Assembly (NCBI RefSeq): GCF_023195515.1
Contig: NZ_JALPKR020000002.1
Span: 3,821,001-3,885,000 of the forward strand
DNA length: 64,000 nt
Reading direction: 5' to 3'
Source: Variovorax sp. S12S4
GTDB taxonomy: Bacteria > Pseudomonadota > Gammaproteobacteria > Burkholderiales > Burkholderiaceae_C
Below are positions 1-64,000 of this stretch, one piece after another. Below the pieces are notes generated by a model. It saw only the letters and a list, made by a program, of their open reading frames with translations, did not search any database and was not told where the DNA came from. The number at the start of each line of letters is the position of its first letter. The stretch's first letter is position 1. A program made the position numbers and the translations under genes.

Positions 1-84
1 TCGACAAATGTTGTCGCTGTATCGCCATTCTGCCGCGACCTGCGGGCATAGCATCGGTGCCTGCCCGGTTTTTTGTAGCAATCC

Positions 85-1338
85 ATGTCTTCAACTTCCT
101 CCCCGACAGCCACCCCTTCCACCAGCCTGCGCAGCGATGCCCAGCTGATCGGCCTCGTCGGCCTAGCCCATGCCATCAGCCACTTCAGCCAGCTGATCCT
201 GGCGCCGCTGTTCCCCTGGCTGAAGGACGCGTTCAACGTGAGCTACACCGAGCTTGGCGCGGTGCTGACGGTGTTCTTCGTGGTTTCGTGCGTCGTGCAG
301 GCGGCCTCGGGCTTCATCGTCGACAAGCTCGGTCCGCGGCCGGTGCTCTTCGTGGGGCTTGGGGCGCTGGCGCTGGCGGCTTTCGGCTATGCCATGGCCC
401 AGAGCTACTGGATGCTGCTGGCCTGCGCGATCGTGGGCGGCATCGGCAACGGCGTGTTCCACCCGGTCGACTACACGCTCTTCAACCGCAAGGTCGCGCC
501 GACGCGGCTCGGCCATGCGTATAGCGTGCACGGTATCACCGGCAGCTTGGGCTGGGCGCTGGCACCGGCTTTCGTGGTGCCGATTGCCATCGCCTTTTCT
601 TGGCGCGTGGCGCTGGCATCGGCAGGTGCGCTGGCCATCGTGGTGCTGCTGGTGCTCTGGGTTTACCGCAGCGTGCTGTCGCTCGATGTGAAGGCGGTGC
701 AAAAAGCCACCGGCCACGGCGAGCCCGCGCCCATCGGCGGCGAGTTCGACTTTCTGCGCATTCCGGCCGTGTGGATGTGCTTCGGCTTCTTCTTTTTGTA
801 TGCCGTCGTGATCAGCGTGGTGCAGACCTTCGCGCCGGTGGCCGCGGGCCATCTGCACGCGGTGCCGGTGGCGCTGGTGGCGGTTTGCCTGACGGTGTAC
901 ATGGTGGCCAGCGCGGCCGGCATGGTGGCGGGCGGCTTTCTCGCTTCCGATCCGTCGCGCTGCGAGCGCATCGTGGGAACGGGCTTCGGCATTGCGGCGG
1001 CCGTGGCGCTGGTGCTGGCCTTTGCGCAGTTTCCGCCGGTGCTGGTGCCGGTGCTGTTCGGCGTGATGGGTTTCGTGTCCGGCGTGGCCGGGCCTTCGCG
1101 CGACCTGCTGGTCAAGCGATCGACGCCGCCCAACGCCACGGGGCGCGTCTACGGCGTGGTGTATGCGGGCCTCGATATCGGCCAGGCGCTGGCGCCGCTG
1201 GTGTTCGGGCGGCTCATGGACCATGCCCAGTACACGAGCGTGATCGTCGGCCTGGCGCTGGTGCAGGGCGTGCTGATTGCCAGTGCCTTCAATGTGACGA
1301 AGGTGCGCCGCACGGCACTGGTGCCGGCCTCGGCCTGA
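85..1338 (+). CDS. MFS transporter
   Basis: Inner-membrane secondary transporter of the major facilitator superfamily, 417 residues with about 12 hydrophobic segments, the usual size. Loop 2-3 carries a motif-A-like DKLGPRP at about residue 80, after a first helix beginning HAISHFSQLI. This opening resembles the Fsr/fosmidomycin-resistance type of MFS, but the substrate cannot be read from sequence. The ATG follows a short leader; the upstream promoter lies mostly outside the window. The next gene (TauE/SafE type) follows after 54 bases on the same strand, so the two may be co-transcribed. Family call is firm, substrate unknown. Confidence 0.88.
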   Translation: MSSTSSPTATPSTSLRSDAQLIGLVGLAHAISHFSQLILAPLFPWLKDAFNVSYTELGAVLTVFFVVSCVVQAASGFIVDKLGPRPVLFVGLGALALAAFGYAMAQSYWMLLACAIVGGIGNGVFHPVDYTLFNRKVAPTRLGHAYSVHGITGSLGWALAPAFVVPIAIAFSWRVALASAGALAIVVLLVLWVYRSVLSLDVKAVQKATGHGEPAPIGGEFDFLRIPAVWMCFGFFFLYAVVISVVQTFAPVAAGHLHAVPVALVAVCLTVYMVASAAGMVAGGFLASDPSRCERIVGTGFGIAAAVALVLAFAQFPPVLVPVLFGVMGFVSGVAGPSRDLLVKRSTPPNATGRVYGVVYAGLDIGQALAPLVFGRLMDHAQYTSVIVGLALVQGVLIASAFNVTKVRRTALVPASA

Positions 1339-1392
1339 CGCGTCGGGCGCCGCCAACATGGCGGTAAGCATGCGGTCGATATCATCGGCCGC

Positions 1393-2145
1393 ATGCAGGC
1401 CTTGTATGTGTATGTGATCGCCGGCGCCGTGCTGGCGGGCTTTGTGCAGGGCCTGTCCGGTTTTGCGTTCGGCCTGGTGGCCATGTCGGTCTGGGCCTGG
1501 ACCCTGGAGCCGCAACTGGCCGCCGTGCTTTCGCTGTTCGGCGCGCTCACCGGCCAGGTGATTGCGGCGGTCACGGTGCGCCGCGCTTTCGACAGGCATG
1601 TGCTGTGGCCCTTCGTGCTCGGCGGGCTGGTCGGCGTGCCTTTCGGCGTGTGGCTGCTGCCGCACCTCGATCTGGTGCTCTTCAGGGTTTGCCTCGGCGT
1701 GCTGCTGGTGCTGTGGTGTCCTGCCATGCTGATGTCGCAGCACCTGCCAAAGGTGACCTTCGGCGGACGAATCGCCGACGGCATCGCGGGAACCATCGGC
1801 GGCGCCATGGCGGGCATCGGCGGCTTCTCGGGCACCATTCCCACGCTCTGGTGCACCTTGCGCGGCTTCCAGCGCGACACGCAGCGCGCGGTGATCCAGA
1901 ACTTCAATCTCTCGATGCTGCTGGTGGCGTTTGCAATCCACCTGGCGACCGGCAGCATCGGCCGTTCGATGGTGCCGCTGCTGGGCGTGGTGGCGCTCGC
2001 CGTCGCGGTGCCGGTGCTCTTGGGCGCGCGGCTCTACATCGGCATCAGCGAGGCGGCGTTCCGCAAACTGGTGCTGGGGCTGCTGACAGCCTCTGGCGTG
2101 GCGATGCTGGCTTCGGGCGTGCCTGCACTGTTGCAGCGCGGCTGA
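1393..2145 (+). CDS. TauE/SafE family sulfite/anion exporter
   Basis: Predicted inner-membrane permease of the TauE/SafE (TSUP) family, 250 residues with about eight hydrophobic segments. Two family-typical glycine-rich halves are visible: GFVQGLSGFAFGLVAM near the N terminus, and GGAMAGIGGFSGTIPT near residue 140. Members export sulfite, sulfoacetate or other organosulfur anions; the substrate here is unknown. It starts with ATG 54 bases after the MFS gene. It ends 17 bases before the stop of the convergent arsC-like gene, so a transcription end should lie in this short gap, although no clear hairpin was seen. Confidence 0.87.
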   Translation: MQALYVYVIAGAVLAGFVQGLSGFAFGLVAMSVWAWTLEPQLAAVLSLFGALTGQVIAAVTVRRAFDRHVLWPFVLGGLVGVPFGVWLLPHLDLVLFRVCLGVLLVLWCPAMLMSQHLPKVTFGGRIADGIAGTIGGAMAGIGGFSGTIPTLWCTLRGFQRDTQRAVIQNFNLSMLLVAFAIHLATGSIGRSMVPLLGVVALAVAVPVLLGARLYIGISEAAFRKLVLGLLTASGVAMLASGVPALLQRG

Positions 2146-2162
2146 GCCGCCGGGTTTCGCCT

Positions 2163-2546
2163 CTACGCGGTGGGCAAAATCTCGCGCACGCGCGCCCATG
2201 GCCGGCACATCAGCGTGCCGCGCGGAGAGACCACGATGGGCCGCTGCAGCAAGATGGGGTGGGCGACGATGAAGTCGAACAACTGGTCGTCTGTCCATTT
2301 CGGGTCGGCCAGCTTCAGCTCTTCATAAGGCGCTTCCTTCGTGCGCAACAGGTCGCGCGCGCCCATGCCCATGGCTTTTGCCAAATCGCGCAGCTTCCTC
2401 TTCGATGGCGGTGTTTCCAGGTAGAGAACGATCTCGGGTTCCACGCCGCTCTCGCGGATCAAGCCCAGCACGTTGCGCGACGTGCTGCAGTTGGGCTTGT
2501 GGAAGATGGTCATCGGATACGCAGTGGTCGGGGTGCGTGCGGTCAT
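2163..2546 (-). CDS. arsC: ArsC-family reductase (arsenate reductase, glutaredoxin type, or Spx-like)
   Basis: Small thioredoxin-fold protein, 127 residues. The motif HKPNCSTSRN holds the single catalytic Cys (residue 20 from the listed start), as in the HNPxCGTSRN motif of glutaredoxin-coupled ArsC. The family PI-V-SPRG segment follows near residue 103 (PIVVSPRG), with Arg residues that in ArsC bind the oxyanion. An alternative start at the internal ATG (2513) would give MTIFHKPNC, closer to the usual N terminus. It lies 9 bases downstream of a GST gene, so the two likely form one transcript. No arsenite pump or ArsR is nearby, so a general thiol-redox role is as likely as arsenate resistance. 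Confidence 0.8.
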   Translation of the reverse strand: MTARTPTTAYPMTIFHKPNCSTSRNVLGLIRESGVEPEIVLYLETPPSKRKLRDLAKAMGMGARDLLRTKEAPYEELKLADPKWTDDQLFDFIVAHPILLQRPIVVSPRGTLMCRPWARVREILPTA

Positions 2547-2555
2547 ACGTCGTCG

Positions 2556-3242
2556 TCAGTCTTTCTGCACCTGCGGGTCCAGCGAAAAAGGAAAGCGCTC
2601 CGCCCAGAAATCGCCCAGCCGGGGATCGGCGTCCACGCGCCGCACCACCTGGGCCATGCGCGGCGCCACGCGGTAGAAGCGCTTTCGATGCGGCGTCCAG
2701 CGCGACAGCACGGTCACGTAGAGGTCGAGCATGCTGATCTTCTCGCCGAGCAGGTAGGGCGCGGGTTCGTCGATCTGCGTGTCCATGAGGTGCCAGCAGT
2801 GCGCAATGCGCTCGGCCGAACGTTCGAGCATCGCAGGCTGGGCTGCAGGGTCGGGCGTGAGCCGCGCCGGATCGTCGCGCACCCAGTACAGCGAATAGAT
2901 GGCCGCCGGCAGGTAGACCATCCAGCGCAGATAGCGCGCGCGCAGCGGATCGTTGGGCGCGGGGCAAAGCCCCGCCTCCGGATAACGATCGCCAAGCCAG
3001 ATCAGGATGGCCGCGCTCTCGGTCATTACCTCGCCCGAAGGCAGCACGAGTGCGGGCACCTGGCGCATCGGGTTGATGCCCGACACGCGCTCGCGCTCGG
3101 ATTCGCCCTCCCACGGAGAGACGCCGACGGTGTCGACCTGCGCACCGATCAGCGTCAACGCCGCATGAACGGGCGTGGCGCCGGAACCGGGCGCACCGTA
3201 GAGGGTGTAGCGGTCGTTCGAAGGAGCGGATGAAAAAGTCAT
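2556..3242 (-). CDS. glutathione S-transferase family protein
   Basis: Cytosolic GST of 228 residues. The N-terminal thioredoxin-like domain shows the YTLYGAPGSG opening, the cis-Pro segment NPMRQVPAL at about residues 57-65, and the glutathione-contacting ESAAI at about 74-78. The C-terminal half is the all-helical domain with the PYLLGEKISMLDLYV signature near residue 160. The class is not certain. It is the upstream gene of a likely two-gene unit with the ArsC-like reductase, which fits a glutathione-dependent function. Its start is 32 bases from the stop of ribH. Confidence 0.85.
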   Translation of the reverse strand: MTFSSAPSNDRYTLYGAPGSGATPVHAALTLIGAQVDTVGVSPWEGESERERVSGINPMRQVPALVLPSGEVMTESAAILIWLGDRYPEAGLCPAPNDPLRARYLRWMVYLPAAIYSLYWVRDDPARLTPDPAAQPAMLERSAERIAHCWHLMDTQIDEPAPYLLGEKISMLDLYVTVLSRWTPHRKRFYRVAPRMAQVVRRVDADPRLGDFWAERFPFSLDPQVQKD

Positions 3243-3274
3243 CCGCCCAGATTACTGCAGCAGCCTGCCGCTTG

Positions 3275-3790
3275 TCACGCGGTGGCCAGCAGCGCGTCGA
3301 CCTTCTTCAGGCCTTCGAGCGTCTTCACGCAAGCCTCGGCCACTTCGGTGCCCTTGACGGCAAAGTGGCGGTGGAAGTACTTGCGATGCTCCACATGCTC
3401 ATGGAAATGGTGCGGCGTGAGCACGGCCGAGAAAATCGGCACGTCGGTTTCGAGCTGCAGCGACATCAGCGTGCTGACCACGGTGCTGGCCACGAACTCG
3501 TGGCGGTAGATGCCGCCGTCCACCACCAGCGCGCAACCCACGATGGCGGCGTACTTGCCCGAGTTGGCAAGCCGTTTGGCGTGCAGCGGAATCTCGAAGG
3601 CGCCGGGTACATCGAACACGTCGATGAGGTCGCGCGCCACGCCGAGCCGTTCCATTTCGGCAAGAAAGGCGTCCCGCGCCTGGTGGACGATGTCGGAATG
3701 CCACTGCGCCTCGACAAAAGCGATGCGCTCGCCGCGCGGATTGCCCGACGCGTTGATGGCGGAAAGGGGAAGGTCGTTGATCTGACTCAT
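3275..3790 (-). CDS. ribH: 6,7-dimethyl-8-ribityllumazine synthase (RibH2-type)
   Basis: Penultimate enzyme of riboflavin biosynthesis. It condenses 5-amino-6-ribitylamino-uracil with 3,4-dihydroxy-2-butanone 4-phosphate. The protein has 171 residues with the family segments DVPGAFEIPLHAKRL, GCALVVDGGIYRHEFV and FSAVLTPHHFHEH. The second and third resemble the Brucella-type RibH2 (type II lumazine synthase) more than the house-keeping RibH1, which is an inference from remembered sequences. It stands alone here, with no ribBA, ribD or ribE. The FMN riboswitch directly upstream on the same strand predicts repression when FMN is plentiful. Confidence 0.88.
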   Translation of the reverse strand: MSQINDLPLSAINASGNPRGERIAFVEAQWHSDIVHQARDAFLAEMERLGVARDLIDVFDVPGAFEIPLHAKRLANSGKYAAIVGCALVVDGGIYRHEFVASTVVSTLMSLQLETDVPIFSAVLTPHHFHEHVEHRKYFHRHFAVKGTEVAEACVKTLEGLKKVDALLATA

Positions 3791-3908
3791 GGTGTGCCTC
3801 TTGAAAGCAGGTTTCCTGAATCAGGGCGCACGAAACCGCACGCCAGACCACGCGCCATTGCACCGGAGACGGCAAAGCGCGCGGACCAGCCCGCATTTTC
3901 GCGCTCTC

Positions 3909-4073
3909 TTTCATCCGGACTGTGACCGTCGGCTTCGGAATTGCACCGAAATCTGCTGACCCCGCAGCCTGTTTGTTGCAGGCCGCGGGCGCTCGCGGGC
4001 TCGTGCGGCCCATCTCTCGAAGAAGCCGCCATTACCGCCGGTGGGGAGTTTCACCCCGCCCTGAGAACGCTTG
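3909..4073 (-). promoter_or_regulatory. FMN riboswitch (RFN element)
   Basis: Read on the minus strand, the leader of ribH contains the conserved RFN blocks in order. These are AGGGCGGGGTGAAA, CCCCACCGGCGGTAAT, GAGCCCGCGAGCG, a GC-rich variable arm, GGTGCAATTCCG, AGCCGACGGTCACAGTCC and GGATGAAAGAGAG. The order and spacing match the class aptamer. About 120 bases lie between the aptamer and the ribH start, enough for an expression platform. No strong U-run terminator was seen there, so control may act on translation. Confidence 0.95.
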
Positions 4074-4189
4074 CCGTCCGGCATGCCGGGCGACGGCGCG
4101 ATTCTAGGAGCGAGCGGCGGCGTGGGTTGTCGCCGGTGCGCCAGACCTTCCGCGACGCGGGGATTTTCTTTGCGTGGGTGCGACGGCGC

Positions 4190-5281
4190 TCAGCGCCTGG
4201 CGAGGAACTGCGTCATGCGCTGCAGTTCGTCGTCTAGCGCCGCACTGAAGGCCGCATCGCGCGGCTTGCGGCCGACATAGCCGAACGAAGGCTGCAGCCG
4301 GCCTTCGGGTGCAGTGACGTTGGCCCAACCTATGACTCGGTCGTGCCAAAGCAGCGGCAGTGCGTAGTAGCCGAATCGCCGCTGGGGCGCCGGCGTGTAG
4401 GCCTCGAACTTGTATGTCCAACCCCACAGCAGCTCGAAGCGGCGGCGGTCCCACACCACGGGGTCGAACGGTGCGAGCAGGCGCACTTCATCATCAGACG
4501 CGTGGCGGCGCGAGGCCGGGTTCTCGCCGGCCGGCCAGTACCAGATGGTGCCGTCGATGCGGCAGCTTGCAAGCTCTTCACGCGCAAGGCGCAGCGCCGC
4601 CTGCGTCTGCGCCGACAGATGCGGGGCGCCGTAGTCGAGCAGCCGCACGAGATACGTCAGGCTCGCAGCCGGCAGCGGTGCGTATTTGCGCACCACCAGG
4701 TCGATGAGGGCGGCGGCGCGTTGGGCACGGCCGGCGGGGCTTTCGTCGGCGGGCGCATGCGTGACGGCTTCGTAAACACGCGTGCCGCTGTCGCGCCGCA
4801 CCACGCGCAGCATGCCGCGATAGTGCAGCCCGTCCAGCAGCCGCGTCGTCGCATTGCTGGAGCCGCCCCAGTAGTTCTTGACGCTGCCATGTGCAAAGTG
4901 CTGTTCGACTTCACGCGGATGCACCGGCCCGCGCTCGCGCACGAAGGCCAGCACATCGGCTGCCTTGCGGCGGGTATCCGCGTCCCATGGCTGCCTGGGT
5001 TCGCGCGGATGCATCAGCGCCAAGTGCTCGCGCGGAAGAAAACCGTAGTTGACGAGGCAGTCTTCCTCGATGGCCAGGCGCGTGTAGCGGCTTTCAAGAT
5101 CGCCCGCGCGGTAGTCTTTTACGCGGTGGCGCAGCGTCAGGTCTTGCGCGCGTGCAGGGGCTCGGATCGGGTCTGCCTGAACAAAGCCGAGCTGGCGGAT
5201 CGCGCCGGGGAGGGTGGTGGGCTTGAAGAGCGTGCGGGCAATTGCATAGCGACGCAGGTCGTCGAGGGTCGGGGTAGCCAT
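4190..5281 (-). CDS. YcaQ/AlkX-type DNA glycosylase (winged-helix HTH_42 family)
   Basis: About 363 residues, matching the AlkZ/YcaQ-type winged-helix glycosylases that unhook interstrand crosslinks and remove bulky alkyl adducts. The diagnostic QxD catalytic motif is visible in FVQADPIRAPARAQD, near residue 35 of the chosen start. It is followed by the RYTRLAIEEDCLVNYGFLPR segment and a C-terminal FGYYALPLLW core. The start is taken at the ATG giving MATPTLDDLRR; an in-frame ATG six codons upstream (5299) is also possible. The upstream 320 bases hold a large inverted repeat and no gene. Confidence 0.82.
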   Translation of the reverse strand: MATPTLDDLRRYAIARTLFKPTTLPGAIRQLGFVQADPIRAPARAQDLTLRHRVKDYRAGDLESRYTRLAIEEDCLVNYGFLPREHLALMHPREPRQPWDADTRRKAADVLAFVRERGPVHPREVEQHFAHGSVKNYWGGSSNATTRLLDGLHYRGMLRVVRRDSGTRVYEAVTHAPADESPAGRAQRAAALIDLVVRKYAPLPAASLTYLVRLLDYGAPHLSAQTQAALRLAREELASCRIDGTIWYWPAGENPASRRHASDDEVRLLAPFDPVVWDRRRFELLWGWTYKFEAYTPAPQRRFGYYALPLLWHDRVIGWANVTAPEGRLQPSFGYVGRKPRDAAFSAALDDELQRMTQFLARR

Positions 5282-5348
5282 GGGCGAATTGCAGCACAAG
5301 TGGCTGTTTTTCGTAGCGCTGCTGCTTCGGGGCGCGCCCCCGCCGTCG

Positions 5349-5562
5349 GGGTACCTTACTCCGCGAATGTCCCCCGGCCTGCGGCCTCCTCCTTTATTTC
5401 GCTGCGCAAGGCACCCCGCCAGCGGGTGCGAGTTCAGAGCACTGGTTGATCAGCCGTACACCAGTGGCGTGCCCCAGTGCACAGGGCATCGGGTGCTCCA
5501 CGCAGCGAAATAAAGGAGGAGGGGCGCAGCCCCGGGGACATTCGCGGAGGGGGAGTACCCGG
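5349..5562. repeat. long imperfect inverted repeat (about 60-bp arms)
   Basis: The intergenic stretch 5300-5616 holds no gene but two long complementary arms. Left (about 5349-5406): GGGGTACC, TCCGCGAATGTCCCC, CCTCCTCCTTTATTTCGCTG. Right (about 5502-5562): the reverse complements CAGCGAAATAAAGGAGGAGG, GGGGACATTCGCGGA, AGTACCC. A loop of roughly 95 bases separates them. It could be a dispersed intergenic repeat or a miniature element; no coding capacity was found. Confidence 0.7.
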
Positions 5563-5616
5563 TGGCCTTTGCACACGCCCTGAACACGATCCCGAATGCG
5601 CCCACAGGCAAAAAAT

Positions 5617-6495
5617 TCAAACAGCCTGCTTATGCCGCTCAATACACACATCGAGCGTCTCGTCACCGCTCCGCTGCCACCAGTCGAGGTTCGAAAAGAT
5701 CTCGACTTCGCTGAATCCCGCAAAGCCCGCCTCTTCGACCCAGCCGCGGATCTTCTTGAGTTCCACGACGCCGTCACCCATCATCCCGCGGTCAGACAGC
5801 AAGTCGCGTGTCGGCGTGAGCCAGTCGCAGACGTGGTACGCCAGCAGGCGCTCGCGGCCGGCGCGGGCGATCTGCTGCTGCAGCTTCGGGTCCCACCACA
5901 CGTGATAGATGTCCAGCGCCACGCCCAGCATGCCGCTCTTGCCTGCATCGAGCTCGTCGCAAATGTCCAGTGCATGTTCGAGCGTGTTGATGCAGGCGCG
6001 GTCGGCTGCTTGCATGGGGTGCAAGGGTTCGATGGCCAGCGGCATGCCGACTTCGTGGGCGTACTCCAGCGAGGCGGCGATGCCGTCGCGCACTTCGCCG
6101 CGCGCACGGCCGATGTCCTTGTAGGCCGCTTTGCCGTCGAGCGCGCCGGGCAGCGCGCCGACCACCAAGACCAGGCAGGGCGCATTCAGCGTCTTGGCCT
6201 CGTCGATGGCGCGGCGGTTGTCGTCCAGCGCGGCCTTCAGGCCTGCCGCATCGGGCGCGGGGAAGAAGCCGCCCCGGCAATAGCCCGAGAGGCCGATGCC
6301 GTGCGCCTTCAACTGCGTCGCGATCTTGTTGAGGCCGACGGCGGCCACTTGATCGCGCCAAGGGCTGATCGCACGAATGCCGCGTTCGGCGCACTGGTCG
6401 ATGATGCGGTCCAGCGGCACCTCGGCGCCCGACTGCTTGCGGATGGTCGCCGTATTGATCGACAGCCAGTCGTGGTTCTGCGAGAAATCGCGCAT
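5617..6495 (-). CDS. sugar phosphate isomerase/epimerase (AP-endonuclease-2 TIM barrel)
   Basis: 292-residue TIM-barrel protein of the xylose-isomerase-like superfamily. Seen: a barrel opening LSINTATIRKQ; the QPLHPMQ-like segment IEPLHPMQAADRACINT near residue 155; and LDIYHVWWDP, which places the metal-binding Asp/His typical of these isomerases. It is the last gene of a four-gene operon (Bug receptor, Gfo/Idh/MocA dehydrogenase, DUF993 protein, isomerase) with gaps of 8-51 bases. The group probably takes up and breaks down a sugar acid or polyol derivative. The actual substrate is not deducible. Confidence 0.8.
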   Translation of the reverse strand: MRDFSQNHDWLSINTATIRKQSGAEVPLDRIIDQCAERGIRAISPWRDQVAAVGLNKIATQLKAHGIGLSGYCRGGFFPAPDAAGLKAALDDNRRAIDEAKTLNAPCLVLVVGALPGALDGKAAYKDIGRARGEVRDGIAASLEYAHEVGMPLAIEPLHPMQAADRACINTLEHALDICDELDAGKSGMLGVALDIYHVWWDPKLQQQIARAGRERLLAYHVCDWLTPTRDLLSDRGMMGDGVVELKKIRGWVEEAGFAGFSEVEIFSNLDWWQRSGDETLDVCIERHKQAV

Positions 6496-6503
6496 GAGCT
6501 TGC

Positions 6504-7691
6504 TCAGCCTTCCACGCCGTGCAGTGCCAGCAGCGTCTTCATTCGCCGCACCGCCAGTTCCGGCTGCTCCAGCAGGTTGGCCGCATCGGCCAGCCGGAAC
6601 AACTCGGCAAAGTGCTGCAGCGACCGCGTGCTCTGCTGGCCGCCCACCATCGCGAAGTGCTTCTGGTGGCCGTTGAGCCAGGCCATGAACACCACGCCGG
6701 TCTTGTAGAAGCGCGTGGGCGCCGCAAAGATGTGGCGCGACAGCGGCACCGTGGGGCCGAGAATCGCGTGGAACTTCTCGGTGTTGCCTTGCGCCAGCGC
6801 GCCCAGCGCCGCACTTGCTGCGGGCGCGATGGCGTCGAAGATACCCAGCAGCGCATCGCTCTTGCCGTGCGTCGGCTCGCTGCCGAAGCCGTCACCGGCA
6901 ATCAATTCTGCGTAGTTGAAATCGTCGCCGGTGTACATGCGAACACCTGCCTGCAGGCGGCGGCGCATCGCAATTTCCTTGTCCTTGTCGAGCAGCGAAA
7001 TCTTGATGCCGTCCACCTTGTGCGGATGCGCAGCAATCACGGCGAGCGCCGTGTCCATGGCCGCATCGGTGTCCTTGTTGCCCCAGTAGCCCGCCAGCGC
7101 AGGGTCGAACATGTCTCCCAGCCAATGCAGCACCACCGGTTGCTTTGCCTGGCTCAGGATGCGGTCGTACACGCGCTCATAGTCGGCCGGGCTCTTGGCC
7201 ACGCGGGCGAGGGCGCGGCTGGCCATGACGATCAGCTTGCCGCCAAGCGCCTCGATGGCGGCCATCTGCTCTTCGTAGCCGCGGATCACGTCGTCGACGC
7301 TCTTCACGTCGTCGATGTTCAGGTGGTCGGTGCCGCAGCCCGAGGCCACCAGCGCGCCGGGCACGTCCTTCGCCGCATCGAGCGAACGGCGGATCAGCTC
7401 GAGCGAGGTCGGCCAGTCCAGGCCCATGCCGCGCTGCGCGGTGTCCATGGCTTCGGCCACGCCCAGGCCCAGCGAGAACAAGTGGCGGCGGTAGGCGATG
7501 GTGGTGTCCCAGTCGACTGCAGCCTGTAGCCACGGGTCCACCGCGGCCAGCGGATCGGCCACCACGTGCGCGGCCGAATAGGCAATGCGGTTGAACTTGA
7601 CGCCCGCTTCGGGCTTGACCGGCGCGGTGCCGCGCAGGGCGTAGGGCGCGAGCGAGCCGCTCGCGGTGGGAAGGGTCAGCGAAAGTGCCAT
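6504..7691 (-). CDS. dihydrodipicolinate synthase-like protein (DUF993 family)
   Basis: 395 residues, longer than DapA (about 290), matching the DUF993 family of DapA/NAL-like class I aldolases. Visible features are an opening LTLPTASGSLAPYALRG, a central barrel segment ALGGKLIVMASRALARVAKS around residue 150, and VVLHWLGDMFDPALAGYWG near residue 190. The family is usually found next to Gfo/Idh/MocA oxidoreductases and sugar isomerases, exactly as here (10 bases after the dehydrogenase, 8 before the isomerase). The inferred role is cleavage of a keto-sugar-acid in the pathway of this operon. Confidence 0.78.
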   Translation of the reverse strand: MALSLTLPTASGSLAPYALRGTAPVKPEAGVKFNRIAYSAAHVVADPLAAVDPWLQAAVDWDTTIAYRRHLFSLGLGVAEAMDTAQRGMGLDWPTSLELIRRSLDAAKDVPGALVASGCGTDHLNIDDVKSVDDVIRGYEEQMAAIEALGGKLIVMASRALARVAKSPADYERVYDRILSQAKQPVVLHWLGDMFDPALAGYWGNKDTDAAMDTALAVIAAHPHKVDGIKISLLDKDKEIAMRRRLQAGVRMYTGDDFNYAELIAGDGFGSEPTHGKSDALLGIFDAIAPAASAALGALAQGNTEKFHAILGPTVPLSRHIFAAPTRFYKTGVVFMAWLNGHQKHFAMVGGQQSTRSLQHFAELFRLADAANLLEQPELAVRRMKTLLALHGVEG

Positions 7692-7701
7692 GCTGCCTGC
7701 C

Positions 7702-8865
7702 TCAGACCTTCAGCGCGGGCACGTCGATCCAGCGGCGTTCCTTCCACGACTCGAGCGCGGCCTCGACCAGCTGCACGCCCTTGGCGCCTTCGGGCAGCGT
7801 CCACTTGTAGGGCTCGTTCTCGACCACGTGGCGAATGAAGTGCTCCCACTGGATCTTGAAACCGTTGTCGTACACCTGCGAATCCGGAATCTCCTGCCAC
7901 TGGTCGAAGAAATTCATCATCTGCTTCTCGTCCGGATTCCACACCGGGCGCGGCGTGGCCACGCGCGATTGAGCCCGGCAACTCGAGAGGCCCGCCACGG
8001 CCGAGCCGTCGGTGCCGTCGACGTGGAAGGTCACGAGGTCGTCGCGGCGAACGCGCGTGACCCAGCTCATGTTGATCTGCGCAATGACCGGCTCGCCGTT
8101 GTGGCCGGTGAGCTCGCAGGTGGCGTAGGCGGCGTCGTCGGCGGTGGCCTCATAAGGCTTGCCGGCTTCGTCCCAGCGCTTGGGAATGTGGGTGGCGCCC
8201 AGGCACGACACCGACTTGACCTCGCCGAACAAGTTGTCCAGCACATAGCGCCAGTGGCACATCATGTCCAGGATCATGCCGCCGCCGTCTTCCTTGCGGT
8301 AGTTCCAGCTCGGGCGCTGAATGGGTTGCAGGTCGCCCTCGAACACCCAGTAGCCGAACTCCAGGCGCACGCTGAGCATGCGGCCGAAGAAGCCCGCGCG
8401 GCGCAGCATGTCGAGCTTGCGCAGGCCTGGCAGGAACAGTTTGTCCTGCACTGCGCCGTGCTTCAGGCCCGAGCCTTCGGCCAGGCGAGCGATTTCGACC
8501 GCTTCGTTCAGGTTGGTGGCAATCGGCTTCTCGCAGTACACGTGCTTGCCGGCGCGGATGGCCTTGGCCAGCAGCGTGGGGCGCATCTGCGTGGTGCCGG
8601 CGTCGAAGAAGATGGTGTCTTCCTTGTTGGCCAGCGCCGCGTCCAGGTCTGTGCCCCAGCGGGCGATGTTGTGCGTCTTGGCAAGCGCTTCCATCTTCTC
8701 GGCGTTGCGGCCGATGAGGATCGGGTCGGGCATGACCTTGTCGCCGTTCGACAGCGTGACGCCGCCATGTGCGCGGATCGCGCAGATCGAGCGGATCAGA
8801 TGCTGGTTCATGCCCATGCGTCCGGTGACGCCGTGCATGATGATTCCGAGTCGTTGTGTAGCCAT
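7702..8865 (-). CDS. Gfo/Idh/MocA family oxidoreductase
   Basis: NAD(P)-dependent dehydrogenase, 387 residues. An N-terminal Rossmann domain opens with RLGIIMHGVTGRMGMNQH, an atypical GxxGRMG dinucleotide loop. The conserved CEKPIATNL (EKP motif) lies near residue 137; its Lys is catalytic in the family. The GGGMILDMMCHWRYVLD segment near residue 220 carries the GxxLxDxxxHxxD-like pattern. It is the second gene of the four-gene operon, 51 bases after the Bug receptor gene. Predicted to oxidise the imported sugar or polyol at a hydroxyl. Substrate unknown. Confidence 0.86.
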   Translation of the reverse strand: MATQRLGIIMHGVTGRMGMNQHLIRSICAIRAHGGVTLSNGDKVMPDPILIGRNAEKMEALAKTHNIARWGTDLDAALANKEDTIFFDAGTTQMRPTLLAKAIRAGKHVYCEKPIATNLNEAVEIARLAEGSGLKHGAVQDKLFLPGLRKLDMLRRAGFFGRMLSVRLEFGYWVFEGDLQPIQRPSWNYRKEDGGGMILDMMCHWRYVLDNLFGEVKSVSCLGATHIPKRWDEAGKPYEATADDAAYATCELTGHNGEPVIAQINMSWVTRVRRDDLVTFHVDGTDGSAVAGLSSCRAQSRVATPRPVWNPDEKQMMNFFDQWQEIPDSQVYDNGFKIQWEHFIRHVVENEPYKWTLPEGAKGVQLVEAALESWKERRWIDVPALKV

Positions 8866-8916
8866 GTCTTCAGCCGAAAAAGAGTTGGGGAGAAAAGGGA
8901 GAAAGAAGAGGGCGGA

Positions 8917-9900
8917 TTACTGCGCGGGCGTCAGGCCGGCAGCCTTGACCAACGCCGCGTTGGTCTTGATTTCGTCCTTGATGTAGGTGTCGAACTGCTC
9001 GGGCTTGAGCGTCCATGCATCGGCGCCCAGCTTCAGGAAGCGTTCCTTGACCTCGGGCGAAGCAAGCGCCTTCGCCACTTCGTCGTGCAGCCGGTTGACG
9101 ATGTCGCGCGGCGTCTTGGCCGGCGCCATCATGCCGATCCAGAAGTTGAACTCGGAGCCCGGCACACCAGCTTCAGCGGTAGTGGGCACGTCGGGCAGCG
9201 CGGCAGCGCGCTTGGGCGAGCCGACCGCCAGCGCCAACAACTGGCCGTCCTTGATCTGGCCGATGACCGGTGCAATGGGCGAGAAGTAGTAGTCGACCCG
9301 GCCCGACAGCACTTCGGTCACGGCCTCTGCCGAGCCCTTGAACGGAATGTTGGTGGCGTCGATCTTCGCGGCCAGCTTGAACTTCTCGGCGTTGAGGTGG
9401 GTGGCGCTGCCCTGGCCTGCCGATGCGAAGTTGATGGTGCCGGGCTTGGCCTTGGCTGCCGCGACCAGCTCCTGCAGCGTCTTGATGTTCTTCGACGGCG
9501 AGATCACCAGCGCATTGGGTAGCGACGAGATGGGTGTGACCGCGGCAAAGTCGTTCACCGTGTCGAACGGGAGCTTTGCGAAGGTGGACGGGCTCACCGT
9601 GTGCGACGACGAGTGAATCATGATCGTGTAGCCGTCCGGCGCGGCCGTGGCCACTGCCTGTTGGCCGATGGTGCCGCTGGCGCCGCCCCGGTTGTCCACC
9701 ACCAGCGTCTGGCCCATGCTCTGGCCCATCTTGTCTGCAATGGCGCGCGCAATGATGTCGGTGGTGCTGCCGGCCGCGAACGGAACGACCACGCGAATAG
9801 GCTTGTTGGGATACCCGTTCTGCGCCGATGCCAGACCGGGCATCAAGGCGGCGAGGCAGGTGAGCGTGGCGAGTGCAGTGGTGCGTGCAAGTTGCTTCAT
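8917..9900 (-). CDS. Bug-family tripartite tricarboxylate transporter substrate-binding protein
   Basis: Periplasmic receptor of the Bug/TctC family, about 327 residues. The Sec signal peptide is MKQLARTTALATLTCLAALMPGLASAQ, with cleavage probably after ASA. The classic opening YPNKPIRVVVPFAAGSTTDIIAR and the INFASAGQGSATHL ligand loop are both present. The start is the ATG at 9900; an upstream ATG at 9966 would put 22 residues before the signal peptide. It is the first gene of the operon, and a palindromic operator lies 40-61 bases upstream. No TctA/TctB membrane genes are nearby, which is common for Bug proteins. Confidence 0.9.
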   Translation of the reverse strand: MKQLARTTALATLTCLAALMPGLASAQNGYPNKPIRVVVPFAAGSTTDIIARAIADKMGQSMGQTLVVDNRGGASGTIGQQAVATAAPDGYTIMIHSSSHTVSPSTFAKLPFDTVNDFAAVTPISSLPNALVISPSKNIKTLQELVAAAKAKPGTINFASAGQGSATHLNAEKFKLAAKIDATNIPFKGSAEAVTEVLSGRVDYYFSPIAPVIGQIKDGQLLALAVGSPKRAAALPDVPTTAEAGVPGSEFNFWIGMMAPAKTPRDIVNRLHDEVAKALASPEVKERFLKLGADAWTLKPEQFDTYIKDEIKTNAALVKAAGLTPAQ

Positions 9901-9939
9901 GGTTGTCTCCGTGCGGTCGGGCCGCCTTGTCTGATCGAT

Positions 9940-9961
9940 TAATTCACCAATAAGTGAATTA
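9940..9961. promoter_or_regulatory. palindromic operator upstream of Bug operon
   Basis: TAATTCAC-CAATAA-GTGAATTA: perfect 8-bp arms with a 6-bp spacer, about 40 bases before the receptor start. The half-site GGTGAATTAA recurs upstream of the neighbouring TetR gene, so this is the likely binding site of that regulator. Confidence 0.72.
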
Positions 9962-10044
9962 GACAATTCTAGGAAGGCTGGCGCCGCGGCGCAACCGCCG
10001 CTGATTGGTAAATACCCGGGGATGGAGAAAGGGCGCCCGAAGGC

Positions 10045-10701
10045 TCAGTGCAGCACGTAGCCCAGCACGAGGTCGGTCATATGCGAGAGGCGCTGCGCCA
10101 TGGCTTTGGGCGCGCGCAGGTCACGGCCGAAGACGGCCGAGAGCGTGTGGTTGTTCGACAGGTAGAAATAGCAGAGCGAGGCGATCGAGATATAGAGCTG
10201 CACCGGGTCGACGCCGGCGCGGAACAGCTTGTCGCGCTTGCCGCGCTCGAGCACCGTGTCGAGCAGTTGCACCAGCGGCGAGTTCATCTCCTGGATGCGT
10301 TCGGAGCGCTTGAGGTGCGCGGCGCAATGCAGGTTCTCGCTGTTGAGCAGCGTGATGAACTCGGGATGCTCGAGGTAGTAGTGCCAGGTGAAGGAGACCA
10401 GTTGGCGGATGGCCTCGACCGGATCGATCTCGTCCAGGTGCAGCTGCTGCTCGGCCTCGCGGATGTCGGCATAGGTGCGCTCGAGCACCGCCAGGAACAG
10501 GTCGTCCTTGCTGCCGAAGTAATAGTAGATGAGGCGCTTGTTCAGCCCCGCGCGCGCGGCGATGCTGTCCATGCGGGCGCCGGCCAGGCCCCGCTGCGCA
10601 AACTCGTCGCGTGCCGACGCAAGAATGGCCAGCTGCGAGCGATCGGCATCGCGGGAGCGCGGCTCGATGGCTTCGGGTGGGGAATCTTTCGCGGCTTTCA
10701 T
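10045..10701 (-). CDS. TetR/AcrR family transcriptional regulator
   Basis: 218 residues. The N-terminal TetR helix-turn-helix is clear: ILASARDEFAQRGLAGARMD then SIAARAGLNKRLIYYYFGSKDDLFLAVL (about residues 25-75). The C-terminal ligand domain resembles the TetR_C group with WHYYLEHPEFI. It lies upstream of the Bug operon on the same strand and divergently from the ThDP enzyme gene. Shared half-sites at 9940-9961 and 10711-10730 suggest that it represses itself, the Bug operon and possibly the divergent gene. Confidence 0.88.
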   Translation of the reverse strand: MKAAKDSPPEAIEPRSRDADRSQLAILASARDEFAQRGLAGARMDSIAARAGLNKRLIYYYFGSKDDLFLAVLERTYADIREAEQQLHLDEIDPVEAIRQLVSFTWHYYLEHPEFITLLNSENLHCAAHLKRSERIQEMNSPLVQLLDTVLERGKRDKLFRAGVDPVQLYISIASLCYFYLSNNHTLSAVFGRDLRAPKAMAQRLSHMTDLVLGYVLH

Positions 10702-10710
10702 CGCACGAAT

Positions 10711-10730
10711 TTAACCATTTGGTGAATTAA
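10711..10730. promoter_or_regulatory. second TetR operator candidate in divergent promoter
   Basis: TTAACCATTT-GGTGAATTAA, an imperfect palindrome 10 bases upstream of the tetR start. It shares the half-site GGTGAATTAA with the palindrome at 9940-9961, which points to autoregulation. Confidence 0.62.
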
Positions 10731-10794
10731 CGCAAGGTGTTGGGAGCGGGCGCACATAATTCCGAAGACATTTGCAGCTGAGGTTCGACTTCTC

Positions 10795-12513
10795 ATGAGT
10801 ACATCACAACCCGCCGGCCACCTGATCGTCGAATGCCTGGTCGAGCAGGGCATGGAGATCGCGTTCGGCGTTCCGGGCGAAAGCTTTTTGGCCGTGCTCG
10901 ACGGCTTTCACGCCTACCGCGATCGCGCGCGGTTCATCGTCAATCGCCAGGAGGGCGGCGCCGCATTCATGGCGGAGGCGCACGGCAAGCTCACGGGGCG
11001 GCCGGGCGTGTGCTTCGTCACCCGCGGGCCGGGGGCCACGAATGCCTCCATCGGCGTGCACAACGCTTTCCAGGATTCCACGCCTATGGTGCTGTTCGTC
11101 GGCGACGTGGGCAGCGACTTTCGCGACCGCGAGGCGTTCCAGGAAGTGGACTACGGCAGCTTCTTCGGGCCGAGCACCAAGGGCTTTGCCAAGCGCGTGG
11201 AGCGCATCGACGACGCGGATCGCATCCCTGAGTACGTGGCGCGCGCGTTTTCTACAGCGATGAACGGAAGGCCCGGACCGGTGGTGCTGGTGCTGCCTGA
11301 AGACATGCTGCGCACGCGGACCGCGTCGCGCCCGCTGCCGCGCGTGGATGCCGTTCAGCCCTGGAGCGACCCCGGCTCACTGCGCACCTTGCGCGAGTTG
11401 CTGCTTCAGTCGCAGCGGCCGCTGGTGATTGCGGGCGGCGGCGGCTGGACGACGCAGGCCGCGCAGGCGCTGCAGCGCTTTGTCGAGAACTGGCGGCTAC
11501 CCGTTGCCAATGCGTTCCGCTTTCAGGACACCTTCGACAACCATCATCCGCTCTACGCGGGCGACGTCGGCATTGCCATCAATCCCAAGCTCGCGCAGCG
11601 CGTGAAAGACAGTGATCTCATCATCGCCATCGGCCCGCGGCTGGGCGAAATGACCACCGGTGGCTACACGTTGCTGGAAGCGCCGAAGGCCAGGCAGAAG
11701 CTGGTGCACATCCACGCGAGCGCGGAGGAGCTCAACCGCGTCTACCAGGCCGACCTGGCCATCAACGCCGGCATGAGCGCCGCGGCACGCAGCCTCGAGG
11801 TGCTGAGTGCGCCCAATACCTTGCCGTGGGAGGAGTGGGCCGCGCAGGCGCACGCGGACTACGAAGCGAACCTGGAGCCGCAGGCGCTCGCGGGCATGCC
11901 GGCTGAAACGCCGCGCGGTCCGGTCGACATGGCGGAGGTGGTCGCGCTGCTGCAGAAGCACCTGCCGCCGGATGCGGCCATCACCAACGGGGCCGGCAAC
12001 TTTGCGAGCTGGGTGCACCGCTATTTCCGATATCACGGGCTTGCCAAGGGCAGCAAGACGCAGCTGGCGCCCACCAGCGGCGCCATGGGCTATGGCGTGC
12101 CAGCGGGCATTGCGGCCAACCTTGCGACCGGCCGGGTGGCCTTCACGATTGCGGGCGACGGCGATTTTCTGATGACGGGGCAAGAGCTCGCGACGGCTTC
12201 GCAGCATGGCGGCAAGAGCATCATCGTGCTGCTGAACAACGGCATGTTCGGCACCATCCGCATGCACCAGGAGCGCGAATATCCGGAGCGCACGAGCGGC
12301 ACCGCGCTGCGCAACCCCGACTTCTGCGGCCTGGCGCGGGCCTATGGCTATGCCGCCGAACGCGTGACGGAAACCGCACAGTTCGAAGCGGCGCTGCTGC
12401 GCGCACTGGCGGCAGATACGGGCACGCTGATCGAGATTCCGCTCGACCCGGAGGTGATCACGACACGCGGCACGCTGGCGTCGATCACGCGTGCGGCGCA
12501 GGCGCGGGGCTGA
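10795..12513 (+). CDS. thiamine diphosphate-dependent enzyme (acetolactate synthase-like)
   Basis: 572-residue ThDP enzyme of the AHAS/benzoylformate decarboxylase superfamily. The PYR-domain Glu lies in RQEGGAAFMAEAHGKLTG (about residue 50), followed by the GPGATNAS loop. The ThDP/Mg motif starts at GDGDFLMTGQELATA and ends with LLNNGMFG, about 30 residues as expected. It reads divergently from tetR. Conventional ilvB is normally paired with ilvN, which is absent, so this is probably a catabolic decarboxylase or ligase of unknown substrate. A bidirectional terminator lies 33 bases downstream. Confidence 0.85.
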   Translation: MSTSQPAGHLIVECLVEQGMEIAFGVPGESFLAVLDGFHAYRDRARFIVNRQEGGAAFMAEAHGKLTGRPGVCFVTRGPGATNASIGVHNAFQDSTPMVLFVGDVGSDFRDREAFQEVDYGSFFGPSTKGFAKRVERIDDADRIPEYVARAFSTAMNGRPGPVVLVLPEDMLRTRTASRPLPRVDAVQPWSDPGSLRTLRELLLQSQRPLVIAGGGGWTTQAAQALQRFVENWRLPVANAFRFQDTFDNHHPLYAGDVGIAINPKLAQRVKDSDLIIAIGPRLGEMTTGGYTLLEAPKARQKLVHIHASAEELNRVYQADLAINAGMSAAARSLEVLSAPNTLPWEEWAAQAHADYEANLEPQALAGMPAETPRGPVDMAEVVALLQKHLPPDAAITNGAGNFASWVHRYFRYHGLAKGSKTQLAPTSGAMGYGVPAGIAANLATGRVAFTIAGDGDFLMTGQELATASQHGGKSIIVLLNNGMFGTIRMHQEREYPERTSGTALRNPDFCGLARAYGYAAERVTETAQFEAALLRALAADTGTLIEIPLDPEVITTRGTLASITRAAQARG

Positions 12514-12546
12514 ACGAGCAAGGCGCGCCGAGCGCCGCGCGCGGCC

Positions 12547-12576
12547 AAAAAAAAGCCGGCATGTGCCGGCTTTTTG
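12547..12576. terminator. bidirectional Rho-independent terminator
   Basis: AAAAAAAAGCCGGC-atgt-GCCGGCTTTTT: a 6-bp perfect GC stem with A- and T-runs on both sides. It sits between the convergent ThDP enzyme gene and the SWIB gene and can serve both. Confidence 0.92.
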
Positions 12577-12612
12577 ATTCGGGAGCGCGATGAACGCGCA
12601 GTACCCGAGCGC

Positions 12613-13054
12613 TTACTTGACGTGCTTGCCGATCAGCGCGGCCAGTTCGAACATCGACACTTGCGGCTTGCCGAAGATTTCCTTCAGCTTGGCGTCGGCG
12701 TTGATGTTGCGCTTGTTGGCCTTGTCTTGAAGGTTGTTCTTCTTGATGTAGTCCCACAGCTTGCTTACGACTGCGGTGCGCGGCAGAGGCGTCGAACCGA
12801 CCACAGCGGCGAGTGCCGGGCTGGGGGTCAGGGCCTTCATGAACGCGGCGTTGGGCGTGCGCTTCTTGGCGGGAGCGGCCTTCTTTGCAGGAGCCTTCTT
12901 CGCCGGTGCAGCCTTCTTCGCAGGGAGCAGCCTTCTTTGCGGGAGCTGCCTTCTTGGCCGGTGCGGCCTTCTTTGCAGGAGCCGCAGCCTTCTTGGCGGG
13001 AGCGGCCTTCTTTGCCGGAGCTTTCTTGGCCGGAGCCTTCTTTGCAGTTGCCAT
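12613..13054 (-). pseudogene. SWIB/MDM2-domain protein with Lys/Ala/Pro-rich N terminus (one-base frameshift)
   Basis: The gene begins ATG at 13054 with an H1-like tail of repeated AKKAAP units (MATAKKAPAKKAPAKK). It then loses frame at a G run at 12923-12925 (CCC on the coding strand). Removing one C restores AKKAAPAKKAPAKKAAP and joins RTPNAAFMKALTPSP and the SWIB domain (residues about 65-146, KLWDYIKKNNLQDKANKR). The length (442 = 3n+1) fits one inserted base. SWIB-tail proteins are common in Burkholderiales and may bind DNA. As written the protein is broken, but a homopolymer error in a repetitive stretch is just as likely. Confidence 0.8.
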
Positions 13055-13209
13055 GGTTGATTTCCTTTTTTGGTTGAACAGTCACCAATGAAAAACTTGC
13101 GTCTCCAGTGGCATTGCGGATGCTAAAGGAGAAAAAACGCGTTTCCAAGGGAAAAAGAGCTTTTTTCATTGGGAGTTGTTGTTTTTTCAGAGGGGAGAAC
13201 CCGAGGTTT

Positions 13210-14136
13210 TCACCTCCGGCGTTCAGGCCAGGTCGCCAGCACCACACCAATGAGCGCGAGCGCGAATGCAAAGAGCTGTGCTGCGGAGAGGCTTTCGCCC
13301 AGCACGAGCACGCCCACAAGGGCCGCGCTCACAGGCAGCATCACCGCGAAAACACCGGCTTGCGCAGCGGGCACATGGCGCAGGCCCGTCATCCAGAGCC
13401 ACACGGTCCAGATGCTCGCTGCGAGTGCGTAGACCACGAGCAAGGCCCAGGTGCCGACGCGCACCGCCGAGAAGTCGAACTGCAGTGCGAACCAGATGCC
13501 GAAGGGCATCGACAGAACGAAGCCCCAGAGGTTGATGAGCGACGAGATCCGCTTGGGCCCCAGGTGGCCGGTGAGCGACTTGCCGATCACCGCGTAGGCT
13601 GTCTCGCAAAGCACCGCGCAGAACACGAGCAGGTTGCCGAGCCAGGGCATCGATGAGCGCGCCGCGCCCTCAGTGGCCGGCGGTGCATGCGCGGGCGTGA
13701 GGGCCAGCAAGCCAATGCCGAGTGCGGCGCAACCGATGGCAAGGCCGATGCGCACCGTGATGCGTTCGCGCAGGAAGAGCCAACTCGCCACCGCCACGGC
13801 CGCAGGAATGGACGCCATGATCACGCCCGCGGACACCGCGCTGGTGAGGCTCACGCCGAACAGCATGAAGATCGAGAACAGGAAATTGCCAAGGAACGAT
13901 TCCAGGAAGACGAGGCCGCGTGTGCGCGCGCTCATGGGCGCTTCGTCCGGCGCGCGTCGAAGCCAATGCGGCATGGCCAGTGCTGCGATGCCGAACCGCA
14001 GCCATGCGAGCAGCAGCACCGGAAAGGCCGCCACCAGCGGTTTGGAAAGGGCGACGTAGCCGCCGACGAGAGACATGCTCAACGCCAGGCAGCCATAGGC
14101 CACAAGACGGCTGGAGGCGGGAGCGGCGGTGTTCAA
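13210..14136 (-). CDS. DMT superfamily transporter (EamA family)
   Basis: Inner-membrane exporter with about ten hydrophobic helices and two EamA repeats. Seen: LSMSLVGGYVALSKPLVAAFP at the first helix, LESFLGNFLFSIFMLFGVSLTSA mid-first repeat, and VFAVMLPVSAALVGVLVLGE in the second repeat. The open frame extends to an ATG at 14217, which would overlap the divergent GGCT-like gene. The in-frame TTG at 14136 gives a more normal N terminus and is preferred, with uncertainty. Substrate unknown (amino acids or metabolites in the family). Confidence 0.82.
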   Translation of the reverse strand: MNTAAPASSRLVAYGCLALSMSLVGGYVALSKPLVAAFPVLLLAWLRFGIAALAMPHWLRRAPDEAPMSARTRGLVFLESFLGNFLFSIFMLFGVSLTSAVSAGVIMASIPAAVAVASWLFLRERITVRIGLAIGCAALGIGLLALTPAHAPPATEGAARSSMPWLGNLLVFCAVLCETAYAVIGKSLTGHLGPKRISSLINLWGFVLSMPFGIWFALQFDFSAVRVGTWALLVVYALAASIWTVWLWMTGLRHVPAAQAGVFAVMLPVSAALVGVLVLGESLSAAQLFAFALALIGVVLATWPERRR

Positions 14137-14161
14137 TAGACTGGACGGCTTGTTGGGAACG

Positions 14162-14602
14162 ATGGATTCAATGATGCCGCAATCGCTGGAATTCGATGGC
14201 GCACCGGCCGTGCGCACACCAGGCCATGTCTTCGTCTACGGCACGCTGCGCCGCGGCGGGCGCAACGACATCGCGCGCTTTCGGCCTGAACCGATCCATG
14301 TGGCCGACGCCGCCATCCCCGGCACCTTGTACGACCTGGGCGCATATCCCGGTTTGGTGCTGAACGGCAAAGGACGCGTGCTGGGCGAGATCTACCGCAT
14401 CGAGCCCGAGGTGGAGGCGGCGCTCGACGTGCTCGAGGAAGTTGCGGACGACGACTCCGGCGAATACATCAAGCGACGTGTGACGGTGGATGCCGGAACC
14501 GGGCAGTTCGAATGCCTGGTCTACGAAATCCATCCGAATCGGATCAATGGGCGTGCGGTGATTGGCAGCGGGGACTGGATTGCGCATGCCGCTGCCAAGT
14601 GA
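14162..14602 (+). CDS. gamma-glutamylcyclotransferase-like (AIG2/GGCT) protein
   Basis: Small cytosolic protein of about 146 residues. The diagnostic substrate-binding loop is FVYGTLRRGG, followed by the DLGAYPGLVL and LGEIYRI segments typical of the GGCT-like/AIG2 fold. The acidic LDVLEEVADDDSGEYIKR region holds the candidate catalytic Glu. Several in-frame ATGs (14129, 14162, 14171, 14174) compete; 14162 is preceded by GGGAACG. It is divergent from the DMT gene with almost no intergenic space. Exact reaction unknown. Confidence 0.75.
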   Translation: MDSMMPQSLEFDGAPAVRTPGHVFVYGTLRRGGRNDIARFRPEPIHVADAAIPGTLYDLGAYPGLVLNGKGRVLGEIYRIEPEVEAALDVLEEVADDDSGEYIKRRVTVDAGTGQFECLVYEIHPNRINGRAVIGSGDWIAHAAAK

Positions 14603-14764
14603 GTGAAATGAGTGGGCTGCCGCGATGGTTTTTCACACCTGAAGCAGTGATTGCACATTGCGAAATGCGAGGCTGCTGCATTGCAATATTTTTTCTCGAT
14701 ATGAGAAAAATAATTTTGCATGGAGAAATAATGCCGTAAGCCTTTGATTTTGTTGGGCTAAAAA

Positions 14765-14784
14765 TATGTCTTCTATAAGACATA
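14765..14784. promoter_or_regulatory. palindromic operator upstream of aceA
   Basis: TATGTCTT-CTAT-AAGACATA, perfect 8-bp arms, 73 bases before the aceA start in an AT-rich leader (14603-14856) with no gene. The symmetry and place suggest a dimeric regulator site for isocitrate lyase; the regulator is not in this window. Confidence 0.6.
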
Positions 14785-14856
14785 AGAGTGTTGCTTGCGC
14801 TTAAAGTAACTCCACGGCCGCAGCGCCCAACCTTCAATCAACCTCACGGAGTGACC

Positions 14857-16176
14857 ATGCCCCAGACCCTTACCGAACAACTGAGCCGCGAACAGCAAAT
14901 TGCCGCCCTCGAGAAAGACTGGGCCACCAATCCCCGCTGGAAGGGCATCAAGCGCGGCTACAACGCGGCCGACGTGGTGCGCCTTCGCGGCTCGTTCCCC
15001 ATCGAGCACACGCTGGCCCGCCGCGGCGCCGAGAAGCTCTGGGAGCTGGTGAACAACGAGCCCTACGTCAACTGCCTCGGCGCGCTCACGGGCGGGCAGG
15101 CCATGCAGCAGGTGAAGGCCGGCGTGAAGGCCATCTACCTGTCGGGCTGGCAGGTTGCGGCAGATGCCAACAGCTATTCGTCGATGTACCCCGACCAGTC
15201 GCTGTATCCGGTGGATTCGGTGCCCAACGTGGTTGAGCGCATCAACAACACCTTCCGCCGCGCGGACGAAATCCAGTGGTCGAAGAACGTGAACCCGGGC
15301 GACAAGGGCTATGTCGACTATTTCGCCCCCATCGTTGCCGATGCCGAAGCAGGCTTTGGCGGCGTGCTGAATGGCTTCGAACTGATGAAGGCCATGATCA
15401 AGGCCGGCGCCGGCGGCGTGCACTTCGAAGATCAATTGGCTTCGGTCAAGAAGTGCGGCCACATGGGCGGCAAGGTGCTCGTGCCCACCACCGAGGCCGT
15501 GCAGAAGCTCATCGCAGCGCGCATGGCGGCTGACGTTTGCGGCACGCCGACGCTCGTGATTGCACGCACCGACGCGGAAGCGGCCGACCTCATCACGAGC
15601 GACTACGACGAGAACGACAAGCCCTTCCTGACCGGTGAGCGCACCGCCGAGGGCTTCTACAAGACGAAGAAGGGCATGGAGCAGGCCATCAGCCGCGCCG
15701 TTGCCTACGCGTATTACGCCGACCTGGTGTGGTGCGAAACCGGCACGCCCGACCTCGAATTTGCCCGCAAGTTCGCCGAGGCCGTGCACAAGGTGCATCC
15801 CGGCAAGATGCTGGCCTACAACTGCTCGCCGTCGTTCAACTGGAAGAAGAACCTCGACGACGCGACCATTGCCAAGTTCCAGAAGGAACTGGGCGCCATG
15901 GGCTACAAGTACCAGTTCATCACGCTGGCCGGCATCCACTCGATGTGGTTCAACATGTTCGACCTGGCGCAAGACTACGTGCAGCGCGGCATGTCGGCCT
16001 ATGTCGAGAAGGTGCAAGAACCCGAGTTCGCAGCACGCGACCGCGGCTACACCTTCGTGTCGCACCAGCAGGAAGTGGGCACCGGCTACTTCGACGAGGT
16101 GACCACGGTCATCCAGGGCGGCAAGTCCAGCGTCACGGCGCTGACGGGCTCGACCGAAGAAGAACAGTTCCACTGA
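14857..16176 (+). CDS. aceA: isocitrate lyase
   Basis: Glyoxylate-shunt enzyme, 439 residues. It cleaves isocitrate to succinate and glyoxylate. The signature [13 protein letters not shown] with the catalytic Cys lies near residue 200. Upstream are [13 protein letters not shown] and the [12 protein letters not shown]g-binding segment; later SPSFNWKK marks the substrate-binding part. The start MPQTLTEQL is preferred because a GGAG lies 7 bases upstream; a longer frame (14788) has no such site. A palindrome upstream is a likely control site. The gene ends 48 bases before a strong terminator, so it is monocistronic. Confidence 0.97.
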
Positions 16177-16223
16177 TCGGCCGTTACTCGAACTGCCTGA
16201 ATAGGCGGTTCGCGGCCACCTAC

Positions 16224-16250
16224 GAGCCCGGCCCCGCGCCGGGCTTTTTC
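16224..16250 (+). terminator. Rho-independent terminator of aceA
   Basis: GAGCCCGG-ccccg-CGCCGGGC followed by TTTTT, 48 bases after the aceA stop. Confidence 0.88.
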
Positions 16251-16346
16251 GTCTGGGCATGCAAGACCCGATGCCGACGGCCTGAACCGGCAGCGGATAG
16301 AATCGCGGTCTCTGCACCCAACAAGAGCGAGAAAGGCACCCTGGTT

Positions 16347-16412
16347 ATGACACCGCGAACTACTCCGCAAGGATTCAGCGGCTTTTTCTTCTTCGAAGGA
16401 AAAGGCCGGTAG
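16347..16412 (+). CDS. thrS/pheST operon leader peptide
   Basis: A 21-codon reading frame in the thrS leader, too short for most gene callers. It encodes M-T-P-R-T-T-P-Q-G-F-S-G-F-F-F-F-E-G-K-G-R. Three Thr codons lie at the start and four consecutive Phe codons (TTT TTC TTC TTC) at residues 13-16, with one further Phe at residue 10. The stop codon is directly followed by a strand that can pair with the downstream terminator. A GAAAGG lies about 10 bases before the ATG. Since the operon encodes both threonyl- and phenylalanyl-tRNA synthetases, ribosome stalling here would report amino-acid shortage. Translation is not proven. Confidence 0.72.
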   Translation: MTPRTTPQGFSGFFFFEGKGR

Positions 16413-16483
16413 ACCGCGCTCGCTGGTTTCTTCCAGCTCTCACACCAGGCAAAGCGCGGCCAATCACCGCGCTTTTTGTTTTT
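16412..16483 (+). terminator. attenuator: terminator with competing antiterminator strand
   Basis: Terminator: AAAGCGCGG-ccaatca-CCGCGCTTTTTGTTTTT at 16451-16483, 17 bases before the thrS start. The segment CCGCGCT at 16414-16420, right after the leader stop, can instead pair with AGCGCGG at 16453-16459, giving an antiterminator. This is the classic layout for ribosome-controlled attenuation. Confidence 0.82.
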
Positions 16484-16499
16484 CCGCCCGAGGTTTTCC

Positions 16500-18407
16500 A
16501 TGATCCAGATCACGCTTCCCGACAACTCGCGCCGCGAGTTCCCTGGCCCGGTTTCGGTGGCCGAAGTTGCCCAGTCCATCGGACCGGGGCTCGCCAAGAT
16601 GACGGTGGCCGGCAAGGTCGACGGCAAACTGGTCGACGCCAGCGACGTCATCGACCGCGATGCCAAGCTGCAGATCATCACGCCCAAGGACGACGAGGGC
16701 CTGGAGATCATCCGCCACTCGACGGCCCACCTGGTCGGCCATGCGGTGAAGCAGCTGTATCCGACGGCCAAGATGGTCATCGGCCCGGTGATCGAAGAGG
16801 GTTTTTATTACGACATCTCGTACGAGCGCCCCTTCACGCCCGAAGACATGGCGGCCATCGAGGCGCGCATGCGCGAGCTGATCGCGCAGGACTACGACGT
16901 GGTCAAGAAGATGACGCCCCGCGCCGAAGTCATCGAGGTGTTCAAGTCACGCGGCGAAGATTACAAGCTGCGCCTCGTCGAGGACATGCCCGACGAGCAG
17001 GCCATGGGGCTGTACTACCACCAGGAATACGTGGACATGTGCCGCGGCCCGCACGTGCCGAACACGCGCTTCCTGAAGGTCTTCAAGCTGACGAAGCTGG
17101 CCGGCGCCTACTGGCGCGGCGACGCCAAGAACGAGCAGCTGCAACGTATCTACGGCACGGCCTGGGCCGACAAGAAGCAACTCGACCAGTACATCCAGCG
17201 CATCGAAGAGGCCGAGAAGCGCGACCACCGCAAGCTGGGCAAGGAACTCGACCTGTTCCACATCGACGAAGTGGCGCCGGGCGTGGTGTTCTGGCACCCC
17301 AAGGGTTGGGCCGTGTGGCAGGCGGTGGAGCAGTACATGCGCGGCATCTACCGCGACACGGGCTACTGGGAAGTGAAGGGCCCGCAGATCCTGGACAAGA
17401 GCCTGTGGGAGAAAACGGGCCACTGGCAGAACTACCGCGACAACATGTTCACGACGGAATCGGAAAAGCGCGAATACGCGCTCAAGCCGATGAACTGCCC
17501 TGGCCATGTGCTCATCTTCAAGAGCGACCTGCGCAGCTACCGCGACCTGCCGCTGCGCTACGGCGAGTTCGGCCAGTGCCACCGCAACGAACCCAGCGGC
17601 GCGCTGCACGGCATCATGCGCGTGCGCGGCTTCACGCAGGACGACGGCCATATCTTCTGCACGGAAGACCAGATCCTCGACGAGTGCATTGCGTACACGG
17701 AACAGTTGCAGAAGGTGTATGCCGACTTCGGCTTCACGGACATCCTCTACAAGGTGGCCACGCGGCCCGACAACCGCGTGGGCTCCGACGAGCTGTGGGA
17801 CAAGGCCGAGCATGCGGTGATGGAGGCGCTGCGCCGCTCGGGCGTCGACTTCATCATCTCGCCCGGCGACGGCGCCTTCTACGGCCCGAAGATCGAATAC
17901 ACGCTGAAGGATGCGCTGGGCCGCCAGTGGCAGTGCGGCACGATGCAGGTCGACTTCAACACGGCCGAGCGCCTGGGCGGCGAATACGTGACGGAATCGA
18001 GCGGCCGCGCCCACCCCGTCATGCTGCACCGCGCCATCGTGGGCAGCCTGGAGCGCTTCATCGGCATGCTGATCGAACACCATGCCGGCGCACTGCCCGC
18101 ATGGCTCGCTCCGGTGCAGGTGGCGGTGCTCAATATCAGCGAAGGGCAGGCGGATTACGCCGCTTCAGTGGCGAAAACGCTGCAGAATCAAGGGCTTAGG
18201 GTTCAGCTGGACCTGCACAACGAGAAGATTACGTATAAAATACGCAAGCATTCGTTGCAAAAGCTTCCCTATATCCTCGTCGTAGGCGACAAGGAAAAGG
18301 AAGCCGGTGCCGTCGCAGTGCGCGCCCGGGGCAATCAAGACCTCGGTGCAATGTCCCTCGAATCGTTCGTACTACGGCTCGTTCAGGATATTGCTGACAA
18401 GCGTTGA
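16500..18407 (+). CDS. thrS: threonyl-tRNA synthetase
   Basis: Class II synthetase, 635 residues. Domains in order: TGS (1-60, [16 protein letters not shown]), second additional/editing domain (about 70-220, with [17 protein letters not shown]), catalytic core from about 245, and anticodon-binding domain from about 535. The core shows MNCPGHV with the zinc Cys, motif 2 [14 protein letters not shown], and motif 3 [13 protein letters not shown]. The ATG at 16500 gives the normal TGS start; the frame upstream is leader. It is the first gene of the thrS-infC-rpmI-rplT-pheS-pheT-ihfA-merR cluster and lies behind the attenuator. Confidence 0.98.
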
Positions 18408-18520
18408 TTTGTCCCGGAAGCACCCTCACATGTGTTGCCTGACCCAATCATGCCGCTTGTTCGCGAGAACTGACCGGCGTCCGCTACAGATTTTGTAGCA
18501 ACTTTTGAAGGATTCTGACC

Positions 18521-19126
18521 ATCGCTACTGCATTTCGCGACCGCCGCCACCGCGAGGAACGCCAACACCGCCTGAACCGGGAAATCATGGCCCCGGAAGT
18601 CCGCCTTGTAGGCCCGGAAAACGAGCCATTGGGTGTTATGAGTCTCTCCGAGGCGTTGCGCCTCGCCGGTGAGGCTGACGTGGATCTGGTCGAGGTCGTT
18701 GCCGCGGCCAACCCGCCTGTCTGCCGTCTGATCGAGTACGGCAAGTTCAAGTACCACGAGCAGAAGAAGGCAGCCGAGGCAAAGTCGAAGCAGAAGGTCA
18801 TCGAGGTCAAGGAAATCAAGTTCCGGCCCGGTACCGACGATGGTGACTACAACATCAAGATGCGCAACATCAAGCGCTTTCTTGAAGAGGGTGACAAATG
18901 CAAGATCACGCTGCGCTTTCGCGGCCGCGAGATCACGCACCAGGAGCTCGGTTTGGCTTTGCTGCAGCGCATTCGCGATGAGCTTGGCGACCTGATCGTC
19001 GTCGAGCAGTTTCCGAAGCTCGAAGGCCGGCAGATGATCATGATGATCGCTCCGGGCCGCAAGAAGCCGGGCGGCGGTACCGCCAAGCCGGCGTCGTCGG
19101 AGACGTCGGCGCCTGCAGCAGCCTGA
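18521..19126 (+). CDS. infC: translation initiation factor IF-3 with ATC start codon
   Basis: IF-3 binds the 30S subunit and checks initiator tRNA and start codon. The reading frame upstream of the first ATG (18587) continues without a stop to an ATC at 18521. It then reads [14 protein letters not shown] before [27 protein letters not shown] lies 8 bases before this ATC. A non-AUG start is the known autoregulatory device of infC, so 18521 is preferred and gives 201 residues; starting at 18587 would cut the conserved N-domain edge. The C-domain has [19 protein letters not shown] Pro/Ala-rich tail ends the protein. Confidence 0.93.
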
Positions 19127-19173
19127 AAAGGCTGGCTGAGCGACGGAAGAGAGATAGCAGGGTTTGAAGAATT

Positions 19174-19215
19174 CCGCCCCTGCTGGCGCTTCGAAAGAAG
19201 GGCCGGCAGGGGCGG
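19174..19215 (+). promoter_or_regulatory. stable hairpin between infC and rpmI
   Basis: CCGCCCCTGCTGGC ... GCCGGCAGGGGCGG, a 14-bp stem with one G-U pair and a 14-base loop. No T-run follows, so it is not a standard terminator. It could be an RNA-stability element or a ribosomal-protein (L20) autocontrol site. Confidence 0.55.
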
Positions 19216-19294
19216 AGTAAAGAAGTGTCTCGGGGCCAACAAGTCCGTGGAGTATCCGCGGCGCCTCACGAGCACAAACTAAAGGAGCATTCAT

Positions 19295-19498
19295 ATGCCC
19301 AAAATGAAGACCAAGAGCAGCGCGAAAAAACGTTTCCGCGTTCGTCCCGGTGGCACCGTCAAGCGCGGTCAAGCCTTCAAGCGTCACATCTTGACCAAGA
19401 AGACCACCAAGAACAAGCGTCACCTCCGTGGTGCCGTGGCAGTGCATGAAACCAACATGGTTTCCGTCGCCGCCATGCTGCCAGGCCGTGGCATTTAA
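19295..19498 (+). CDS. rpmI: 50S ribosomal protein L35
   Basis: 67-residue basic ribosomal protein. It begins [20 protein letters not shown] and contains the usual [24 protein letters not shown] block. A GGAG Shine-Dalgarno lies 8 bases before the ATG. It is separated from infC by 168 bases that include a stable hairpin, and is followed after 24 bases by rplT, its constant partner. Confidence 0.98.
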
Positions 19499-19522
19499 CT
19501 CAGACGAACAAGGAGTACACAC

Positions 19523-19882
19523 ATGCCTCGCGTCAAACGTGGTGTAACGGCTCGCGCCCGCCACAAGAAAGTTCTCGCACTCGCCAAGGGTTTCCGTGGT
19601 CGCCGCGGTAATGTCTTCCGCATCGCCAAACAGGCGGTAATGAAGGCTGGGCAATATGCCTACCGTGACCGCCGCACCAAGAAGCGCGTTTTCCGTCAAC
19701 TGTGGATCGCGCGTATCAACGCCGCCTCGCGTGAACTGGGCCTGACCTACAGCCAGTTCGCAAACGGCATCCGCAAGGCCGGAATCGAGATCGACCGCAA
19801 GATGCTTGCGGACATCGCAGTGCACGACAAGGCCGCTTTTGCCGGCATCGTGGAGCAGGTCAAGGCCAAGCTGGCTGCTTGA
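19523..19882 (+). CDS. rplT: 50S ribosomal protein L20
   Basis: 119-residue ribosomal protein that binds 23S rRNA early in 50S assembly. It opens [18 protein letters not shown] and carries [21 protein letters not shown] and [21 protein letters not shown]. Length and sequence are typical. In enterobacteria L20 represses rpmI-rplT translation; the hairpin ahead of rpmI may play that part here. An AAGGAG site lies upstream of the start. Confidence 0.98.
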
Positions 19883-19935
19883 TCCTGTACAGCAGGGCGG
19901 CTGTCTTCGGGCAGCCTCCTGCGCCCACGACACAA

Positions 19936-19973
19936 GGGCTGGCGCTTGAAAAGGCTCCAGCTCTTTTTTATTT
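19936..19973 (+). terminator. possible attenuator between rplT and pheS
   Basis: GGGCTGG ... CCAGCTC stem (7 bp, one G-U) followed by TTTTTTATTT, 23 bases before the pheS start. It could set a lower level of pheST than of the ribosomal protein genes. Confidence 0.55.
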
Positions 19974-19995
19974 CCCCCGCCTATTTTTTGTTGCT

Positions 19996-21072
19996 ATGAA
20001 CGAGTTGGACTCCCTGGTCGACACCGCACGCGTTGCCTTCGCCGAAGCGAAAACGCCCGCCGAGCTCGAGAACGCCAAGGCGCAGTTCCTTGGCAAGTCG
20101 GGCCGCATCACCGAGCTGATGAAGGGCATGGCCGCGCTCAGCGTCGACGAGAAGAAGTCGCGCGGCGCCGCAATCAACGTCGCCAAGCAGGCCATCGAGT
20201 CCGCACTGACCGAGCGCCGCCAGCAGCTGGCGGACGAAGAGCTTTCGCAACAGCTGCGCGCAGAAGCCCTCGACGTGAGCCTGCCTGGCCGCCGCCGCAT
20301 TCCGGGCGGCCTGCACCCGGTGAGCCGCACCCTGGAGCGCATCGAGGAGATCTTCTCGAGCATGGGCTTCGACGTGGCCGACGGCCCGGAGATCGAGAGC
20401 GACTGGCACAGCTTCACCTCGCTCAACAACCCGCCGAACCACCCGGCGCGTTCGATGCAGGACACCTTTTATGTCGACCTGAACGGCGACGACGGCATTC
20501 CGTACAACCTGCGTCCGCACACCAGCCCGATGCAGGTGCGTTATGCGCATCAACACATCAAGAAGTACGCGGCTGAGTTTGCCGCCGCGGCAGCCGACGC
20601 CACCGGCATCGTCAAGGCGCCCGAGATCCGGGTGATTGCGCCGGGCCGCACCTACCGCGTCGACAGCGACGCCACGCACTCGCCCATGTTCCACCAGTGC
20701 GAAGGCTTGTGGCTCGGCGAGAACGTGAGCTTCAAGGACCTGAAGGTCATCTTCACGGACTTCTGCCGTACCTTCTTCGAGAGCGACGACCTCGTGCTGC
20801 GCTTTCGGCCGAGCTTCTTCCCGTTTACCGAGCCCAGCGCCGAGATCGACATCCAGTTTGCGAGCGGCCCGCTGGCAGGCCGCTGGCTCGAGGTTGCGGG
20901 CTCGGGCCAGGTGCATCCGAACGTGGTGCGCAACATGGGCCTCGACCCGGAGCGCTACATCGGCTTTGCCTTTGGCATGGGCCCCGACCGGCTCACGATG
21001 CTGCGCTACGGCGTGAACGATTTGCGGCTGTTCTTCGACGGCGACTTGCGCTTTCTCTCGCAGTTCCAGTAA
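19996..21072 (+). CDS. pheS: phenylalanyl-tRNA synthetase alpha subunit
   Basis: 358 residues. It forms the alpha2beta2 PheRS with PheT and carries the catalytic class II core. Coiled-coil N-terminal arm about residues 1-85; motif 2 in [25 protein letters not shown]; motif 3 in [24 protein letters not shown] near the C terminus. The start MNELDSLV is chosen because a longer in-frame extension to 19879 would run through the rplT-pheS hairpin. pheT follows after 40 bases. Confidence 0.97.
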
Positions 21073-21112
21073 GCACCCATCCATAGAAGAAACCGAATAC
21101 GAGATCGAAGAG

Positions 21113-23554
21113 ATGCAATTCCCGGAATCCTGGCTGCGCGAGTTCTGCAATCCGCCCCTCGGCAGCGCCGAACTGGCCGAAACGCTCACCATGGGCGGCT
21201 TCGAGGTCGAAGAGCGCCGCCCCGTCGCGCCGCCCTTCAGCCGCATCGTGGTCGGCGAAATCAAGGAAGCCGTGCAGCATCCCAATGCCGACCGCCTGCG
21301 CGTGTGCCAGGTTGATGTGGGGCAGGGCGCTTTGCTCAACATCGTGTGCGGCGCACCCAATGCACGTGTCGGCATCAAGGTGCCCTGCGCGCTGGTCGGC
21401 GCTGAATTGCCGCCGGGTGAAGACGGCAAGCCCTTTCTCATCAAGCTCGGCAAGCTGCGCGGCGTCGAGAGCCAGGGCATGCTGTGTTCGGCTCGCGAAT
21501 TGAAGCTCAGCGAGGACCACGGCGGCCTGCTCGAGCTCGATGCCGATGCGCCCATTGGCGCCGACGTGCGCGACGTGCTCAAGCTCGACGACGCGCTGCT
21601 CACGCTCAAGCTCACGCCCAACCTTGCCCACGGCCTGAGCGTCTACGGTGTTGCGCGCGAGCTCGCAGCGCTCACCGGCGCGCCGCTCAAGACGCCCGCC
21701 ATCCCGCCGGTGGCCGCATCGTTTGCCGATGTGTTGCCGGTGAAGGTGGAAGCACCCGAACTCTGCGGCCGTTTTTCGGGCCGCATTGTGCGCGGTGTGA
21801 ACACCAAGGTGACCACGCCGGCATGGATGGTCGAGCGGCTTGCGCGCTGCGGCCAACGCAGCGTGACGCCGCTGGTCGACATCTCGAATTACGTGATGTT
21901 CGAATACGGTCAGCCCAGCCACATCTTCGACCTCGACAAGATCCACGGCGGCCTCACGGTGCGCTGGGGCAAGGCCGGCGAGCAGCTCAAGCTGCTGAAC
22001 GGCAACACCATCAGCGTCGACGACAAGGTGGGCGTGATTGCCGACAACGAGGCCGTCGAGTCGCTCGCCGGCATCATGGGCGGCGACGCGACCTCGGTGT
22101 CCGACGACACCCGCAACATCTACGTCGAGGCCGCCTTCTGGTGGCCCGAAGCCGTTCAGGGCCGCTCGCGCCGCTTCAACTTTTCGACCGACGCGGGGCA
22201 TCGCTACGAGCGCGGTGTCGACCCGAGCCGCACGGTGGAGATCATCGAGCGCATCACGCAACTCATCGTCGAGATCTGCGGCGGCCAGGCCGGCGCCATG
22301 GACGACAAGATCCTGAATGTGCCCGAGGCCATGCCCGTCACGCTGCGCGTGGCACGCGCTGCGCGCGTCATCGGCATGCCGCTCTCGCAAGCGCAGTGCG
22401 CCGACGCGCTGCGCCGCCTCGGCTTTGCGCTCAGCGAAGGCGAGGGCACATTGACCGTGACCCCGCCGCCGCACCGCTTCGACCTGCTGATCGAGGAAGA
22501 CCTGATCGAAGAGGTTGCACGCCTGATCGGCTTCAACAACCTGCCGACCACTGCGCCGCTTGCACCCATCACGGCGCGCGTGCGGCCTGAAGCCCGGCGC
22601 AGCCGCTTCGCGGTGCGTCGCAGCCTGGCGGCGCTCGGCTACCAGGAAACCATCAACTTCAGCTTTGTCGAGGCGCATTGGGAGCAGGACCTGGCGGGCA
22701 ACGCCAATCCGGTGAAGCTGCTGAACCCCATTGCCAGTCAGATGAGCGTGATGCGCTCGTCCCTGATCGGCTCGCTGCTGCAGGTGCTCAAGTTCAACCT
22801 CGACCGCAAGGCGCCGCGTGTGCGCGTGTTCGAGCTTGGCCGCGTGTTCATGCGCGACGACAGCGTGGCCACGACCGACAGCACCGTGCGCGGCGTACAC
22901 CAGCCGATGCGGGTGGCCGGCCTTGCCTGGGGCGATGCCGAAGAAGCACGCTGGGACGGCAAGCCGCACCGCGTCGACTTCTACGATGCCAAGGGCGACG
23001 TCGAAGCATTGCTCGCGCCGCTGGTGCCGAGCTTCGAGGCGGCCGAACATCCAGCCCTCCACCCTGGCCGTTCCGCGCGCGTGCTGATCGACGGCAAGGC
23101 CATCGGCTTTGTCGGCGAACTGCATCCGCGCTGGCGCCAGAAGTGGGACTTTGCGCTGGCCCCGGTGGTTTTTGAGCTTGACCTCGACGCGGTTGCCGCG
23201 CGCCCCGTGCCCGTGGCAAAGCCTGTGCCCAAGCACCAGGCCGTCGAGCGCGATATCGCCGTGGTGGTGGCCGAGGCCGTCACGCACAATGCGTTGATGC
23301 AGACCATCCATTCAGCTGCGGCAGCCCAGGGGCTGCTGCGGGACGCCACGCTGTTCGACATCTATCGCCCGCAACCCGCGCGCGACGGTGCCGTGCCGGC
23401 ATCGGGCGGCCTGGCGCAAGGGGAGAAAAGCATGGCGGTGCGCCTGGGCTTCCAGGACGACAACGCCACGCTGACGGACGAGCAGGTGGAGCCCGCCGTG
23501 CGCGCCATCGTCGAACAATTGAGCGCCAAGCTCGGCGCACGCCTGAGGGGTTGA
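21113..23554 (+). CDS. pheT: phenylalanyl-tRNA synthetase beta subunit
   Basis: 813 residues, the usual size for the bacterial beta chain. In order: MQFPESWLREF start, EMAP-like tRNA-binding domain (about 40-150, HPNADRLRVCQVDVGQG), B3/B4 editing region (about 215-400, including GIMGGDATSVSDDT), B5 domain, class II-like core, and C-terminal ferredoxin-fold anticodon-binding domain (KHQAVERDIAVVV). Its TGA overlaps the first possible ihfA start, so translation may be coupled. Confidence 0.97.
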   Translation: MQFPESWLREFCNPPLGSAELAETLTMGGFEVEERRPVAPPFSRIVVGEIKEAVQHPNADRLRVCQVDVGQGALLNIVCGAPNARVGIKVPCALVGAELPPGEDGKPFLIKLGKLRGVESQGMLCSARELKLSEDHGGLLELDADAPIGADVRDVLKLDDALLTLKLTPNLAHGLSVYGVARELAALTGAPLKTPAIPPVAASFADVLPVKVEAPELCGRFSGRIVRGVNTKVTTPAWMVERLARCGQRSVTPLVDISNYVMFEYGQPSHIFDLDKIHGGLTVRWGKAGEQLKLLNGNTISVDDKVGVIADNEAVESLAGIMGGDATSVSDDTRNIYVEAAFWWPEAVQGRSRRFNFSTDAGHRYERGVDPSRTVEIIERITQLIVEICGGQAGAMDDKILNVPEAMPVTLRVARAARVIGMPLSQAQCADALRRLGFALSEGEGTLTVTPPPHRFDLLIEEDLIEEVARLIGFNNLPTTAPLAPITARVRPEARRSRFAVRRSLAALGYQETINFSFVEAHWEQDLAGNANPVKLLNPIASQMSVMRSSLIGSLLQVLKFNLDRKAPRVRVFELGRVFMRDDSVATTDSTVRGVHQPMRVAGLAWGDAEEARWDGKPHRVDFYDAKGDVEALLAPLVPSFEAAEHPALHPGRSARVLIDGKAIGFVGELHPRWRQKWDFALAPVVFELDLDAVAARPVPVAKPVPKHQAVERDIAVVVAEAVTHNALMQTIHSAAAAQGLLRDATLFDIYRPQPARDGAVPASGGLAQGEKSMAVRLGFQDDNATLTDEQVEPAVRAIVEQLSAKLGARLRG

Positions 23555-23559
23555 TGAGA

Positions 23560-23931
23560 ATGAACGCCGCGGAATTCACGCTCGAAGCCCTCGAAACGCC
23601 CGCACTCACGAAGGCGCACCTGGCCGACCTGCTGTTCGAGCAGATCGGCCTGAACAAGCGCGAATCCAAGGACATGGTCGAGGCGTTTTTCGACCTCATC
23701 GCCAACAGCCTGATCGAAGGCACGGACGTGAAGATTTCCGGCTTCGGCAATTTTCAGATCCGTGTGAAGGCGCCGCGTCCCGGCCGCAACCCGCGTACCG
23801 GTGAAGCCATTCCGATCGGCGAGCGCCGCGTTGCCACCTTTCACGCAAGCGCCAAGCTGAAGGAACAGATTCACGGAAGCATCGAGCAGAACGGTACTCC
23901 CGAGGTCGAGTGGAGCCTGGGCGCCGAATAG
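23560..23931 (+). CDS. ihfA: integration host factor alpha subunit
   Basis: DNA-bending nucleoid protein, about 123 residues, forming a heterodimer with IhfB. The HU/IHF fold is clear: TKAHLADLLFEQIGLNKRESKDMVEAFFDLI, the GFGNFQIR turn, and the DNA-contacting arm RPGRNPRTGEAIPI. The ATG at 23560 is preferred because GAGGGG sits 9 bases upstream; ATG 23554 overlapping the pheT stop is also possible. The C-terminal tail extends beyond E. coli IhfA. It sits between pheT and a merR-type gene, the conserved proteobacterial order. Confidence 0.95.
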   Translation: MNAAEFTLEALETPALTKAHLADLLFEQIGLNKRESKDMVEAFFDLIANSLIEGTDVKISGFGNFQIRVKAPRPGRNPRTGEAIPIGERRVATFHASAKLKEQIHGSIEQNGTPEVEWSLGAE

Positions 23932-23995
23932 TGCTTGGCGCTGCGCGGGTGCGTAGAGTAATCTCTAAGGTTTCCCGCGCACGGTCTTGATTTCA

Positions 23996-24466
23996 ATGGA
24001 AATAATGGAGAAAGCGCTCCCGCCGATTCCCGTCAAACGCTACTTCACCATCGGTGAGGTCGGCGAGCTTTGCGGCGTCAAGCCGCACGTGCTGCGCTAC
24101 TGGGAGCAGGAATTCACGCAACTGCGCCCCATGAAGCGGCGCGGCAACCGGCGCTACTACCAGCACCACGAGGTGCTCATGATCCGCCGCATTCGAGACC
24201 TGCTCTACGACCAGGGCTTCACCATCAGCGGTGCGCGCAACAAGCTGCAAGAGCTGGTGCAGGGCGAGCGCGACCGCCGCAAGGCGGGCATGGTGCCGCT
24301 CGAAGGCATGGAGGCGGTCGAAATCGATCAGGAAGAGTTCGATGCGGCCGTTCACGAGGACGATCCCGCATCCGAAAGCGCCACTCGCACGATCGATCCG
24401 TCGCAGTTGCTGCACCTGCGACGCGAACTCTTTGAAATTCGTGAGCTGCTGACCGTCGGACGGTGA
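23996..24466 (+). CDS. MerR family transcriptional regulator
   Basis: About 156 residues. The N-terminal winged HTH is KRYFTIGEVGELCGVKPHVLRYWEQEF, then LRPMKRRGNRRYYQHHEVLMIRRIRDLLYDQGFTISGARNKL (about residues 12-85), followed by an acidic C-terminal part. No effector-binding cysteines are seen, so it is not a metal sensor of the classic type. This MerR gene next to ihfA is conserved in many proteobacteria; its targets are unknown. Start codons at 23996 and 24005 are both possible. Confidence 0.92.
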   Translation: MEIMEKALPPIPVKRYFTIGEVGELCGVKPHVLRYWEQEFTQLRPMKRRGNRRYYQHHEVLMIRRIRDLLYDQGFTISGARNKLQELVQGERDRRKAGMVPLEGMEAVEIDQEEFDAAVHEDDPASESATRTIDPSQLLHLRRELFEIRELLTVGR

Positions 24467-24492
24467 TTTCAGCCGGTTATAATCGAGAGCTT

Positions 24493-24569
24493 CGGTGTGT
24501 GGCGCAGCCTGGTAGCGCACTTGCATGGGGTGCAAGGGGTCGAAGGTTCGAATCCTTTCACACCGACCA
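24493..24569 (+). tRNA. tRNA-Pro (anticodon GGG)
   Basis: 77-base cloverleaf with encoded CCA. Acceptor CGGTGTG pairs with CACACCG; the anticodon stem CTTGC/GCAAG carries the loop ATGGGGT, so the anticodon is GGG. The T-arm reads GGTTCGAATCC. A phage-type integrase gene lies 190 bases downstream, which suggests that its 3' end is an attachment site. No second copy of the tRNA 3' end was noticed elsewhere in the window. Confidence 0.96.
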
Positions 24570-24580
24570 ACAAAACGTCC

Positions 24581-24614
24581 AAGGGCGTCCGGAATCATCC
24601 TCCGGACGCCCTTT
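24581..24614 (+). terminator. terminator of tRNA-Pro
   Basis: AAGGGCGTCCGGA-atcatcc-TCCGGACGCCCTTT, a perfect 13-bp stem ending in TTT, 12 bases after the tRNA. Confidence 0.85.
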
Positions 24615-24681
24615 GTCATTGGGGAACTGGGCAAATCGTGTTCGGAGGCATACACTGAAATCCGGTGACTGCCAGCCCCAA

Positions 24682-24758
24682 GTGGGGGTACAGAAGGGGG
24701 TACAGACCTCCTGAATCCCCGGGATGGCGGTTTTGTACCCCCACCCCCGGATGTACCC
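24682..24758. promoter_or_regulatory. repeated GGGGGTACA boxes before the integrase
   Basis: Two direct boxes (GGGGGTACAGA near 24684 and 24696) and two inverted ones (TGTACCCCC near 24734, TGTACCCC near 24751) flank a short spacer just before the integrase start. They could be arm-type integrase sites, part of attL, or an autoregulatory operator. Confidence 0.5.
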
Positions 24759-24759
24759 C

Positions 24760-26009
24760 ATGCCGTTGACCGATGCCGCATGCCGCAACGCCTCCTGTCC
24801 GCCTGACCGAAAGCAGGCCCGCTATACCGACGCCGGTGGCCTGTATCTGGAAGTCTCAGCGTCGGGTTCTCGCAGATGGTTCTGGAAGTTCAGGATCGAG
24901 GGCGTCGAGAAGAAATTCGCCCTGGGCTCCTATCCCGATGTGAGCCTGGCGGCGGCGCGCAAGGCGCGTGATGCGGCCAAGGTGCAGAAAGCGGCCGGCA
25001 TCAACCCCATCCAGGCGAGGCAGGTCATCAAGCTCAAGGCGGCCGTAAACACCGGCGACACCTTTCGAGAGACGGCGCTCGAGTGGTTCGACAAGCACCA
25101 TGGGCGCTGGAGCGGTCACTATGCGACACGCGAGAAACGCAATCTGGAAAAGGACCTGTTTCCGTACTTCGCTGCTCGTCGCATCAGCGAGATCGAAGCT
25201 ATCGAGTTGCTGGCGGCCCTGCGCCGCGTCGAGGAGCGTGGCGCTCTCGACGTGGCCGGCCGTGTGCTGATGACGGCACGCGCAGTGTGGCGCTACGCGG
25301 TGGCGACAGCGCGGGCGCCGCGCGATATCACGGCGGATCTCAAGGGGCCCTCACGCCCCACAAGAAGCGCCACTTCGCGGCAATCACGGATCCGGCCCAA
25401 TTGGGGACGCTGGTACGCGTCATTCGGGGATACCAGGGCGGTCCCATCGTGCGTACGGCGCTTCAACTGGCGCCCATGCTTTTTCAGCGCCCGAACGAAC
25501 TGCGAGCGGCGGCCTGGGCCGAAATCGATCTCGACGGGGCGCTCTGGACGGTGCCCGCTGCGCGGATGAAGCGGCGCATCGAAGGCAAGCAACATGGTGA
25601 TCCGCACTTGGTGTCTCTGCCCAGGCAGGCTGTGGAGTTGCTGCGCAAGCTGCATCCCATTACTGGCCACAGCATGCTGGTCTTCCCGGGCGAGCGTAGT
25701 CATGAGCGGCCGATCTCGGACAACACTCTGCGTGCAGCGCTTCTGACCCTGGGGTACGGCCCGACCGTGCAGACGGTTCATGGCTTTCGGGCGACAGCCC
25801 GGACCCTGCTGGCGGAAGTACTGGAGGTCGACCCCTTGGTGATCGAGGCCCAGTTGGCGCATGCAGTCAAGGACGCCAATGGTCGCGCCTACAACCGTAC
25901 GCAGTACCTCAAGCAGCGCATCGTCATGCTTCAGCGGTGGGCGGACTATCTGGATGTGCTGGCTACCAGGGCGAGTTCTTCACCAGTTGAGTTGAAAGTG
26001 GCGGGATGA
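24760..26009 (+). pseudogene. P4-type tyrosine integrase (frameshifted)
   Basis: Integrase of the DUF4102/P4 group that normally inserts islands at tRNA 3' ends. The N-terminal part (MPLTDAACRNASCPPDRKQA to ADLKG) ends at a G run at 25344-25347. The catalytic half continues in another frame from ALTPHKKRHFAAITDP. One added G restores a protein of about 416 residues (1250 bases = 3n+2). Catalytic residues are present after repair: Arg in RPNELRAA, HxxR in HGFRATARTLL, the third His in QLAHAVKD, and Tyr in YNRTQYL. It is either decayed or an assembly error. Its place 190 bases from tRNA-Pro fits an island junction. Confidence 0.85.
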
Positions 26010-26359
26010 GAACGGCCCACTTCGGTCTTAGAGCGGCCTACCCGAACTGCTGGTAGAGCGTCGTCGCCGACCGTACTTTGCCGGGGCGTCGCGCATCACC
26101 GCTGCGGGGAGTTGCCCTTCGTCAATCCGATCCAGGGAGCAACCATCAGCTTACTGGCGCTGTAGCGAGCGGGAAGTCCCAGCCATGAACGGTCCCCTCA
26201 TTTGGTGTCGGCCTGCGGCCGGTCAAGACTGGTTGCGGTCAGTCGGCGTGACCCGCTGATTGTCTGCTGTGCGCCGCAATCGAGTCATCCGGCAGCGCAT
26301 TGATCCGCCTTACCACCGCAGCAAGGAGGACGGATCTGCGCTGCTCAATCGACGCTCGC
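26010..26359. other. intergenic region without recognised gene
   Basis: No coding frame with credible composition, and no clear copy of the cassette repeat, was seen between the integrase and the first small recombinase. A few GGCCG-containing words occur (GTCGGCCTGCGGCCGGTC near 26206), which may be a degenerate repeat. Confidence 0.5.
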
Positions 26360-26983
26360 TCAGATTTCTGTCTGCTCCGAGATCTCCAGGGCGTCATCCA
26401 CCTCGATGCCCAGATATCTGACGGTCGACTCGAGCTTCGAATCGCCGAGCAGCAACTGCACCGCACGAAGGTTTCTCGTCCGCCGGTAGATCAGCGTAGC
26501 CTTCGTCCGCCGCATGGAGTGAGTTCCGTAGTGGGCAGGATCTAGTCCAAGCTCTCTGACCCAGCCACCCAGAATGAGGGCGTACTGCCGGGTGCCGAGG
26601 TGCGGCGAGCCGTGCATTCGGCTCGGGAACAGGAAGTCGTCCGATCGCAGGCCGATGCGCTGGATCCACGCATGCACAGCCTCTCGGGTTCCAGGCGTGA
26701 GCTCAAACTGCACCGGACGCTGGGTCTTGTGCTGCATCACCGTCGCCCGTGGTGCAACCTGCTCTCCGTGGCAGACGTCCCTGACCTTCAGGCTGACAAG
26801 ATCGCAGCCGCGCAGCTTGCTGTCCAGGCCCAAGTTGAAGAGAGCCAGCTCGCGCACACGGCCCTCTAATTGCAGCCGTACCCGCAGCGCCCAAATGTCC
26901 TTGAGTTTGAAAGGTGCCTTCTGGCCGACGATCTTGCCCTTGTTCCAGGGCACTTTGCAGGTTGCAGTGTTTACTGATCCCAT
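26360..26983 (-). CDS. catalytic-domain-only tyrosine recombinase A (third His replaced by Asp)
   Basis: 207 residues from the ATG at 26983 (MGSVNTATCK). It consists only of the tyrosine recombinase catalytic fold and has no N-terminal core-binding or arm domain. Active-site residues by position: Arg58 (SKLRGCDL), Lys86 (QHKTQRP), His155-x-x-Arg158 (THSMRRT), Asp181 where His/Trp is expected (LLLGDSKLEST), and Tyr190 (VRYLGIE). It is about three quarters identical to the recombinase at 39102-39725, which has the normal His. It reads away from the array on its left edge and may be the recombinase of the cassette system, with reduced or altered activity. Confidence 0.86.
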   Translation of the reverse strand: MGSVNTATCKVPWNKGKIVGQKAPFKLKDIWALRVRLQLEGRVRELALFNLGLDSKLRGCDLVSLKVRDVCHGEQVAPRATVMQHKTQRPVQFELTPGTREAVHAWIQRIGLRSDDFLFPSRMHGSPHLGTRQYALILGGWVRELGLDPAHYGTHSMRRTKATLIYRRTRNLRAVQLLLGDSKLESTVRYLGIEVDDALEISEQTEI

Positions 26984-27129
26984 GATGGTCTCCCATCGAG
27001 TTGAGGGAGCCTCAGCATGCGCTGGCCGGACTGCAGCTGTCCTGGATGCAGCGCCCAAGCAGCGCCTGCTATTTCCGGGATAGACATCAGCTTTCGCGGC
27101 CATGTTTGGCCTACGGCAAGGGGCACAAT

Positions 27130-27196
27130 CGGCCAGGAGCAGACCTTCGTCGCTGCCTCACAACGAAGCCATCGGGAGCGCGTGCGCACTGACCAT
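27130..27196. repeat. 67-bp unit, inverted copy 1
   Basis: The reverse complement matches 34348-34414 over exactly 67 bases with 5 mismatches. It starts at ATGGTCAGTGCGCAC and ends at the TGGCCG core. No credible gene fits in it, so it looks like an empty or remnant cassette. Confidence 0.8.
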
Positions 27197-27255
27197 GGGG
27201 GTAGTCACAATTGGCCAGTAGCGGAAGTTCGCTGCTGCAGTCCACCGTAAACCAG

Positions 27256-27768
27256 ATGCCCAATTGGATGACCCGAATCGCCACCTTCCTACTCGTCCTC
27301 TTCCTGTGTGGGCGAGTCCCGGCCGAAGAGCTGACATTTGGCCGATTCATCATGTCTTGGCCAGACGGGTTCTCCCATGTTGAGGGCACCAGCCCGGCAA
27401 TCTACAGGGGCCCTGCGGGTGAGCGCGTCCGAATAGTCACGGTGCCTAATCGGCGCAATCGAACTGCGGAAGAGGCGCATGACGAGGTCCGAAAAATTGT
27501 TGGACAGACGACGCGAGAGTCTCGTGACCTCGAACGAGAGTTCGGGCGATCGCTCTGGCCCTTGAGAACCACTGTATCGTCCGCGGGCGATGTCCATATC
27601 TCGAGCGCAATGCAAAGCGACTCCAACAACATTCCGGGCTATGTCTTGAACTACGCAGTCGTTTCACCGCAAAGCGATTTCAGTCTCATCATGGTTGCTG
27701 GTGACGGCGACGCGTTTGAAGCCTTTGGGCGATTCAAAGCAGCTCTTGCATCTGCAAGATGGCGATAG
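27256..27768 (+). CDS. secreted/periplasmic hypothetical protein
   Basis: About 170 residues starting MPNWMTRIATFLLVLFLCGRVPAEE, a Sec signal peptide with cleavage probably before EEL. The mature part is a mixed alpha/beta domain (FIMSWPDGFSHVEG, IPGYVLNYAVV, GDAFEAFGRFKAALASARW) with no recognised family. A start at 27268 (MTRIATFLL) is also possible. The stop codon is followed within 8 bases by a repeat core, so this is one cassette of the array. Function unknown. Confidence 0.7.
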   Translation: MPNWMTRIATFLLVLFLCGRVPAEELTFGRFIMSWPDGFSHVEGTSPAIYRGPAGERVRIVTVPNRRNRTAEEAHDEVRKIVGQTTRESRDLEREFGRSLWPLRTTVSSAGDVHISSAMQSDSNNIPGYVLNYAVVSPQSDFSLIMVAGDGDAFEAFGRFKAALASARWR

Positions 27769-27834
27769 TCAATTCTCGGCCAGGAGCAGACATCTTTAGA
27801 CCCGTCAGCCCAGCCCATCTCTGGCTACAAACCT

Positions 27835-28247
27835 ATGACAAATCAAGTTCAGATCAACGCCGCGTCAGCAGTTGAGCAACTGCAAAGGCGCGCTGGAGGA
27901 AGGTTAGATTACTCCCCGCAAGTCTTCAAGCGGTGGAGGAAATCCTCGCGGAAGCAGCACATCAATCGCTAAAGTCCCAGGCGCGCGAGGCGTTAGTAGA
28001 ACTCCTGGGCTGCTACATCCTTGAAGTGGGCTTTCGAGAATTCGGCGGCAAGTGGAGTTGGTATGAGAAGGGCACGCAACCAGTCTTGGTTGTTGGCGAA
28101 CCCGAATTCCATGTGGCAATGATGTCGTTCGACAAAGTCCGAGGTCGCTTGTCCGGCGATGTGGGCGACAACATTCCGTTCTTCTATGCGGGGTTCTCAG
28201 AACGCGCTCGAAGTGCTGAACCTGGAGTCCGCGCAACCTACGTCTAG
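27835..28247 (+). pseudogene. hypothetical cassette gene with one-base frameshift
   Basis: Two frames read as one protein if one C is added in the CCCC run near 27914. The N-terminal MTNQVQINAASAVEQLQRRAGGRLDYSP then continues as ASLQAVEEILAEAAHQSLKSQAREALVELLGCYILEVGFREFGG. The total (413 = 3n+2) fits a single lost base and about 137 residues. The helical first half is followed by a compact alpha/beta half (VLVVGEPEFHVAMMSFDKVRGRL). Family not recognised. Repeat cores follow at 28289 (degenerate) and 28347. Confidence 0.62.
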
Positions 28248-28395
28248 ATCGCGCCGACGCCGTTGGAGGGTGCAATGAACGTCCGCTTCCGGCATTTCTG
28301 ACCGGCAGCTTGGGCTCTTTGCACCGACAGCCTGTCCGGCTACAGTCGGCCATGACCGGTCGTTGAGCTTCGACCGCTGATTGAAGGGAGAACAA

Positions 28396-28804
28396 GTGTT
28401 TGACTACTCAGCCCTGAAGAAGTCACATCATTCGGCTGAGTGGTTTGGCGAAAGCGGAAATGGCGTCGGTCTCTATGTACGTGGAGGAGACGATTCCCCC
28501 GACGAAAACGCAGTCGCGCAGGCCAAAGCTGTCGTTGCCGCCTTGAACGAGATTCAGGCCAAGGCGGTCGCCGTAGCCGACTCCTTCATGAAAGACCGCG
28601 GTGATTGGTCGTTGAGCGAGATTGATGTCGGCCTTGAAGCGCAGAGGGCCTGCTGCGACTACATCGTCCGGCTGGCGTTTGACCCGCAAGGACGGCTCCG
28701 GCGCCTATGGATATACGCAGTTTTCCGTGCACTTTCGAGCTCACCGAGACCAGCCTTCCCCGAATCAGAACCATCCGTTCCGGCTTGCCATCGAGTTTCA
28801 GTAA
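28396..28804 (+). pseudogene. hypothetical cassette gene with one-base frameshift
   Basis: GTG start at 28396 with AAGGGA six bases upstream, reading VFDYSALKKSHHSAEWFGESG onward to LAFDPQ. Removing one G near 28692 joins this to DGSGAYGYTQFSVHFRAH and LAIEFQ-stop, giving about 136 residues (409 = 3n+1). The stop is 13 bases before a repeat core. Unknown family; acidic, cytosolic, about the size of polymorphic-toxin immunity proteins, which is only a suggestion. Confidence 0.62.
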
Positions 28805-28826
28805 CATGCCTGCAGTCGGCCAAAAC

Positions 28827-29141
28827 CGGACCTTCGCAAGCACTCAGGGTGCACCAACTGATGAACAACTTTCCTGCGTTTGGGTTTCTGCTGGCCTTCG
28901 CGGCCGTGGCACTGTCGCTCGGCGCACTGGTCCTCATTGGCTGCTTGGTCGTAGCGGCGATGTATCCTCGCGGCCATCCGTCCGCAGACCGATTGCGAAC
29001 GTTCGCCGCGCGCCTGCCTCGCCTCGTCGCCCGTAGCATCATGCTTTTCGACGGGCTGGCTTTCATATTCATCTTGGCCATGTTCGCGGTTCTGACATTC
29101 GTCTTCTCCTGACCTCGCCAGCAAGGACAGAATGCGGCCAG
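28827..29141. repeat. 315-bp duplicated cassette, copy A (inverted relative to copy B)
   Basis: Matches the reverse complement of 31497-31811 at equal length with very few differences. Homology begins at CGGACCTTCGC, just inside one repeat, and ends at the GCGGCCAG core of the next. It thus equals one gene plus its 3' repeat. Confidence 0.88.
28861..29112 (+). CDS. small two-helix membrane protein, copy A
   Basis: 83 residues with two long hydrophobic helices (FGFLLAFAAVALSLGALVLIG and about 20 residues near the C terminus, FDGLAFIFILAMFAVLTFVF). A basic loop lies between them (ADRLRTFAARLPRLVAR). An upstream in-frame GTG (28849) is an alternative start. It is identical except for Ile/Val at one position to the protein at 31526-31777 on the other strand. 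The stop is 23 bases before a repeat core. Function unknown. Confidence 0.75.
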   Translation: MNNFPAFGFLLAFAAVALSLGALVLIGCLVVAAMYPRGHPSADRLRTFAARLPRLVARSIMLFDGLAFIFILAMFAVLTFVFS

Positions 29142-29185
29142 AACCCGACTTTCGAGTGGCTGGCTTTCTAACCATTTTCAGCAGC

Positions 29186-29734
29186 ATGAAACTTGTTTTT
29201 GTCCATGGCCCCGTCGCTTCTGGAAAGCTGACCATTGCGAAGGAGCTCGGGCGCATGACCGGCTACGCCGTCTTCCACAACCACTTGGTGGTTGATGCCG
29301 TGGCAGCGGTGTTCCCTTTCGGAACCGAGCAGTTTGTGAGGCTGCGCGAAAAAATGTGGCTCGACATGTTGCGCGAGGCGGCAATGGCTAAGCGCTCTCT
29401 CATCTTCACGTTTGCGCCAGAGCCGACGGTCGTCGAAGGCTTCGACAGGCGGGTGGTGGAGAGCGTGAGGGCCGCCGGTGGCAGTACCCATTTTGTTCAA
29501 CTGACCGTTCCTGCAGCCGTACAAGAGGAACGTCTTACGGCACCGAGCCGGGCTGCTTTTGGAAAGCTTCAGTCGGTGGACCTTCTGCGTGAATTGCGCA
29601 CGCAGTTTGAAGCGTCCGAGCGGTTGATGCCGAAAGCGGAAGTAGTCATTGATACCTCCGCTCTCGGCCCTGCGGAGGCCGCGCGCGCGATTGCCGAAAC
29701 ATTGGGTTTGCCACTCCTGCCAACTCCTCACTAG
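29186..29734 (+). CDS. P-loop kinase-like AAA protein
   Basis: 182 residues from MKLVFVHGPVASGKLT. The Walker A GPVASGKLT lies at residues 7-15, followed by a substrate-binding-like segment FHNHLVVDAV and later an Arg/Lys-rich lid (VQEERLTAPSRAAFGKLQ). Size and layout resemble small-molecule kinases such as the shikimate/zeta-toxin-like AAA_18/AAA_33 groups found in integron cassettes. The real phosphate acceptor is unknown. It is the last plus-strand cassette before the array switches strand. No clear repeat follows the stop, which may be a sign of loss at the switch. Confidence 0.75.
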   Translation: MKLVFVHGPVASGKLTIAKELGRMTGYAVFHNHLVVDAVAAVFPFGTEQFVRLREKMWLDMLREAAMAKRSLIFTFAPEPTVVEGFDRRVVESVRAAGGSTHFVQLTVPAAVQEERLTAPSRAAFGKLQSVDLLRELRTQFEASERLMPKAEVVIDTSALGPAEAARAIAETLGLPLLPTPH

Positions 29735-29869
29735 TCGCGGCTATTTGGGACAATGAGGCGTCGGCTCAGCGGGAGGTCACACCGAGCGTCCGCTCCCCGG
29801 CAGGCTGAAGGTCAGCAGTGGGCCCATACCGGCTGTACAGTTTTCTCCAAAGCTGACCGTCGATGCGGC

Positions 29870-30559
29870 TTAGAGGTATTCCCGTAAGAGTGGGTTGGCT
29901 TGGTACAACGGCGCAATGACTTTCGAATTGCCATCGACCACAACCATGTCGTGCGCGTGATGCAGCCCGTTGTGCACCCGCACGTGAGGCGGCAAACTCC
30001 ACGTTCTCCCGGCGAGCGTCTTCAACTCGGCTTCGAGCGCGGAGGAAATCAGGATGGAAAGACCGTCATTGCTTTGCTCAGGAAGACTTGAGTGCAGATG
30101 AGGAAACTCCGGACTCACGAGCGAATAGCCGCATCCGAAGCGAGGCATGAGGAAGTGTTCCGAGCGAAGAGCCGGCGCTGCGTAATACGACCAAAATTCC
30201 TTCGGTACGACGATATACAGGGTGTTGGACCAATACGGTTCGGACTCAACTGTCGATAGATGCTCGACGTAGAAGCTCTTGCCCTGGAGGTACACCGCCT
30301 TGAAGGCGGCGTTCTGAGGTTGGGCAAAAACTCTTCCGATTGCTTTGCCTTTCCAGGTCTTCTCAACAATGTCCAAGAATGCATTGTTGAAATACACCGG
30401 AAACATGACGTGATCGATTTGAAGCTGCATTGCGTTTCTGGTCTCAGCGACAGGGTGGCTCTGTTCGGCAGCCTTAAGTAAATGGCTCGACAGGCCGGTA
30501 CTCGCAAGAGCCATGTAGGTAGCAAGTCGTCGTCGCGTCAACGGTTGAACCTTCATCAT
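29870..30559 (-). CDS. exported hypothetical protein (Tat-like signal; possibly DUF5829-like)
   Basis: About 229 residues from MMKVQPLTRRRLATYMALAST. The RRR followed by a hydrophobic stretch resembles a twin-arginine signal peptide. The mature protein has IDHVMFPVYFNNAFLDIVEKTW and GKSFYVEHLSTVE. This arrangement reminds one of the DUF5829/VOC-like lyase fold, but the assignment is tentative. Its start is about 50 bases from a repeat copy at 30607. No clear repeat follows the 3' end (29735-29869). Confidence 0.65.
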   Translation of the reverse strand: MMKVQPLTRRRLATYMALASTGLSSHLLKAAEQSHPVAETRNAMQLQIDHVMFPVYFNNAFLDIVEKTWKGKAIGRVFAQPQNAAFKAVYLQGKSFYVEHLSTVESEPYWSNTLYIVVPKEFWSYYAAPALRSEHFLMPRFGCGYSLVSPEFPHLHSSLPEQSNDGLSILISSALEAELKTLAGRTWSLPPHVRVHNGLHHAHDMVVVDGNSKVIAPLYQANPLLREYL

Positions 30560-30635
30560 CCCCGAGTGTTCTGAAGTTGTGGAGGGGCACCGTGAACGGC
30601 CGGTTCTGGCCGGCAACCGCCGGTGCTTCCTCGGC

Positions 30636-31007
30636 TCAGTCAGGGCCAGAAACATCCTCTCCAAACATCATGCGGTGACCGTCAATGGTCTCGATTCCAA
30701 ACTCTCGCATGCCCCAGGGCTCTGTACGAAGAGCCTTGACCATCTGAACACCCCGCGCAGCCAGATCCTTGTGCAAGCCAGTGACATCGTCGACCTCAAC
30801 GTAGGCCATATATGAATGCTCGCCCAGTTCCCGCGCGGCAGGTGTGTCCGGGCACTCTCCCGCCATGATGGTGCAGGCGTCGCGTCTGAACAGACGCCAG
30901 CCGGACACTTCCTTCCACTCGATCGAGAACCCCAGGACGTCGCGGTAGAAATCGGCGGACCGGGCCAGGTCGCGCACTGCGATCACGAACCGAGGTTGTT
31001 TGAGCAT
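30636..31007 (-). CDS. VOC (glyoxalase/bleomycin-resistance) family protein
   Basis: 123 residues with the paired beta-alpha-beta-beta-beta modules of the VOC fold. The opening FVIAVRDLARSADFYRDVLGFSIEW is diagnostic. Candidate metal ligands are His near residue 74 (LGEHSYMAYVEVDD) and Glu near residue 105 (EFGIETIDGHRMMFGED). Family members include glyoxalase I, ring-cleavage dioxygenases and antibiotic-binding proteins; the activity cannot be chosen. The repeat core at 30607 follows the stop by 24 bases. VOC proteins are frequent integron cassette cargo. Confidence 0.82.
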   Translation of the reverse strand: MLKQPRFVIAVRDLARSADFYRDVLGFSIEWKEVSGWRLFRRDACTIMAGECPDTPAARELGEHSYMAYVEVDDVTGLHKDLAARGVQMVKALRTEPWGMREFGIETIDGHRMMFGEDVSGPD

Positions 31008-31076
31008 GACGAATATGACGGAGGATCGAATGACTACCCGCAGGATTCTGCTTCAGAGGTCGGCTGGTCGCCAAGG

Positions 31077-31412
31077 TCAATGCCCAGCGTCGGAACCGAC
31101 GCGCGGCGCGCTGCAAGTGGCGCAGTAGTTCGCGGCGGGAGTGCGAAGCGGCTTCCCGCATTCAGAACACGGCGGCCCATAGAGGCTCAGGCGATGGTGG
31201 TAAAGAGCAAGAGGATTGGTCTCTTTGAAGCCGGTGATGCGCTCATAAGTTGCTAGCGCTTGCTCTCCGACGTCCGTCTGTGCCTGACGTAAGTCGACCC
31301 CTGTTTTCTCGCGATATTCCCGTATCTGCTCTATGAAACTCTTAGGGAAGACCAGTTCATATTCCTCCTCCGTGAGAATCGGGAGATCGATCTTGCATCG
31401 CCAGCAATACAT
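31077..31412 (-). CDS. zinc-ribbon hypothetical protein, copy 1
   Basis: About 111 residues from MYCWRCKIDLPIL. Two Cys pairs at each end (YCWRCK near the N terminus; CSECGK and YCATCS near the C terminus) suggest bound zinc. The middle is helical (FPKSFIEQIREYREKTGV). The frame is open further upstream to 31451, but the internal ATG matches the paralogue at 40218-40556, with which it shares about 90 percent of residues. The 3' side (31020-31077) has only a degenerate repeat. Function unknown. Confidence 0.72.
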   Translation of the reverse strand: MYCWRCKIDLPILTEEEYELVFPKSFIEQIREYREKTGVDLRQAQTDVGEQALATYERITGFKETNPLALYHHRLSLYGPPCSECGKPLRTPAANYCATCSAPRVGSDAGH

Positions 31413-31496
31413 AGTGGTAGCCACTCTTCCTCGCTCCTTTGTATGAGGCACATGCTTCTGGAAGACAAAACTGGACGTCCGCCAGAATGTCCGGTC

Positions 31497-31811
31497 CTGG
31501 CCGCATTCTGTCCTTGCTGGCGAGGTCAGGAAAAGACGAATGTCAGAACCGCGAACATGGCCAAGATGAATATGAAAGCCAGCCCGTCGAAAAGCATGAC
31601 GCTACGGGCGACAAGGCGAGGCAGGCGCGCGGCGAACGTTCGCAATCGATCTGCGGACGGATGGCCGCGAGGATACATCGCCGCTACGACCAAGCAGCCA
31701 ATGAGGACCAGTGCGCCGAGCGACAGTGCCACGGCCGCGAAGGCCAGCAGAAACCCAAACGCAGGAAAGTTGTTCATCAGTTGGTGCACCCTGAGTGCTT
31801 GCGAAGGTCCG
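31497..31811. repeat. 315-bp duplicated cassette, copy B
   Basis: Inverted copy of 28827-29141, exactly the same length, bounded by repeat cores at 31498 and 31815. Confidence 0.88.
31526..31777 (-). CDS. small two-helix membrane protein, copy B
   Basis: Same 83-residue protein as at 28861-29112, with Val in place of one Ile (VARSVMLFDG). Its presence on the opposite strand 2.4 kb away, with a repeat core 23 bases after the stop as in copy A, shows that gene and repeat were copied together. Possible upstream GTG start at 31789. Confidence 0.75.
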   Translation of the reverse strand: MNNFPAFGFLLAFAAVALSLGALVLIGCLVVAAMYPRGHPSADRLRTFAARLPRLVARSVMLFDGLAFIFILAMFAVLTFVFS

Positions 31812-31887
31812 ATCTGGCCGAGTGCGGGCTCTGCCTTAACGGACTCGAAGTCGCCTCGAGATCGAGAGCAAGGACGCAGCTAGCGCA

Positions 31888-32619
31888 CTAGACATCGAGC
31901 GCTCGCTGCCTGCGGATTTGACGTTTCTCCTCAGCACTAGGCGGCTTGTAGGCGTCGGAACGGCGTCGCCGGAGGGACTTTATCGCGGCAGATCTTGCGC
32001 GCATCGCACCAGGATCGGTCACCGTCTGGGCTTCTGCCCACTCCAATGAAGCTTCGATGGGCGCCCCTCTCAACGCGCACAGGCAAAGCGTCTGCTGATA
32101 TGCCGTCCCGGAGGCGGAGAATGTTCTGATCACGAGCTCTTGCAGTTTTTTCTGTTGTTCTTGCGGCGGCACCAACCCGTCATCGAAGCTCGTCAATCCG
32201 CTCAACGCGCCCAGCGCTCGCCAGAACGGATCATCTGGATCGTCCGATAGAGCGGTGGTCGACATGCAGTAGTCCAACAACACCGTTACGCTAGATTCAG
32301 CGTGAACTTCACTTAAAACCGCAATGGCAAATGTTGCGAGCGCTCGATCGGCGAGCAAATGCTTCAGTGAAGCGATGCCGCCGCGGCCGTAGCCGACGCA
32401 GACTGCAGCCCACCGCGCGAGCGGCGTTACTCTTTTTCCGTCTGCCAGCACGCCGTCCTGGTGCCATCCATGCTGCTTGCAGAGCCGCTCAATCTCATCA
32501 GCACCGTCCGCGCCGTAAGCAACTGAGAACCGAATCAAGTCTTCCGGATGAACCGTGCCACCGTAGGACGGTGGGCCGGATCCCTTGGCGGCCTTGCGGG
32601 CAAGATCATTGAATTTCAT
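31888..32619 (-). CDS. hypothetical helical-repeat protein
   Basis: About 243 residues from MKFNDLARKAAKGSGPPSYGG. Mostly helical, rich in Ala/Leu, with HEAT-like segments (WAAVCVGYGRGGIASLKHLL, LATFAIAVLSEVHAESSVTVLLDYC) and a basic C-terminal tail (RRRRSDAYK, RQIRRQRALDV). No signal peptide. The opening resembles hypothetical proteins found with toxin/immunity loci, but no family is assigned. The repeat core at 31815 lies about 70 bases beyond its stop. Confidence 0.66.
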   Translation of the reverse strand: MKFNDLARKAAKGSGPPSYGGTVHPEDLIRFSVAYGADGADEIERLCKQHGWHQDGVLADGKRVTPLARWAAVCVGYGRGGIASLKHLLADRALATFAIAVLSEVHAESSVTVLLDYCMSTTALSDDPDDPFWRALGALSGLTSFDDGLVPPQEQQKKLQELVIRTFSASGTAYQQTLCLCALRGAPIEASLEWAEAQTVTDPGAMRARSAAIKSLRRRRSDAYKPPSAEEKRQIRRQRALDV

Positions 32620-32711
32620 GGGAATTCGGCGGGCGTGCTTGCAGCGATTATGTCGTTCGCCAGCTGCCATCTAGGCCAACGTGGCGAAAGTCTGCTTTTG
32701 GCCGATGGCCG

Positions 32712-33191
32712 TCAAATTGCATCTAGAGCCGCGGTTAAATCCCGCGTGCCGTCCTCGCCCCACCAAGGAGCCTCCACCCTGCCGCCGAGGCGCTGAAGCT
32801 CGCGCAGCAAATGGAGCAATGATTCGACCTGCGCGTTTGCCCATTCCGCTCCCATCCGGTAATCAATGATGAGCCGGTCGGCAAGAACAAAGATCCCGAG
32901 CAAAGGAATTGGGCACTTGAGCCCAACGATGTCTGCAAGGACGACGTGAAATGGCGCTGCGATGCCTGACGCCACCAAGCTTGCGTCACCTGGACCGGTA
33001 AACGGCTTCTCCAATTGCGTCTCCGAAATCCGGAGACAGCCGCCACCGTGCGTTACGTTCTTGGCGCCGCGCTCGTACAGATGTCCAAACGCCACTGGGA
33101 TTGATGATGCGCTGTCAAAGATGACTTCGATCTGAGGAAGCGAGCCGTCATCCGTGTCGAAGTAGTTTGTTAGTACCACGTTTTGAACCAA
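32712..33191 (-). CDS. hypothetical protein
   Basis: 159 residues, start MVQNVVLTNYFDTDDGSLPQ. Cytosolic, mixed alpha/beta; ends in a helical hairpin (QVESLLHLLRELQRLGGRVEAPWW). Composition and length recall immunity proteins of contact-dependent toxins, but no family was recognised. A repeat core at 32699 lies 8 bases from its stop codon, one of the tightest gene-repeat joints in the array. Confidence 0.66.
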   Translation of the reverse strand: MVQNVVLTNYFDTDDGSLPQIEVIFDSASSIPVAFGHLYERGAKNVTHGGGCLRISETQLEKPFTGPGDASLVASGIAAPFHVVLADIVGLKCPIPLLGIFVLADRLIIDYRMGAEWANAQVESLLHLLRELQRLGGRVEAPWWGEDGTRDLTAALDAI

Positions 33192-33267
33192 AGAATTTTG
33201 GGAGACAAGCCGTCCGTCAGCCGAGGTGCCCAGGACAGCCGATGACCGCTACTGGCCGAATGTTGCG

Positions 33268-33606
33268 CTAATCGAAGGGGATGTAGGCACCGTCGTCAGC
33301 CTTGTCAAAACGGCTGCCCGGCGCAGCCCCCAGATGAGGGATCACCGCTGGGTCGTAGTTGGCAACCGTGTTCAGGTCGTAAACCCCGTGGTTGCCATCC
33401 CTCGCCATGTACGCCTCGTCTTCGTCGCCGGCGAAGAAGCGCCAGCCGCTGTCGCCACCCGCGACAGGCGTCTCCCGGTGCATGTATCCGATGGGGAGCC
33501 CGTCGACCATGATTCGGTCCGTCGCCACGCACCAGCCGACCGACTCCACAAGCGGCTTGAGGTCTTCACTTTTGATCCTGAAGTTCTTCGCTGTGCTCGC
33601 ATTCAT
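33268..33606 (-). CDS. DUF2185 (Imm33-like) immunity-type protein
   Basis: 112 residues. The core GWCVATDRIMVDGLPIGYMHRE, SGWRFFAGDEDEAYM and LNTVANYDPAVIPHL is the pattern of the DUF2185/Imm33 domain, found in predicted immunity proteins of polymorphic toxin systems. No toxin gene adjoins it, which is usual for orphan immunity cassettes. A repeat core at 33253 lies 10 bases past the stop, and another (33640) lies 34 bases upstream of the start. Confidence 0.78.
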   Translation of the reverse strand: MNASTAKNFRIKSEDLKPLVESVGWCVATDRIMVDGLPIGYMHRETPVAGGDSGWRFFAGDEDEAYMARDGNHGVYDLNTVANYDPAVIPHLGAAPGSRFDKADDGAYIPFD

Positions 33607-33624
33607 CTTCTTCGTGTCCTCATG

Positions 33625-33705
33625 CCGAAGGTCTGCTCATGGCCGACTGTAGCCGGTCGCGGCCCCGGGCTTTGAGCCTAGGGCGGACGGTGACGCTCTC
33701 CCGGA
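33625..33705. repeat. extended cassette repeat
   Basis: Full-length variant: GGTCTGCTCA, TGGCCGACTGTAGCCGGTCG, then GGCCCCGGGCTTTGAGCCTAGG and CGGACG. The second GC-rich block can fold on itself, so the element has two arms. Confidence 0.75.
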
Positions 33706-33726
33706 AGCGGACCTACAGGCGCCGCA

Positions 33727-34296
33727 TCACACAACGTCGAAGACGCCCCACCAAGGCTCCATAGTCGGGTCGGGGGCGGGGTTGTGACGCCTGTACTCCC
33801 AAGCATCCGCTGAAAGCCGAACCTCAGTCGGCGCGATGTCGCGAAAGGTCACGAACGCATCGCATCCCTGCACCTGCTGTACGAACTCGCCCTGATCACT
33901 CGGCGACCACGTGACAAACGACTGACCCACCCCATACGTGGAATGGCGCGAGAGGTATTGAATGACGGTCAGATCCATCTTGTACTGCAACCGGAGCCAC
34001 AGTCGGATCGCCGGCCATCGATACGCCTCTTCGTCTTCGGGAGGCAAGCGCAACAGGCGATTGATCGCTATCTCAAATCTGGCACCGCGATCCATCGTCC
34101 CCAGATGCGCATCGAATGCAAGGCCATCACCGCCGGGCTCAAGCACCGGGTACGCGACGGCCGTAGCGCGAAACTGCGTCGTCGCAGCCAGTGCGCCAGC
34201 CAGATTCAAGGTCTTGAGCAGCAGCCGCTGCGCCTTAAGGAATGCGCGGAAGTCCTTCTCGACTTGCGGTGAAGAAATCTGCCCTTGAGCGTTCAT
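33727..34296 (-). CDS. hypothetical protein
   Basis: 189 residues from MNAQGQISSPQVEKDFRAFL. A helical N-terminal half (AQRLLLKTLNLAGALAATTQF) is followed by an alpha/beta part with RWPAIRLWLRLQYKMDLTVIQYLSRHS and Trp-rich ends (EPWWGVFDVV). No signal peptide, no recognised family. An extended repeat lies 35-90 bases past the stop, so this is a cassette of the usual type. Confidence 0.64.
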   Translation of the reverse strand: MNAQGQISSPQVEKDFRAFLKAQRLLLKTLNLAGALAATTQFRATAVAYPVLEPGGDGLAFDAHLGTMDRGARFEIAINRLLRLPPEDEEAYRWPAIRLWLRLQYKMDLTVIQYLSRHSTYGVGQSFVTWSPSDQGEFVQQVQGCDAFVTFRDIAPTEVRLSADAWEYRRHNPAPDPTMEPWWGVFDVV

Positions 34297-34347
34297 CTGG
34301 AGGTGGTTGCGTCGAATGTCTGGTCTTGGGAGATTGTTGACCGCCCG

Positions 34348-34414
34348 ATGGTCAGTGCGCACACGCTCTGGATCGCTTCGTTGTGAGGCAGCGACGAAGG
34401 TCCGCTCCTGGCCG
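34348..34414. repeat. 67-bp unit, copy 2
   Basis: Direct-strand partner of 27130-27196 (62 of 67 identical in reverse complement). It starts at ATGGTCAGTGCGCAC and ends with the TGGCCG core, after which the two copies diverge. Confidence 0.8.
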
Positions 34415-34428
34415 CATTCTGCCCTTGC

Positions 34429-34941
34429 TCACTCGCCTGCGGCCAGGCTTCGCAATCGCTCCAGAATCAAGTTGGCAGCCTCGCTCGCGCTGACGAGCGC
34501 CGAATCAATGACCAGGCGGGGTGTGGTCCAGGCCTCGTATTCATGGCGAAGGACCGCCTCCCAGGTTGGCAGAGTGTGCTCCGGGATGTCAGCTTTGCGG
34601 CTCTCCACACGCCTGCGGTGTTCGGTTGGGTCAGAGCACATGATTTCAACCTCGAGCAAGCCGGAGGATGTGCTGGTTGCCACAGCCCGCCACGCTTCGC
34701 GAGTGATCGAGAGCGGATTGACGCAATCGACAACTACTGTCATGCCAAGCGCGAGATTGGACCTCGCAAGCTCGTAGGCAACGATGTAGCCTGCTGGGCC
34801 AACCTCCTCGAGAACGCTCACCTTTATGAGCGCTTGCTCAATGGAGTCGATGCGTAGATAGACAGAGGGCGAACGGCCAACAAGCTCGCGCGCTATGGCG
34901 GTTTTTCCGGTGCCCGGTAGCCCGCCGAGAACAATCAGCAT
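34429..34941 (-). CDS. P-loop kinase (AAA_33/zeta-toxin-like)
   Basis: 170 residues from MLIVLGGLPGTGKTAIARELV. Walker A GLPGTGKTA lies at residues 7-15. A lid-like Arg-rich segment follows (CSDPTEHRRRVESRKADI), then the WEAVLRHEYEAW motif near residue 125 seen in the AAA_33 family of predicted nucleoside/aminoglycoside-type kinases. Substrate unknown. The frame is open to 35064, but the internal ATG gives the normal N terminus. The stop lies 14 bases from a repeat core (34409-34414). Confidence 0.8.
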   Translation of the reverse strand: MLIVLGGLPGTGKTAIARELVGRSPSVYLRIDSIEQALIKVSVLEEVGPAGYIVAYELARSNLALGMTVVVDCVNPLSITREAWRAVATSTSSGLLEVEIMCSDPTEHRRRVESRKADIPEHTLPTWEAVLRHEYEAWTTPRLVIDSALVSASEAANLILERLRSLAAGE

Positions 34942-34984
34942 CGGGTTCTCCGTGATGCGGCCTATTGAACCTGAGTGGCAATGA

Positions 34985-35045
34985 CGAAAGTCCGCCTTTG
35001 GCCGACTGTAGCCGGTCGCTGGCTCAGAGCTTCGGGCGAAATATC
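34985..35045. repeat. extended cassette repeat
   Basis: AAGTCCGCCTT, TGGCCGACTGTAGCCGGTCG, then GGCTCAGAGCTTCGGGC. Same two-block plan as the copies at 33625, 42406 and 45823. Confidence 0.78.
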
Positions 35046-35115
35046 GTCCGATCTCGCTTTGCACTCGGGAGAGAAGTCGCTTGTCGAGCTGCTAGAGCGA
35101 CAAAGCGGCGGAGCC

Positions 35116-35664
35116 TCAGCTCCGGCATGCCTCACCGGAATCTAGATGCAGTCGAAAGGGCTTCCACCCGCCCGGCGGGTCCCACTCGGCATTGCCAAAA
35201 ATCTGACCATCTCGAACTCTCTGAACAATGACACCATCGACCCCAAGTTCGGACTTCCTCCACAGGAGCTGACCAGTTCCGTCGAAGCGCAACAATTCTG
35301 AGGCCGACGCAACCAATACCGAGGAACCAAGTTCCGATGACTCAAGATCACTCGAAGTGAGTAGGTGGCCAAAGTAGCCATCGAGCGAGTGCGACGCCAA
35401 GTCGCCTGTCCTGGGAGAGAACACGGCAACTTGCTCGCCATAGCCGATGTAAATCAGTTCGCCAACGCAGCGCACATCCTGAAAGCAGGAATACCCAACG
35501 CCTGCGAGTAAATCAACTCGCCATTTAGCCTCTGCCCCTAGGCTGATCCCGACAGCCGCAACGGCAGATGCCGTCGAGCCGGAAAGGCCGCCTAATACAA
35601 AGCGATCAACATCTTGCCAGTCGCTAACGTCCTCAGCAGTGATGAAGGTTGCCCGCATGATCAT
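35116..35664 (-). CDS. hypothetical beta-rich protein
   Basis: 182 residues. Alternating short beta stretches (GELIYIGYGEQVAVFSPRTGDLASH, SSVLVASASELLRFDGTGQLLW) look like blades of a PQQ/WD-type propeller fragment. Start at ATG 35664 (GGGGAG upstream) or 35658. No signal peptide. An extended repeat lies about 75-130 bases past the stop. Family unknown. Confidence 0.64.
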   Translation of the reverse strand: MIMRATFITAEDVSDWQDVDRFVLGGLSGSTASAVAAVGISLGAEAKWRVDLLAGVGYSCFQDVRCVGELIYIGYGEQVAVFSPRTGDLASHSLDGYFGHLLTSSDLESSELGSSVLVASASELLRFDGTGQLLWRKSELGVDGVIVQRVRDGQIFGNAEWDPPGGWKPFRLHLDSGEACRS

Positions 35665-35764
35665 TGCTCCCCAGTCTACCGAGGTGCAATCGATGGGCTG
35701 TCAAGGCGGATTGCCCGGACGCTTACGGCGCGGCGAATGGCTGGTTGTGGCCGCGTGCCGCAGT

Positions 35765-35929
35765 TCACCGTTCAGAGTCGTTCGTCTGTTTCCCAACAAC
35801 TGCTGAGCCAACGAGCTCAATGACGGTCGACAAACCGAGCATAAAGACGGCGACCCCGGATACGCCGGCAGCGAACAGGCCGAGCGCGACGACGACACAG
35901 GCTATCGAAAAGCAATGGATGATTTTCAA
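35765..35929 (-). CDS. small membrane protein, 54 residues (TTG start)
   Basis: Hidden small gene between two repeats. A TTG at 35929 reads K-I-I-H-C-F then SIACVVVALGLFAAGVSGVA, then VFMLGLSTVIELVGSAVV and a hydrophilic end GKQTNDSER-stop. Two hydrophobic helices. The stop codon lies 12 bases from the repeat core at 35748-35753, the same joint as in the larger cassettes. That placement, not length, is the main support. Function unknown. Confidence 0.6.
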   Translation of the reverse strand: MKIIHCFSIACVVVALGLFAAGVSGVAVFMLGLSTVIELVGSAVVGKQTNDSER

Positions 35930-36021
35930 GGTCGGCCCTGATTGATGTGTAGCAAATGATTGTCTTGGAATGGAACGTCTGTGCCAACTTCCGCTTTTGG
36001 CCGAACTCTGTCAGTCTGGCG

Positions 36022-36354
36022 CTATCGAGGCTGGGCCTCGAAACGCAACAGTTTGACCCTTGTACCCACCGGCACGTCGGTGTTTGACAGCCCGGCAAAT
36101 GCAATCACGCCCGGCGCGTGTATGGGGCTGACAAGGGCCACGGACGCGAAGTGCTGGGTAATTGAACCGTCCGGCAACGTCAGTTCGACGCGCAAGCGGG
36201 CCGCCTCGCAATGGGGTTTCAGCCTAGGCATTGGCAACGATGAGACAGCGTTCGCCAAGACGAAGTACGGCGAGTCCAACGTCGCCGACAAAGACGAACG
36301 GCCTCCGCGCAGCGGCATGGCTTCGGACGCACTGATTCGGAATTGGACGGACAT
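36022..36354 (-). CDS. hypothetical beta-sandwich-like protein
   Basis: 110 residues from MSVQFRISASEAMPLRGG. Mostly beta structure (YFVLANAVSSLPMPRL, ARLRVELTLPDGSITQHFASVALV, TRVKLLRFEAQPR). No signal peptide. Start codon lies 4 bases from the repeat copy at 36358, and the 3' repeat core is at 35998, so this cassette is tightly packed. Family unknown. Confidence 0.66.
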   Translation of the reverse strand: MSVQFRISASEAMPLRGGRSSLSATLDSPYFVLANAVSSLPMPRLKPHCEAARLRVELTLPDGSITQHFASVALVSPIHAPGVIAFAGLSNTDVPVGTRVKLLRFEAQPR

Positions 36355-36447
36355 GATGAATGGCTGGTTCTGGCCGACTGTAGCCGTTACAGCGACTGAT
36401 GCAACGGGCAAAAAGCCGTCATAGGCCCCGCCCAAAGCAGACGCCGC

Positions 36448-36871
36448 TCAGCCATCAATTTCGAGTACAGCGAGTTCCCCGGTGAACTCAATGGCCTCCC
36501 CTATTTGCAAGGAGTGGCTCTTTTCCGTTTCCACACGAATCGCCGGTCCGCCTTTCTGAGATTAGGCAGTGAAAGCTGTAGGCGTCAGGGCTGTCAAGGA
36601 CCGTGTTTGCGATCGTGCAGCGGGGCGACAAAGCCGTCGGTTGCACAAACGAGGGCCTCACTGGAGAAACTTGCGGACGTATCTCGTTGACAAACTGGAT
36701 CTTGATCTGAGAGCAGAATCCGCTTCCTTCCACGAAACGCTCAACTTCTCGATTGTTCTCTTGGGACTCGATGGCTCCAATCCAATAAACGGCTCCACCG
36801 TCGACCACGACTTCGAGAGTGCGTTCGTATCCGTTGCGAACGATGCGGCTCAGTTTTCCGTTTAACTGCAT
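36448..36871 (-). pseudogene. hypothetical cassette gene, probable frameshift near the C terminus
   Basis: Start MQLNGKLSRIVRNGYERTLEVVVDGGAVYWIG. The written frame runs on to a low-quality tail ending at 36488. A one-base shift near 36560 instead joins a convincing ending, GGPAIRVETEKSHSLQIGEA then IEFTGELAVLEIDG-stop at 36448 (424 = 3n+1, about 140 residues). Beta-rich, no signal peptide, family unknown. The 3' repeat core is at 36371. Confidence 0.58.
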
Positions 36872-36983
36872 GTGTTGATCGTAGGGCTGCTTTGGCCGAC
36901 TGTAGCCGGTCGCGTTGCCGTCGCGAAACGGCCCGAAGCGGCTGTTCATACACCTCCGCATCGAGCCGTCGGAAATCCAAACC

Positions 36984-37280
36984 CTACAGCTCCAGGACGA
37001 ACGCGAGACCGTCCCAGGGATACCAGACAAGGTAGCCTGTCGCGACAGCGGCCGCCGCAGCGGAGATTAAACGTCGAGTCGTTGCCCAGTCGATCAGGGA
37101 CCACGCGAGGCCAGGAAATACAACACACAGCGACCATATCGCCGCCAATTTGATCCTGCGGAGGTCGACTGGCTCAAGGTGGCCGGCAAGGGGATGAGGA
37201 ATGATCCAAAGGCAGAGCGGCACGAGCCATGGAGCGACGCACAGCAGGATGTGAACTGGGAACCCTCGCTGACTGGACAT
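36984..37280 (-). CDS. small membrane protein
   Basis: 98 residues from MSSQRGFPVHILLCVAPWLV. Three hydrophobic segments (ILLCVAPWLVPLCLWIIP, LAAIWSLCVVFPGLAWSLI, ISAAAAAVATGYLVWYP) with short loops. No recognised family. The start lies 20 bases from the repeat at 37302, and the 3' repeat is at 36893. Confidence 0.68.
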   Translation of the reverse strand: MSSQRGFPVHILLCVAPWLVPLCLWIIPHPLAGHLEPVDLRRIKLAAIWSLCVVFPGLAWSLIDWATTRRLISAAAAAVATGYLVWYPWDGLAFVLEL

Positions 37281-37320
37281 GTGATTTTCAGTTTCCGCTT
37301 CTGGCCGCAAGCCACTGATG

Positions 37321-37734
37321 CTAGTCGCCGCGAACGCCGACGACGCTACGCAGCCCAACTAGGTCAGGCGGGTCCGATTCGACAAAGAAGAGGTCCTCTG
37401 CCACGCCCGTGACGTTATCGGTAATGCCGATGACGAACTCGCGGCCCAAAGCAGAGTGCAGTTTTGCGAGATGCTCGGTGATGCGCGCAACGTCGCCGAA
37501 CCAACCTTCGGGCTCGTCGCCTGGGTCGGGCAGGACCAAGTTGATGCCAAGCTCCCAGTCAGGCAAATCGTCAGGGTAGCCGCCGATCGCGGTTCTCTTC
37601 TGGTTCACCACGGTCGGCCTCGATGCGACCCAGCCTGGCGCTGCGGCAAGCGCCACGAGCGCTTCCTCGATGGGCGCGACGACGTCATCTAGGTCTGAGC
37701 CGTCTACGTACGCATACAGAGTGTGTCGTTGCAT
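37321..37734 (-). CDS. hypothetical protein
   Basis: 137 residues, MQRHTLYAYVDGSDLDDVVA. An acidic alpha/beta protein with LVLPDPGDEPEGWFGDVARI and REFVIGITDNVTGVAEDLFFVE. The last part resembles immunity-type domains, but no family name is safe. The stop codon (37321-37323) lies 14 bases from the repeat core at 37302-37307. Confidence 0.68.
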   Translation of the reverse strand: MQRHTLYAYVDGSDLDDVVAPIEEALVALAAAPGWVASRPTVVNQKRTAIGGYPDDLPDWELGINLVLPDPGDEPEGWFGDVARITEHLAKLHSALGREFVIGITDNVTGVAEDLFFVESDPPDLVGLRSVVGVRGD

Positions 37735-37786
37735 GGTTCTACTGGAGGCTGAGTGGGAAGATCCGGTTGTGGCCGCCTTCAGAAGT

Positions 37787-38071
37787 TTACTGAGGTGCGT
37801 GGATCGTTTCGTGCTTCGCGACCATTACGCTCTCCTCAAGACGCTCCATTTGCAAGTGGCTCGGGCCGAAGGCAACAGCAGTTATCTTCAATGTTTGCTG
37901 GCGCGTCTCCTCGATTGAAACCCGGACCTCGAGCTGAAGTTCTTCGCCTTCCACGTCAACAGTTTTTGAAGTTGGAACGGCGCGGACATGCATCTCAAGG
38001 ACGTGCCATGGCAGCAGGCGGAACGCCTCTAGCTCAGTTGCAAGTACTGCGTAGGCGCTTGCACGCTTCAT
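37787..38071 (-). CDS. hypothetical protein
   Basis: 94 residues, MKRASAYAVLATELEAFRLL. One helix then three long beta strands (EMHVRAVPTSKTVDVEG, ELQLEVRVSIEE, TLKITAVAFG) and a helical end. No family recognised. The repeat core (37770) lies 12 bases beyond the stop. Confidence 0.64.
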   Translation of the reverse strand: MKRASAYAVLATELEAFRLLPWHVLEMHVRAVPTSKTVDVEGEELQLEVRVSIEETRQQTLKITAVAFGPSHLQMERLEESVMVAKHETIHAPQ

Positions 38072-38145
38072 GACATTCCTTCAAAAAGTCAGCGACGCTG
38101 GAACTGGCAGTACGATGACGGCCGGATTTGGCGCAAGCGGGGGTC

Positions 38146-38508
38146 CTATTTGGGCAGCCGTCCGGTGTCCATGAGATATCCCACGAAATCATCGTGAAGG
38201 CCTTCGCCTACTCTGCTGCCGTGTTCATCAACCACGTAGAGGCGCCCCTTCTCGGCAAGAGCCGTGCCGCCATCCAATGCAACCAGGAATGAATGCCCGA
38301 GACCACGAAAGCACTCCGAAAGGACCTTCGCCAGAGTTTCTCTTGGCACCCCAGCGGCGACAAGAGCGTGTTGAATCTCGCGATACGGCTTCTCGTCTTC
38401 TACCCAAACAAGGTCGGATTGAGGGTCGGTGAGGGCTTCCGACGCAGCTGTCGACCACGCCTCCAGTGCCCTTGCCATGTCCTCAAAAAGGTCGTTCTTT
38501 GTAGCCAT
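38146..38508 (-). CDS. hypothetical protein
   Basis: About 120 residues from MATKNDLFEDMARALEAWST. A helical N-terminal half, then LAKVLSECFRGLGHSFLVALDGGTALAEKGRLYVVDEHG, which resembles small cytosolic immunity proteins in layout. Starts at 38517 or 38592 are also open. The adjoining repeat (38128) is degenerate, and the next lies upstream at 38550. Confidence 0.64.
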   Translation of the reverse strand: MATKNDLFEDMARALEAWSTAASEALTDPQSDLVWVEDEKPYREIQHALVAAGVPRETLAKVLSECFRGLGHSFLVALDGGTALAEKGRLYVVDEHGSRVGEGLHDDFVGYLMDTGRLPK

Positions 38509-38588
38509 AGGATCCATGCGAATTGATGCCGGTGTCGAACGCTCGGTCTCGGCCGATTCTTGCCGCACCGGTGCACCTCGATCATCGA

Positions 38589-39013
38589 TCAAATACGCGT
38601 CGCCAATGTGGCGAGCATCTTGGCGAGGCCGGTATCCGCTGAACTGTAGGGATGATCGAAGTGTTCAATTTCCAGCCACTGTGCTTCCTGGCCGGGATGG
38701 ACGTACTTTTCAAAATCGTCGACCAGCAACACTTGGTGCGGACTTACGCCGGGACAAACTGGAGGTCTTTCGTCGCACCGTGCCACGTGATGTACTCCAT
38801 CTCCGCAAACCAGGAGGGCGCGATTCTCTCTTCCACCAATAAGCGCGCGATGTTTCTGAATCGCTCTTCCTTGACAGTGGTGAACATGACGATGCGGGGA
38901 AAGAGTTCAGCGCAACGATCCAGGAACTCAGCCAAGCCCGGCCGCGGTATCTGGCTCATCGCGTTTGAGATCAAGGTGCCTTCGAGGTCGAGAGCAAGGA
39001 CGTAGCTGTTCAT
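38589..39013 (-). pseudogene. HAD-like phosphatase cassette gene with frameshift
   Basis: Two frames join to one protein of about 141 residues if one C is added at the GGG run near 38750. The N-terminal part is MNSYVLALDLEGTLISNAMS with the HAD motif DLEGTLIS (the second catalytic Asp is replaced by Glu) and IVMFTTVKEERF. It continues as HQVLLVDDFEKYVHPGQ with the acidic motif 4. 425 bases = 3n+2 fits one lost base. HAD hydrolases of this small size act on phosphate esters; the Glu in motif 1 is unusual. The repeat core at 38550 lies beyond the stop. Confidence 0.66.
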
Positions 39014-39101
39014 GAATGGACGTTTGATTGGCCGCGAAGGTCCGGTCTTGGCTGCATTTTGCCTTCGACTGGCGCCCCTCGATCAGGACGCCAACAACCC
39101 G

Positions 39102-39725
39102 TCAGGCTTCCGTCTGCTCGGCCATTTCCAGTGCGTCCTCGACCTCGATGCCGAGGTAACGCACAGTACTCTCGAGCTTGGTGTGGCCGAGCAGGAGCTG
39201 CACCGCGCGGAGATTCTTCGTTCGGCGATAGACCAACGACGCCTTGGTCCGGCGCATTGAGTGCGTGCCGTACTCGGCCGAGTCCAGTCCGATCTCCTCC
39301 ACCCAGCCATCAACAATTCGGGCGTACTGCCTGGTCCCGAGATGCGGCGACGAATGCACCCGGCTCGGGAACAGGAAGTCCTCGGAGCGAAGGTGGGCCA
39401 GATTGATCCAGCTGGACACGGCCTCCCGCGTCGGATCGGTGAGCTCAAATTGGACCGGTCGCCCGGTCTTTTGCTGAACCACGTTCGCCCGTGCGGCCGT
39501 CCGATCGCCGTTGGCAACATCGCGGACCCGCAGCTTCACCAGGTCGCATGCCCTGAGCTTGCTGTCGATTCCGAGATTGAAAAGTGCAAGGTCTCGCGTA
39601 CGACGGGACAACTGGAGTCGAGTGCGGATCGCCCAAATTTCCTTGAGCTTGAAAGGCCGCTTCTGTCCCACGAGTTTGTCTTTGTTCCACGGGGGCCGTG
39701 GTGCTGAGACGGTGAGAGCGTCCAT
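39102..39725 (-). CDS. catalytic-domain-only tyrosine recombinase B
   Basis: 207 residues, no N-terminal DNA-binding domain. Active-site set complete: Arg58 (SKLRACDL), Lys86 (QQKTGRP), His155-x-x-Arg158 (THSMRRT), His181 (LLLGHTKLEST), Tyr190 (VRYLGIE). Paralogue of recombinase A at 26360-26983; both read on the minus strand. It lies inside the array with a repeat core 48 bases past its stop (39049). It could catalyse recombination at the repeats, either alone or with A, though no experiment supports this yet. Confidence 0.9.
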   Translation of the reverse strand: MDALTVSAPRPPWNKDKLVGQKRPFKLKEIWAIRTRLQLSRRTRDLALFNLGIDSKLRACDLVKLRVRDVANGDRTAARANVVQQKTGRPVQFELTDPTREAVSSWINLAHLRSEDFLFPSRVHSSPHLGTRQYARIVDGWVEEIGLDSAEYGTHSMRRTKASLVYRRTKNLRAVQLLLGHTKLESTVRYLGIEVEDALEMAEQTEA

Positions 39726-39884
39726 GTCGATCTCCTATGCAGTTTAGGGATCGAAACTTTGCGCCAGCGGAGGCGCATGGGAGGCGAAGCGGAATTCGAA
39801 GGCTCGCGAAAGCAGTCATTGGAGAGAAGCGTCTCGAACGTGCCCCCGCTTCTCCTGCATGGCTCCTTAGGGTCTAATTCCGCC

Positions 39885-40178
39885 ATGATTCAAGATGACG
39901 GCCTCGATGATTTCTCTGCGGCTCTAGCGGCTGCGGGAGTGCGGAGCGAACTATTTCATGACTGCATCCACATTCCTTTGTTGGAGGATCAAGGTTTGGT
40001 CGAGGTGAAATCTTGGAGCGGCAGAGAGCGCTCCGTGCAGCTCTTCAAAGGAAGAGATTCCCGAGACCTAACGGTGGCGCCAGGGGAATTCGAGTGCGAA
40101 CCGACTGAGGCGGTAGAGCGCCTACTTCAAAGGCTTACGGAATGCGGGGTGCACGCGCAGCCGATAGGCGAAGAATAG
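39885..40178 (+). CDS. hypothetical protein
   Basis: 97 residues from MIQDDGLDDFSAALAAAGVR. Alpha/beta, acidic N terminus (SELFHDCIHIPLLEDQGLVE) and a C-terminal helix (EAVERLLQRLTECGVH). The one plus-strand gene within the otherwise minus-strand part of the array. The repeat next to its stop (40202) is oriented for the opposite gene, so the rule does not hold here. Family unknown. Confidence 0.6.
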   Translation: MIQDDGLDDFSAALAAAGVRSELFHDCIHIPLLEDQGLVEVKSWSGRERSVQLFKGRDSRDLTVAPGEFECEPTEAVERLLQRLTECGVHAQPIGEE

Positions 40179-40217
40179 AAGTCCTGCCATGTGTCCGGTC
40201 CTGGCCGGCAGCTGGCC

Positions 40218-40556
40218 TCACACTCGCGCAGCGTCGGAGCGGACGCGCGGCGCGCTGCAAGCGGCGCAGTAGTTCGCGTCGGGAGTGCGAAGCGGCTTCC
40301 CGCATTCAGAGCAAGGTGGCCCATAGAGGCTCAGTCGATGATGGTAAAGAGCAAGAGGATTGGTCTCCTTGAAGCCCGTGATGCGCTCATAAATTGCTAG
40401 CGCTTTCTCTCCAACGTCGGCCTGTGCCTGAGGTAAGCCAACGCCGGTTTTCTCGCGATATTCCCGTATCTGCTCTATGAAGCTCTTAGGGAAGACCAGT
40501 TCATATTCCTCTTCCGTGAGAATCGGGAGATCGATCTTGCATCGCCAGCAATACAT
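40218..40556 (-). CDS. zinc-ribbon hypothetical protein, copy 2
   Basis: Paralogue of the protein at 31077-31412, about 90 percent identical. The N-terminal YCWRCK and C-terminal CSECGK and YCAACS Cys pairs are retained. The repeat core at 40202 lies about 11 bases past the stop, and another copy (40628) lies upstream. The two copies diverged more than the 315-bp pair, so the duplication is older. Confidence 0.72.
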   Translation of the reverse strand: MYCWRCKIDLPILTEEEYELVFPKSFIEQIREYREKTGVGLPQAQADVGEKALAIYERITGFKETNPLALYHHRLSLYGPPCSECGKPLRTPDANYCAACSAPRVRSDAARV

Positions 40557-40683
40557 GGTGGTGGCCACTGTTCCTCGATCCTTTCTATGAGGGGACAGAA
40601 CTGCACGTCCGCCCGAACGTCCGGCTCTGCCCGCATTCTGCCTTTCCAGCCGATGCCGAAACGGGGTGCCGAGTTCGAGCACG

Positions 40684-40869
40684 CTACTTGGAGCTTCCGC
40701 CGCCTATAAGGTCCCACGCCAAGCCGACGACCCAGCCGATGCCCACCAACCATGCGCCGGCCTGAACTGTGTCAATGTCGGTGGGCGCGACCCAATGGAC
40801 GATCATCGCGAGTAGCAACCCGGCAACGGCGCCAAGACAAGACAATGGTGAAACGAGAGCATCAAGCAT
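40684..40869 (-). CDS. small membrane protein
   Basis: 61 residues, MLDALVSPLSCLGAVAGLLL start. Two hydrophobic helices (LGAVAGLLLAMIVHWVAP and GAWLVGIGWVVGLAWDLIGG) and a short polar tail. It lies between repeats at 40628 and 40898, as one cassette. Function unknown. Confidence 0.66.
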   Translation of the reverse strand: MLDALVSPLSCLGAVAGLLLAMIVHWVAPTDIDTVQAGAWLVGIGWVVGLAWDLIGGGSSK

Positions 40870-40903
40870 TTCGGAGGTCTTGGCGAACGTCTGGTTGTGG
40901 CCG

Positions 40904-42405
40904 ATTGTGTTGAAAAACTCCGCTGAATTCTAGGAACTGGCTCGCAGTTTGCATGCCCTTCATCATCGATGGAGGTACGCATCATGATGGGTCGGAGCAT
41001 TGTTCAAGACCAGTTGTTCTACGCATTCAACCTCGAAGACCACGTCCCACACGATCACCTGCGCGGGGCGTTGACCGTTTCCTCGATCTCAGCGAATTGC
41101 GCCAACATCTGGCTGCGTTCTACAGCCGCACTGGCCGGCCCTCGATCGATCCCGAACTCATGATCCGCATGCTGGTCATCGGCTACTGCCTGGGCATCCG
41201 CTCTGAGCGCCGGCTGTGCGAGGAAGTCCATCTCAATCTGGCCTATCGTTGGTTCTGTCGCCTCGGCCTGGAGGACAGAGTGCCCGATCACTCGACCTTC
41301 TCCAAGAACCGCCACGACCGCTTCCGCCAGAGCGACGCGTTGCGCTTCGTCTTCGAGACAGTGCTGCGCCGTTGCATGACCGAAGGCCTGGTTCAAGGCG
41401 AAGGATTCGCCGTCGATGCCAGCATCATCAAGGCCGACGCCAACCGCGCGCGCAACGTTCCAGCTTCCGACGTCGCCCAATGGCGCCAGGGCACCCAGTG
41501 CAAACGCGCGGTGCGCGAGTACTTGGACGCTCTCGACCGCAGCACCAGGTGGTCCGGCGTTCTACGCCTACTCAACCAACTCCCTTATCGATCTGTCGGC
41601 GGGAATCATCATGGACGTGGAGGCCACGCCGGCGCACCGCACGCCGGAGGTCGACTCCACCCGGACGATGATTGAGCGTGTCGAGAAGCGCTTCGACATC
41701 AGGCCACGGGGACTCGTCGGTGACACCGCCTATGGCACCGCCCCACTGCTGGGCTGGATGGTCGAAGACAAACAGATCGAACCTCACGTGCCTGTGTGGG
41801 ACAGGACGGTTCGCAAGGACGGGAGTCTGTCGATCGGCGAGTTCCAGTGGCAACCCGAGCGCAATGAATATGTTTGCCCTGAAGGCCGTGCGTTGCGCAA
41901 CGACCGGCGGCAGTTCACGACGCCGCGCACCCGCATCACCAAGGCCGACACCGTGATCTATCGGGCGAGCCAGGCAGACTGCGTCGACTGTGAAATGAAG
42001 GATCGCTGCTGCCCGAGCACGCCGTTCCGGAAGATCGCCCGCAGCATCCATGAGGGTGCCCGTGAGGTGGCGCGATCCATCGCGAAGACACCGCAGTACA
42101 GCCAATCGCGCAGGGAGCGCAAAAAGGTGGAGATGCTGTTCGCCCATCTCAAGCGCATCATGAAGCTGGATCGCCTCCGGCTTCGCGGGCTCAGTGGTGC
42201 GCGGGACGAGTTCTTGATGGCTGCCACAGCCCAGAACCTCAGGCGAACGGCGAAGTGGTTGATGCCATCTGAAGCAGTTGCGGCAATGAAGACTGCGTGA
42301 GGTGAGCTTGCAGGCTTGCCACGTGCTCTCGCATCGTCAACTCGATCAAGAATTCTGTGTGATCGCCAGCGCAGGCAAGATTCAAGGCGAGTTTTTCAAC
42401 ACAAT
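40904..42405 (+). mobile_element. IS1182-family insertion sequence inside a cassette repeat
   Basis: About 1.5 kb bounded by inverted ends ATTGTGTTGAAAAACTC (40904-40920) and GAGTTTTTCAACACAAT (42389-42405). Outside the left end the array reads TGGTTGTGGCCG; outside the right it resumes CGGCCGACTGTAGCC. The element thus sits in a repeat core with GGCCG on both sides, probably a short target duplication. Confidence 0.85.
40969..42300 (+). pseudogene. IS1182-family transposase (two frameshifts)
   Basis: DDE transposase spread over three frame segments. It begins MMGRSIVQDQLFYAFNLEDHVPHDH, moves frame near 41070 to FLDLSELRQHLAAFYSRTGRPSIDPELMIRM and the EGFAVDASIIKADANRARN catalytic region, and shifts again near 41555 to GIIMDVEATPAHRTPEVDSTRTM. 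It then runs to the end, with the CVDCEMKDRCCPS zinc-like segment and the MLFAHLKRIMKLDRLRLRG C-terminal region. All domains of an IS1182 transposase are present, but no single frame covers them, so the copy is inactive as written. Confidence 0.82.
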
Positions 42406-42460
42406 CGGCCGACTGTAGCCGGTCGCGACCTTGGAGCTTCGGGCCCAGAGCGGCCGTACA
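42406..42460. repeat. extended cassette repeat, right part after IS
   Basis: Resumes CGGCCGACTGTAGCCGGTCG, then GACCTTGGAGCTTCGGGCCC and AGAGCGGCCG. Joined to the left part at 40885-40903 (AACGTCTGGTTGTGGCCG) it makes one full extended repeat. Confidence 0.78.
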
Positions 42461-42540
42461 TGGAGCTCCAGAGCGGTCATTGAAGATCGATCTCGGGCGC
42501 TCGCTGCCATAGAGTCTTTCGTCTCAGCCTGACGATCAAA

Positions 42541-42921
42541 CTAATAAGCGGCAACGCGTTTGATGACGGCGTTAGGAAAGTTCCAGGTTGGAATGAGTAG
42601 CTGATCCCAATCTATGTCGTCATAGGAATACTTCGCGTCGAACGCGCCATCTCGCGATATTTGAAATTTGCAGCCCGAAAAACGCTGGCGATTGCCGCCT
42701 AAAAGATTCTGTCGAAGTTCCCTAAACACTTCATCAAGGCCATCCGGCATAGCTATGCTGACCTCCTCGAGGCCGGCCGGCGCGCGGGTCACGTAGCTAC
42801 CCACAAAGGAGCTACGCGTCTCATCCACACGGTACTCGATGCAAAGTGCATCCCAGTCGGGCTCCAAAAGATGCGAAATCGAATCGAAGATCGCTCGGAA
42901 TATGTCAGTTGGGTCTGTCAT
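42541..42921 (-). CDS. hypothetical immunity-like protein
   Basis: 126 residues, MTDPTDIFRAIFDSISHLLE. The fold order (helix, strands EYRVDETRSSFVGSYVTR, helix LDEVFRELRQNLL, strands KFQISRDGAFDAKYSYDDIDW) resembles YezG/DUF600-type immunity proteins. The resemblance is loose. Flanked by repeats at 42406-42460 and 42972. Confidence 0.66.
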   Translation of the reverse strand: MTDPTDIFRAIFDSISHLLEPDWDALCIEYRVDETRSSFVGSYVTRAPAGLEEVSIAMPDGLDEVFRELRQNLLGGNRQRFSGCKFQISRDGAFDAKYSYDDIDWDQLLIPTWNFPNAVIKRVAAY

Positions 42922-43001
42922 TGGTGCTACGGTAAATTGCGTTTCTTAGCCAGTCTCGGAGTGTCCGGTTCTGGCCGGATTGTGACCTTTCTCAAGCAGC
43001 C

Positions 43002-43298
43002 TTAGCTACTCCGAGCGAGCCGCTCCCAGATGAATCCAATCCAATAGTTAGTCTCATCAGCCTGCGTGAGGACCGAACTGAGATCGGGAGCCGTTTCGAT
43101 GAGATGCAGAAGGGACCAAGCCAATCCGAAGCAGTCATCGGGGCCAAACAGCTTTGCGAGCTCCGTTGCCTCGTCTTGAGCAAGGGGACGGGTGATAGCC
43201 TCCAACGCAGCTTCAAACCTTTGCAACTGCCCAACTGATGCTCTATCGCTCGCTGGCAGCGGCCTGAGTGCCAGAAGTTCTTTGATCGCGGTTCGCAT
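43002..43298 (-). CDS. hypothetical protein
   Basis: 98 residues, all-helical (MRTAIKELLALRPLPASDRA, FGLAWSLLHLIETAPDL). Size and composition fit a small immunity-type protein, without family evidence. The repeat core (42972) lies 25 bases past the stop. Confidence 0.66.
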   Translation of the reverse strand: MRTAIKELLALRPLPASDRASVGQLQRFEAALEAITRPLAQDEATELAKLFGPDDCFGLAWSLLHLIETAPDLSSVLTQADETNYWIGFIWERLARSS

Positions 43299-43385
43299 AT
43301 TGATGTTGTTCTGAACGACGGCTGTTGGCCGAATTCTGCCCCTCGCGCGAGGGGCCAGCCTCTCGTTGCCAACAGCAGGTGAAGG

Positions 43386-44096
43386 TCAGGTAAAGCGCTC
43401 ATAAAACTCGGCGACGTCACTAGTGGCGGTCAGCGCCTGTAGCGGAAAGGCTTCCCAAGGTGCTTCTGTTCTCATCGTGGTCAAGCGGGCTAGGAGCGCG
43501 TCACGCATGTCCGGCTTTACCTCCTGACGCCAGTTCAAAACTTGGCCCCAGGTTGAACTGCCGTTCAGATGCAGCGGCACGTCGATTGGTTGAACCGACA
43601 TCGCATAGGAGCTCGGGAACAGCCTCCTGTAAGCATCGAGGTTGTAGAGCCAGGAGGTGCCGCGAACCGACACAACGCCGCGCTCTGTGCGGAGAACATG
43701 GGAGAACAGTTCGCACAGCTCCTGCACTCTGGCACCGATGTTCGCGGAGGCCAGAGGACTTGTGGTTGTCTTCTCTGGAGGGACGAAGTGAATGCAGAGC
43801 ACGCCGCGGGCGTCGGGCGGATCGAAGGAGAAGCAGCCGAACGACAGCCCCGTGGCGAGGCGTGGACGATCCTCGTACCACTCCATGCATAAGGAAAGCG
43901 CATCGCGCCTTCCATTGGTCGAGTGGTCGATCCGAGTGACGAAGTCGTTCCAGCGGTTCGCGCCTGCAGGTCCCCAAAGATTCAGACGCCGCCGCAGGTT
44001 TGTGCAGTGTGCGATCGACGCGCCCAAAGGCAAATCCGCAACCGCCGCATAGCGCTCGGCAAAAATCAGCTGCAGGGAAAAATATTCTTCAAGCAC
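43386..44096 (-). CDS. hypothetical protein
   Basis: 236 residues, MLEEYFSLQLIFAERYAAVA. Mixed alpha/beta with several Trp/Pro-rich loops (RLNLWGPAGANRWNDFVTRI, FDPPDARGVLCIHFVPPEK). No signal peptide or recognised domain. One of the longer cassettes of the array. The repeat (43326) lies 55 bases past the stop. Confidence 0.66.
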   Translation of the reverse strand: MLEEYFSLQLIFAERYAAVADLPLGASIAHCTNLRRRLNLWGPAGANRWNDFVTRIDHSTNGRRDALSLCMEWYEDRPRLATGLSFGCFSFDPPDARGVLCIHFVPPEKTTTSPLASANIGARVQELCELFSHVLRTERGVVSVRGTSWLYNLDAYRRLFPSSYAMSVQPIDVPLHLNGSSTWGQVLNWRQEVKPDMRDALLARLTTMRTEAPWEAFPLQALTATSDVAEFYERFT

Positions 44097-44174
44097 TACT
44101 ATGCCGTCGCGTGGAACGTCTGCTTCTGCCGGATTCTGCAGGACGGGCGAACGACAGGTTCTGACCGACAGATG

Positions 44175-44813
44175 TCAGTCAGCAATCGACGAGCCCAGCA
44201 CCAACTCAATCAAAGTCTTAACCTCCGAAGGAGTCGTGATGAACCACTCAGCTCCCGGCGCATCCCTCTTGCGCTTGCCCCGCAGGTTTAGAACAGCGTG
44301 GAGAGCGCGTTCGAGGCTTACAACATCGGAGTGCTCATATGTTCCCAGCAGTTCAGGGGGTTCTGGCATCGCCGTCACCTGGTGGGAGATTCGAATGAGG
44401 GGGTTATTGCCACGACCGATTTTGATGGGATAGGGACCGTCATCTCGCTTGTATGCGGGGAACGTGTACCAGTAGACCGCAGGAGCGGCCCTGGCTTCAA
44501 CGTCCTCCGCCTCGTCGTCGAACTCCTCGGCGCTGTCAGCTTCCGTGGCGGCCAAGCCGACGAGGACAACGCCTTCCGTCTTAGTCGCTGTAAACACTCC
44601 CGGGCTGCTCTTGACCAAGTTTCCTAGCTGAATCCGCAACTCTTGACGCGCCTTCTTCTCGTTGCCTGAATAGTGCCCTATGAAGTAGGCCTTGTACTGT
44701 GGGTATGCAGACCACAGCACGTCCGTAAGGTCGCGATAGCTCAATGCTTCACCGCGTTGCGTCAACACGGCCAGCACCTTCTGCCGGAGGGTTGTCTGTT
44801 CTTCTTCCGCCAT
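44175..44813 (-). CDS. GIY-YIG-type (T5orf172-like) nuclease-domain protein with winged-helix start
   Basis: About 212 residues from MAEEEQTTLRQKVLAVLTQR. Residues 1-85 look like a winged-helix HARE-type domain (QKVLAVLTQRGEALSYRDLTDVLW). After an acidic linker, VYWYTFPAYK ... YPIKIGRGNNPLIRISHQ and LLGTYEHSDVVSLERALHAV form the GIY-YIG/T5orf172 fold, ending GAEWFITTPSEVKTLIELV. GIY-YIG proteins with HARE or T5orf172 parts occur in DNA-processing and defence contexts. Catalytic Arg in KIGRGNN and Glu in SLERALH are present. Start at 44846 or 44996 is possible. Confidence 0.74.
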   Translation of the reverse strand: MAEEEQTTLRQKVLAVLTQRGEALSYRDLTDVLWSAYPQYKAYFIGHYSGNEKKARQELRIQLGNLVKSSPGVFTATKTEGVVLVGLAATEADSAEEFDDEAEDVEARAAPAVYWYTFPAYKRDDGPYPIKIGRGNNPLIRISHQVTAMPEPPELLGTYEHSDVVSLERALHAVLNLRGKRKRDAPGAEWFITTPSEVKTLIELVLGSSIAD

Positions 44814-45025
44814 TTCTATCGCCTCTCTATTGGTAACGCTGAGCATTGTGCGACAACACCAGGCGGCTCCTCTGACGAGGTATGGCGAACCAAGAATGCG
44901 GGCCGGGGATAGAGGTGTCAGAGAACAAAGGTCCGCTTGTCGCCGCACCCTGTCATTCAGACGCAGCCGGAGGCGGCCCCAATCAGCCGCTCGCAACCGA
45001 TCTATATGCGGCGTCCGGAGTCGCT

Positions 45026-45555
45026 TTAGGTCTGCACATAGCTGTACATCAAGGCATCGTGGGCGATACCCTCAACCCATCGGTACTTTCTCAAGTGACC
45101 TTCAAACTCAAACCCTGAACGCTCGAGTACACGCAGGGAAGGTTGGTTACCGCTCAGCACTGTTGCTTGAATTCGAGTGAGCCCCTGCGTCATCGCCCAT
45201 CCGACGACTGAACGGCACGCAGCCGTGGCAAGTCCCCGGCCCCATTCGTCTGGGTGGAGGTCGTACGCCACCTCGGCGCTTCGATGGGTCATGGAGATCG
45301 AGTGAAAACCAACTGATCCAACTATCGTGTCGTCGGCTGTGCGCGCAATCGCGAATCTGACTTGGGGCCCTCTTCTATGCAGGTTTGTTGAATTAACGAA
45401 CTCGCAAAGTTCCTCTGTGCCCTGAGGGCGCCAGCTGATCCCCGGCGCACCGCGTCTGTTCGCAAGTAGCTTAGCCAGCGAGGGAGATCTGTATCCCGGA
45501 TGGGGCGTAGATGGGCGATCCCATCTTCAAGTGGAAAATTTAAATCCGGTGCCAT
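45026..45555 (-). pseudogene. GNAT family acetyltransferase (frameshifted)
   Basis: N-terminal part MAPDLNFPLEDGIAHLRPIRDTD in one frame, C-terminal part in another. Adding one base near 45490 joins SPSLAKLLANRRGAPGISWR and RFAIARTADDTIVGSVGFHS to the GNAT core: EVAYDLHPDEWGRGLATAACRSVV (acetyl-CoA loop WGRGLA) and the SLRVLERSGFEFEGHLRKY end of the RimJ/RimL type. 530 bases = 3n+2 fits one lost base, for about 176 residues. Substrate unknown; related proteins acetylate ribosomal N termini or drugs. The repeat at 44940 lies beyond the stop. Confidence 0.76.
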
Positions 45556-45612
45556 GCGATTCGGGGGCATTCCTAGCATCAATGCTCAAGGTCGAATTCT
45601 GGCCGCGGACTG

Positions 45613-45804
45613 TCATCGTGAAGTGAGAGCAATTTCCAATGCCGCTCGCCATTCCTGCGTGATACCAGTGTCTGCCGGGAGGCCATCTGCTAGCAATGAC
45701 ATCGAGCCCACGAGGGCGCCAAGTTCCTCGACTCCAGAGCGATATTGCGCATCAAGAAACGCAAGCATCGCTACGTACGCTTGATGCTCTGAGATTTGCA
45801 GCAC
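45613..45804 (-). CDS. small hypothetical protein
   Basis: 63 residues, MLQISEHQAYVAMLAFLDAQ, helical and acidic, ending EWRAALEIALTSR. The repeat core (45600-45605) begins 8 bases past the stop. No family. Confidence 0.58.
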   Translation of the reverse strand: MLQISEHQAYVAMLAFLDAQYRSGVEELGALVGSMSLLADGLPADTGITQEWRAALEIALTSR

Positions 45805-45822
45805 TGGTTCCCCCTTTCGACG

Positions 45823-45890
45823 TAGGTCTGCTTCTGGCCGACTGTAGCCTGTCGCAGCCTTGGAGCTTTGGGCCCGAAGTCATCCTACGA
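45823..45890. repeat. extended cassette repeat
   Basis: AGGTCTGCTTC, TGGCCGACTGTAGCCTGTCG, then CAGCCTTGGAGCTTTGGGCC and CGAAGTC. The last block is close to the palindrome GCTTCGGGCCCGAAGC. Confidence 0.78.
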
Positions 45891-45915
45891 CTGCTCTGAA
45901 GCGGACGCGCGCCAC

Positions 45916-46338
45916 CTATGCCGGAAAGCGCGGCAGTTTCGCGCGCTCAACCGCATCGCGGAAAGCGGAATCCCAAGCGCTCCATTGATGCTCGAAGACT
46001 TCACCAAAGATCTGTATGCCAGAAGGCTCGAAAGAGGCCTCGAGGCCTGCGCCCTCGTTCGGGTCACCGAAGTAGTTCATTGAGCCTACTTGCCTCCCCG
46101 GCAATTCGAGAAGTATTCGGTCAAGTATCGCCAGCTCGGCGGAGGTCAATCGACCAGTGTAGATCGTATATGTGCCACCAATCTTCAGGAGCGGTCGCGC
46201 CGCTACATCGTGTTCGTTCGACTCCTGAAACCAGCCATCTAGACCTTCGATGTGGCTGTCCCACGGCTCCTCCTCAACTCGACTAGCGGCGTCTTGAGCG
46301 GCAGCTTTGGGGAGCTTTTTCTTGAAAATTCCCATCAT
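45916..46338 (-). CDS. hypothetical protein
   Basis: 140 residues; basic start MMGIFKKKLPKAAAQ then acidic EEEPWDSHIEGLDGWFQESN. A C-terminal alpha/beta domain with LKIGGTYTIYTGRLTSAELA and EVFEHQWSAWDSAFRDAVER. Possibly an immunity-type protein. Extended repeat 25-95 bases past the stop; another repeat (46379) upstream of the start. Confidence 0.66.
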   Translation of the reverse strand: MMGIFKKKLPKAAAQDAASRVEEEPWDSHIEGLDGWFQESNEHDVAARPLLKIGGTYTIYTGRLTSAELAILDRILLELPGRQVGSMNYFGDPNEGAGLEASFEPSGIQIFGEVFEHQWSAWDSAFRDAVERAKLPRFPA

Positions 46339-46418
46339 TGCTGATCCTTAAATTCGCGGCAATTCGAACTTCCGCTCTTGGCCGTATTCAGCTTTCCACT
46401 GTGTGCGGGCCTCACCCT

Positions 46419-46694
46419 CTACGCAGCGAGTAGGCGCTGGAAGACAGGCAGCAGTTCCCGATAGCGCTCAAGGTAGTCGTCGTTGTCTCCATGTCGCGAG
46501 GCTCGGGCGGCGAGGAAGAGCTCATTGCGAACATCAACCAACGAAGACCGCCGGCGCTCACGGGCCGCGGCAAACGCCGCTTCGCTCGACCCGAAGTGCT
46601 CATACCCGTTGAACGTCATTGCGAACGCGAACACCGCCTGTCGGTCCGTCGGGTCTGGGAGCGCCGAAAGCGCCAAAGGAGCGGTTGGGTTCAT
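46419..46694 (-). CDS. small hypothetical protein
   Basis: 91 residues from MNPTAPLALSALPDPTDRQA. Helical, rich in Ala and Arg (EAAFAAARERRRSSLVDVRN), ending YRELLPVFQRLLAA. The longer open frame to 46946 runs back through repeat copies and is not used. The repeat (46379) lies 35 bases past the stop. Confidence 0.62.
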   Translation of the reverse strand: MNPTAPLALSALPDPTDRQAVFAFAMTFNGYEHFGSSEAAFAAARERRRSSLVDVRNELFLAARASRHGDNDDYLERYRELLPVFQRLLAA

Positions 46695-46753
46695 GTTCTC
46701 TAGCGTGCGATGCCAATGGCTGCTTCTGGGCGAATTCTGCCTTGCGGCTGGGT

Positions 46754-46780
46754 GACTGCTTCTGGCCGAAGGCGGAAGTC
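46754..46780. repeat. palindromic variant of the cassette repeat
   Basis: GACTGCTTC-TGGCCGAAG-GCGGAAGTC: here the half-site returns as a reverse complement, so the element is nearly a full palindrome. It marks the right edge of array part 1. Confidence 0.65.
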
Positions 46781-46961
46781 TAGCGCTGAGCGACGATAGT
46801 CCGCTTCCGCTGCACAGCTGCCGTTCAGCTGGACGGTGTGAGCGGCAGCAACGGGTCGGGACGCCAGTTCCCTCCGAGGGGGAACAACCACCGAGATGGC
46901 CCCTGCCCGCTGGCATGAAGGATGCGCTGTCCCGATGGCTTGCCAAGTCCGGCCTATCGAA

Positions 46962-47306
46962 TCAAGTCCTGCGACCGTTCATGCGCTCCGTGATCCACGA
47001 TTGCACGGCGCTCTCTGGCCATGCTGCGGTGCGCTGTCCGGCTTTCACCGACTGCGGAAAGAAGCCCCTGCGCATTTGTTCGTAGATGGCTGATCTGCGC
47101 AGGCCGGTGAGGTGCTCGACTTCAGGCAATCTCAGAAGCCTGTCGGGGGCGCACTTGATCGTTTGCGCCAGCGGCATCGTTGAATCGGAGCAAAGAAGCG
47201 TGAGTGCGTCCTGCAGCAGACGAACCGCCAGCATGGCTCGTTGAGCGGTCGGCTCGGCGGCGGTGCACGCACTCAATTCATGGTTGGTTTGGCTTCGCAT
47301 GGGCAT
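46962..47306 (-). CDS. AlpA-family phage/excisionase-type regulator
   Basis: About 114 residues from MPMRSQTNHELSACTAAE. The C-terminal 60 residues are a MerR-like AlpA HTH: LLRLPEVEHLTGLRRSAIYE, QMRRGFFPQSVKAG, TAAWPESAVQSWI. AlpA-type proteins regulate integrase or excision genes of mobile islands. No intact island integrase lies beside it. Start at 47300 is also possible. It opens the non-array module. Confidence 0.8.
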   Translation of the reverse strand: MPMRSQTNHELSACTAAEPTAQRAMLAVRLLQDALTLLCSDSTMPLAQTIKCAPDRLLRLPEVEHLTGLRRSAIYEQMRRGFFPQSVKAGQRTAAWPESAVQSWITERMNGRRT

Positions 47307-47501
47307 TGCCTTTCGGTTCTTCCGCAGTGCGTTCAGCGCCGTTGCGGGACGTCCATAGATTGCCGGGCATGTCTGCTGAGGCCAACTCGCTGTAGCAATG
47401 CGAGGCGTACCGGAGCGGGCAAGTGGAAGTTGAGGAGGGCGTTCAGCGCATGGCAAACGTTCACGGTCGCTGGCCACAGCGGACGTATTGGCTGGTGCCC
47501 T

Positions 47502-47837
47502 TCAACGATCTCCTTTCTTCCTTTGCAGCAGAAACGCCTTGCGCTCGGCTCGCGCTGCGGCCGCTTGCTTCAGTTCGGCATAGGACTTCGCCTCGATAAG
47601 TGCTCCGGTGGGATTCTTCACGTTCGGGTTCAAGACGACGCCGTAGTAGGTTGGCGGGGATCTGTGCCCACTATCTCGAAAGATCTGCACCTGCATGCCG
47701 CTGTGCATGTACTCTTCGACCACCTGATCATGGTCCGAGGGTTCCGAGTGCGGAATCTGTGCCTTCACACGACGCGCTCCGTCTTCCGCGGCGATAGGGT
47801 AGATGTTCAGCTCCAGAACCCGGGCATTCAACCCCAC
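47502..47837 (-). CDS. hypothetical protein
   Basis: 111 residues, MGLNARVLELNIYPIAAEDG. An alpha/beta N-terminal half and a basic helical end (SYAELKQAAAARAERKAFLL). It lies directly next to the truncated transposase and may once have been part of the same mobile unit. Family unknown. Confidence 0.55.
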   Translation of the reverse strand: MGLNARVLELNIYPIAAEDGARRVKAQIPHSEPSDHDQVVEEYMHSGMQVQIFRDSGHRSPPTYYGVVLNPNVKNPTGALIEAKSYAELKQAAAARAERKAFLLQRKKGDR

Positions 47838-47852
47838 CTGAATGGCCGATCT

Positions 47853-48165
47853 TGAAGTCGGGAGTCAGGCGGCCGGTAAGCCACATGAGTTCGACGTTGC
47901 GTTGGGCTTCGCGCTCCAGTCGGCGACTCGACTGGATGCGATTGAGGTAACCATAGATGTAGAGCTTGAGCAGAACAGACGGGTGATACCTAGGGCGGCC
48001 AGTTATTGCAGGGTCGGCGCCTTCGAAGCCGAGAACACTTAGATTCAGTTCGTTGACGAACGCATCGACGATGCGCACCGGGTTGTCTTCGCCGACGTAG
48101 TCGTCAAGGCATTCCGGCAACAACGTGACCTGATGTCGGTCTGCGCCTTCGATGAATCGCTTCAT
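47853..48165 (-). pseudogene. truncated IS1182-family transposase (N-terminal part)
   Basis: Only the first ~104 residues of an IS1182-type transposase: MKRFIEGADRHQVTLLPECL, VRIVDAFVNELNLSVLGFEG, GRPRYHPSVLLKLYIYGYLN, NVELMWLTGRLTPDFK. The sequence stops matching at about 47853 and the frame continues into unrelated DNA. A different element from the one at 40904-42405, judged by sequence. Confidence 0.8.
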
Positions 48166-48658
48166 GGGCCACCTCGCTGGAAACGGGTGGTCTCATTTTA
48201 TTTTTGGACCGGCGTTTGAGAAAGGGTTTTCACACGGCCTCGGCCCATAGCCGTCGTCCGATCTTCTCGAAAGCGGTCGCTCGATGCGCGAAGTGGTTGA
48301 GCCGGTCGGAGCCACACGGCGCGCTTTTGCCTAAATGCGCGATTGGGATCCGTGCCACTGCAATCGTCCAATCAGGCTGTGGCACCCAGGAAAAGCGCGA
48401 ATGAAGCCAGATCTACTGCCATCAAACGAGAATCCGCCGAAGAGCTTCTTGGGCACGCAAACCCGATCCTGCCGCCTCACTTTCGCAGCACCGCTGCGCT
48501 ATTTCGCGCTTAGGCGCTCTGCAATTTTCACGTGCCCAGGGTCCCGCACTAGGCGCAGAGCCGACCGTTGCCGATCGCAGCCGCTTCATGCCTTGAAGAG
48601 CGGTTGCTTGCCCGGCTTACACGAGCCCGTCTGCGCAGATCGCATGAGTGGGTATGTG
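48166..48658. other. intergenic region without recognised gene
   Basis: No credible coding frame, tRNA or repeat core was seen in these ~490 bases. The first 60 may hold the end of the truncated IS (TTTTATTTTTGGACC near 48195). Confidence 0.5.
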
Positions 48659-49540
48659 TCATTGCAAGGCATCTATCCAGGCGGTAACTGCCGCATTGAA
48701 CGCATCCTTTCGGTCAAGCATGATCCAATGGCCTGAGCCTTGCCACAATTCAGTTGTTGATTTCGGCGCCTTGAACCAAGGAGCCACCGTGTCCACACGC
48801 GCCTGGGATCGGTGCATGGAGTAGACGGGCATCGTCAGACTGCGGCACAACGCTTCGCTCTTCGGCCCCATGGCAACCTGGTCGGGTCCCAGAAATAGCG
48901 GGCCTATGGACTGGCGAAGCACATGAGCCGGCATGCCTTGGATGCGTCGCGTGTGCCAGCGGATTACCGCGCGCTCAGACTCTGACGAGTAGAGCCCGCT
49001 GAAAACGGCGGGGATTACCTCCCCAGGGACCCCGGCCTTGATGTCCGAATTTAGCTTCTCGTACGTTGGTTGCGCCCCTGCTGGTACGCCCAAGGTCCCA
49101 TCGACCGACACGATCGCCTTGACCAGGTCTGGTCGGCTGGCGCCGAGAATCGCGGCGACTTGACCTCCCATTGAGTGACCCACAAGCACGAACTTCTGAC
49201 CCGCATACTTGTTTTCGATCAGCGCTTCAACATCTGAGGCCAACTCTTGCGGCGTGTATCCCGTTTCAGGCGCGGCTGACCGCCCGTGACCTCGAAAATC
49301 GACACAAACAACTCGGTACTTCGACTCGAATACAGGGAGCTGCCAACTCCAGTCATGCGAGTCGCAAGCCCAGCCGTGCAGGAACATGACGTTTTGCCCG
49401 GAGCCCACATCGGTATAAAAAAGCTTGGACGACGGAAGCTGTGCTGCACTGCTTGTTCCGCTTGCCGCGAGCGTAGATACAGAGAGAACTCCCGCTGTTC
49501 TCATCCAAGCGCGCCGAGAGAGTTGAGCATTGGTGGTCAT
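48659..49540 (-). CDS. exported alpha/beta hydrolase
   Basis: 293 residues from MTTNAQLSRRAWMRTAGVLS. The twin Arg followed by a hydrophobic run is a Tat-type signal peptide. The hydrolase core shows the oxyanion segment FLHGWACDSHDWSW, nucleophile elbow GHSMGG (Ser), and catalytic His in GSGHWIMLD near the C terminus. The acid residue is probably Asp/Glu after LTMPVYSMH. Related to the peroxidase/esterase group. Last gene of the minus-strand catabolic operon, likely acting in the periplasm on the compound bound by the Bug receptors. Confidence 0.86.
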   Translation of the reverse strand: MTTNAQLSRRAWMRTAGVLSVSTLAASGTSSAAQLPSSKLFYTDVGSGQNVMFLHGWACDSHDWSWQLPVFESKYRVVCVDFRGHGRSAAPETGYTPQELASDVEALIENKYAGQKFVLVGHSMGGQVAAILGASRPDLVKAIVSVDGTLGVPAGAQPTYEKLNSDIKAGVPGEVIPAVFSGLYSSESERAVIRWHTRRIQGMPAHVLRQSIGPLFLGPDQVAMGPKSEALCRSLTMPVYSMHRSQARVDTVAPWFKAPKSTTELWQGSGHWIMLDRKDAFNAAVTAWIDALQ

Positions 49541-49582
49541 TGGTACGCTCCTAAAAAGCCGAGCTCGCACGACATGCGCGGG

Positions 49583-50572
49583 TCATTCTTTCTTCAATTC
49601 GATCTGCTGGACCAGCGCCCCGAAGCGCGCGAGATCGCCCCGAGCGCGGGTTGTCGCATCGCTCGGTGAATCGCCTAGAGGCATCCAGCCTGCTTCGATC
49701 ATCTTCCTGCGCATTTCTGGCTGGGACATGCCCTTGACAATCACTGCGTTGAGTTTGTCGATGATGGCCTGGGAAGTGCCTCTGGGAGCGGCAAGGCCGA
49801 ACCATCCAGAGGTCACGAAGCCTGGTAGTCCAGCTTCGTCTGCAGTTGGCACGCGCGGCAGCGAGGCGCTGCGTTCCTGGGTCGTGACGAACAACGCGCG
49901 GACCTTGCCAGCTTGAACGTTCGCCACTTGGGCGGCTGCGTTGTCGATCATGGCATCAACATGCCCTCCCAAGAGATCGGTGCTGGCCGGCACGCCGCCC
50001 TTGTACGGAACGATGTTGGCCGTGATTCCCGCTGCCTTCATGAACATCACCTGTGTCAGATGAGCCTGAGTTCCGATGCCGGCGTTGGCGAAGCTCACCT
50101 TGCCAGGATTGGCTTTCGCGTAGGCGATGAACTCCTTCAAGTTCTGCGCAGGAAACGAACTGTTGATGACGACGGTAAACGGAATCTCGGCCAGGATAGT
50201 TATCGGGGCGAGGTCTTCGACAGGCTTGTACTTAAGGTTGTAAATGTGCGGATTGACGGCCATGGTGCCACTGGCGGACAGCACCAGCGTGTAGCCGTCG
50301 GCAGGTGCCCGCGTGACCATTTCCAAAGCGGTGGATCCCCCTGCGCCAGGTTTGGGATCAACAATCACGGGTTGACCCAGCGACTTTGAGATTACATCGG
50401 CGACCTGGCGAGCCAAAGTGTCCGAAGCGCCGCCACTGGCATACGGATAGACGATCGTGATCGGTTTCGTTGGATAGCTGGCTGCGTCATTGGCTTGCGC
50501 CCGGGGCGCGAGCGACAGCAGGCCAAGTGCGGCGATGGCCGCGGATGCGGCGTGTCGGCGAGAGATCTTCAT
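49583..50572 (-). CDS. Bug-family substrate-binding protein
   Basis: 329 residues from MKISRRHAASAAIAALGLLS. The signal peptide ends near LAPRAQA. The opening YPTKPITIVYPYASGGASDTLAR and the VSFANAGIGTQAHLTQV ligand loop are family marks. ATG overlaps the TGA of the GAF gene by 4 bases (ATGA), so the two are translationally coupled. It likely feeds the substrate of the neighbouring M24-type enzymes. Confidence 0.9.
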   Translation of the reverse strand: MKISRRHAASAAIAALGLLSLAPRAQANDAASYPTKPITIVYPYASGGASDTLARQVADVISKSLGQPVIVDPKPGAGGSTALEMVTRAPADGYTLVLSASGTMAVNPHIYNLKYKPVEDLAPITILAEIPFTVVINSSFPAQNLKEFIAYAKANPGKVSFANAGIGTQAHLTQVMFMKAAGITANIVPYKGGVPASTDLLGGHVDAMIDNAAAQVANVQAGKVRALFVTTQERSASLPRVPTADEAGLPGFVTSGWFGLAAPRGTSQAIIDKLNAVIVKGMSQPEMRRKMIEAGWMPLGDSPSDATTRARGDLARFGALVQQIELKKE

Positions 50573-51075
50573 GCTTGCACTCCAAAAGAGCGACGAACGA
50601 GGAGGGCTGACGCGTAATCCGCGAACAGCATCAGCGGGGAAAGCATTTCGGGGTCGTACCAGCCGCCAACGTGCAGCAGGTTGAGAGAGCCGATGGTGGC
50701 TCCTCCTCGGCGCACCGGCACGTTGAGGGCGCATTCGCATCCGAGCGCCTCAATCAGCGCATAGTCTGGAAACGCACGCCGGCATGCCTCGCGGTCGATG
50801 CAGATCCGAGCACGGCCTCCAAGGATTACCTCTTGGTAGAACTCGCTGGTTGGAACAAGCGGCTTGGCTCCCCCACAGGGGTAGCTCTCGGGCGCACTGG
50901 AGTAGACCCGCTGGTTCTCGTTGCGGGCCCAGTCGATGGCCAGGATGGTGAACAGCCGGTGGCCGGGATAACCTTGCAGCGCCCGGTCCAAAGCGCTTGT
51001 CGCAGTCTGCCATCCGGACGTGTCGGGAGGTGCCGCCACATGCAGATCAGCCAGCAATCGCTTGGGATCGACCAT
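50569..51075 (-). CDS. GAF-domain protein
   Basis: 168 residues, one GAF domain: YPGHRLFTILAIDWARNENQ, a CIDREACRRAFPDYALIEAL middle, and CALNVPVRRGGATIGSLNLL near residue 125, which is the typical GAF end. No output domain, so it is a free-standing small-molecule sensor or enzyme partner. It sits between an M24-type gene (7 bases upstream) and a Bug gene (overlapping), a position that GAF proteins of this kind often take in amide-degradation operons (inference). Confidence 0.8.
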   Translation of the reverse strand: MVDPKRLLADLHVAAPPDTSGWQTATSALDRALQGYPGHRLFTILAIDWARNENQRVYSSAPESYPCGGAKPLVPTSEFYQEVILGGRARICIDREACRRAFPDYALIEALGCECALNVPVRRGGATIGSLNLLHVGGWYDPEMLSPLMLFADYASALLVRRSFGVQA

Positions 51076-51082
51076 GGGAGGC

Positions 51083-52315
51083 TCAGGAGGAGCTTGCAGC
51101 CGACAGACCCAAGGTGCGCCGTGTCAGGTAGCTCGCAATTCGATGACGGAAGTTCTTCTTGCCAATGACCAGTGCCTCGATCCCGGTGGGGACTTGCGTG
51201 AGGCAGCGGTAGCCATCGCGCGTTACGAGAACGGTATCGGAATGGCGATAGCCTCCAACGCCGCTGGCATAGATTCCCGGCTCGACGGACACCAGCATGT
51301 TCTCGGCCAAGACGTGACTACTGCCAACGGCGATCCACGGCGGCTCATGGTTGCCCAGCCCGAAGCCGTGCCCGCATCGATGCAGCCGAGTCCGAAAATC
51401 TCCAAAGCCCTCAGCGTTCAAGAACGCATTGACCGAGGCGTCGATTTCTGCGCAAGCCACGCCGGGGCGAATCATCTTGAAAGCGACCTCTCGGGCGCGA
51501 ACCATGGTCGCGAAACGCTCGCGCTCCTCCTGCGTCGGGCTGGTAGTGAAGAACGTGCGTTCACACTCGGCCGCGTACCCATTGACCCGCGTCAACACCA
51601 TCGCCACATGCGGCCCCGCGCCCAGGCGATCATCGATGCGAGGGATCGAGTGGGGCTCGGCGCTCATCGGCGCCGGCCAAGCAGCAGCAATCACTTTGGT
51701 GGCAAGCGCGTCCCAGTCTGGGACTTCCCTGATGATCTTGCGCATGAGCGATTGGGTCGGCGCGTAGGTTTCTGCGACGGACCCGCCATTCCAGGCAGCG
51801 CGCATGACCTGCCGAACGCCCCAGTCTGCGTATCGGGCGGCGCGCTCGATCTGCTCGATTTCCCACTCGGACTTGACCATTCGAATGTCAGCCAAGACGT
51901 CCGATGCGTGGCCGCCGGCCTTGCTCAACACCTGGCCGACCGCAAATGGTGAGCTGTCATCGAACGCGAAGGGTCCGGACAGCAGTTTGCCGTCCAGCAG
52001 CCGCTCGGACCATCCTTCGCCACTCGGCGCCGGAAACTCGCGGTAGAAGTGGATGTTTTGCTGATCCAGGCCCCAGGCCTTGCGCATATGGTCCACCTCG
52101 AGCACCGGCACCAGCATGTGACGCGATGCATCTGCGCCGACGATCAGGAAAAACGGACGCTCCAGAGGATCGAAAGTGGCGCCGGTGAGATAAAAGATGT
52201 TCTCCGAACCGGTGACGACATAGTGCCGCAGGCCCGCTGAGCGCACTGCGTCGACCAACGCCACGTGGCGGCGCCTGAAGTCAGCATCCTGACGCGCATC
52301 AAACTTGCGGTCCAT
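51083..52315 (-). CDS. M24-fold (creatinase-like) protein 1
   Basis: 410 residues. N-terminal creatinase_N domain (1-150, YVVTGSENIFYLTGATFDPL), C-terminal pita-bread M24 domain (from about 165). His in HRCGHGFGLGNHEPPW and Glu in VEPGIYASGVG are kept. The two Asp metal ligands usual for aminopeptidase P/prolidase are replaced: MVLTRVNGYAAECERTFF has no Asp where two are expected. Loss of metal ligands with retained His is the pattern of creatinase, a metal-free amidinohydrolase. A creatinase-like C-N hydrolase is therefore more likely than a peptidase. Confidence 0.84.
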   Translation of the reverse strand: MDRKFDARQDADFRRRHVALVDAVRSAGLRHYVVTGSENIFYLTGATFDPLERPFFLIVGADASRHMLVPVLEVDHMRKAWGLDQQNIHFYREFPAPSGEGWSERLLDGKLLSGPFAFDDSSPFAVGQVLSKAGGHASDVLADIRMVKSEWEIEQIERAARYADWGVRQVMRAAWNGGSVAETYAPTQSLMRKIIREVPDWDALATKVIAAAWPAPMSAEPHSIPRIDDRLGAGPHVAMVLTRVNGYAAECERTFFTTSPTQEERERFATMVRAREVAFKMIRPGVACAEIDASVNAFLNAEGFGDFRTRLHRCGHGFGLGNHEPPWIAVGSSHVLAENMLVSVEPGIYASGVGGYRHSDTVLVTRDGYRCLTQVPTGIEALVIGKKNFRHRIASYLTRRTLGLSAASSS

Positions 52316-52328
52316 CGTCGGTCCTCTT

Positions 52329-53302
52329 CTACTGCGCGATGCCCAGCCGTTCGATGATGGGCCCCCATGCCGCCGAGTCCCGCTTGGTCATAAGTTGGAC
52401 GTCTGCGGGCTTCGACTTGATGCCAATCAGCATCTGCCCGTTCAAGCGCTCTTTCATCTCGGCGGTGTCCAACGCCTTGTTGATCTCTGCGTTCAAACGT
52501 TCAATCACTTCGGCGGGCACGCCGGTGCGAGTGACGAGCGAGTACCACCCGGGCACTTCCATATCGATACCCAGCTCCTTGAAGGTGGGGACGTCCGGCA
52601 GCTGTTGCAGACGCTGGTCACCGGTTACAGCAAGCGCAATCAGCTTGCCGGCCTTGACCTGAGGAACAACGCCTACCGGAACGGTCGTGATCACGGGCGT
52701 GTCGCCTGCCATGACGCTGGTCAAAGCATTCGGGCCTCCGGCACCGCTGATCGGGACGTGCTGCATCTGGATGCCCGCGCGGGACTTCAGCAGCTCGGTC
52801 GCAAGATGCGTAGAGTTGCCGATGCCTGCGGACGCATAGCTCAGACGGTTCGGCTCGGCCTTGGCCATCTTGATCAGCTCGGGCAGCGTCTTGACGCCCA
52901 GGCTGGGCGCGACCGCCGTCACGAAGGGCGTGTTGGCGATCACGGCTATGCCGGCGAAGTCGCGTGCGGGCTGATGAGAGAGCGACTTGTAGAGGTGCGG
53001 ATTCCACGCCATGTTGGACACGCCCGCCATGAAGAGGGTGTAGCCATCAGCGGGCTGCGAGAGCACGTAGCTTGCAGCGAGCGACCCGTTGGCCCCTGGG
53101 CGGTTCTCGACCAAGACGCTCTGGCCAAGGCTTTTCGAAAGCACGTCGCCAAGCGTGCGGGCCAAGGTGTCGGGGCCGGAGCCCGACGGCTGGGGACCAC
53201 GATTTTGATGGGCTTGGAAGGGAAGCCCTGGGCGAATGCGTTAGTTGCAGACAGCGCAGCTGCTGCGACGAGCCCGAGGAGGACTGTGCGACGAGACGTC
53301 AT
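52329..53302 (-). pseudogene. Bug-family substrate-binding protein with one-base frameshift
   Basis: Start MTSRRTVLLGLVAAAALSAT with a Tat/Sec-type signal (RR then hydrophobic, cleavage near NAFA). The mature start GFPSKPIKIVVP breaks frame at a GGGG run near 53198. Adding one C on the coding strand restores QPSGSGPDTLARTLGDVLSK and the rest (LSYASAGIGNSTHL ligand loop, ending IIERLGIAQ). 974 bases = 3n+2 fits one lost base, 324 residues. An assembly error would explain it. Second gene of the M24-2, Bug, M24-1, GAF, Bug, hydrolase run. Confidence 0.82.
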
Positions 53303-53340
53303 GGCGGGGCCTTGGAGTTGTGTGATCGAGGTGTGCTGAC

Positions 53341-54531
53341 TCAACCAACGGTTGCGTATTCGAGCGATTTCGGGGTCTTCGTGAGCACGCGCGGTGTTGC
53401 CCCCACCACGACCGTGTCGTCCAGGCGGAACCCGCCGACGCCGTACATGTACAGACCCGGTTCCGCCGAATAGACCTCGTTGTCCAGCAAGGGCCGTTGG
53501 CTGAATGCCATGTCTTCGGGGTATTCGTGGTGCACGATGCCGATGGCATGGCCCGTACGGTGGCGAATGCAGTCGGCGAAACCTGCGCGTTCGATCACCG
53601 CCTGAGCGGCAGCATCGATGGAGCACACCGGCCTGCCCGTGACAGCAGCGTCAACGGCCGCTGCCGTGGCGTCTCGGGCTGCGCACCAGAGCGCCTTTTT
53701 TCGATCATCCGGGGCACCGCAGAACCACGTGCGCTCGTTCTCGATCGTCAGGCCATTCAGCCGTGGGATAACGATGTTTACCAGCACATCGCCTTCCTTG
53801 ATCCGGGCACCGCAGGAAGCGCCGTCGCCGTGCGGAGACGCAGAGGCGGGACCGCTCAAGGTCCAGCAACGAATCACTTCGAACTGCTCACCAGGAAAGC
53901 GTTCTGCGGCTTCCTGCACGAACAGGCTCGCCATTGCGAAGTCGAGCTCCTGGACCAAGCGGCCGGGCTTGATGTTTTCGCGGTAGCGGTCCTGAACCCA
54001 GTCCGAAAGCTCGGCCACTGCCTGCATCACGGCAAGCTCTTCCGCGTGCTTTTGCCAGCGCAAGCTGCGGCATTCCGAAGTCGCCACGCGGACGTGCAGA
54101 TCTGGAAGCAGGCGCTGGGCGGCCGCCAGAACGCTGCTTCCACCATCGGTCGCGATGCGTGCGCGGTGGAGCCCGGCGCGCTTGAGGCGATCCGCCAACA
54201 CCTCGGGCAGCTGCGAAATGAGCGGCAAGCGGTTTTGAACCATCGGATGCTCGGCGTAGAACGTCACATCCGTGATCCACACCTTCTGCGCTTCCTTTGA
54301 GAACCGCATGTGGTTGGTCGAAAGCTCGTTCATGACCAGGAAACCCTCGCCCTGACGGGGAATGACCGCAAAGATGGGCCGCTCCCAAGGCTGAACGTCC
54401 GTGTGGAAGTTGGTCGCGTACTGGAAGAAGTCGGCAGTCGTGAAGACCAGTGCGTCCACAGCAAGCTCGTCCATGAGCTGTGTCATTTTTTCGTACCTGT
54501 AGCGCCACACCGCTTGAGTCAACTTTGGCAT
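53341..54531 (-). CDS. M24-fold (creatinase-like) protein 2
   Basis: 396 residues from MPKLTQAVWRYRYEKMTQLM. The open frame extends upstream through the operator and is not used. Creatinase_N domain (1-140) with TADFFQYATNFHTDVQPWE, then an M24 domain. As in the gene downstream, LVNIVIPRLNGLTIENERTWF lacks the Asp ligands, while His in HRTGHAIGIVHHEYPED and Glu in SAEPGLYMYGVGG remain. Two such proteins in one operon suggest a hetero-oligomer or two steps in breakdown of one compound. First gene of the operon, divergent from tetR. Confidence 0.84.
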   Translation of the reverse strand: MPKLTQAVWRYRYEKMTQLMDELAVDALVFTTADFFQYATNFHTDVQPWERPIFAVIPRQGEGFLVMNELSTNHMRFSKEAQKVWITDVTFYAEHPMVQNRLPLISQLPEVLADRLKRAGLHRARIATDGGSSVLAAAQRLLPDLHVRVATSECRSLRWQKHAEELAVMQAVAELSDWVQDRYRENIKPGRLVQELDFAMASLFVQEAAERFPGEQFEVIRCWTLSGPASASPHGDGASCGARIKEGDVLVNIVIPRLNGLTIENERTWFCGAPDDRKKALWCAARDATAAAVDAAVTGRPVCSIDAAAQAVIERAGFADCIRHRTGHAIGIVHHEYPEDMAFSQRPLLDNEVYSAEPGLYMYGVGGFRLDDTVVVGATPRVLTKTPKSLEYATVG

Positions 54532-54580
54532 TCGGTCTCCAAAAGGTTCAGACACGCTGATCGCATCTGGCGCTCTTATT

Positions 54581-54605
54581 CTATAAACCGACCAGACGGT
54601 TTGTA
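54581..54605. promoter_or_regulatory. palindromic operator in the M24/tetR divergent promoter
   Basis: TATAAACCG-ACCAGA-CGGTTTGTA, arms AAACCG/CGGTTT, 49 bases from the M24 start and 64 from the tetR start. Likely site for the TetR protein next to it. Confidence 0.7.
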
Positions 54606-54669
54606 AATGACCTTTGCATATTTTTTCTGCGGTGGGCCGGCGCATTGGCGACCGCTGACAATCCACGTC

Positions 54670-55308
54670 ATGGAAATCACAGAATCCGTCGGAACGCTTC
54701 AGAAACCCGGACGGCGCGTGCGGCGCAGTCACGCGGAGCGCAGTGGCGAAACCCGCCAGAAGCTTTGCGAGTCGGCGCTGCAGTTGCTCTCGGATGTGGG
54801 CTATGAGCGGGTCACAACCGCATTGATTGCTCAGCACGCGCAAGTCTCGAAGGGCGCGCAGACCCACCACTTTCCCACGAAGGTCGACATTCTGGCCGCT
54901 GCATTCGAGCATCTGCTGAATGGCTGGAAAGAGCGCAGAGCCATCCTGATGCATCGAGACGGCAAGCCGACCCTGGACGAAACATTGCGCTACCTGTGGC
55001 GCGAGGTTTTCAATCGCCCCGACTACATCGCTGCCATCGAACTCATGCTGGCGGCGCGCCACGACGAGCCGCTGCGCGCCAGACTGCAGGGTTTGCTTGC
55101 GACGTGGACGGTCGCGCGTGATGACATGTTCCGGCGCATCGCGGGGTTGGACGGCGACCTCGAAAAGGCTTCGACGTTCTTGAGGCTCAATTTTTGCGTG
55201 TTGCGAGGGATGGCGCTCTACGACACCTTGAACATTTCTGATCCCAACGAGCCAGTGCTTGATCTTTGGATATCAATGGCAAAGCGGCACCTGGCGGAGC
55301 AAAGCTAG
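54670..55308 (+). CDS. TetR family transcriptional regulator
   Basis: 212 residues from MEITESVGTLQKPGRRVRRS. HTH at about 25-75: CESALQLLSDVGYERVTTAL, IAQHAQVSKGAQTHHFPTKV. The C-terminal part fits TetR_C ligand domains. Divergent from the M24/Bug operon with a shared palindrome between them, so it probably represses that operon and itself until the substrate is present. Confidence 0.86.
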   Translation: MEITESVGTLQKPGRRVRRSHAERSGETRQKLCESALQLLSDVGYERVTTALIAQHAQVSKGAQTHHFPTKVDILAAAFEHLLNGWKERRAILMHRDGKPTLDETLRYLWREVFNRPDYIAAIELMLAARHDEPLRARLQGLLATWTVARDDMFRRIAGLDGDLEKASTFLRLNFCVLRGMALYDTLNISDPNEPVLDLWISMAKRHLAEQS

Positions 55309-55420
55309 TCGATCGCGATCTCGTTGGCAGAACTATCCAAGTTGGGCGAACCGAAGCGCACGTTGTTCCTTGAACCTGACCCGCGAGTACGCCGCACGGA
55401 TCAGACCGCCCCGACCGGCG

Positions 55421-56389
55421 CTAAGCGTTGGCGGCGCCCTGAACTGGCGCGGCAGGCAAGCTCCGCGCATGCGACTTCAGGCAGTCGATGAAATCCATCA
55501 GGGTGGCCGAGATGTGCTCGCGATTCCAAACCACGGTGATCGGCCCGAAGCGGATGTGCGAATCAATGGCGATCTTCTTTAGCAGCCCCAGTGAGGCCAG
55601 GTGATCGGCCATGGATTCCGCACACACGCCGACATAGTCGCCCTTTTGTAGCAGTGCCTGCATCATGGCCAGCGAGGCGGTTTCTGCCTTGGGCACCAGC
55701 CACGATGCTTGTTGCTCGATGAGGTAGGCATCCATCTGGATGCGAGTGAGCGTGCCAAGGGGCGGCATCACCCATTGCTCCCGCAGCACGTCGGCAAAGC
55801 ACGGCGGCTGCTCGCTGTCCCAGTGCTTGCTGCCTTGGCCGATGACGATGCTCACGTGGTCGTCGAAGAGCACGTGGTGCGCGAGCTGCGGCTGGTGCGC
55901 CCTTGCATCCAGAACGCCGATCACGGCGTCCATGGCACGCGTGTCCAGGCCCTTGAGCAGGTCGTCGAACAGCCCATCGTGAATGGACACGGCCACATCG
56001 GCATGGCGCTGCTGGAACGCGGTCACGGCTTCGGGCAGGCCGCCGGCGATGCCTGCCCAGACGCTGCCCACGTTCAGACGCGGCACGCGTCCCGCGGCCA
56101 CCGCATGCATCTCGCGGCCGGTGCGGGCGATGTCGCCCAGCACGGTGATGGCCAGCCGCTTGAGAAGATGCCCCGCAGGTGTCAGCTGCACCTTGCGCCC
56201 GCGCACCATCAGCGGCGTGCCGGCCACGCGCTCAAGCTCGGCCAGCCAGTGCGACATGGCTGATTGCGTCATGTGCAGCCGTGCCGCCGCCTCCGTCAGG
56301 GTGCCCGCCTCGTCGAGAACCAGGAACGACTCCAGATGCCGCACCTTGATGCCCCGCGCCCAGGAGAGGCCTTCTGCACGCTCGATCAT
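55421..56389 (-). CDS. LysR family transcriptional regulator
   Basis: 322 residues. The LysR HTH is at about 15-70: HLESFLVLDEAGTLTEAAAR, LHMTQSAMSHWLAELERVAG, then the linker LMVRGRKVQLTPAG. The effector domain follows with RLNVGSVWAGIAGGLPEAVT. It is divergent from the Bug-GGT pair, the usual place for its target genes, and probably activates them on sensing the substrate. Confidence 0.9.
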   Translation of the reverse strand: MIERAEGLSWARGIKVRHLESFLVLDEAGTLTEAAARLHMTQSAMSHWLAELERVAGTPLMVRGRKVQLTPAGHLLKRLAITVLGDIARTGREMHAVAAGRVPRLNVGSVWAGIAGGLPEAVTAFQQRHADVAVSIHDGLFDDLLKGLDTRAMDAVIGVLDARAHQPQLAHHVLFDDHVSIVIGQGSKHWDSEQPPCFADVLREQWVMPPLGTLTRIQMDAYLIEQQASWLVPKAETASLAMMQALLQKGDYVGVCAESMADHLASLGLLKKIAIDSHIRFGPITVVWNREHISATLMDFIDCLKSHARSLPAAPVQGAANA

Positions 56390-56491
56390 GAGTAAACCTT
56401 CATGACTCCATTTTGCATTTTCACTAGGTGGATGGCAGGGTTGTCATGAAAATTACTTCATCTTTTATGTCAGAGTCTCAGAGGAATCACT
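56390..56491. promoter_or_regulatory. LysR-Bug divergent promoter region
   Basis: AT-rich stretch with repeated TCATGA words (TTCATGACTCC near 56400, TGTCATGAAAATTACTTCA near 56443), which are candidate LysR-binding half-sites. Confidence 0.5.
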
Positions 56492-57478
56492 GTGTCTAGA
56501 GCAATCACGAACGTCTACAAGATCCTGATGGGCGTCGCGGTCGCGGCCGCCACGGCCACCACCGTGTACGCGCAGGCCTCCTACCCCAGCCGGCCAGTGC
56601 GCCTGGTCGTATCGCAGGCCCCGGGCGGCAGCAGCGACACGATCGCACGCATGTGGGCCGAACACGCAGGCAAGGCCATCGGCGCGACCATCGTGGTGGA
56701 GAACAAGCCCGGCGCGGGCGGCATCATTGCCGCGCAGACGGCGCTGAACGCGCCGGCCGATGGCTACACGCTGCTGCTGGGCAGCGTGTCGCTGATGGTG
56801 CTCAACCAGTTCACCTACAAGCCGCTGCCCTACAACCCGGAGAAGGACTTCGTGGGCGTGACCATGCTGACCACGGTGCCTTTCGTGCTGTCGGCCAACC
56901 CGGCCACGGGCATCAAGACGCTCAAGGACCTGACGGAAAAAGCCAAGGCGGCGCCGGGCAAGCTGAACTTCGCGTCCGCCGGCCTGGGCAACTCCACCCA
57001 CCTGGCGGTCGAGCTGGTGAGCGATGCCCTGGGCATTTCGATGACCCACATCCCTTACAAGGGCGAGGCGGACGGCATCCTGGCCACCATCGGTGGGCAG
57101 ACCGAAGTGATGGCACCGGTGTATGGCACGGCGCTGCCCCACATCAAGAACCATAAGCTCAATCCACTGGCCGTGTTGTCGCCGCAGCGCACCCCTGAGC
57201 TGCCCGACGTGCCCACGCTGGGCGAACTGGGCGTGAAGGGCTTTGACAACATGGGCTGGAGCGCCGTGGTGGCACGCGCCGGCACGCCGACCGAGATCGT
57301 GGAAAAGCTCAACAAGGCGACGGCGGCTTTCCACAACAGCCCCGAGGTGCAGGCCAAGCTCAAGAGCATGGGCGTGATTGCCATGTCGGGGGCTTCCGCG
57401 CTCGTCATGGAGACGGCGGCTCGCGATGCCAAGGCCTGGGGGCCCACGCTCGGGTCGCTGAACCTCAGCGCCAAGTAA
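56492..57478 (+). CDS. Bug-family substrate-binding protein
   Basis: 328 residues, GTG start, signal peptide with hydrophobic run ILMGVAVAAATATTVYAQ. Family opening YPSRPVRLVVSQAPGGSSDTIAR and ligand loop LNFASAGLGNSTHL. The GGT gene follows after 24 bases, so receptor and enzyme likely act on the same gamma-glutamyl or related compound. Third Bug receptor of this module. Confidence 0.9.
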   Translation: MSRAITNVYKILMGVAVAAATATTVYAQASYPSRPVRLVVSQAPGGSSDTIARMWAEHAGKAIGATIVVENKPGAGGIIAAQTALNAPADGYTLLLGSVSLMVLNQFTYKPLPYNPEKDFVGVTMLTTVPFVLSANPATGIKTLKDLTEKAKAAPGKLNFASAGLGNSTHLAVELVSDALGISMTHIPYKGEADGILATIGGQTEVMAPVYGTALPHIKNHKLNPLAVLSPQRTPELPDVPTLGELGVKGFDNMGWSAVVARAGTPTEIVEKLNKATAAFHNSPEVQAKLKSMGVIAMSGASALVMETAARDAKAWGPTLGSLNLSAK

Positions 57479-57502
57479 CCCGGCGACCGCGCAACATACC
57501 TC

Positions 57503-59134
57503 ATGAAAAAAGAAGCAATGGTGGTCTGCCCGCAGCCGGAGGCAGCCGAATCCGGCATCGACATCCTGCGCGCAGGCGGCAACGCGGTGGATGCCGCCGT
57601 GGCTACAGCGCTGGCGCAGACCGTGGTCGATCCGCTGATGTGCGGCATCGCAGGTTTTGGCACCGCCGCCGTGTACCAGCCCGGCGCGCAGGTGCACGAG
57701 TATTTCGATTTCCACTCGCCCGCACCACGGGCGGCCAGGGAAGACATGTGGGAGCACCTGCTGGAGGGCGAGACCAAAGACGGCTTCGGTTTCATCCTCA
57801 AGGGCCGCGTCAACGACATCGGCCCCCAATCCATCGGCACGCCCGCCACGCTCAAGGGCCTGGAAGCCATGCACCAAGCGCACGGCCGTCTGCCGTGGCG
57901 GCAGGTGGTGGAGCCCGCCATCCGCTGGGCGGCCGACGGCTACTTCGTGCGCCCGGGCATGCACGCATTCTGGACCGACGAGCCCACCATGGGCCGCGTC
58001 GGCAACCTGGAGCGGCTGCAGTACTGCGAAGACAGCCGCCAGCTGTACTGCCGCCCCGACGGGCGCCCCAAGCCCATTGGTGCGCCGCTGCGCAACGAAG
58101 GCATGGCCGCCGTGTTGCGTCAGATTGCCGAGGAAGGCGCGCGCCCGTTCTACGAGGGCGAGCTGGCGCACAAGATGGTGGCGCACCTGCAGTCCCTGGG
58201 CGCGTTGATCACGCGCGAGGACCTGGCCCGCTACGAGGTGCAGCGCAACGCGCCGCTGGTGGGCCGCTACCGCGACCGCACCATCACGACCAACCAGCCT
58301 CCGGGCGGCGGCGCCATGCTGCTGGAGATGCTCAACATCCTCGAGCACTTCGATCTGGCGAGCCTGGAGCACAACAGTCCCGCCTACCTGCGCACGGTGT
58401 GCGAGGCCATGAAGAAGGCCACGATCGACAAGGACCGCTGCATCGGCGATCCGAAGTTCTTCGACGTGCCGCTGGACCACTTGCTGTCCAAGGACATGGC
58501 CCGCGACGTGGCCGAGCAAATCCGCACCGGCCGTCGCTTCAACGTGGAGCGCGTGAACCCCGGTGCGGCCGTGCCGCGCGACACCACCCACCTGAGCGTG
58601 GTGGACGCCGACGGCAACGCCGTCTCCCTGACCCACTCGCTGGCCATGCCCTCGGGCGTCATCACCCCCGGCATGGGCTTTCTGTACAACGGCTGCATGG
58701 GCGTGTTCGACCCGCGGCCGGGCCGCGCCGGCAGCATCCAGCCGGGCAAGAGCCGCTTCACTTCGTCATGCCCCACGATGACCTTCAAGGACGGCGAGCT
58801 CGACGTGGTGCTCGGCGCGCCCGGTGGCACGCAGATCGCGATGGGCGTGCTGCAGGTGCTGGTCAACGTGATCGACCACGGCATGGAGATGCAAGCTGCC
58901 GTGTCTGCGCCGCGCTTCTCGTCTACCAGCAACTCCATCGACGTGTGCAACCGCATTCCCCGATCCACCACTCGCACGCTGGAAGCACAGGGCTACGCCA
59001 TCGGCCGCAACCCGTACAACTACACCATCGGCTGGGTGCACGGCGTGCAGGTGCAGGCCGATGGCCTGCATGGCGGCGCCGACCCTGGCCGCGATGGCGT
59101 GGCGTACCGGCTGCGCATGGATTCTGCGCGCTGA
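57503..59134 (+). CDS. gamma-glutamyltransferase family protein
   Basis: 543 residues, N-terminal-nucleophile hydrolase with self-cleavage. Catalytic Thr361 in DTTHLSVVDADGNAVSLTHS marks the start of the small chain. The large chain contains GGNAVDAAVATALAQTVVDP near residue 30 and PPGGGAMLLEMLNIL near 270. The GG turn of the small chain appears as LGAPGGTQI. No signal peptide is seen, so the protein may be cytosolic, unlike E. coli Ggt. Together with its Bug receptor it probably cleaves an imported gamma-glutamyl or amide compound. Confidence 0.88.
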   Translation: MKKEAMVVCPQPEAAESGIDILRAGGNAVDAAVATALAQTVVDPLMCGIAGFGTAAVYQPGAQVHEYFDFHSPAPRAAREDMWEHLLEGETKDGFGFILKGRVNDIGPQSIGTPATLKGLEAMHQAHGRLPWRQVVEPAIRWAADGYFVRPGMHAFWTDEPTMGRVGNLERLQYCEDSRQLYCRPDGRPKPIGAPLRNEGMAAVLRQIAEEGARPFYEGELAHKMVAHLQSLGALITREDLARYEVQRNAPLVGRYRDRTITTNQPPGGGAMLLEMLNILEHFDLASLEHNSPAYLRTVCEAMKKATIDKDRCIGDPKFFDVPLDHLLSKDMARDVAEQIRTGRRFNVERVNPGAAVPRDTTHLSVVDADGNAVSLTHSLAMPSGVITPGMGFLYNGCMGVFDPRPGRAGSIQPGKSRFTSSCPTMTFKDGELDVVLGAPGGTQIAMGVLQVLVNVIDHGMEMQAAVSAPRFSSTSNSIDVCNRIPRSTTRTLEAQGYAIGRNPYNYTIGWVHGVQVQADGLHGGADPGRDGVAYRLRMDSAR

Positions 59135-59261
59135 CCGGTTCGGTGCGAATTGCTATTGAGGCGCTGGAGGGAACTGAAAAGCCGCTGATGCTGGCCGATT
59201 GTTGTCCGTCGCGTGTCAGTGCGCGCGCGCTTCGGGAACGTCCGGTTCTGGCCGACTGGCC

Positions 59262-59606
59262 TCAACCCATACGTGCGCCAGCTTCGGCATTTGGGTAGAC
59301 GACCGCGAAGTCGGCAGGGCGCTCCGCCTCATCAAGCGGTGAAGTTCCGACTGTGGCTGAATCGGCCAACCGGTTCTCATAGATCATTTCGTTCTCTAGG
59401 AGTTCGATCACGAAGGGGAGTGCTGCATCCAGGTTTTCGGTGGACAGATAGATGAGCATTGCATCAGTTCCGTCTTCGTAGTCAAAGCCGCTGCCCGTCA
59501 GAATTCCGCTCGAAACCTGAGCCAGGCGATTAGGCACAACGTATCGAAGATCAGTATCTGGGTTCTCCATACGGCGGGGGTCAAGACGAATCAAGACTGA
59601 CGGCAT
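59262..59606 (-). CDS. hypothetical protein
   Basis: 114 residues, MPSVLIRLDPRRMENPDTDL. An alpha/beta fold with DAMLIYLSTENLDAALPFVI and an acidic, variable C terminus. Resembles small immunity-type proteins in size. The stop overlaps the end of the repeat at 59249, the same joint as in array part 1. Family unknown. Confidence 0.66.
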   Translation of the reverse strand: MPSVLIRLDPRRMENPDTDLRYVVPNRLAQVSSGILTGSGFDYEDGTDAMLIYLSTENLDAALPFVIELLENEMIYENRLADSATVGTSPLDEAERPADFAVVYPNAEAGARMG

Positions 59607-59713
59607 ATTCCGCCCTCAAGTGTTTTGGGATGACCGGTTCGTGGCAACTCTGCCCGCATGCGCATTTCCGCTTTTGGCCGATTGTTGTCCTATGGGAGCG
59701 GGAGCTTCATCAA

Positions 59714-60292
59714 TCAACTGGTGAAGACTGAAGGCTCTAGCAATTTCACGGCAAGAAGCTCTTGCTCGATTCTTTTGGACAACCCATCTTGCACTGCAAT
59801 TTGACCAATTTGCGGTAGATATGCCAGCGGCGTAGAGGTTAATGCGTCGGGCTTCAGAACGAGCTTGCTCACATCCCTCATCAAGCCATGTTTGAGCAGC
59901 CGCGGATCAAATTTCGACTGAGACAAATCGATTGCCGTTCCCTCCACGGCCAAAACATTGAGCGCGAAGAACTCGCCCGTCAGGCTCGTCTTCTTATAGG
60001 TGACTTCTAGAGGAAGAAATTCGCATTGGCACTGATGTGCTTGCAAGAGGAGCGCAAACCGCTGTGAGACGATCCAAAAAGGGACCGTCATGATGAAGTC
60101 GGTCAACCCCGCAGGGCCTTCCCGATCATCTCGAAGGGCGACCCTCATCCGCTCCCAGTTCCGTCCGCAAAGCTGACCTTCATTGAGTTCGATGCTCAAG
60201 TCGTCAAATATCCTGGCGAGGTCCGCTTGATGAGGAGTCGCTTCTGGTGCCGGGACGTCTCGCCGAAGATTGAGGGTCAGCAGCTTTGTCAT
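59714..60292 (-). CDS. hypothetical protein (possibly DUF1629/Imm43-like)
   Basis: 192 residues from MTKLLTLNLRRDVPAPEATP. The C-terminal part (GEFFALNVLAVEGTAIDLSQ, FDPRLLKHGLMRDVSKLVLK) resembles the DUF1629/Imm43 immunity family, with low certainty. It starts 22 bases after the stop of the 95-residue gene at 60315, so the two make one unit. The longer frame to 60400 is not needed. Confidence 0.62.
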   Translation of the reverse strand: MTKLLTLNLRRDVPAPEATPHQADLARIFDDLSIELNEGQLCGRNWERMRVALRDDREGPAGLTDFIMTVPFWIVSQRFALLLQAHQCQCEFLPLEVTYKKTSLTGEFFALNVLAVEGTAIDLSQSKFDPRLLKHGLMRDVSKLVLKPDALTSTPLAYLPQIGQIAVQDGLSKRIEQELLAVKLLEPSVFTS

Positions 60293-60314
60293 TTCGATGT
60301 TCGGTGTCTGCTTC

Positions 60315-60602
60315 TCAAGACAGCTTCGAGATTGGCCGGTTGTACAGCTTGCCGGCAAGGCTCCTGCCGGTGGGCTTGTCACCTGATTCGAATGCTGCAA
60401 TCATCTTCATCAGATCCGAACCAACCTCCTGAGCCACGTCGCGGTTTCTCAGCCGTGGCTCTGCCAGTGCCCATAGGTCGCGCAAGTCCCTCAAGTGAGT
60501 TTCGAATGTCCAACTGCTCCAATCCGGGTATTCGTCAGGCGAGTTGGTCCAGGCGGCCGAGATGGCCCCTTGGAGGTTGTTCAAGGTCTCACGAAGTGAC
60601 AT
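60315..60602 (-). CDS. small hypothetical protein, first gene of a pair
   Basis: 95 residues, MSLRETLNNLQGAISAAWTN. Helical, with THLRDLRDLWALAEPRL and a basic C-terminal helix. It is followed closely by the DUF1629-like gene; a two-gene cassette is unusual in this array. No family recognised. Confidence 0.64.
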   Translation of the reverse strand: MSLRETLNNLQGAISAAWTNSPDEYPDWSSWTFETHLRDLRDLWALAEPRLRNRDVAQEVGSDLMKMIAAFESGDKPTGRSLAGKLYNRPISKLS

Positions 60603-60654
60603 AGCTTCCCCAAATTCTGCCGTCGACAGCTTCCGGCTCTCGCCAACTGCGGCC

Positions 60655-61587
60655 TCAACCCATATGCGCGCCCCGCTTTCGGCGCCCCATCATCAGCCCT
60701 CTTAGGTAGGATGCAATTTCCGTGTGCCCCTGCGCCTTGGCGAGATCTTCCGGGAGCATTCCTCGGGTCGAACGCAATTCCAAGCTCGCGCCAGCCTTCG
60801 TTAGCACGCGCACGATTTCTATCGATCCGGCCCCGGACGCGACGTGCAGCGGTGAGAGCCCACCATACACGCCATCAGCGCAATCAAGATGATTCAGTGA
60901 GACGCGATGTTTGACCATGACGCGAATCACGCCTAGGTCTTCTTGAAGAACTGCATGGCATACAGGGCGCAATCCGGCAAGGTCCTTCGCTTCTCCGTCG
61001 ACGCCATTGGTCAACAGAAAGTCTGCAGCGTCAGCGTGGCCTGAGAAAATTGCAGTGTTCAAGACGGAAGTTTTGGTCAGGGAAGTCACGTTGAAGTTGG
61101 TCTTGTAGAGACTCAACAACTTCAGCATCTTCAATGCGTTCTGGCTCGTGTTGGCGTAGTGAGCGACGGCATAGTCGTCGTTCCTGACGCCATTTTGGTA
61201 GTTCGGATTTGCACCATGAGCCAGCAGATAGTGAGCTGTTCCCAGATTTCCCGCATCTGCGGCAATCAAGAGTGGCGAATCCCTCCTGATGTCTTGTGTC
61301 GGCAAATCGACTGTCGCGCCATGCTCAACGAAAAGCGCAAGCATCTTCGCATCACCGATGCGTGCGGCGACATGCGTTGCCGAAGTACCTGATCCCGAGA
61401 ATGGCGTGTTTGGAACGAAGCCACGCTGAAGCAGCTTTTCTGCCCGCGAGTAGTTGAGAGTCTCGATGGCCTCCAACATCTCTTGTTCGCTCGCCGATGC
61501 TTCGGTCGCTCGTTGTGCAGATGCCGCGCTGGCGTACACCAGCAATACGGAAGCAATAGCGGTGCAGAAAGTTCGTAACAGATTCAT
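60655..61587 (-). CDS. exported ankyrin-repeat protein
   Basis: 310 residues. Signal peptide MNLLRTFCTAIASVLLVYAS with cleavage near ASAQ. About six ankyrin repeats follow (TSATHVAARIGDAKMLALFV, SPLLIAADAGNLGTAHYLLA, LSPLHVASGAGSIEIVRVLT), with the TPLH-type and GA-D signatures. Bacterial periplasmic ankyrin proteins bind partners, for instance protecting against catalase or toxin partners. Lies 17 bases downstream of the 241-residue gene, in the same unit. Confidence 0.82.
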   Translation of the reverse strand: MNLLRTFCTAIASVLLVYASAASAQRATEASASEQEMLEAIETLNYSRAEKLLQRGFVPNTPFSGSGTSATHVAARIGDAKMLALFVEHGATVDLPTQDIRRDSPLLIAADAGNLGTAHYLLAHGANPNYQNGVRNDDYAVAHYANTSQNALKMLKLLSLYKTNFNVTSLTKTSVLNTAIFSGHADAADFLLTNGVDGEAKDLAGLRPVCHAVLQEDLGVIRVMVKHRVSLNHLDCADGVYGGLSPLHVASGAGSIEIVRVLTKAGASLELRSTRGMLPEDLAKAQGHTEIASYLRGLMMGRRKRGAHMG

Positions 61588-61604
61588 TTGCCGTCCAAAA
61601 TGAA

Positions 61605-62330
61605 CTATCGCGCGAAGCGCCGCAGGATTTCGGGGTCGTTGGCAAGTGCAGTTCGTCCGATCGTTGCCAAAAGCGAATAGATAGCAGCAAGCAGAGAGAC
61701 TTGAACGCACGGATCTTTTCTCGCGGCCGAAATATTTCGACCCCAGTCCAGAAGCGCGTTCGCATCTTCGAGGCTATGCGTGTACCCATAGAACACCCGA
61801 AATCCGCTGATGGTGAGGCCAACATGATCCGGCAGGAGCCTCGCGAATCGCCATCCTTTGCGCTCAACAAAATCGGCAACCTGGTCGAGTCCACGGCGTT
61901 CTCCGAAGCAGATCGAACGAAGGCTGATGAGCACGAGCAGCGCCGTACACCGATAGGCGGCCGCATCATCGATTTTTGAGGGCAGATGGCGGCTGACTCC
62001 GAGCGAGCCCTGGAATGATTGCTCAGGCAATTCGGCGAGCGCAGCCAAGACTGCAACAAATCCCTCGTTGCCCAGAACCGGATCGAACGCAGATGGCCCT
62101 GATTTCCAGCGTGCAAGTATCAGTTGTGCGTCTGACCAGAAGGATTCCTTCCCTTTGAGGGCAGCTTCAGCCATGCCGGCCAAGTACTCGTTGGGATGAT
62201 CAATGAGTTCGTCTAGATCAAGCGGAGTCGAGCGAACGTTCGCTTGGCGAAGATCGGTCGACTCAAAGGGCAAAAGTTTTTGCACCTTTTGAAAGAGGAC
62301 CTGCAGTTCACGGTCAGCAAGCAAGGTCAT
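61605..62330 (-). CDS. hypothetical protein
   Basis: 241 residues, MTLLADRELQVLFQKVQKLL. Mostly helical, with AGMAEAALKGKESFWSDAQL and LLVLISLRSICFGERRGLDQ. No signal peptide, family unknown. It overlaps the small frame at 62314-62485 by 17 bases and precedes the ankyrin gene by 17 bases, suggesting one transcript. Confidence 0.66.
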   Translation of the reverse strand: MTLLADRELQVLFQKVQKLLPFESTDLRQANVRSTPLDLDELIDHPNEYLAGMAEAALKGKESFWSDAQLILARWKSGPSAFDPVLGNEGFVAVLAALAELPEQSFQGSLGVSRHLPSKIDDAAAYRCTALLVLISLRSICFGERRGLDQVADFVERKGWRFARLLPDHVGLTISGFRVFYGYTHSLEDANALLDWGRNISAARKDPCVQVSLLAAIYSLLATIGRTALANDPEILRRFAR

Positions 62331-62485
62331 GGCGCTTTGACTTTGGTCTGGTTTTTTTCACCCCGCCAATGTTTGGCGTTGGCGGCATTTTGTCTTCTGC
62401 GCCGGCCGACAGTTCATCCACATTAACTTCGCAGGGGCGTAGGAAGCGATTGGGTCGCGGCGGCAAGGACGTAATAGGTAGCCAT
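62314..62485 (-). pseudogene. possible 56-residue cassette gene with one-base frameshift
   Basis: ATG at 62485 reads M-A-T-Y-Y-V-L-A-A-A-T-Q-S-L-P-T. Removal of one C in a CCCC run near 62442 joins it to CEVNVDELSAGAEDKMPP and a basic end (KKTRPKSKRHDLAC). 172 bases = 3n+1 fits one inserted base. The stop overlaps the start of the next gene. Evidence is moderate: it is short and family is unknown. Confidence 0.4.
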
Positions 62486-62554
62486 GGGCTTTCAGTTGCA
62501 GCGTATTCAGAGGCGCAGTCGACTGGCCGGTTTTGGCCGCTTGCCGTCCGTTGC

Positions 62555-62827
62555 TCATTGAGCGCTTTCAAGGGCCGCGATGTATGGCAGGACTTGCGGA
62601 TGGGCCTGAACCCACTGCTCGCCCAAAAACGTCGATACGGAGCCCAAGCCAGTGACGCTCACGATTGACCCGAACTTCGAAGCGGCCTGCAGCAGGTCGT
62701 GCGCAGCATGCATCACGTTCTCACTCGCAGCCGACTCCGGCTCGCCAGCTTCGATGCCCCACTCCTTCTGAATCGCCGCGATGAGCTTGCCGGCGGCGGC
62801 CTCGAGAGGTGTTGGTGAACGTGTCAT
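62555..62827 (-). CDS. small hypothetical protein
   Basis: 90 residues from MTRSPTPLEAAAGKLIAAIQ. Helical, acidic middle (GIEAGEPESAASENVMHAAH) and a helical end. The repeat core at 62534-62539 lies 16 bases past the stop and a second copy lies 40 bases upstream of the start, so this is a one-gene cassette. Family unknown. Confidence 0.62.
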   Translation of the reverse strand: MTRSPTPLEAAAGKLIAAIQKEWGIEAGEPESAASENVMHAAHDLLQAASKFGSIVSVTGLGSVSTFLGEQWVQAHPQVLPYIAALESAQ

Positions 62828-62948
62828 GAGCGCGAATCTAACCTGCTGGTGAAGGTCTGGTTCTGGGCCGGATTCTGCCGTGGACGCTTTGACTTGATCG
62901 TGAGCAACCCGGCCAAACTCCGGCATCAAATCAAATGGCCCACATCAT

Positions 62949-63506
62949 TCAACGAAGATCCGAAAGGAGAGGGAGAGCCAGGAGAGCTTGTGGAAGTCGA
63001 GCACTAAACGAGTTGTTTTTCATCCACTGGAGGTACGTCTTCCACCCTGGCATAGCGTTTAACTCGCGAAGTTGCTTGCGCTCCTCGATTGACAGCGGGT
63101 TCGCGTCACGCGCAGCGAGAATGTCGCCACCATATAGTCGCTGTGAATCAGCGGACATGTAGATGATCTTGTGACCCATGGGGGTCTCAAACGCTTCAGC
63201 CATTTCAGTTGCTTCGGTCGGAGAGAGTTCCGCACTAAGCACGTCTACGAAAGCTGGCAGAAGTTCTTCCGGCTTGGCGGCAGCTACTCGCTCCATGAAG
63301 AGATGGGTTTGCTCTGCTTCAACACTTGCAGGTGGCCTCTTTGCTACCTTCAGGTAGGCGGCAGCCCGAGCTTGAAACCGCTCTACTGCGCCGAAAGCAT
63401 GAACAAATCTTTCAATCTCGGGCCGTGGAGTTGGGTCTTCGGCGAACGCCGGTACGTAAGACCCAAAGAAGATGGCAAGCGCAAACAAAGAGATGTAGCG
63501 TTTCAT
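62949..63506 (-). CDS. exported DUF2059-like protein
   Basis: 185 residues. Signal peptide MKRYISLFALAIFFGSYVPA, mature end near AFAEDP. Residues 75-140 (THLFMERVAAAKPEELLPAF, LSPTEATEMAEAFETPMGHK) follow the DUF2059 pattern of helical periplasmic proteins. Function unknown. The last gene before the final repeat copy of the array. Confidence 0.72.
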   Translation of the reverse strand: MKRYISLFALAIFFGSYVPAFAEDPTPRPEIERFVHAFGAVERFQARAAAYLKVAKRPPASVEAEQTHLFMERVAAAKPEELLPAFVDVLSAELSPTEATEMAEAFETPMGHKIIYMSADSQRLYGGDILAARDANPLSIEERKQLRELNAMPGWKTYLQWMKNNSFSARLPQALLALPLLSDLR

Positions 63507-63742
63507 TTTTCTAGTACCGAGAAGATCGTTCCATACGGCTGTCTAAGTGCCGGGTCCAACCAACGCCGCCGCAGTCGCCAATGGCCGCTCCTGGCCGACT
63601 GTAGCCTCGCGACCGTCCGCGACGAAGGTGAAGCGTTTGCCGACGGCCTCGTCCAGCCTGACCCAACTTGCTCAAGTCCTGGATTGAACCTATTCGTTCC
63701 AGTGGATACCCACGGTCGGTCATCGCAACGGCCATCGCTTCG

Positions 63743-64000
63743 TCACGGCGCTGCAATCTGCGCCAGGTAGCGATCCATCGCCGGCGCCCACAGCGACTGG
63801 TCCAAATAAATCGAGTGCCCGTCCAGTCCCGGTGGCGGCGGGTAACTTTCGAAGGTGCCGCGGCCACCGGCCCCGATGAAGGCATCGAAGTTCCTGCGGC
63901 TGTGGCGCAACGTGTAGAACGGGTCCTTGTCGCCGTAGAGCCACAGTGTGGGCTGCGCGAAGGCAGCACCGCGTCTGAAGATCACCGGGTTGACCGCATC
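63743..64000 (-). CDS. alpha/beta hydrolase, C-terminal part (runs off the window)
   Basis: The frame is open to the window edge. Only the C-terminal 86 residues are visible: AQPTLWLYGDKDPFYTLRHS with the acid-residue loop (GDKDPF) and GLDGHSIYLDQSLWAPAMDR with the catalytic His (DGHS). This is the usual Asp-His end of an alpha/beta hydrolase such as dienelactone hydrolase or a BAAT-like esterase. It lies outside the cassette array and probably belongs to the resumed chromosome. Confidence 0.75.
   Translation of the reverse strand, partial: DAVNPVIFRRGAAFAQPTLWLYGDKDPFYTLRHSRRNFDAFIGAGGRGTFESYPPPPGLDGHSIYLDQSLWAPAMDRYLAQIAAP

What the first reader, a model, noticed from the sequence alone, without database searches (positions are those of the whole stretch)
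27123..63612. Integron-like array of single-gene cassettes with a conserved TGGCCG-core repeat
About 40 copies of a short element separate small, mostly unrelated genes over 24 kb in two blocks. In gene sense the order is nearly always: coding region, stop, 8-80 bases, repeat, in the same orientation relative to the gene. This holds on both strands (minus-type copies at 27777, 28817 and 29135 follow plus-strand genes; plus-type copies follow minus-strand genes). That polarity is what a 3' recombination site on a mobile cassette predicts. The elements lack integron attC ends, and no IntI-type integrase is present. Two small tyrosine recombinases lie in the array instead. I know of no named system that matches; that it is new is inference.
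Basis: partly seen in the sequence, partly recalled or inferred. Interest (0 to 1): 0.9.

Follow-up and report, generated by a model that had tools for sequence, protein, structure and literature searches.

The report
Integron-like cassette arrays without integron parts
This bacterium carries a long row of small, swappable single-gene units joined by a short DNA signal and probably moved by a very small recombinase; it behaves like an integron but lacks the defining integron parts that could be tested, and related rows occur across its genus.

Summary
40 copies of a 28-bp site (GAAnGTCYGSTYY-TGGCCG-AnTGYnGCC) lie at 27.1-63.6 kb; six more reach about 67.5 kb. They separate mostly unrelated small genes, usually in the order gene, stop, site. 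Comparing arrays across the genus supports single-unit mobility: both ends of shared stretches fall at sites in 75 of 195 matches (null 0.6%); the switch of identity falls inside TGGCCG; none of 58 homologous unit pairs shares a neighbour. The integron integrase model passes its cut-off in 1 of 101 genomes of the genus, while sites occur in 96 of 101. The candidate enzyme is a ~207-aa tyrosine recombinase family that appears to lack a core-binding domain. 39 of 70 such genes have a site within 600 bp, but only 40 of 101 genomes carry the family, so its role is inferred. It works like an integron but fails integron membership tests.

The parts
26360..26983 (-). short tyrosine recombinase 1 (rec1, 207 aa from the ATG that aligns with relatives), outside the left end of the array, reading away from it; the conserved LLGH histidine is replaced by Asp (LLGD)
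   Evidence: His invariant in the 32 aligned relatives
27122..27149 (-). site 1, outermost left; lies upstream of rec1 like an attI
   Evidence: score 28.9
27204..27231 (-). site 2
   Evidence: score 20.8
27211..27768 (+). cassette ORF, 185 aa (start uncertain), no Pfam match
27769..27796 (-). site 3
   Evidence: 23.1
28339..28366 (-). site 4 (ACTGT type)
   Evidence: 28.9
28809..28836 (-). site 5; end of the unit duplicated at 31484-31829
   Evidence: 33.5
28849..29112 (+). cassette ORF, duplicated in inverse orientation in the right half-array
29127..29154 (-). site 6, last of the left half-array
   Evidence: 33.3
29132..29734 (+). last gene of the left half-array (start uncertain), weakly AAA-like, below Pfam cut-off
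29807..29838 (.). hub: palindromic two-arm site gaaggtcagcagt-GGGCCC-ataccggctgtac at the polarity switch
29870..30664 (-). first gene of the right half-array (start uncertain, ORF runs over the next site)
30593..30620 (+). site 7
   Evidence: 25.0
31484..31511 (+). site 8
   Evidence: 33.5
31802..31828 (+). site with one base fewer, right end of the duplicated unit (missed by the ungapped matrix)
31888..32670 (-). cassette ORF
32685..32712 (+). site
   Evidence: 31.4
32712..33191 (-). cassette ORF
33239..33266 (+). site
   Evidence: 28.9
33268..33606 (-). cassette ORF
33626..33653 (+). site (ACTGT type)
   Evidence: 33.1
33727..34296 (-). cassette ORF
34313..34340 (+). site (hexamer degenerate)
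   Evidence: 26.5
34395..34422 (+). site; unit to 35005 shared with L203 at 92%
   Evidence: 33.5
34429..34941 (-). cassette gene; the longer reading 34429-35064 matches AAA_33 over cut-off
34985..35012 (+). site (ACTGT type)
   Evidence: 31.2
35116..35664 (-). cassette ORF
35734..35761 (+). site
   Evidence: 27.8
35984..36011 (+). site
   Evidence: 30.1
36022..36354 (-). cassette ORF
36357..36384 (+). site (ACTGT type)
   Evidence: 35.6
36488..37030 (-). cassette ORF (start uncertain, runs over the gapped site at 36879)
36879..36906 (+). gapped site (ACTGT type), missed by the ungapped matrix
37288..37315 (+). site
   Evidence: 23.1
37321..37734 (-). cassette ORF
37756..37783 (+). site
   Evidence: 25.2
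38146..38592 (-). cassette ORF
39035..39062 (+). site following recombinase 2
   Evidence: 28.5
39102..39725 (-). short tyrosine recombinase 2 (rec2, 207 aa), catalytic residues present (R58 K86 H155 R158 H181 Y190), itself carried as a unit in the array
40188..40215 (+). site
   Evidence: 19.4
40218..40568 (-). cassette ORF, similar to the unit before 31484
40614..40641 (+). site
   Evidence: 24.4
40684..40869 (-). cassette ORF, unit shared with L186 and L202
40884..40902 (+). left part of a site split by an insertion sequence at its GGCC
40903..42406 (+). insertion sequence with DDE transposase frames (40953-41675, 41416-42300), inserted in the site, GGCC on both sides
42407..42425 (+). right part of the split site (ACTGT type)
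42958..42985 (+). site
   Evidence: 26.3
43002..43298 (-). cassette ORF
43312..43339 (+). site
   Evidence: 28.4
43386..44096 (-). cassette ORF
44148..44175 (+). site
   Evidence: 24.9
44175..44948 (-). cassette ORF
44926..44953 (+). weak site
   Evidence: 15.3
45026..45292 (-). cassette ORF
45586..45613 (+). site; unit to 45841 shared with L030
   Evidence: 18.0
45613..45804 (-). cassette ORF
45821..45848 (+). site (ACTGT type)
   Evidence: 33.7
45916..46338 (-). cassette ORF
46365..46392 (+). site
   Evidence: 29.9
46419..46694 (-). cassette ORF
46713..46740 (+). site
   Evidence: 31.2
46749..46776 (+). site, last before the 12-kb interruption
   Evidence: 22.8
59235..59262 (+). site, second block
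   Evidence: 26.6
59262..59606 (-). cassette ORF, unit shared with L176
59661..59688 (+). site
   Evidence: 32.5
60655..61710 (-). ORF in a long stretch without strong sites (59.7-62.5 kb)
62520..62547 (+). site; unit to about 62871 shared with L180, L189, L198
   Evidence: 26.7
62850..62877 (+). site with one extra base
   Evidence: 11.4
62949..63506 (-). cassette ORF
63578..63605 (+). site (ACTGT type); array continues outside the window to about 67.5 kb
   Evidence: 32.4

Best explanation
This is an array of mobile single-gene cassettes moved by site-specific recombination, analogous to an integron but built from different parts. SHOWN by comparison: a unit is [right arm - gene - left arm]; units join at left arm-TGGCCG-right arm; exchange falls within the 6-bp TGGCCG; single units have moved independently of their neighbours between arrays of the genus. 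INFERRED: the enzyme is the ~207-aa tyrosine recombinase family of rec2, which appears to be a catalytic domain without the usual core-binding domain. It would bind the two arms and exchange strands over TGGCCG, so excision gives a one-site circle that re-inserts at any other TGGCCG site. SHOWN as a pattern, INFERRED as to meaning: half-arrays face each other around a palindromic hub (left arm-GGGCCC-inverted left arm). The one-way hexamer keeps polarity through excision and insertion, and inversions between the halves leave the two-sided pattern unchanged. Because the hub's hexamer differs from TGGCCG, I infer that it does not exchange with ordinary sites and acts as a fixed centre.
For: Site arrays: 40 in the window, null 0.7; clustered in 0.7% of the genome; present in 96 of 101 genomes of the genus. 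Unit ends at sites: of 195 non-self matches of 200-3000 bp at >=80% identity and away from contig ends, 75 have both query ends and 131 at least one within 15 bp of a core (null 0.6% and 9.7%). Exchange point: in 74 and 77 junction pairs, bases up to the one before T follow the left body and bases after the hexamer follow the right body, with background identity on the other side; shown letter by letter for an inverted duplicate in the window. Independence: 396 units fall in 344 clusters, and 0 of 58 homologous pairs in different loci share a neighbour. Enzyme: 39 of 70 family genes with enough flank have a site within 600 bp (about 2 expected from the null), 49 of those 58 sites in one of two arrangements (downstream minus 29, upstream plus 20). 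In the genus 25 of 30 family loci (the best-scoring ones) have a site against 4 of 26 other tyrosine-recombinase loci that I picked; without the one control inside the window 3 of 25, p = 1e-7. Hub: 18 of 19 two-arm GGGCCC sites are at a hub-consistent place against 68 of 292 other GGGCCC; the second set alone gives 8 of 9 against 40 of 147, p = 4e-4.
Against: No circle or reaction was observed. No filled/empty pair (A-B against A-C-B) was found among the regions compared (0 cases). 61 of 101 genomes of the genus lack the recombinase at E<=1e-30, yet 56 of the 61 have sites, and site number differs little with and without it (median 9 against 5, p = 0.10). By eye, the tyrosine recombinases of G026 and G063 lie over 100 kb from the arrays I fetched there, and in G059 one of another type (434 aa) lies about 2 kb from an array. 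31 of the 70 recombinase genes have no recognisable site within 600 bp, and 9 of 58 sites are in the other arrangements. rec1 has lost a conserved histidine. 70 of 396 units have their longest ORF antisense. 9 of 70 regions with >=4 sites fit neither a one-way nor a strict two-way layout. Only 6 of 17 centres in the first set had a GGGCCC site with both arms over the threshold.
Confidence: 0.78

Rival explanations
1. The units are mobile, but the enzyme is the host XerC/XerD pair (or another recombinase) acting in trans on dif-like sites, as for pdif modules; the short recombinase is only a passenger cassette.
For: Most genomes with arrays lack the short recombinase (56 of 96); the layout of about 11-13 bp arm, 6 bp, 9-11 bp arm resembles a dif site (dif layout recalled); pdif modules are precedent; in G059 a 434-aa recombinase lies near an array.
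Against: The site is G+C-rich and unlike the AT-rich dif consensus (recalled). The short recombinase has sites in two set arrangements in several genera, which a passenger would not need. Successive sites are mostly in direct, not alternating, orientation along a half-array. My search for a dif-like sequence in this genome with one recalled pattern found none, so the direct comparison failed.
Confidence: 0.15
2. Homologous recombination between short dispersed repeats (REP- or terminator-like) shuffles genes passively.
For: The element sits just after stop codons like a terminator, and some copies (ACTGT type, 117 of 553) often carry a partial inverted partner.
Against: Exchange is confined to a 6-bp window inside a 28-bp element; copies are clustered, not genome-wide; recombinase linkage; pairing of an element's own arm with its flank is no better than with other copies' flanks, though both exceed shuffled flanks slightly (11%, 9% and 5% at 11 of 16 or more).
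Confidence: 0.05
3. A true integron with very divergent IntI and attC.
For: Array of small diverse single-gene cassettes with fixed polarity and a recombinase reading away from one end; gene content with acetyltransferases, Arr-ms and Imm33; the integron integrase 2a3v is among weaker fold matches of rec2 (rank 29, E 7e-4).
Against: IntI model: rec2 scores 18.9 bits (cut-off 265) and rec1 is not listed; over cut-off in 1 of 101 genomes (G046), which has one site; G010 has a broken copy just under it (264.3 bits) and three sites. Exchange in TGGCCG, not at the AAC/GTT of attC (attC core recalled). No general attC-like palindrome. Bipolar arrays.
Confidence: 0.04
4. Units were moved in the past by an enzyme now mostly lost; the arrays are fossils.
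For: Many arrays without a local recombinase; rec1 damaged.
Against: rec2 keeps its catalytic residues. A 96.5% identical copy of a unit in one window and 90-98% identical units in other species point to fairly recent movement.
Confidence: 0.15

Closest known systems
Integrons (IntI, attI, attC cassette arrays; array without integrase = CALIN)
   Same: Small diverse single-gene units, site after the gene, fixed polarity, single exchange zone, large chromosomal arrays, many arrays without a local recombinase (CALIN: passages of PMC9024848).
   Different: Recombinase is not IntI; site is not attC in exchange point or general fold; each unit carries a 13-bp arm at its 5' end; many arrays run two ways around a palindromic hub.
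pdif / dif modules of Acinetobacter (XerCD)
   Same: Short site with two arms and a 6-bp centre (layout recalled); genes moved as units (PMC6449649, passages).
   Different: Chromosomal arrays of tens of units, directly repeated sites, G+C-rich site, a linked recombinase family.
FimB/FimE-type short DNA invertases
   Same: Size about 200 aa (NCBIfam model length 198-200); rec2 matches NF007371 at E 2.3e-6 over the catalytic region.
   Different: Far below that family's cut-off (27.3 against 222 bits); works, by inference, on arrays rather than on one switch.
XerA/XerC-like simple tyrosine recombinases
   Same: Best sequence-model and fold neighbours of rec2.
   Different: About 55-95 residues shorter; rec2 matches begin at residue 107-130 of the XerA/XerC/XerD-type models, that is after the core-binding part.

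Membership tests
Integron | IntI-type integrase | tested here: not met
   TIGR02249: rec2 18.9 bits against cut-off 265, rec1 not listed; 1 of 101 genus genomes over cut-off, one more just below
Integron | attC exchange at the R-box core (AAC/GTT, recalled) | tested here: not met
   exchange lies inside TGGCCG
Integron | attC imperfect palindrome that folds as single strand | tested here: not met
   own-arm pairing equals the control with other copies' flanks in 553 copies; partial inverted partner enriched only in the ACTGT group, 117 of 553
Integron | attI next to the integrase with array reading away | tested here: inconclusive
   20 upstream-plus sites at 70 recombinase genes, mostly 120-200 bp from the start; site 27122 upstream of rec1
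Integron | array of small single-gene cassettes with one polarity | tested here: inconclusive
   single genes yes; 34 of 70 regions one-way, 27 strictly two-way, 9 other
pdif modules | sites match the host dif and are used by XerCD | tested here: inconclusive
   one recalled dif pattern found nothing in the genome
pdif modules | module flanked by sites in opposite orientation (XerC/D and XerD/C; passage) | tested here: not met
   successive sites are mostly directly repeated within half-arrays
REP/BIME or terminator repeats | dispersed genome-wide | tested here: not met
   29 of 37 hits in 0.7% of the genome
Tyrosine recombinase superfamily | catalytic R-K-H-R-H-Y in a PF00589 domain | tested here: met
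   (residue roles recalled; rec1 lacks one His)
Simple tyrosine recombinases (Smyshlyaev 2021) | core-binding plus catalytic domain | tested here: inconclusive
   207 aa, matches begin after the core-binding part, first 17 residues low confidence in a moderate model (pLDDT 69.7); paper section 7 and passages read

The most novel reading that the evidence does not exclude
A third, independently evolved kind of gene-cassette system besides integrons and dif modules: 'hub arrays', in which a minimal tyrosine recombinase made of little more than a catalytic domain exchanges one-gene circles over a directional TGGCCG hexamer, and a symmetric GGGCCC two-left-arm hub fixes the centre so that gene content can be gained, lost and inverted while the layout is preserved.
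Probability: 0.6. Interest if true: 0.93.

Novelty: categorically new. Interest (0 to 1): 0.87.

Why it matters
Integrons are the textbook route by which bacteria stockpile and shuffle single genes. A second large system with a different site and enzyme, with sites in 96 of 101 genomes of one genus and relatives of the recombinase in many other genera, would mean that a reservoir of unknown small genes is probably missed by integron tools (not run here). It offers a minimal recombinase and a 28-bp site for testing what makes cassette exchange directional, and a natural test of why arrays need a centre.

Tried and rejected
Large palindrome (attC-like fold) as a general feature: rejected, own-arm pairing no better than with other copies' flanks; a partial partner is enriched only in the ACTGT group. 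Site-like sequence inside the recombinase coding region (26908, 39650): largely explained by codons for the conserved GQK..PFKL motif, median p 0.40 in 78 genes, p<0.05 in 10%. Filled/empty unit pairs: none found. Inverted duplication of whole half-arrays: only 2 within-array duplicate pairs passed the clustering, both in the same half; the window's inverted pair was not among them because its right-hand site is gapped. Conserved gene at the array centre: some centres share a unit, most do not. Hub first missed because of a one-column error in my arm index, corrected; the position labels are shifted by one (T is +1 there), and the arms by one base. For the hub count I dropped GGGCCC whose weaker arm scored 0-3 bits and those without a site within 3 kb; the second set is of new regions, partly from genomes already used. 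The one exception in the second set is L254. Insertion of units at the hub itself: rejected on paper, as it would put plus sites left or minus sites right of the hub. dif comparison: one recalled pattern, nothing found, uninformative. Island end at tRNA-Pro: no second copy of the tRNA 3' end in the window. Pfam of units: 100 of 286 representatives scanned. Literature: 8 searches of the open PMC library showed no description of this system in their listings; subscription papers and preprints are not covered. Papers: PMC8138268 (passages and section 7), PMC9024848 and PMC6449649 (passages); all others search listing only.

Full report
WHAT IS THERE. The window lies in a 5.97-Mb genome at C2:3,821,001-3,885,000. 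The genus appears to be Variovorax, an inference from 99% identical recombinases in named Variovorax records. From 27.1 kb on, small genes alternate with a short element. Lining up 38 copies shows conservation from about -13 to +14 around the T of TGGCCG: GAAnGTCYGSTYY-TGGCCG-AnTGYnGCC. A matrix from 31 copies finds 40 sites at >=12 in the window against 0.7 expected from base-shuffled sequence, and 6 more (at >=10) up to about 67.5 kb. It is not a genome-wide repeat: 29 of 37 hits at E<=0.01 lie in 40 kb, and 7 of the remaining 8 in three small clusters.

UNITS. Over 396 units from 46 loci including the window (48 searched) the longest ORF runs stop-then-site in 324, antisense in 70, none in 2; the median stop-to-site gap is 24 bp and the site-to-start gap 33 bp (n=323). 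Median unit length is 542 bp. In 100 unit proteins (of 286 cluster representatives) Pfam matches 50 families, none in more than 3 members, among them acetyltransferases, AAA_33, Arr-ms and Imm33 (25 families shown): a diverse gene store.

UNITS MOVE, AND WHERE THEY ARE CUT. I fetched 40 array regions, chosen for strong site hits, and compared them with the window and nine other loci. Of 195 non-self matches of 200-3000 bp at >=80% identity, away from contig ends, 75 have both ends and 131 at least one end at a site; random placement gives 0.6% and 9.7%. At 74 and 77 junctions of shared units, identity is high on the unit's side and falls to background on the other, and the switch lies inside the invariant TGGCCG: the last variable base before it follows one unit, the first base after it the other. 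The same is seen by eye for a unit present twice in this window in inverse orientation, 28.8-29.15 kb and 31.5-31.83 kb. 396 units form 344 clusters; of 58 homologous pairs in different loci with known neighbours none shares a neighbour. This is comparative evidence, between species, for site-specific movement of single units. It is not a direct observation, and no filled/empty pair was found.

WHICH ENZYME. The genus has sites in 96 of 101 genomes. The integron integrase model passes its cut-off in 1 of 101, a genome with one site; a second genome, G010, has a broken copy at 264.3 bits, just under the cut-off, and three sites. The window has two members of a short tyrosine recombinase family. 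rec2 (39102-39725, 207 aa) has the catalytic residues, invariant or nearly so in 32 aligned relatives (roles recalled). Model matches begin after the core-binding part of Xer proteins; the predicted structure is moderate (pLDDT 69.7, pTM 0.59) and nearest to XerA, Cre and XerH with TM about 0.5 or less, with the integron integrase 2a3v at rank 29. Of 70 family genes with 600 bp on both sides, 39 have a site within 600 bp; of these 58 sites 29 are downstream minus and 20 upstream plus, against 5 and 4 in the other two arrangements. In the genus 25 of the 30 best family loci have a site within about 1.5 kb, against 4 of 26 other tyrosine-recombinase loci that I picked, or 3 of 25 without the one inside this window. 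Against: only 40 of 101 genomes carry the family at E<=1e-30, 56 of the other 61 have sites, and site number hardly differs with and without it (p = 0.10). In two such genomes looked at by eye (G026, G063) no tyrosine recombinase lies near the arrays I fetched; in G059 one of another type, 434 aa, lies about 2 kb from an array. Arrays without a local enzyme are known for integrons too (CALIN; passages of PMC9024848). I take rec2's family as the likely enzyme, with XerCD or another recombinase in trans as the main rival.

THE HUB. Of 81 array regions 70 have at least 4 sites (score >=13): 34 are one-way, 27 strictly minus-then-plus, 9 other; minus-to-plus switches number 37, plus-to-minus 10. 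This asymmetry does not depend on the strand read: genes converge on a centre. At the centre, in the window at 29807-29838, lies a two-arm palindrome: left arm, GGGCCC, inverted left arm. In the first set all 10 such sites (both arms >=3 bits) were at a centre or at the matching end of an array. In 40 newly fetched regions (partly from genomes used before) 8 of 9 were, against 40 of 147 other GGGCCC (p = 4e-4); together 18 of 19 against 68 of 292; GGGCCC with a weaker arm of 0-3 bits were left out of both counts. Not every centre has a recognisable hub: at that threshold 6 of 17 centres had one, while 15 of 17 contain some GGGCCC. Exchange between minus and plus sites keeps the two-way layout, so one fixed centre per array is what directional exchange predicts. 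How the hub arises, and whether it reacts, is open.

RELATION TO THE KNOWN. It works like an integron but is not one by the features tested: no IntI, no attC exchange point, no general attC fold, many two-way arrays. It differs from pdif modules in orientation and scale and, against a recalled consensus, in site sequence. The 2021 classification of tyrosine recombinases describes simple ones as usually core-binding plus catalytic domain (PMC8138268, section 7); a family without the former is not among the subgroups in that section. Within the taxonomic family of the window, 90 of 250 genomes have at least one site at E<=0.01, most only one to a few; in the class 15 of 274 carry the recombinase at E<=1e-30, some only in part.

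VERDICT. Observation confirmed, interpretation supported and extended. Movement at TGGCCG is well supported; the enzyme's identity is probable; the hub is a pattern that held in a second set, with unknown function.

Noticed in passing
window 40903-42406; L276:343 and 18502; L182:19319: An insertion sequence with ends GATTGTGTTGAAAAAC sits at the GGCC of a cassette site in the window, with GGCC on both sides, and an end of the same kind adjoins a site-like left arm in L276; it may target the site, as some insertion sequences target attC (recalled) or pdif (abstract in a listing).
   Followed up: partly
window 24493-26009: tRNA-Pro followed by a phage-type integrase split over two overlapping frames (24724-25569, 25083-26009): apparently a decayed island integrase beside the array.
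   Followed up: partly
window 26360-26983: rec1 has Asp where the 32 aligned relatives have the conserved histidine of LLGH.
   Followed up: no
ACTGT-type sites, 117 of 553 (for example L175, L171, window 45821): Many of these sites carry a second motif some 30-70 bp further (..GGGCCCGAAGCnG..), resembling half a hub.
   Followed up: partly
L068, L069, L073, L076, L081, L088, L097, L099, L103: In these nine loci the recombinase gene is flanked by two inverted sites (upstream plus, downstream minus), like a unit with two right-arm ends.
   Followed up: partly
genome C2:2616-2618 kb, 2751-2757 kb, 4814 kb: Three small further site clusters in the same genome.
   Followed up: partly
window 3899-4072: FMN riboswitch.
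   Followed up: no
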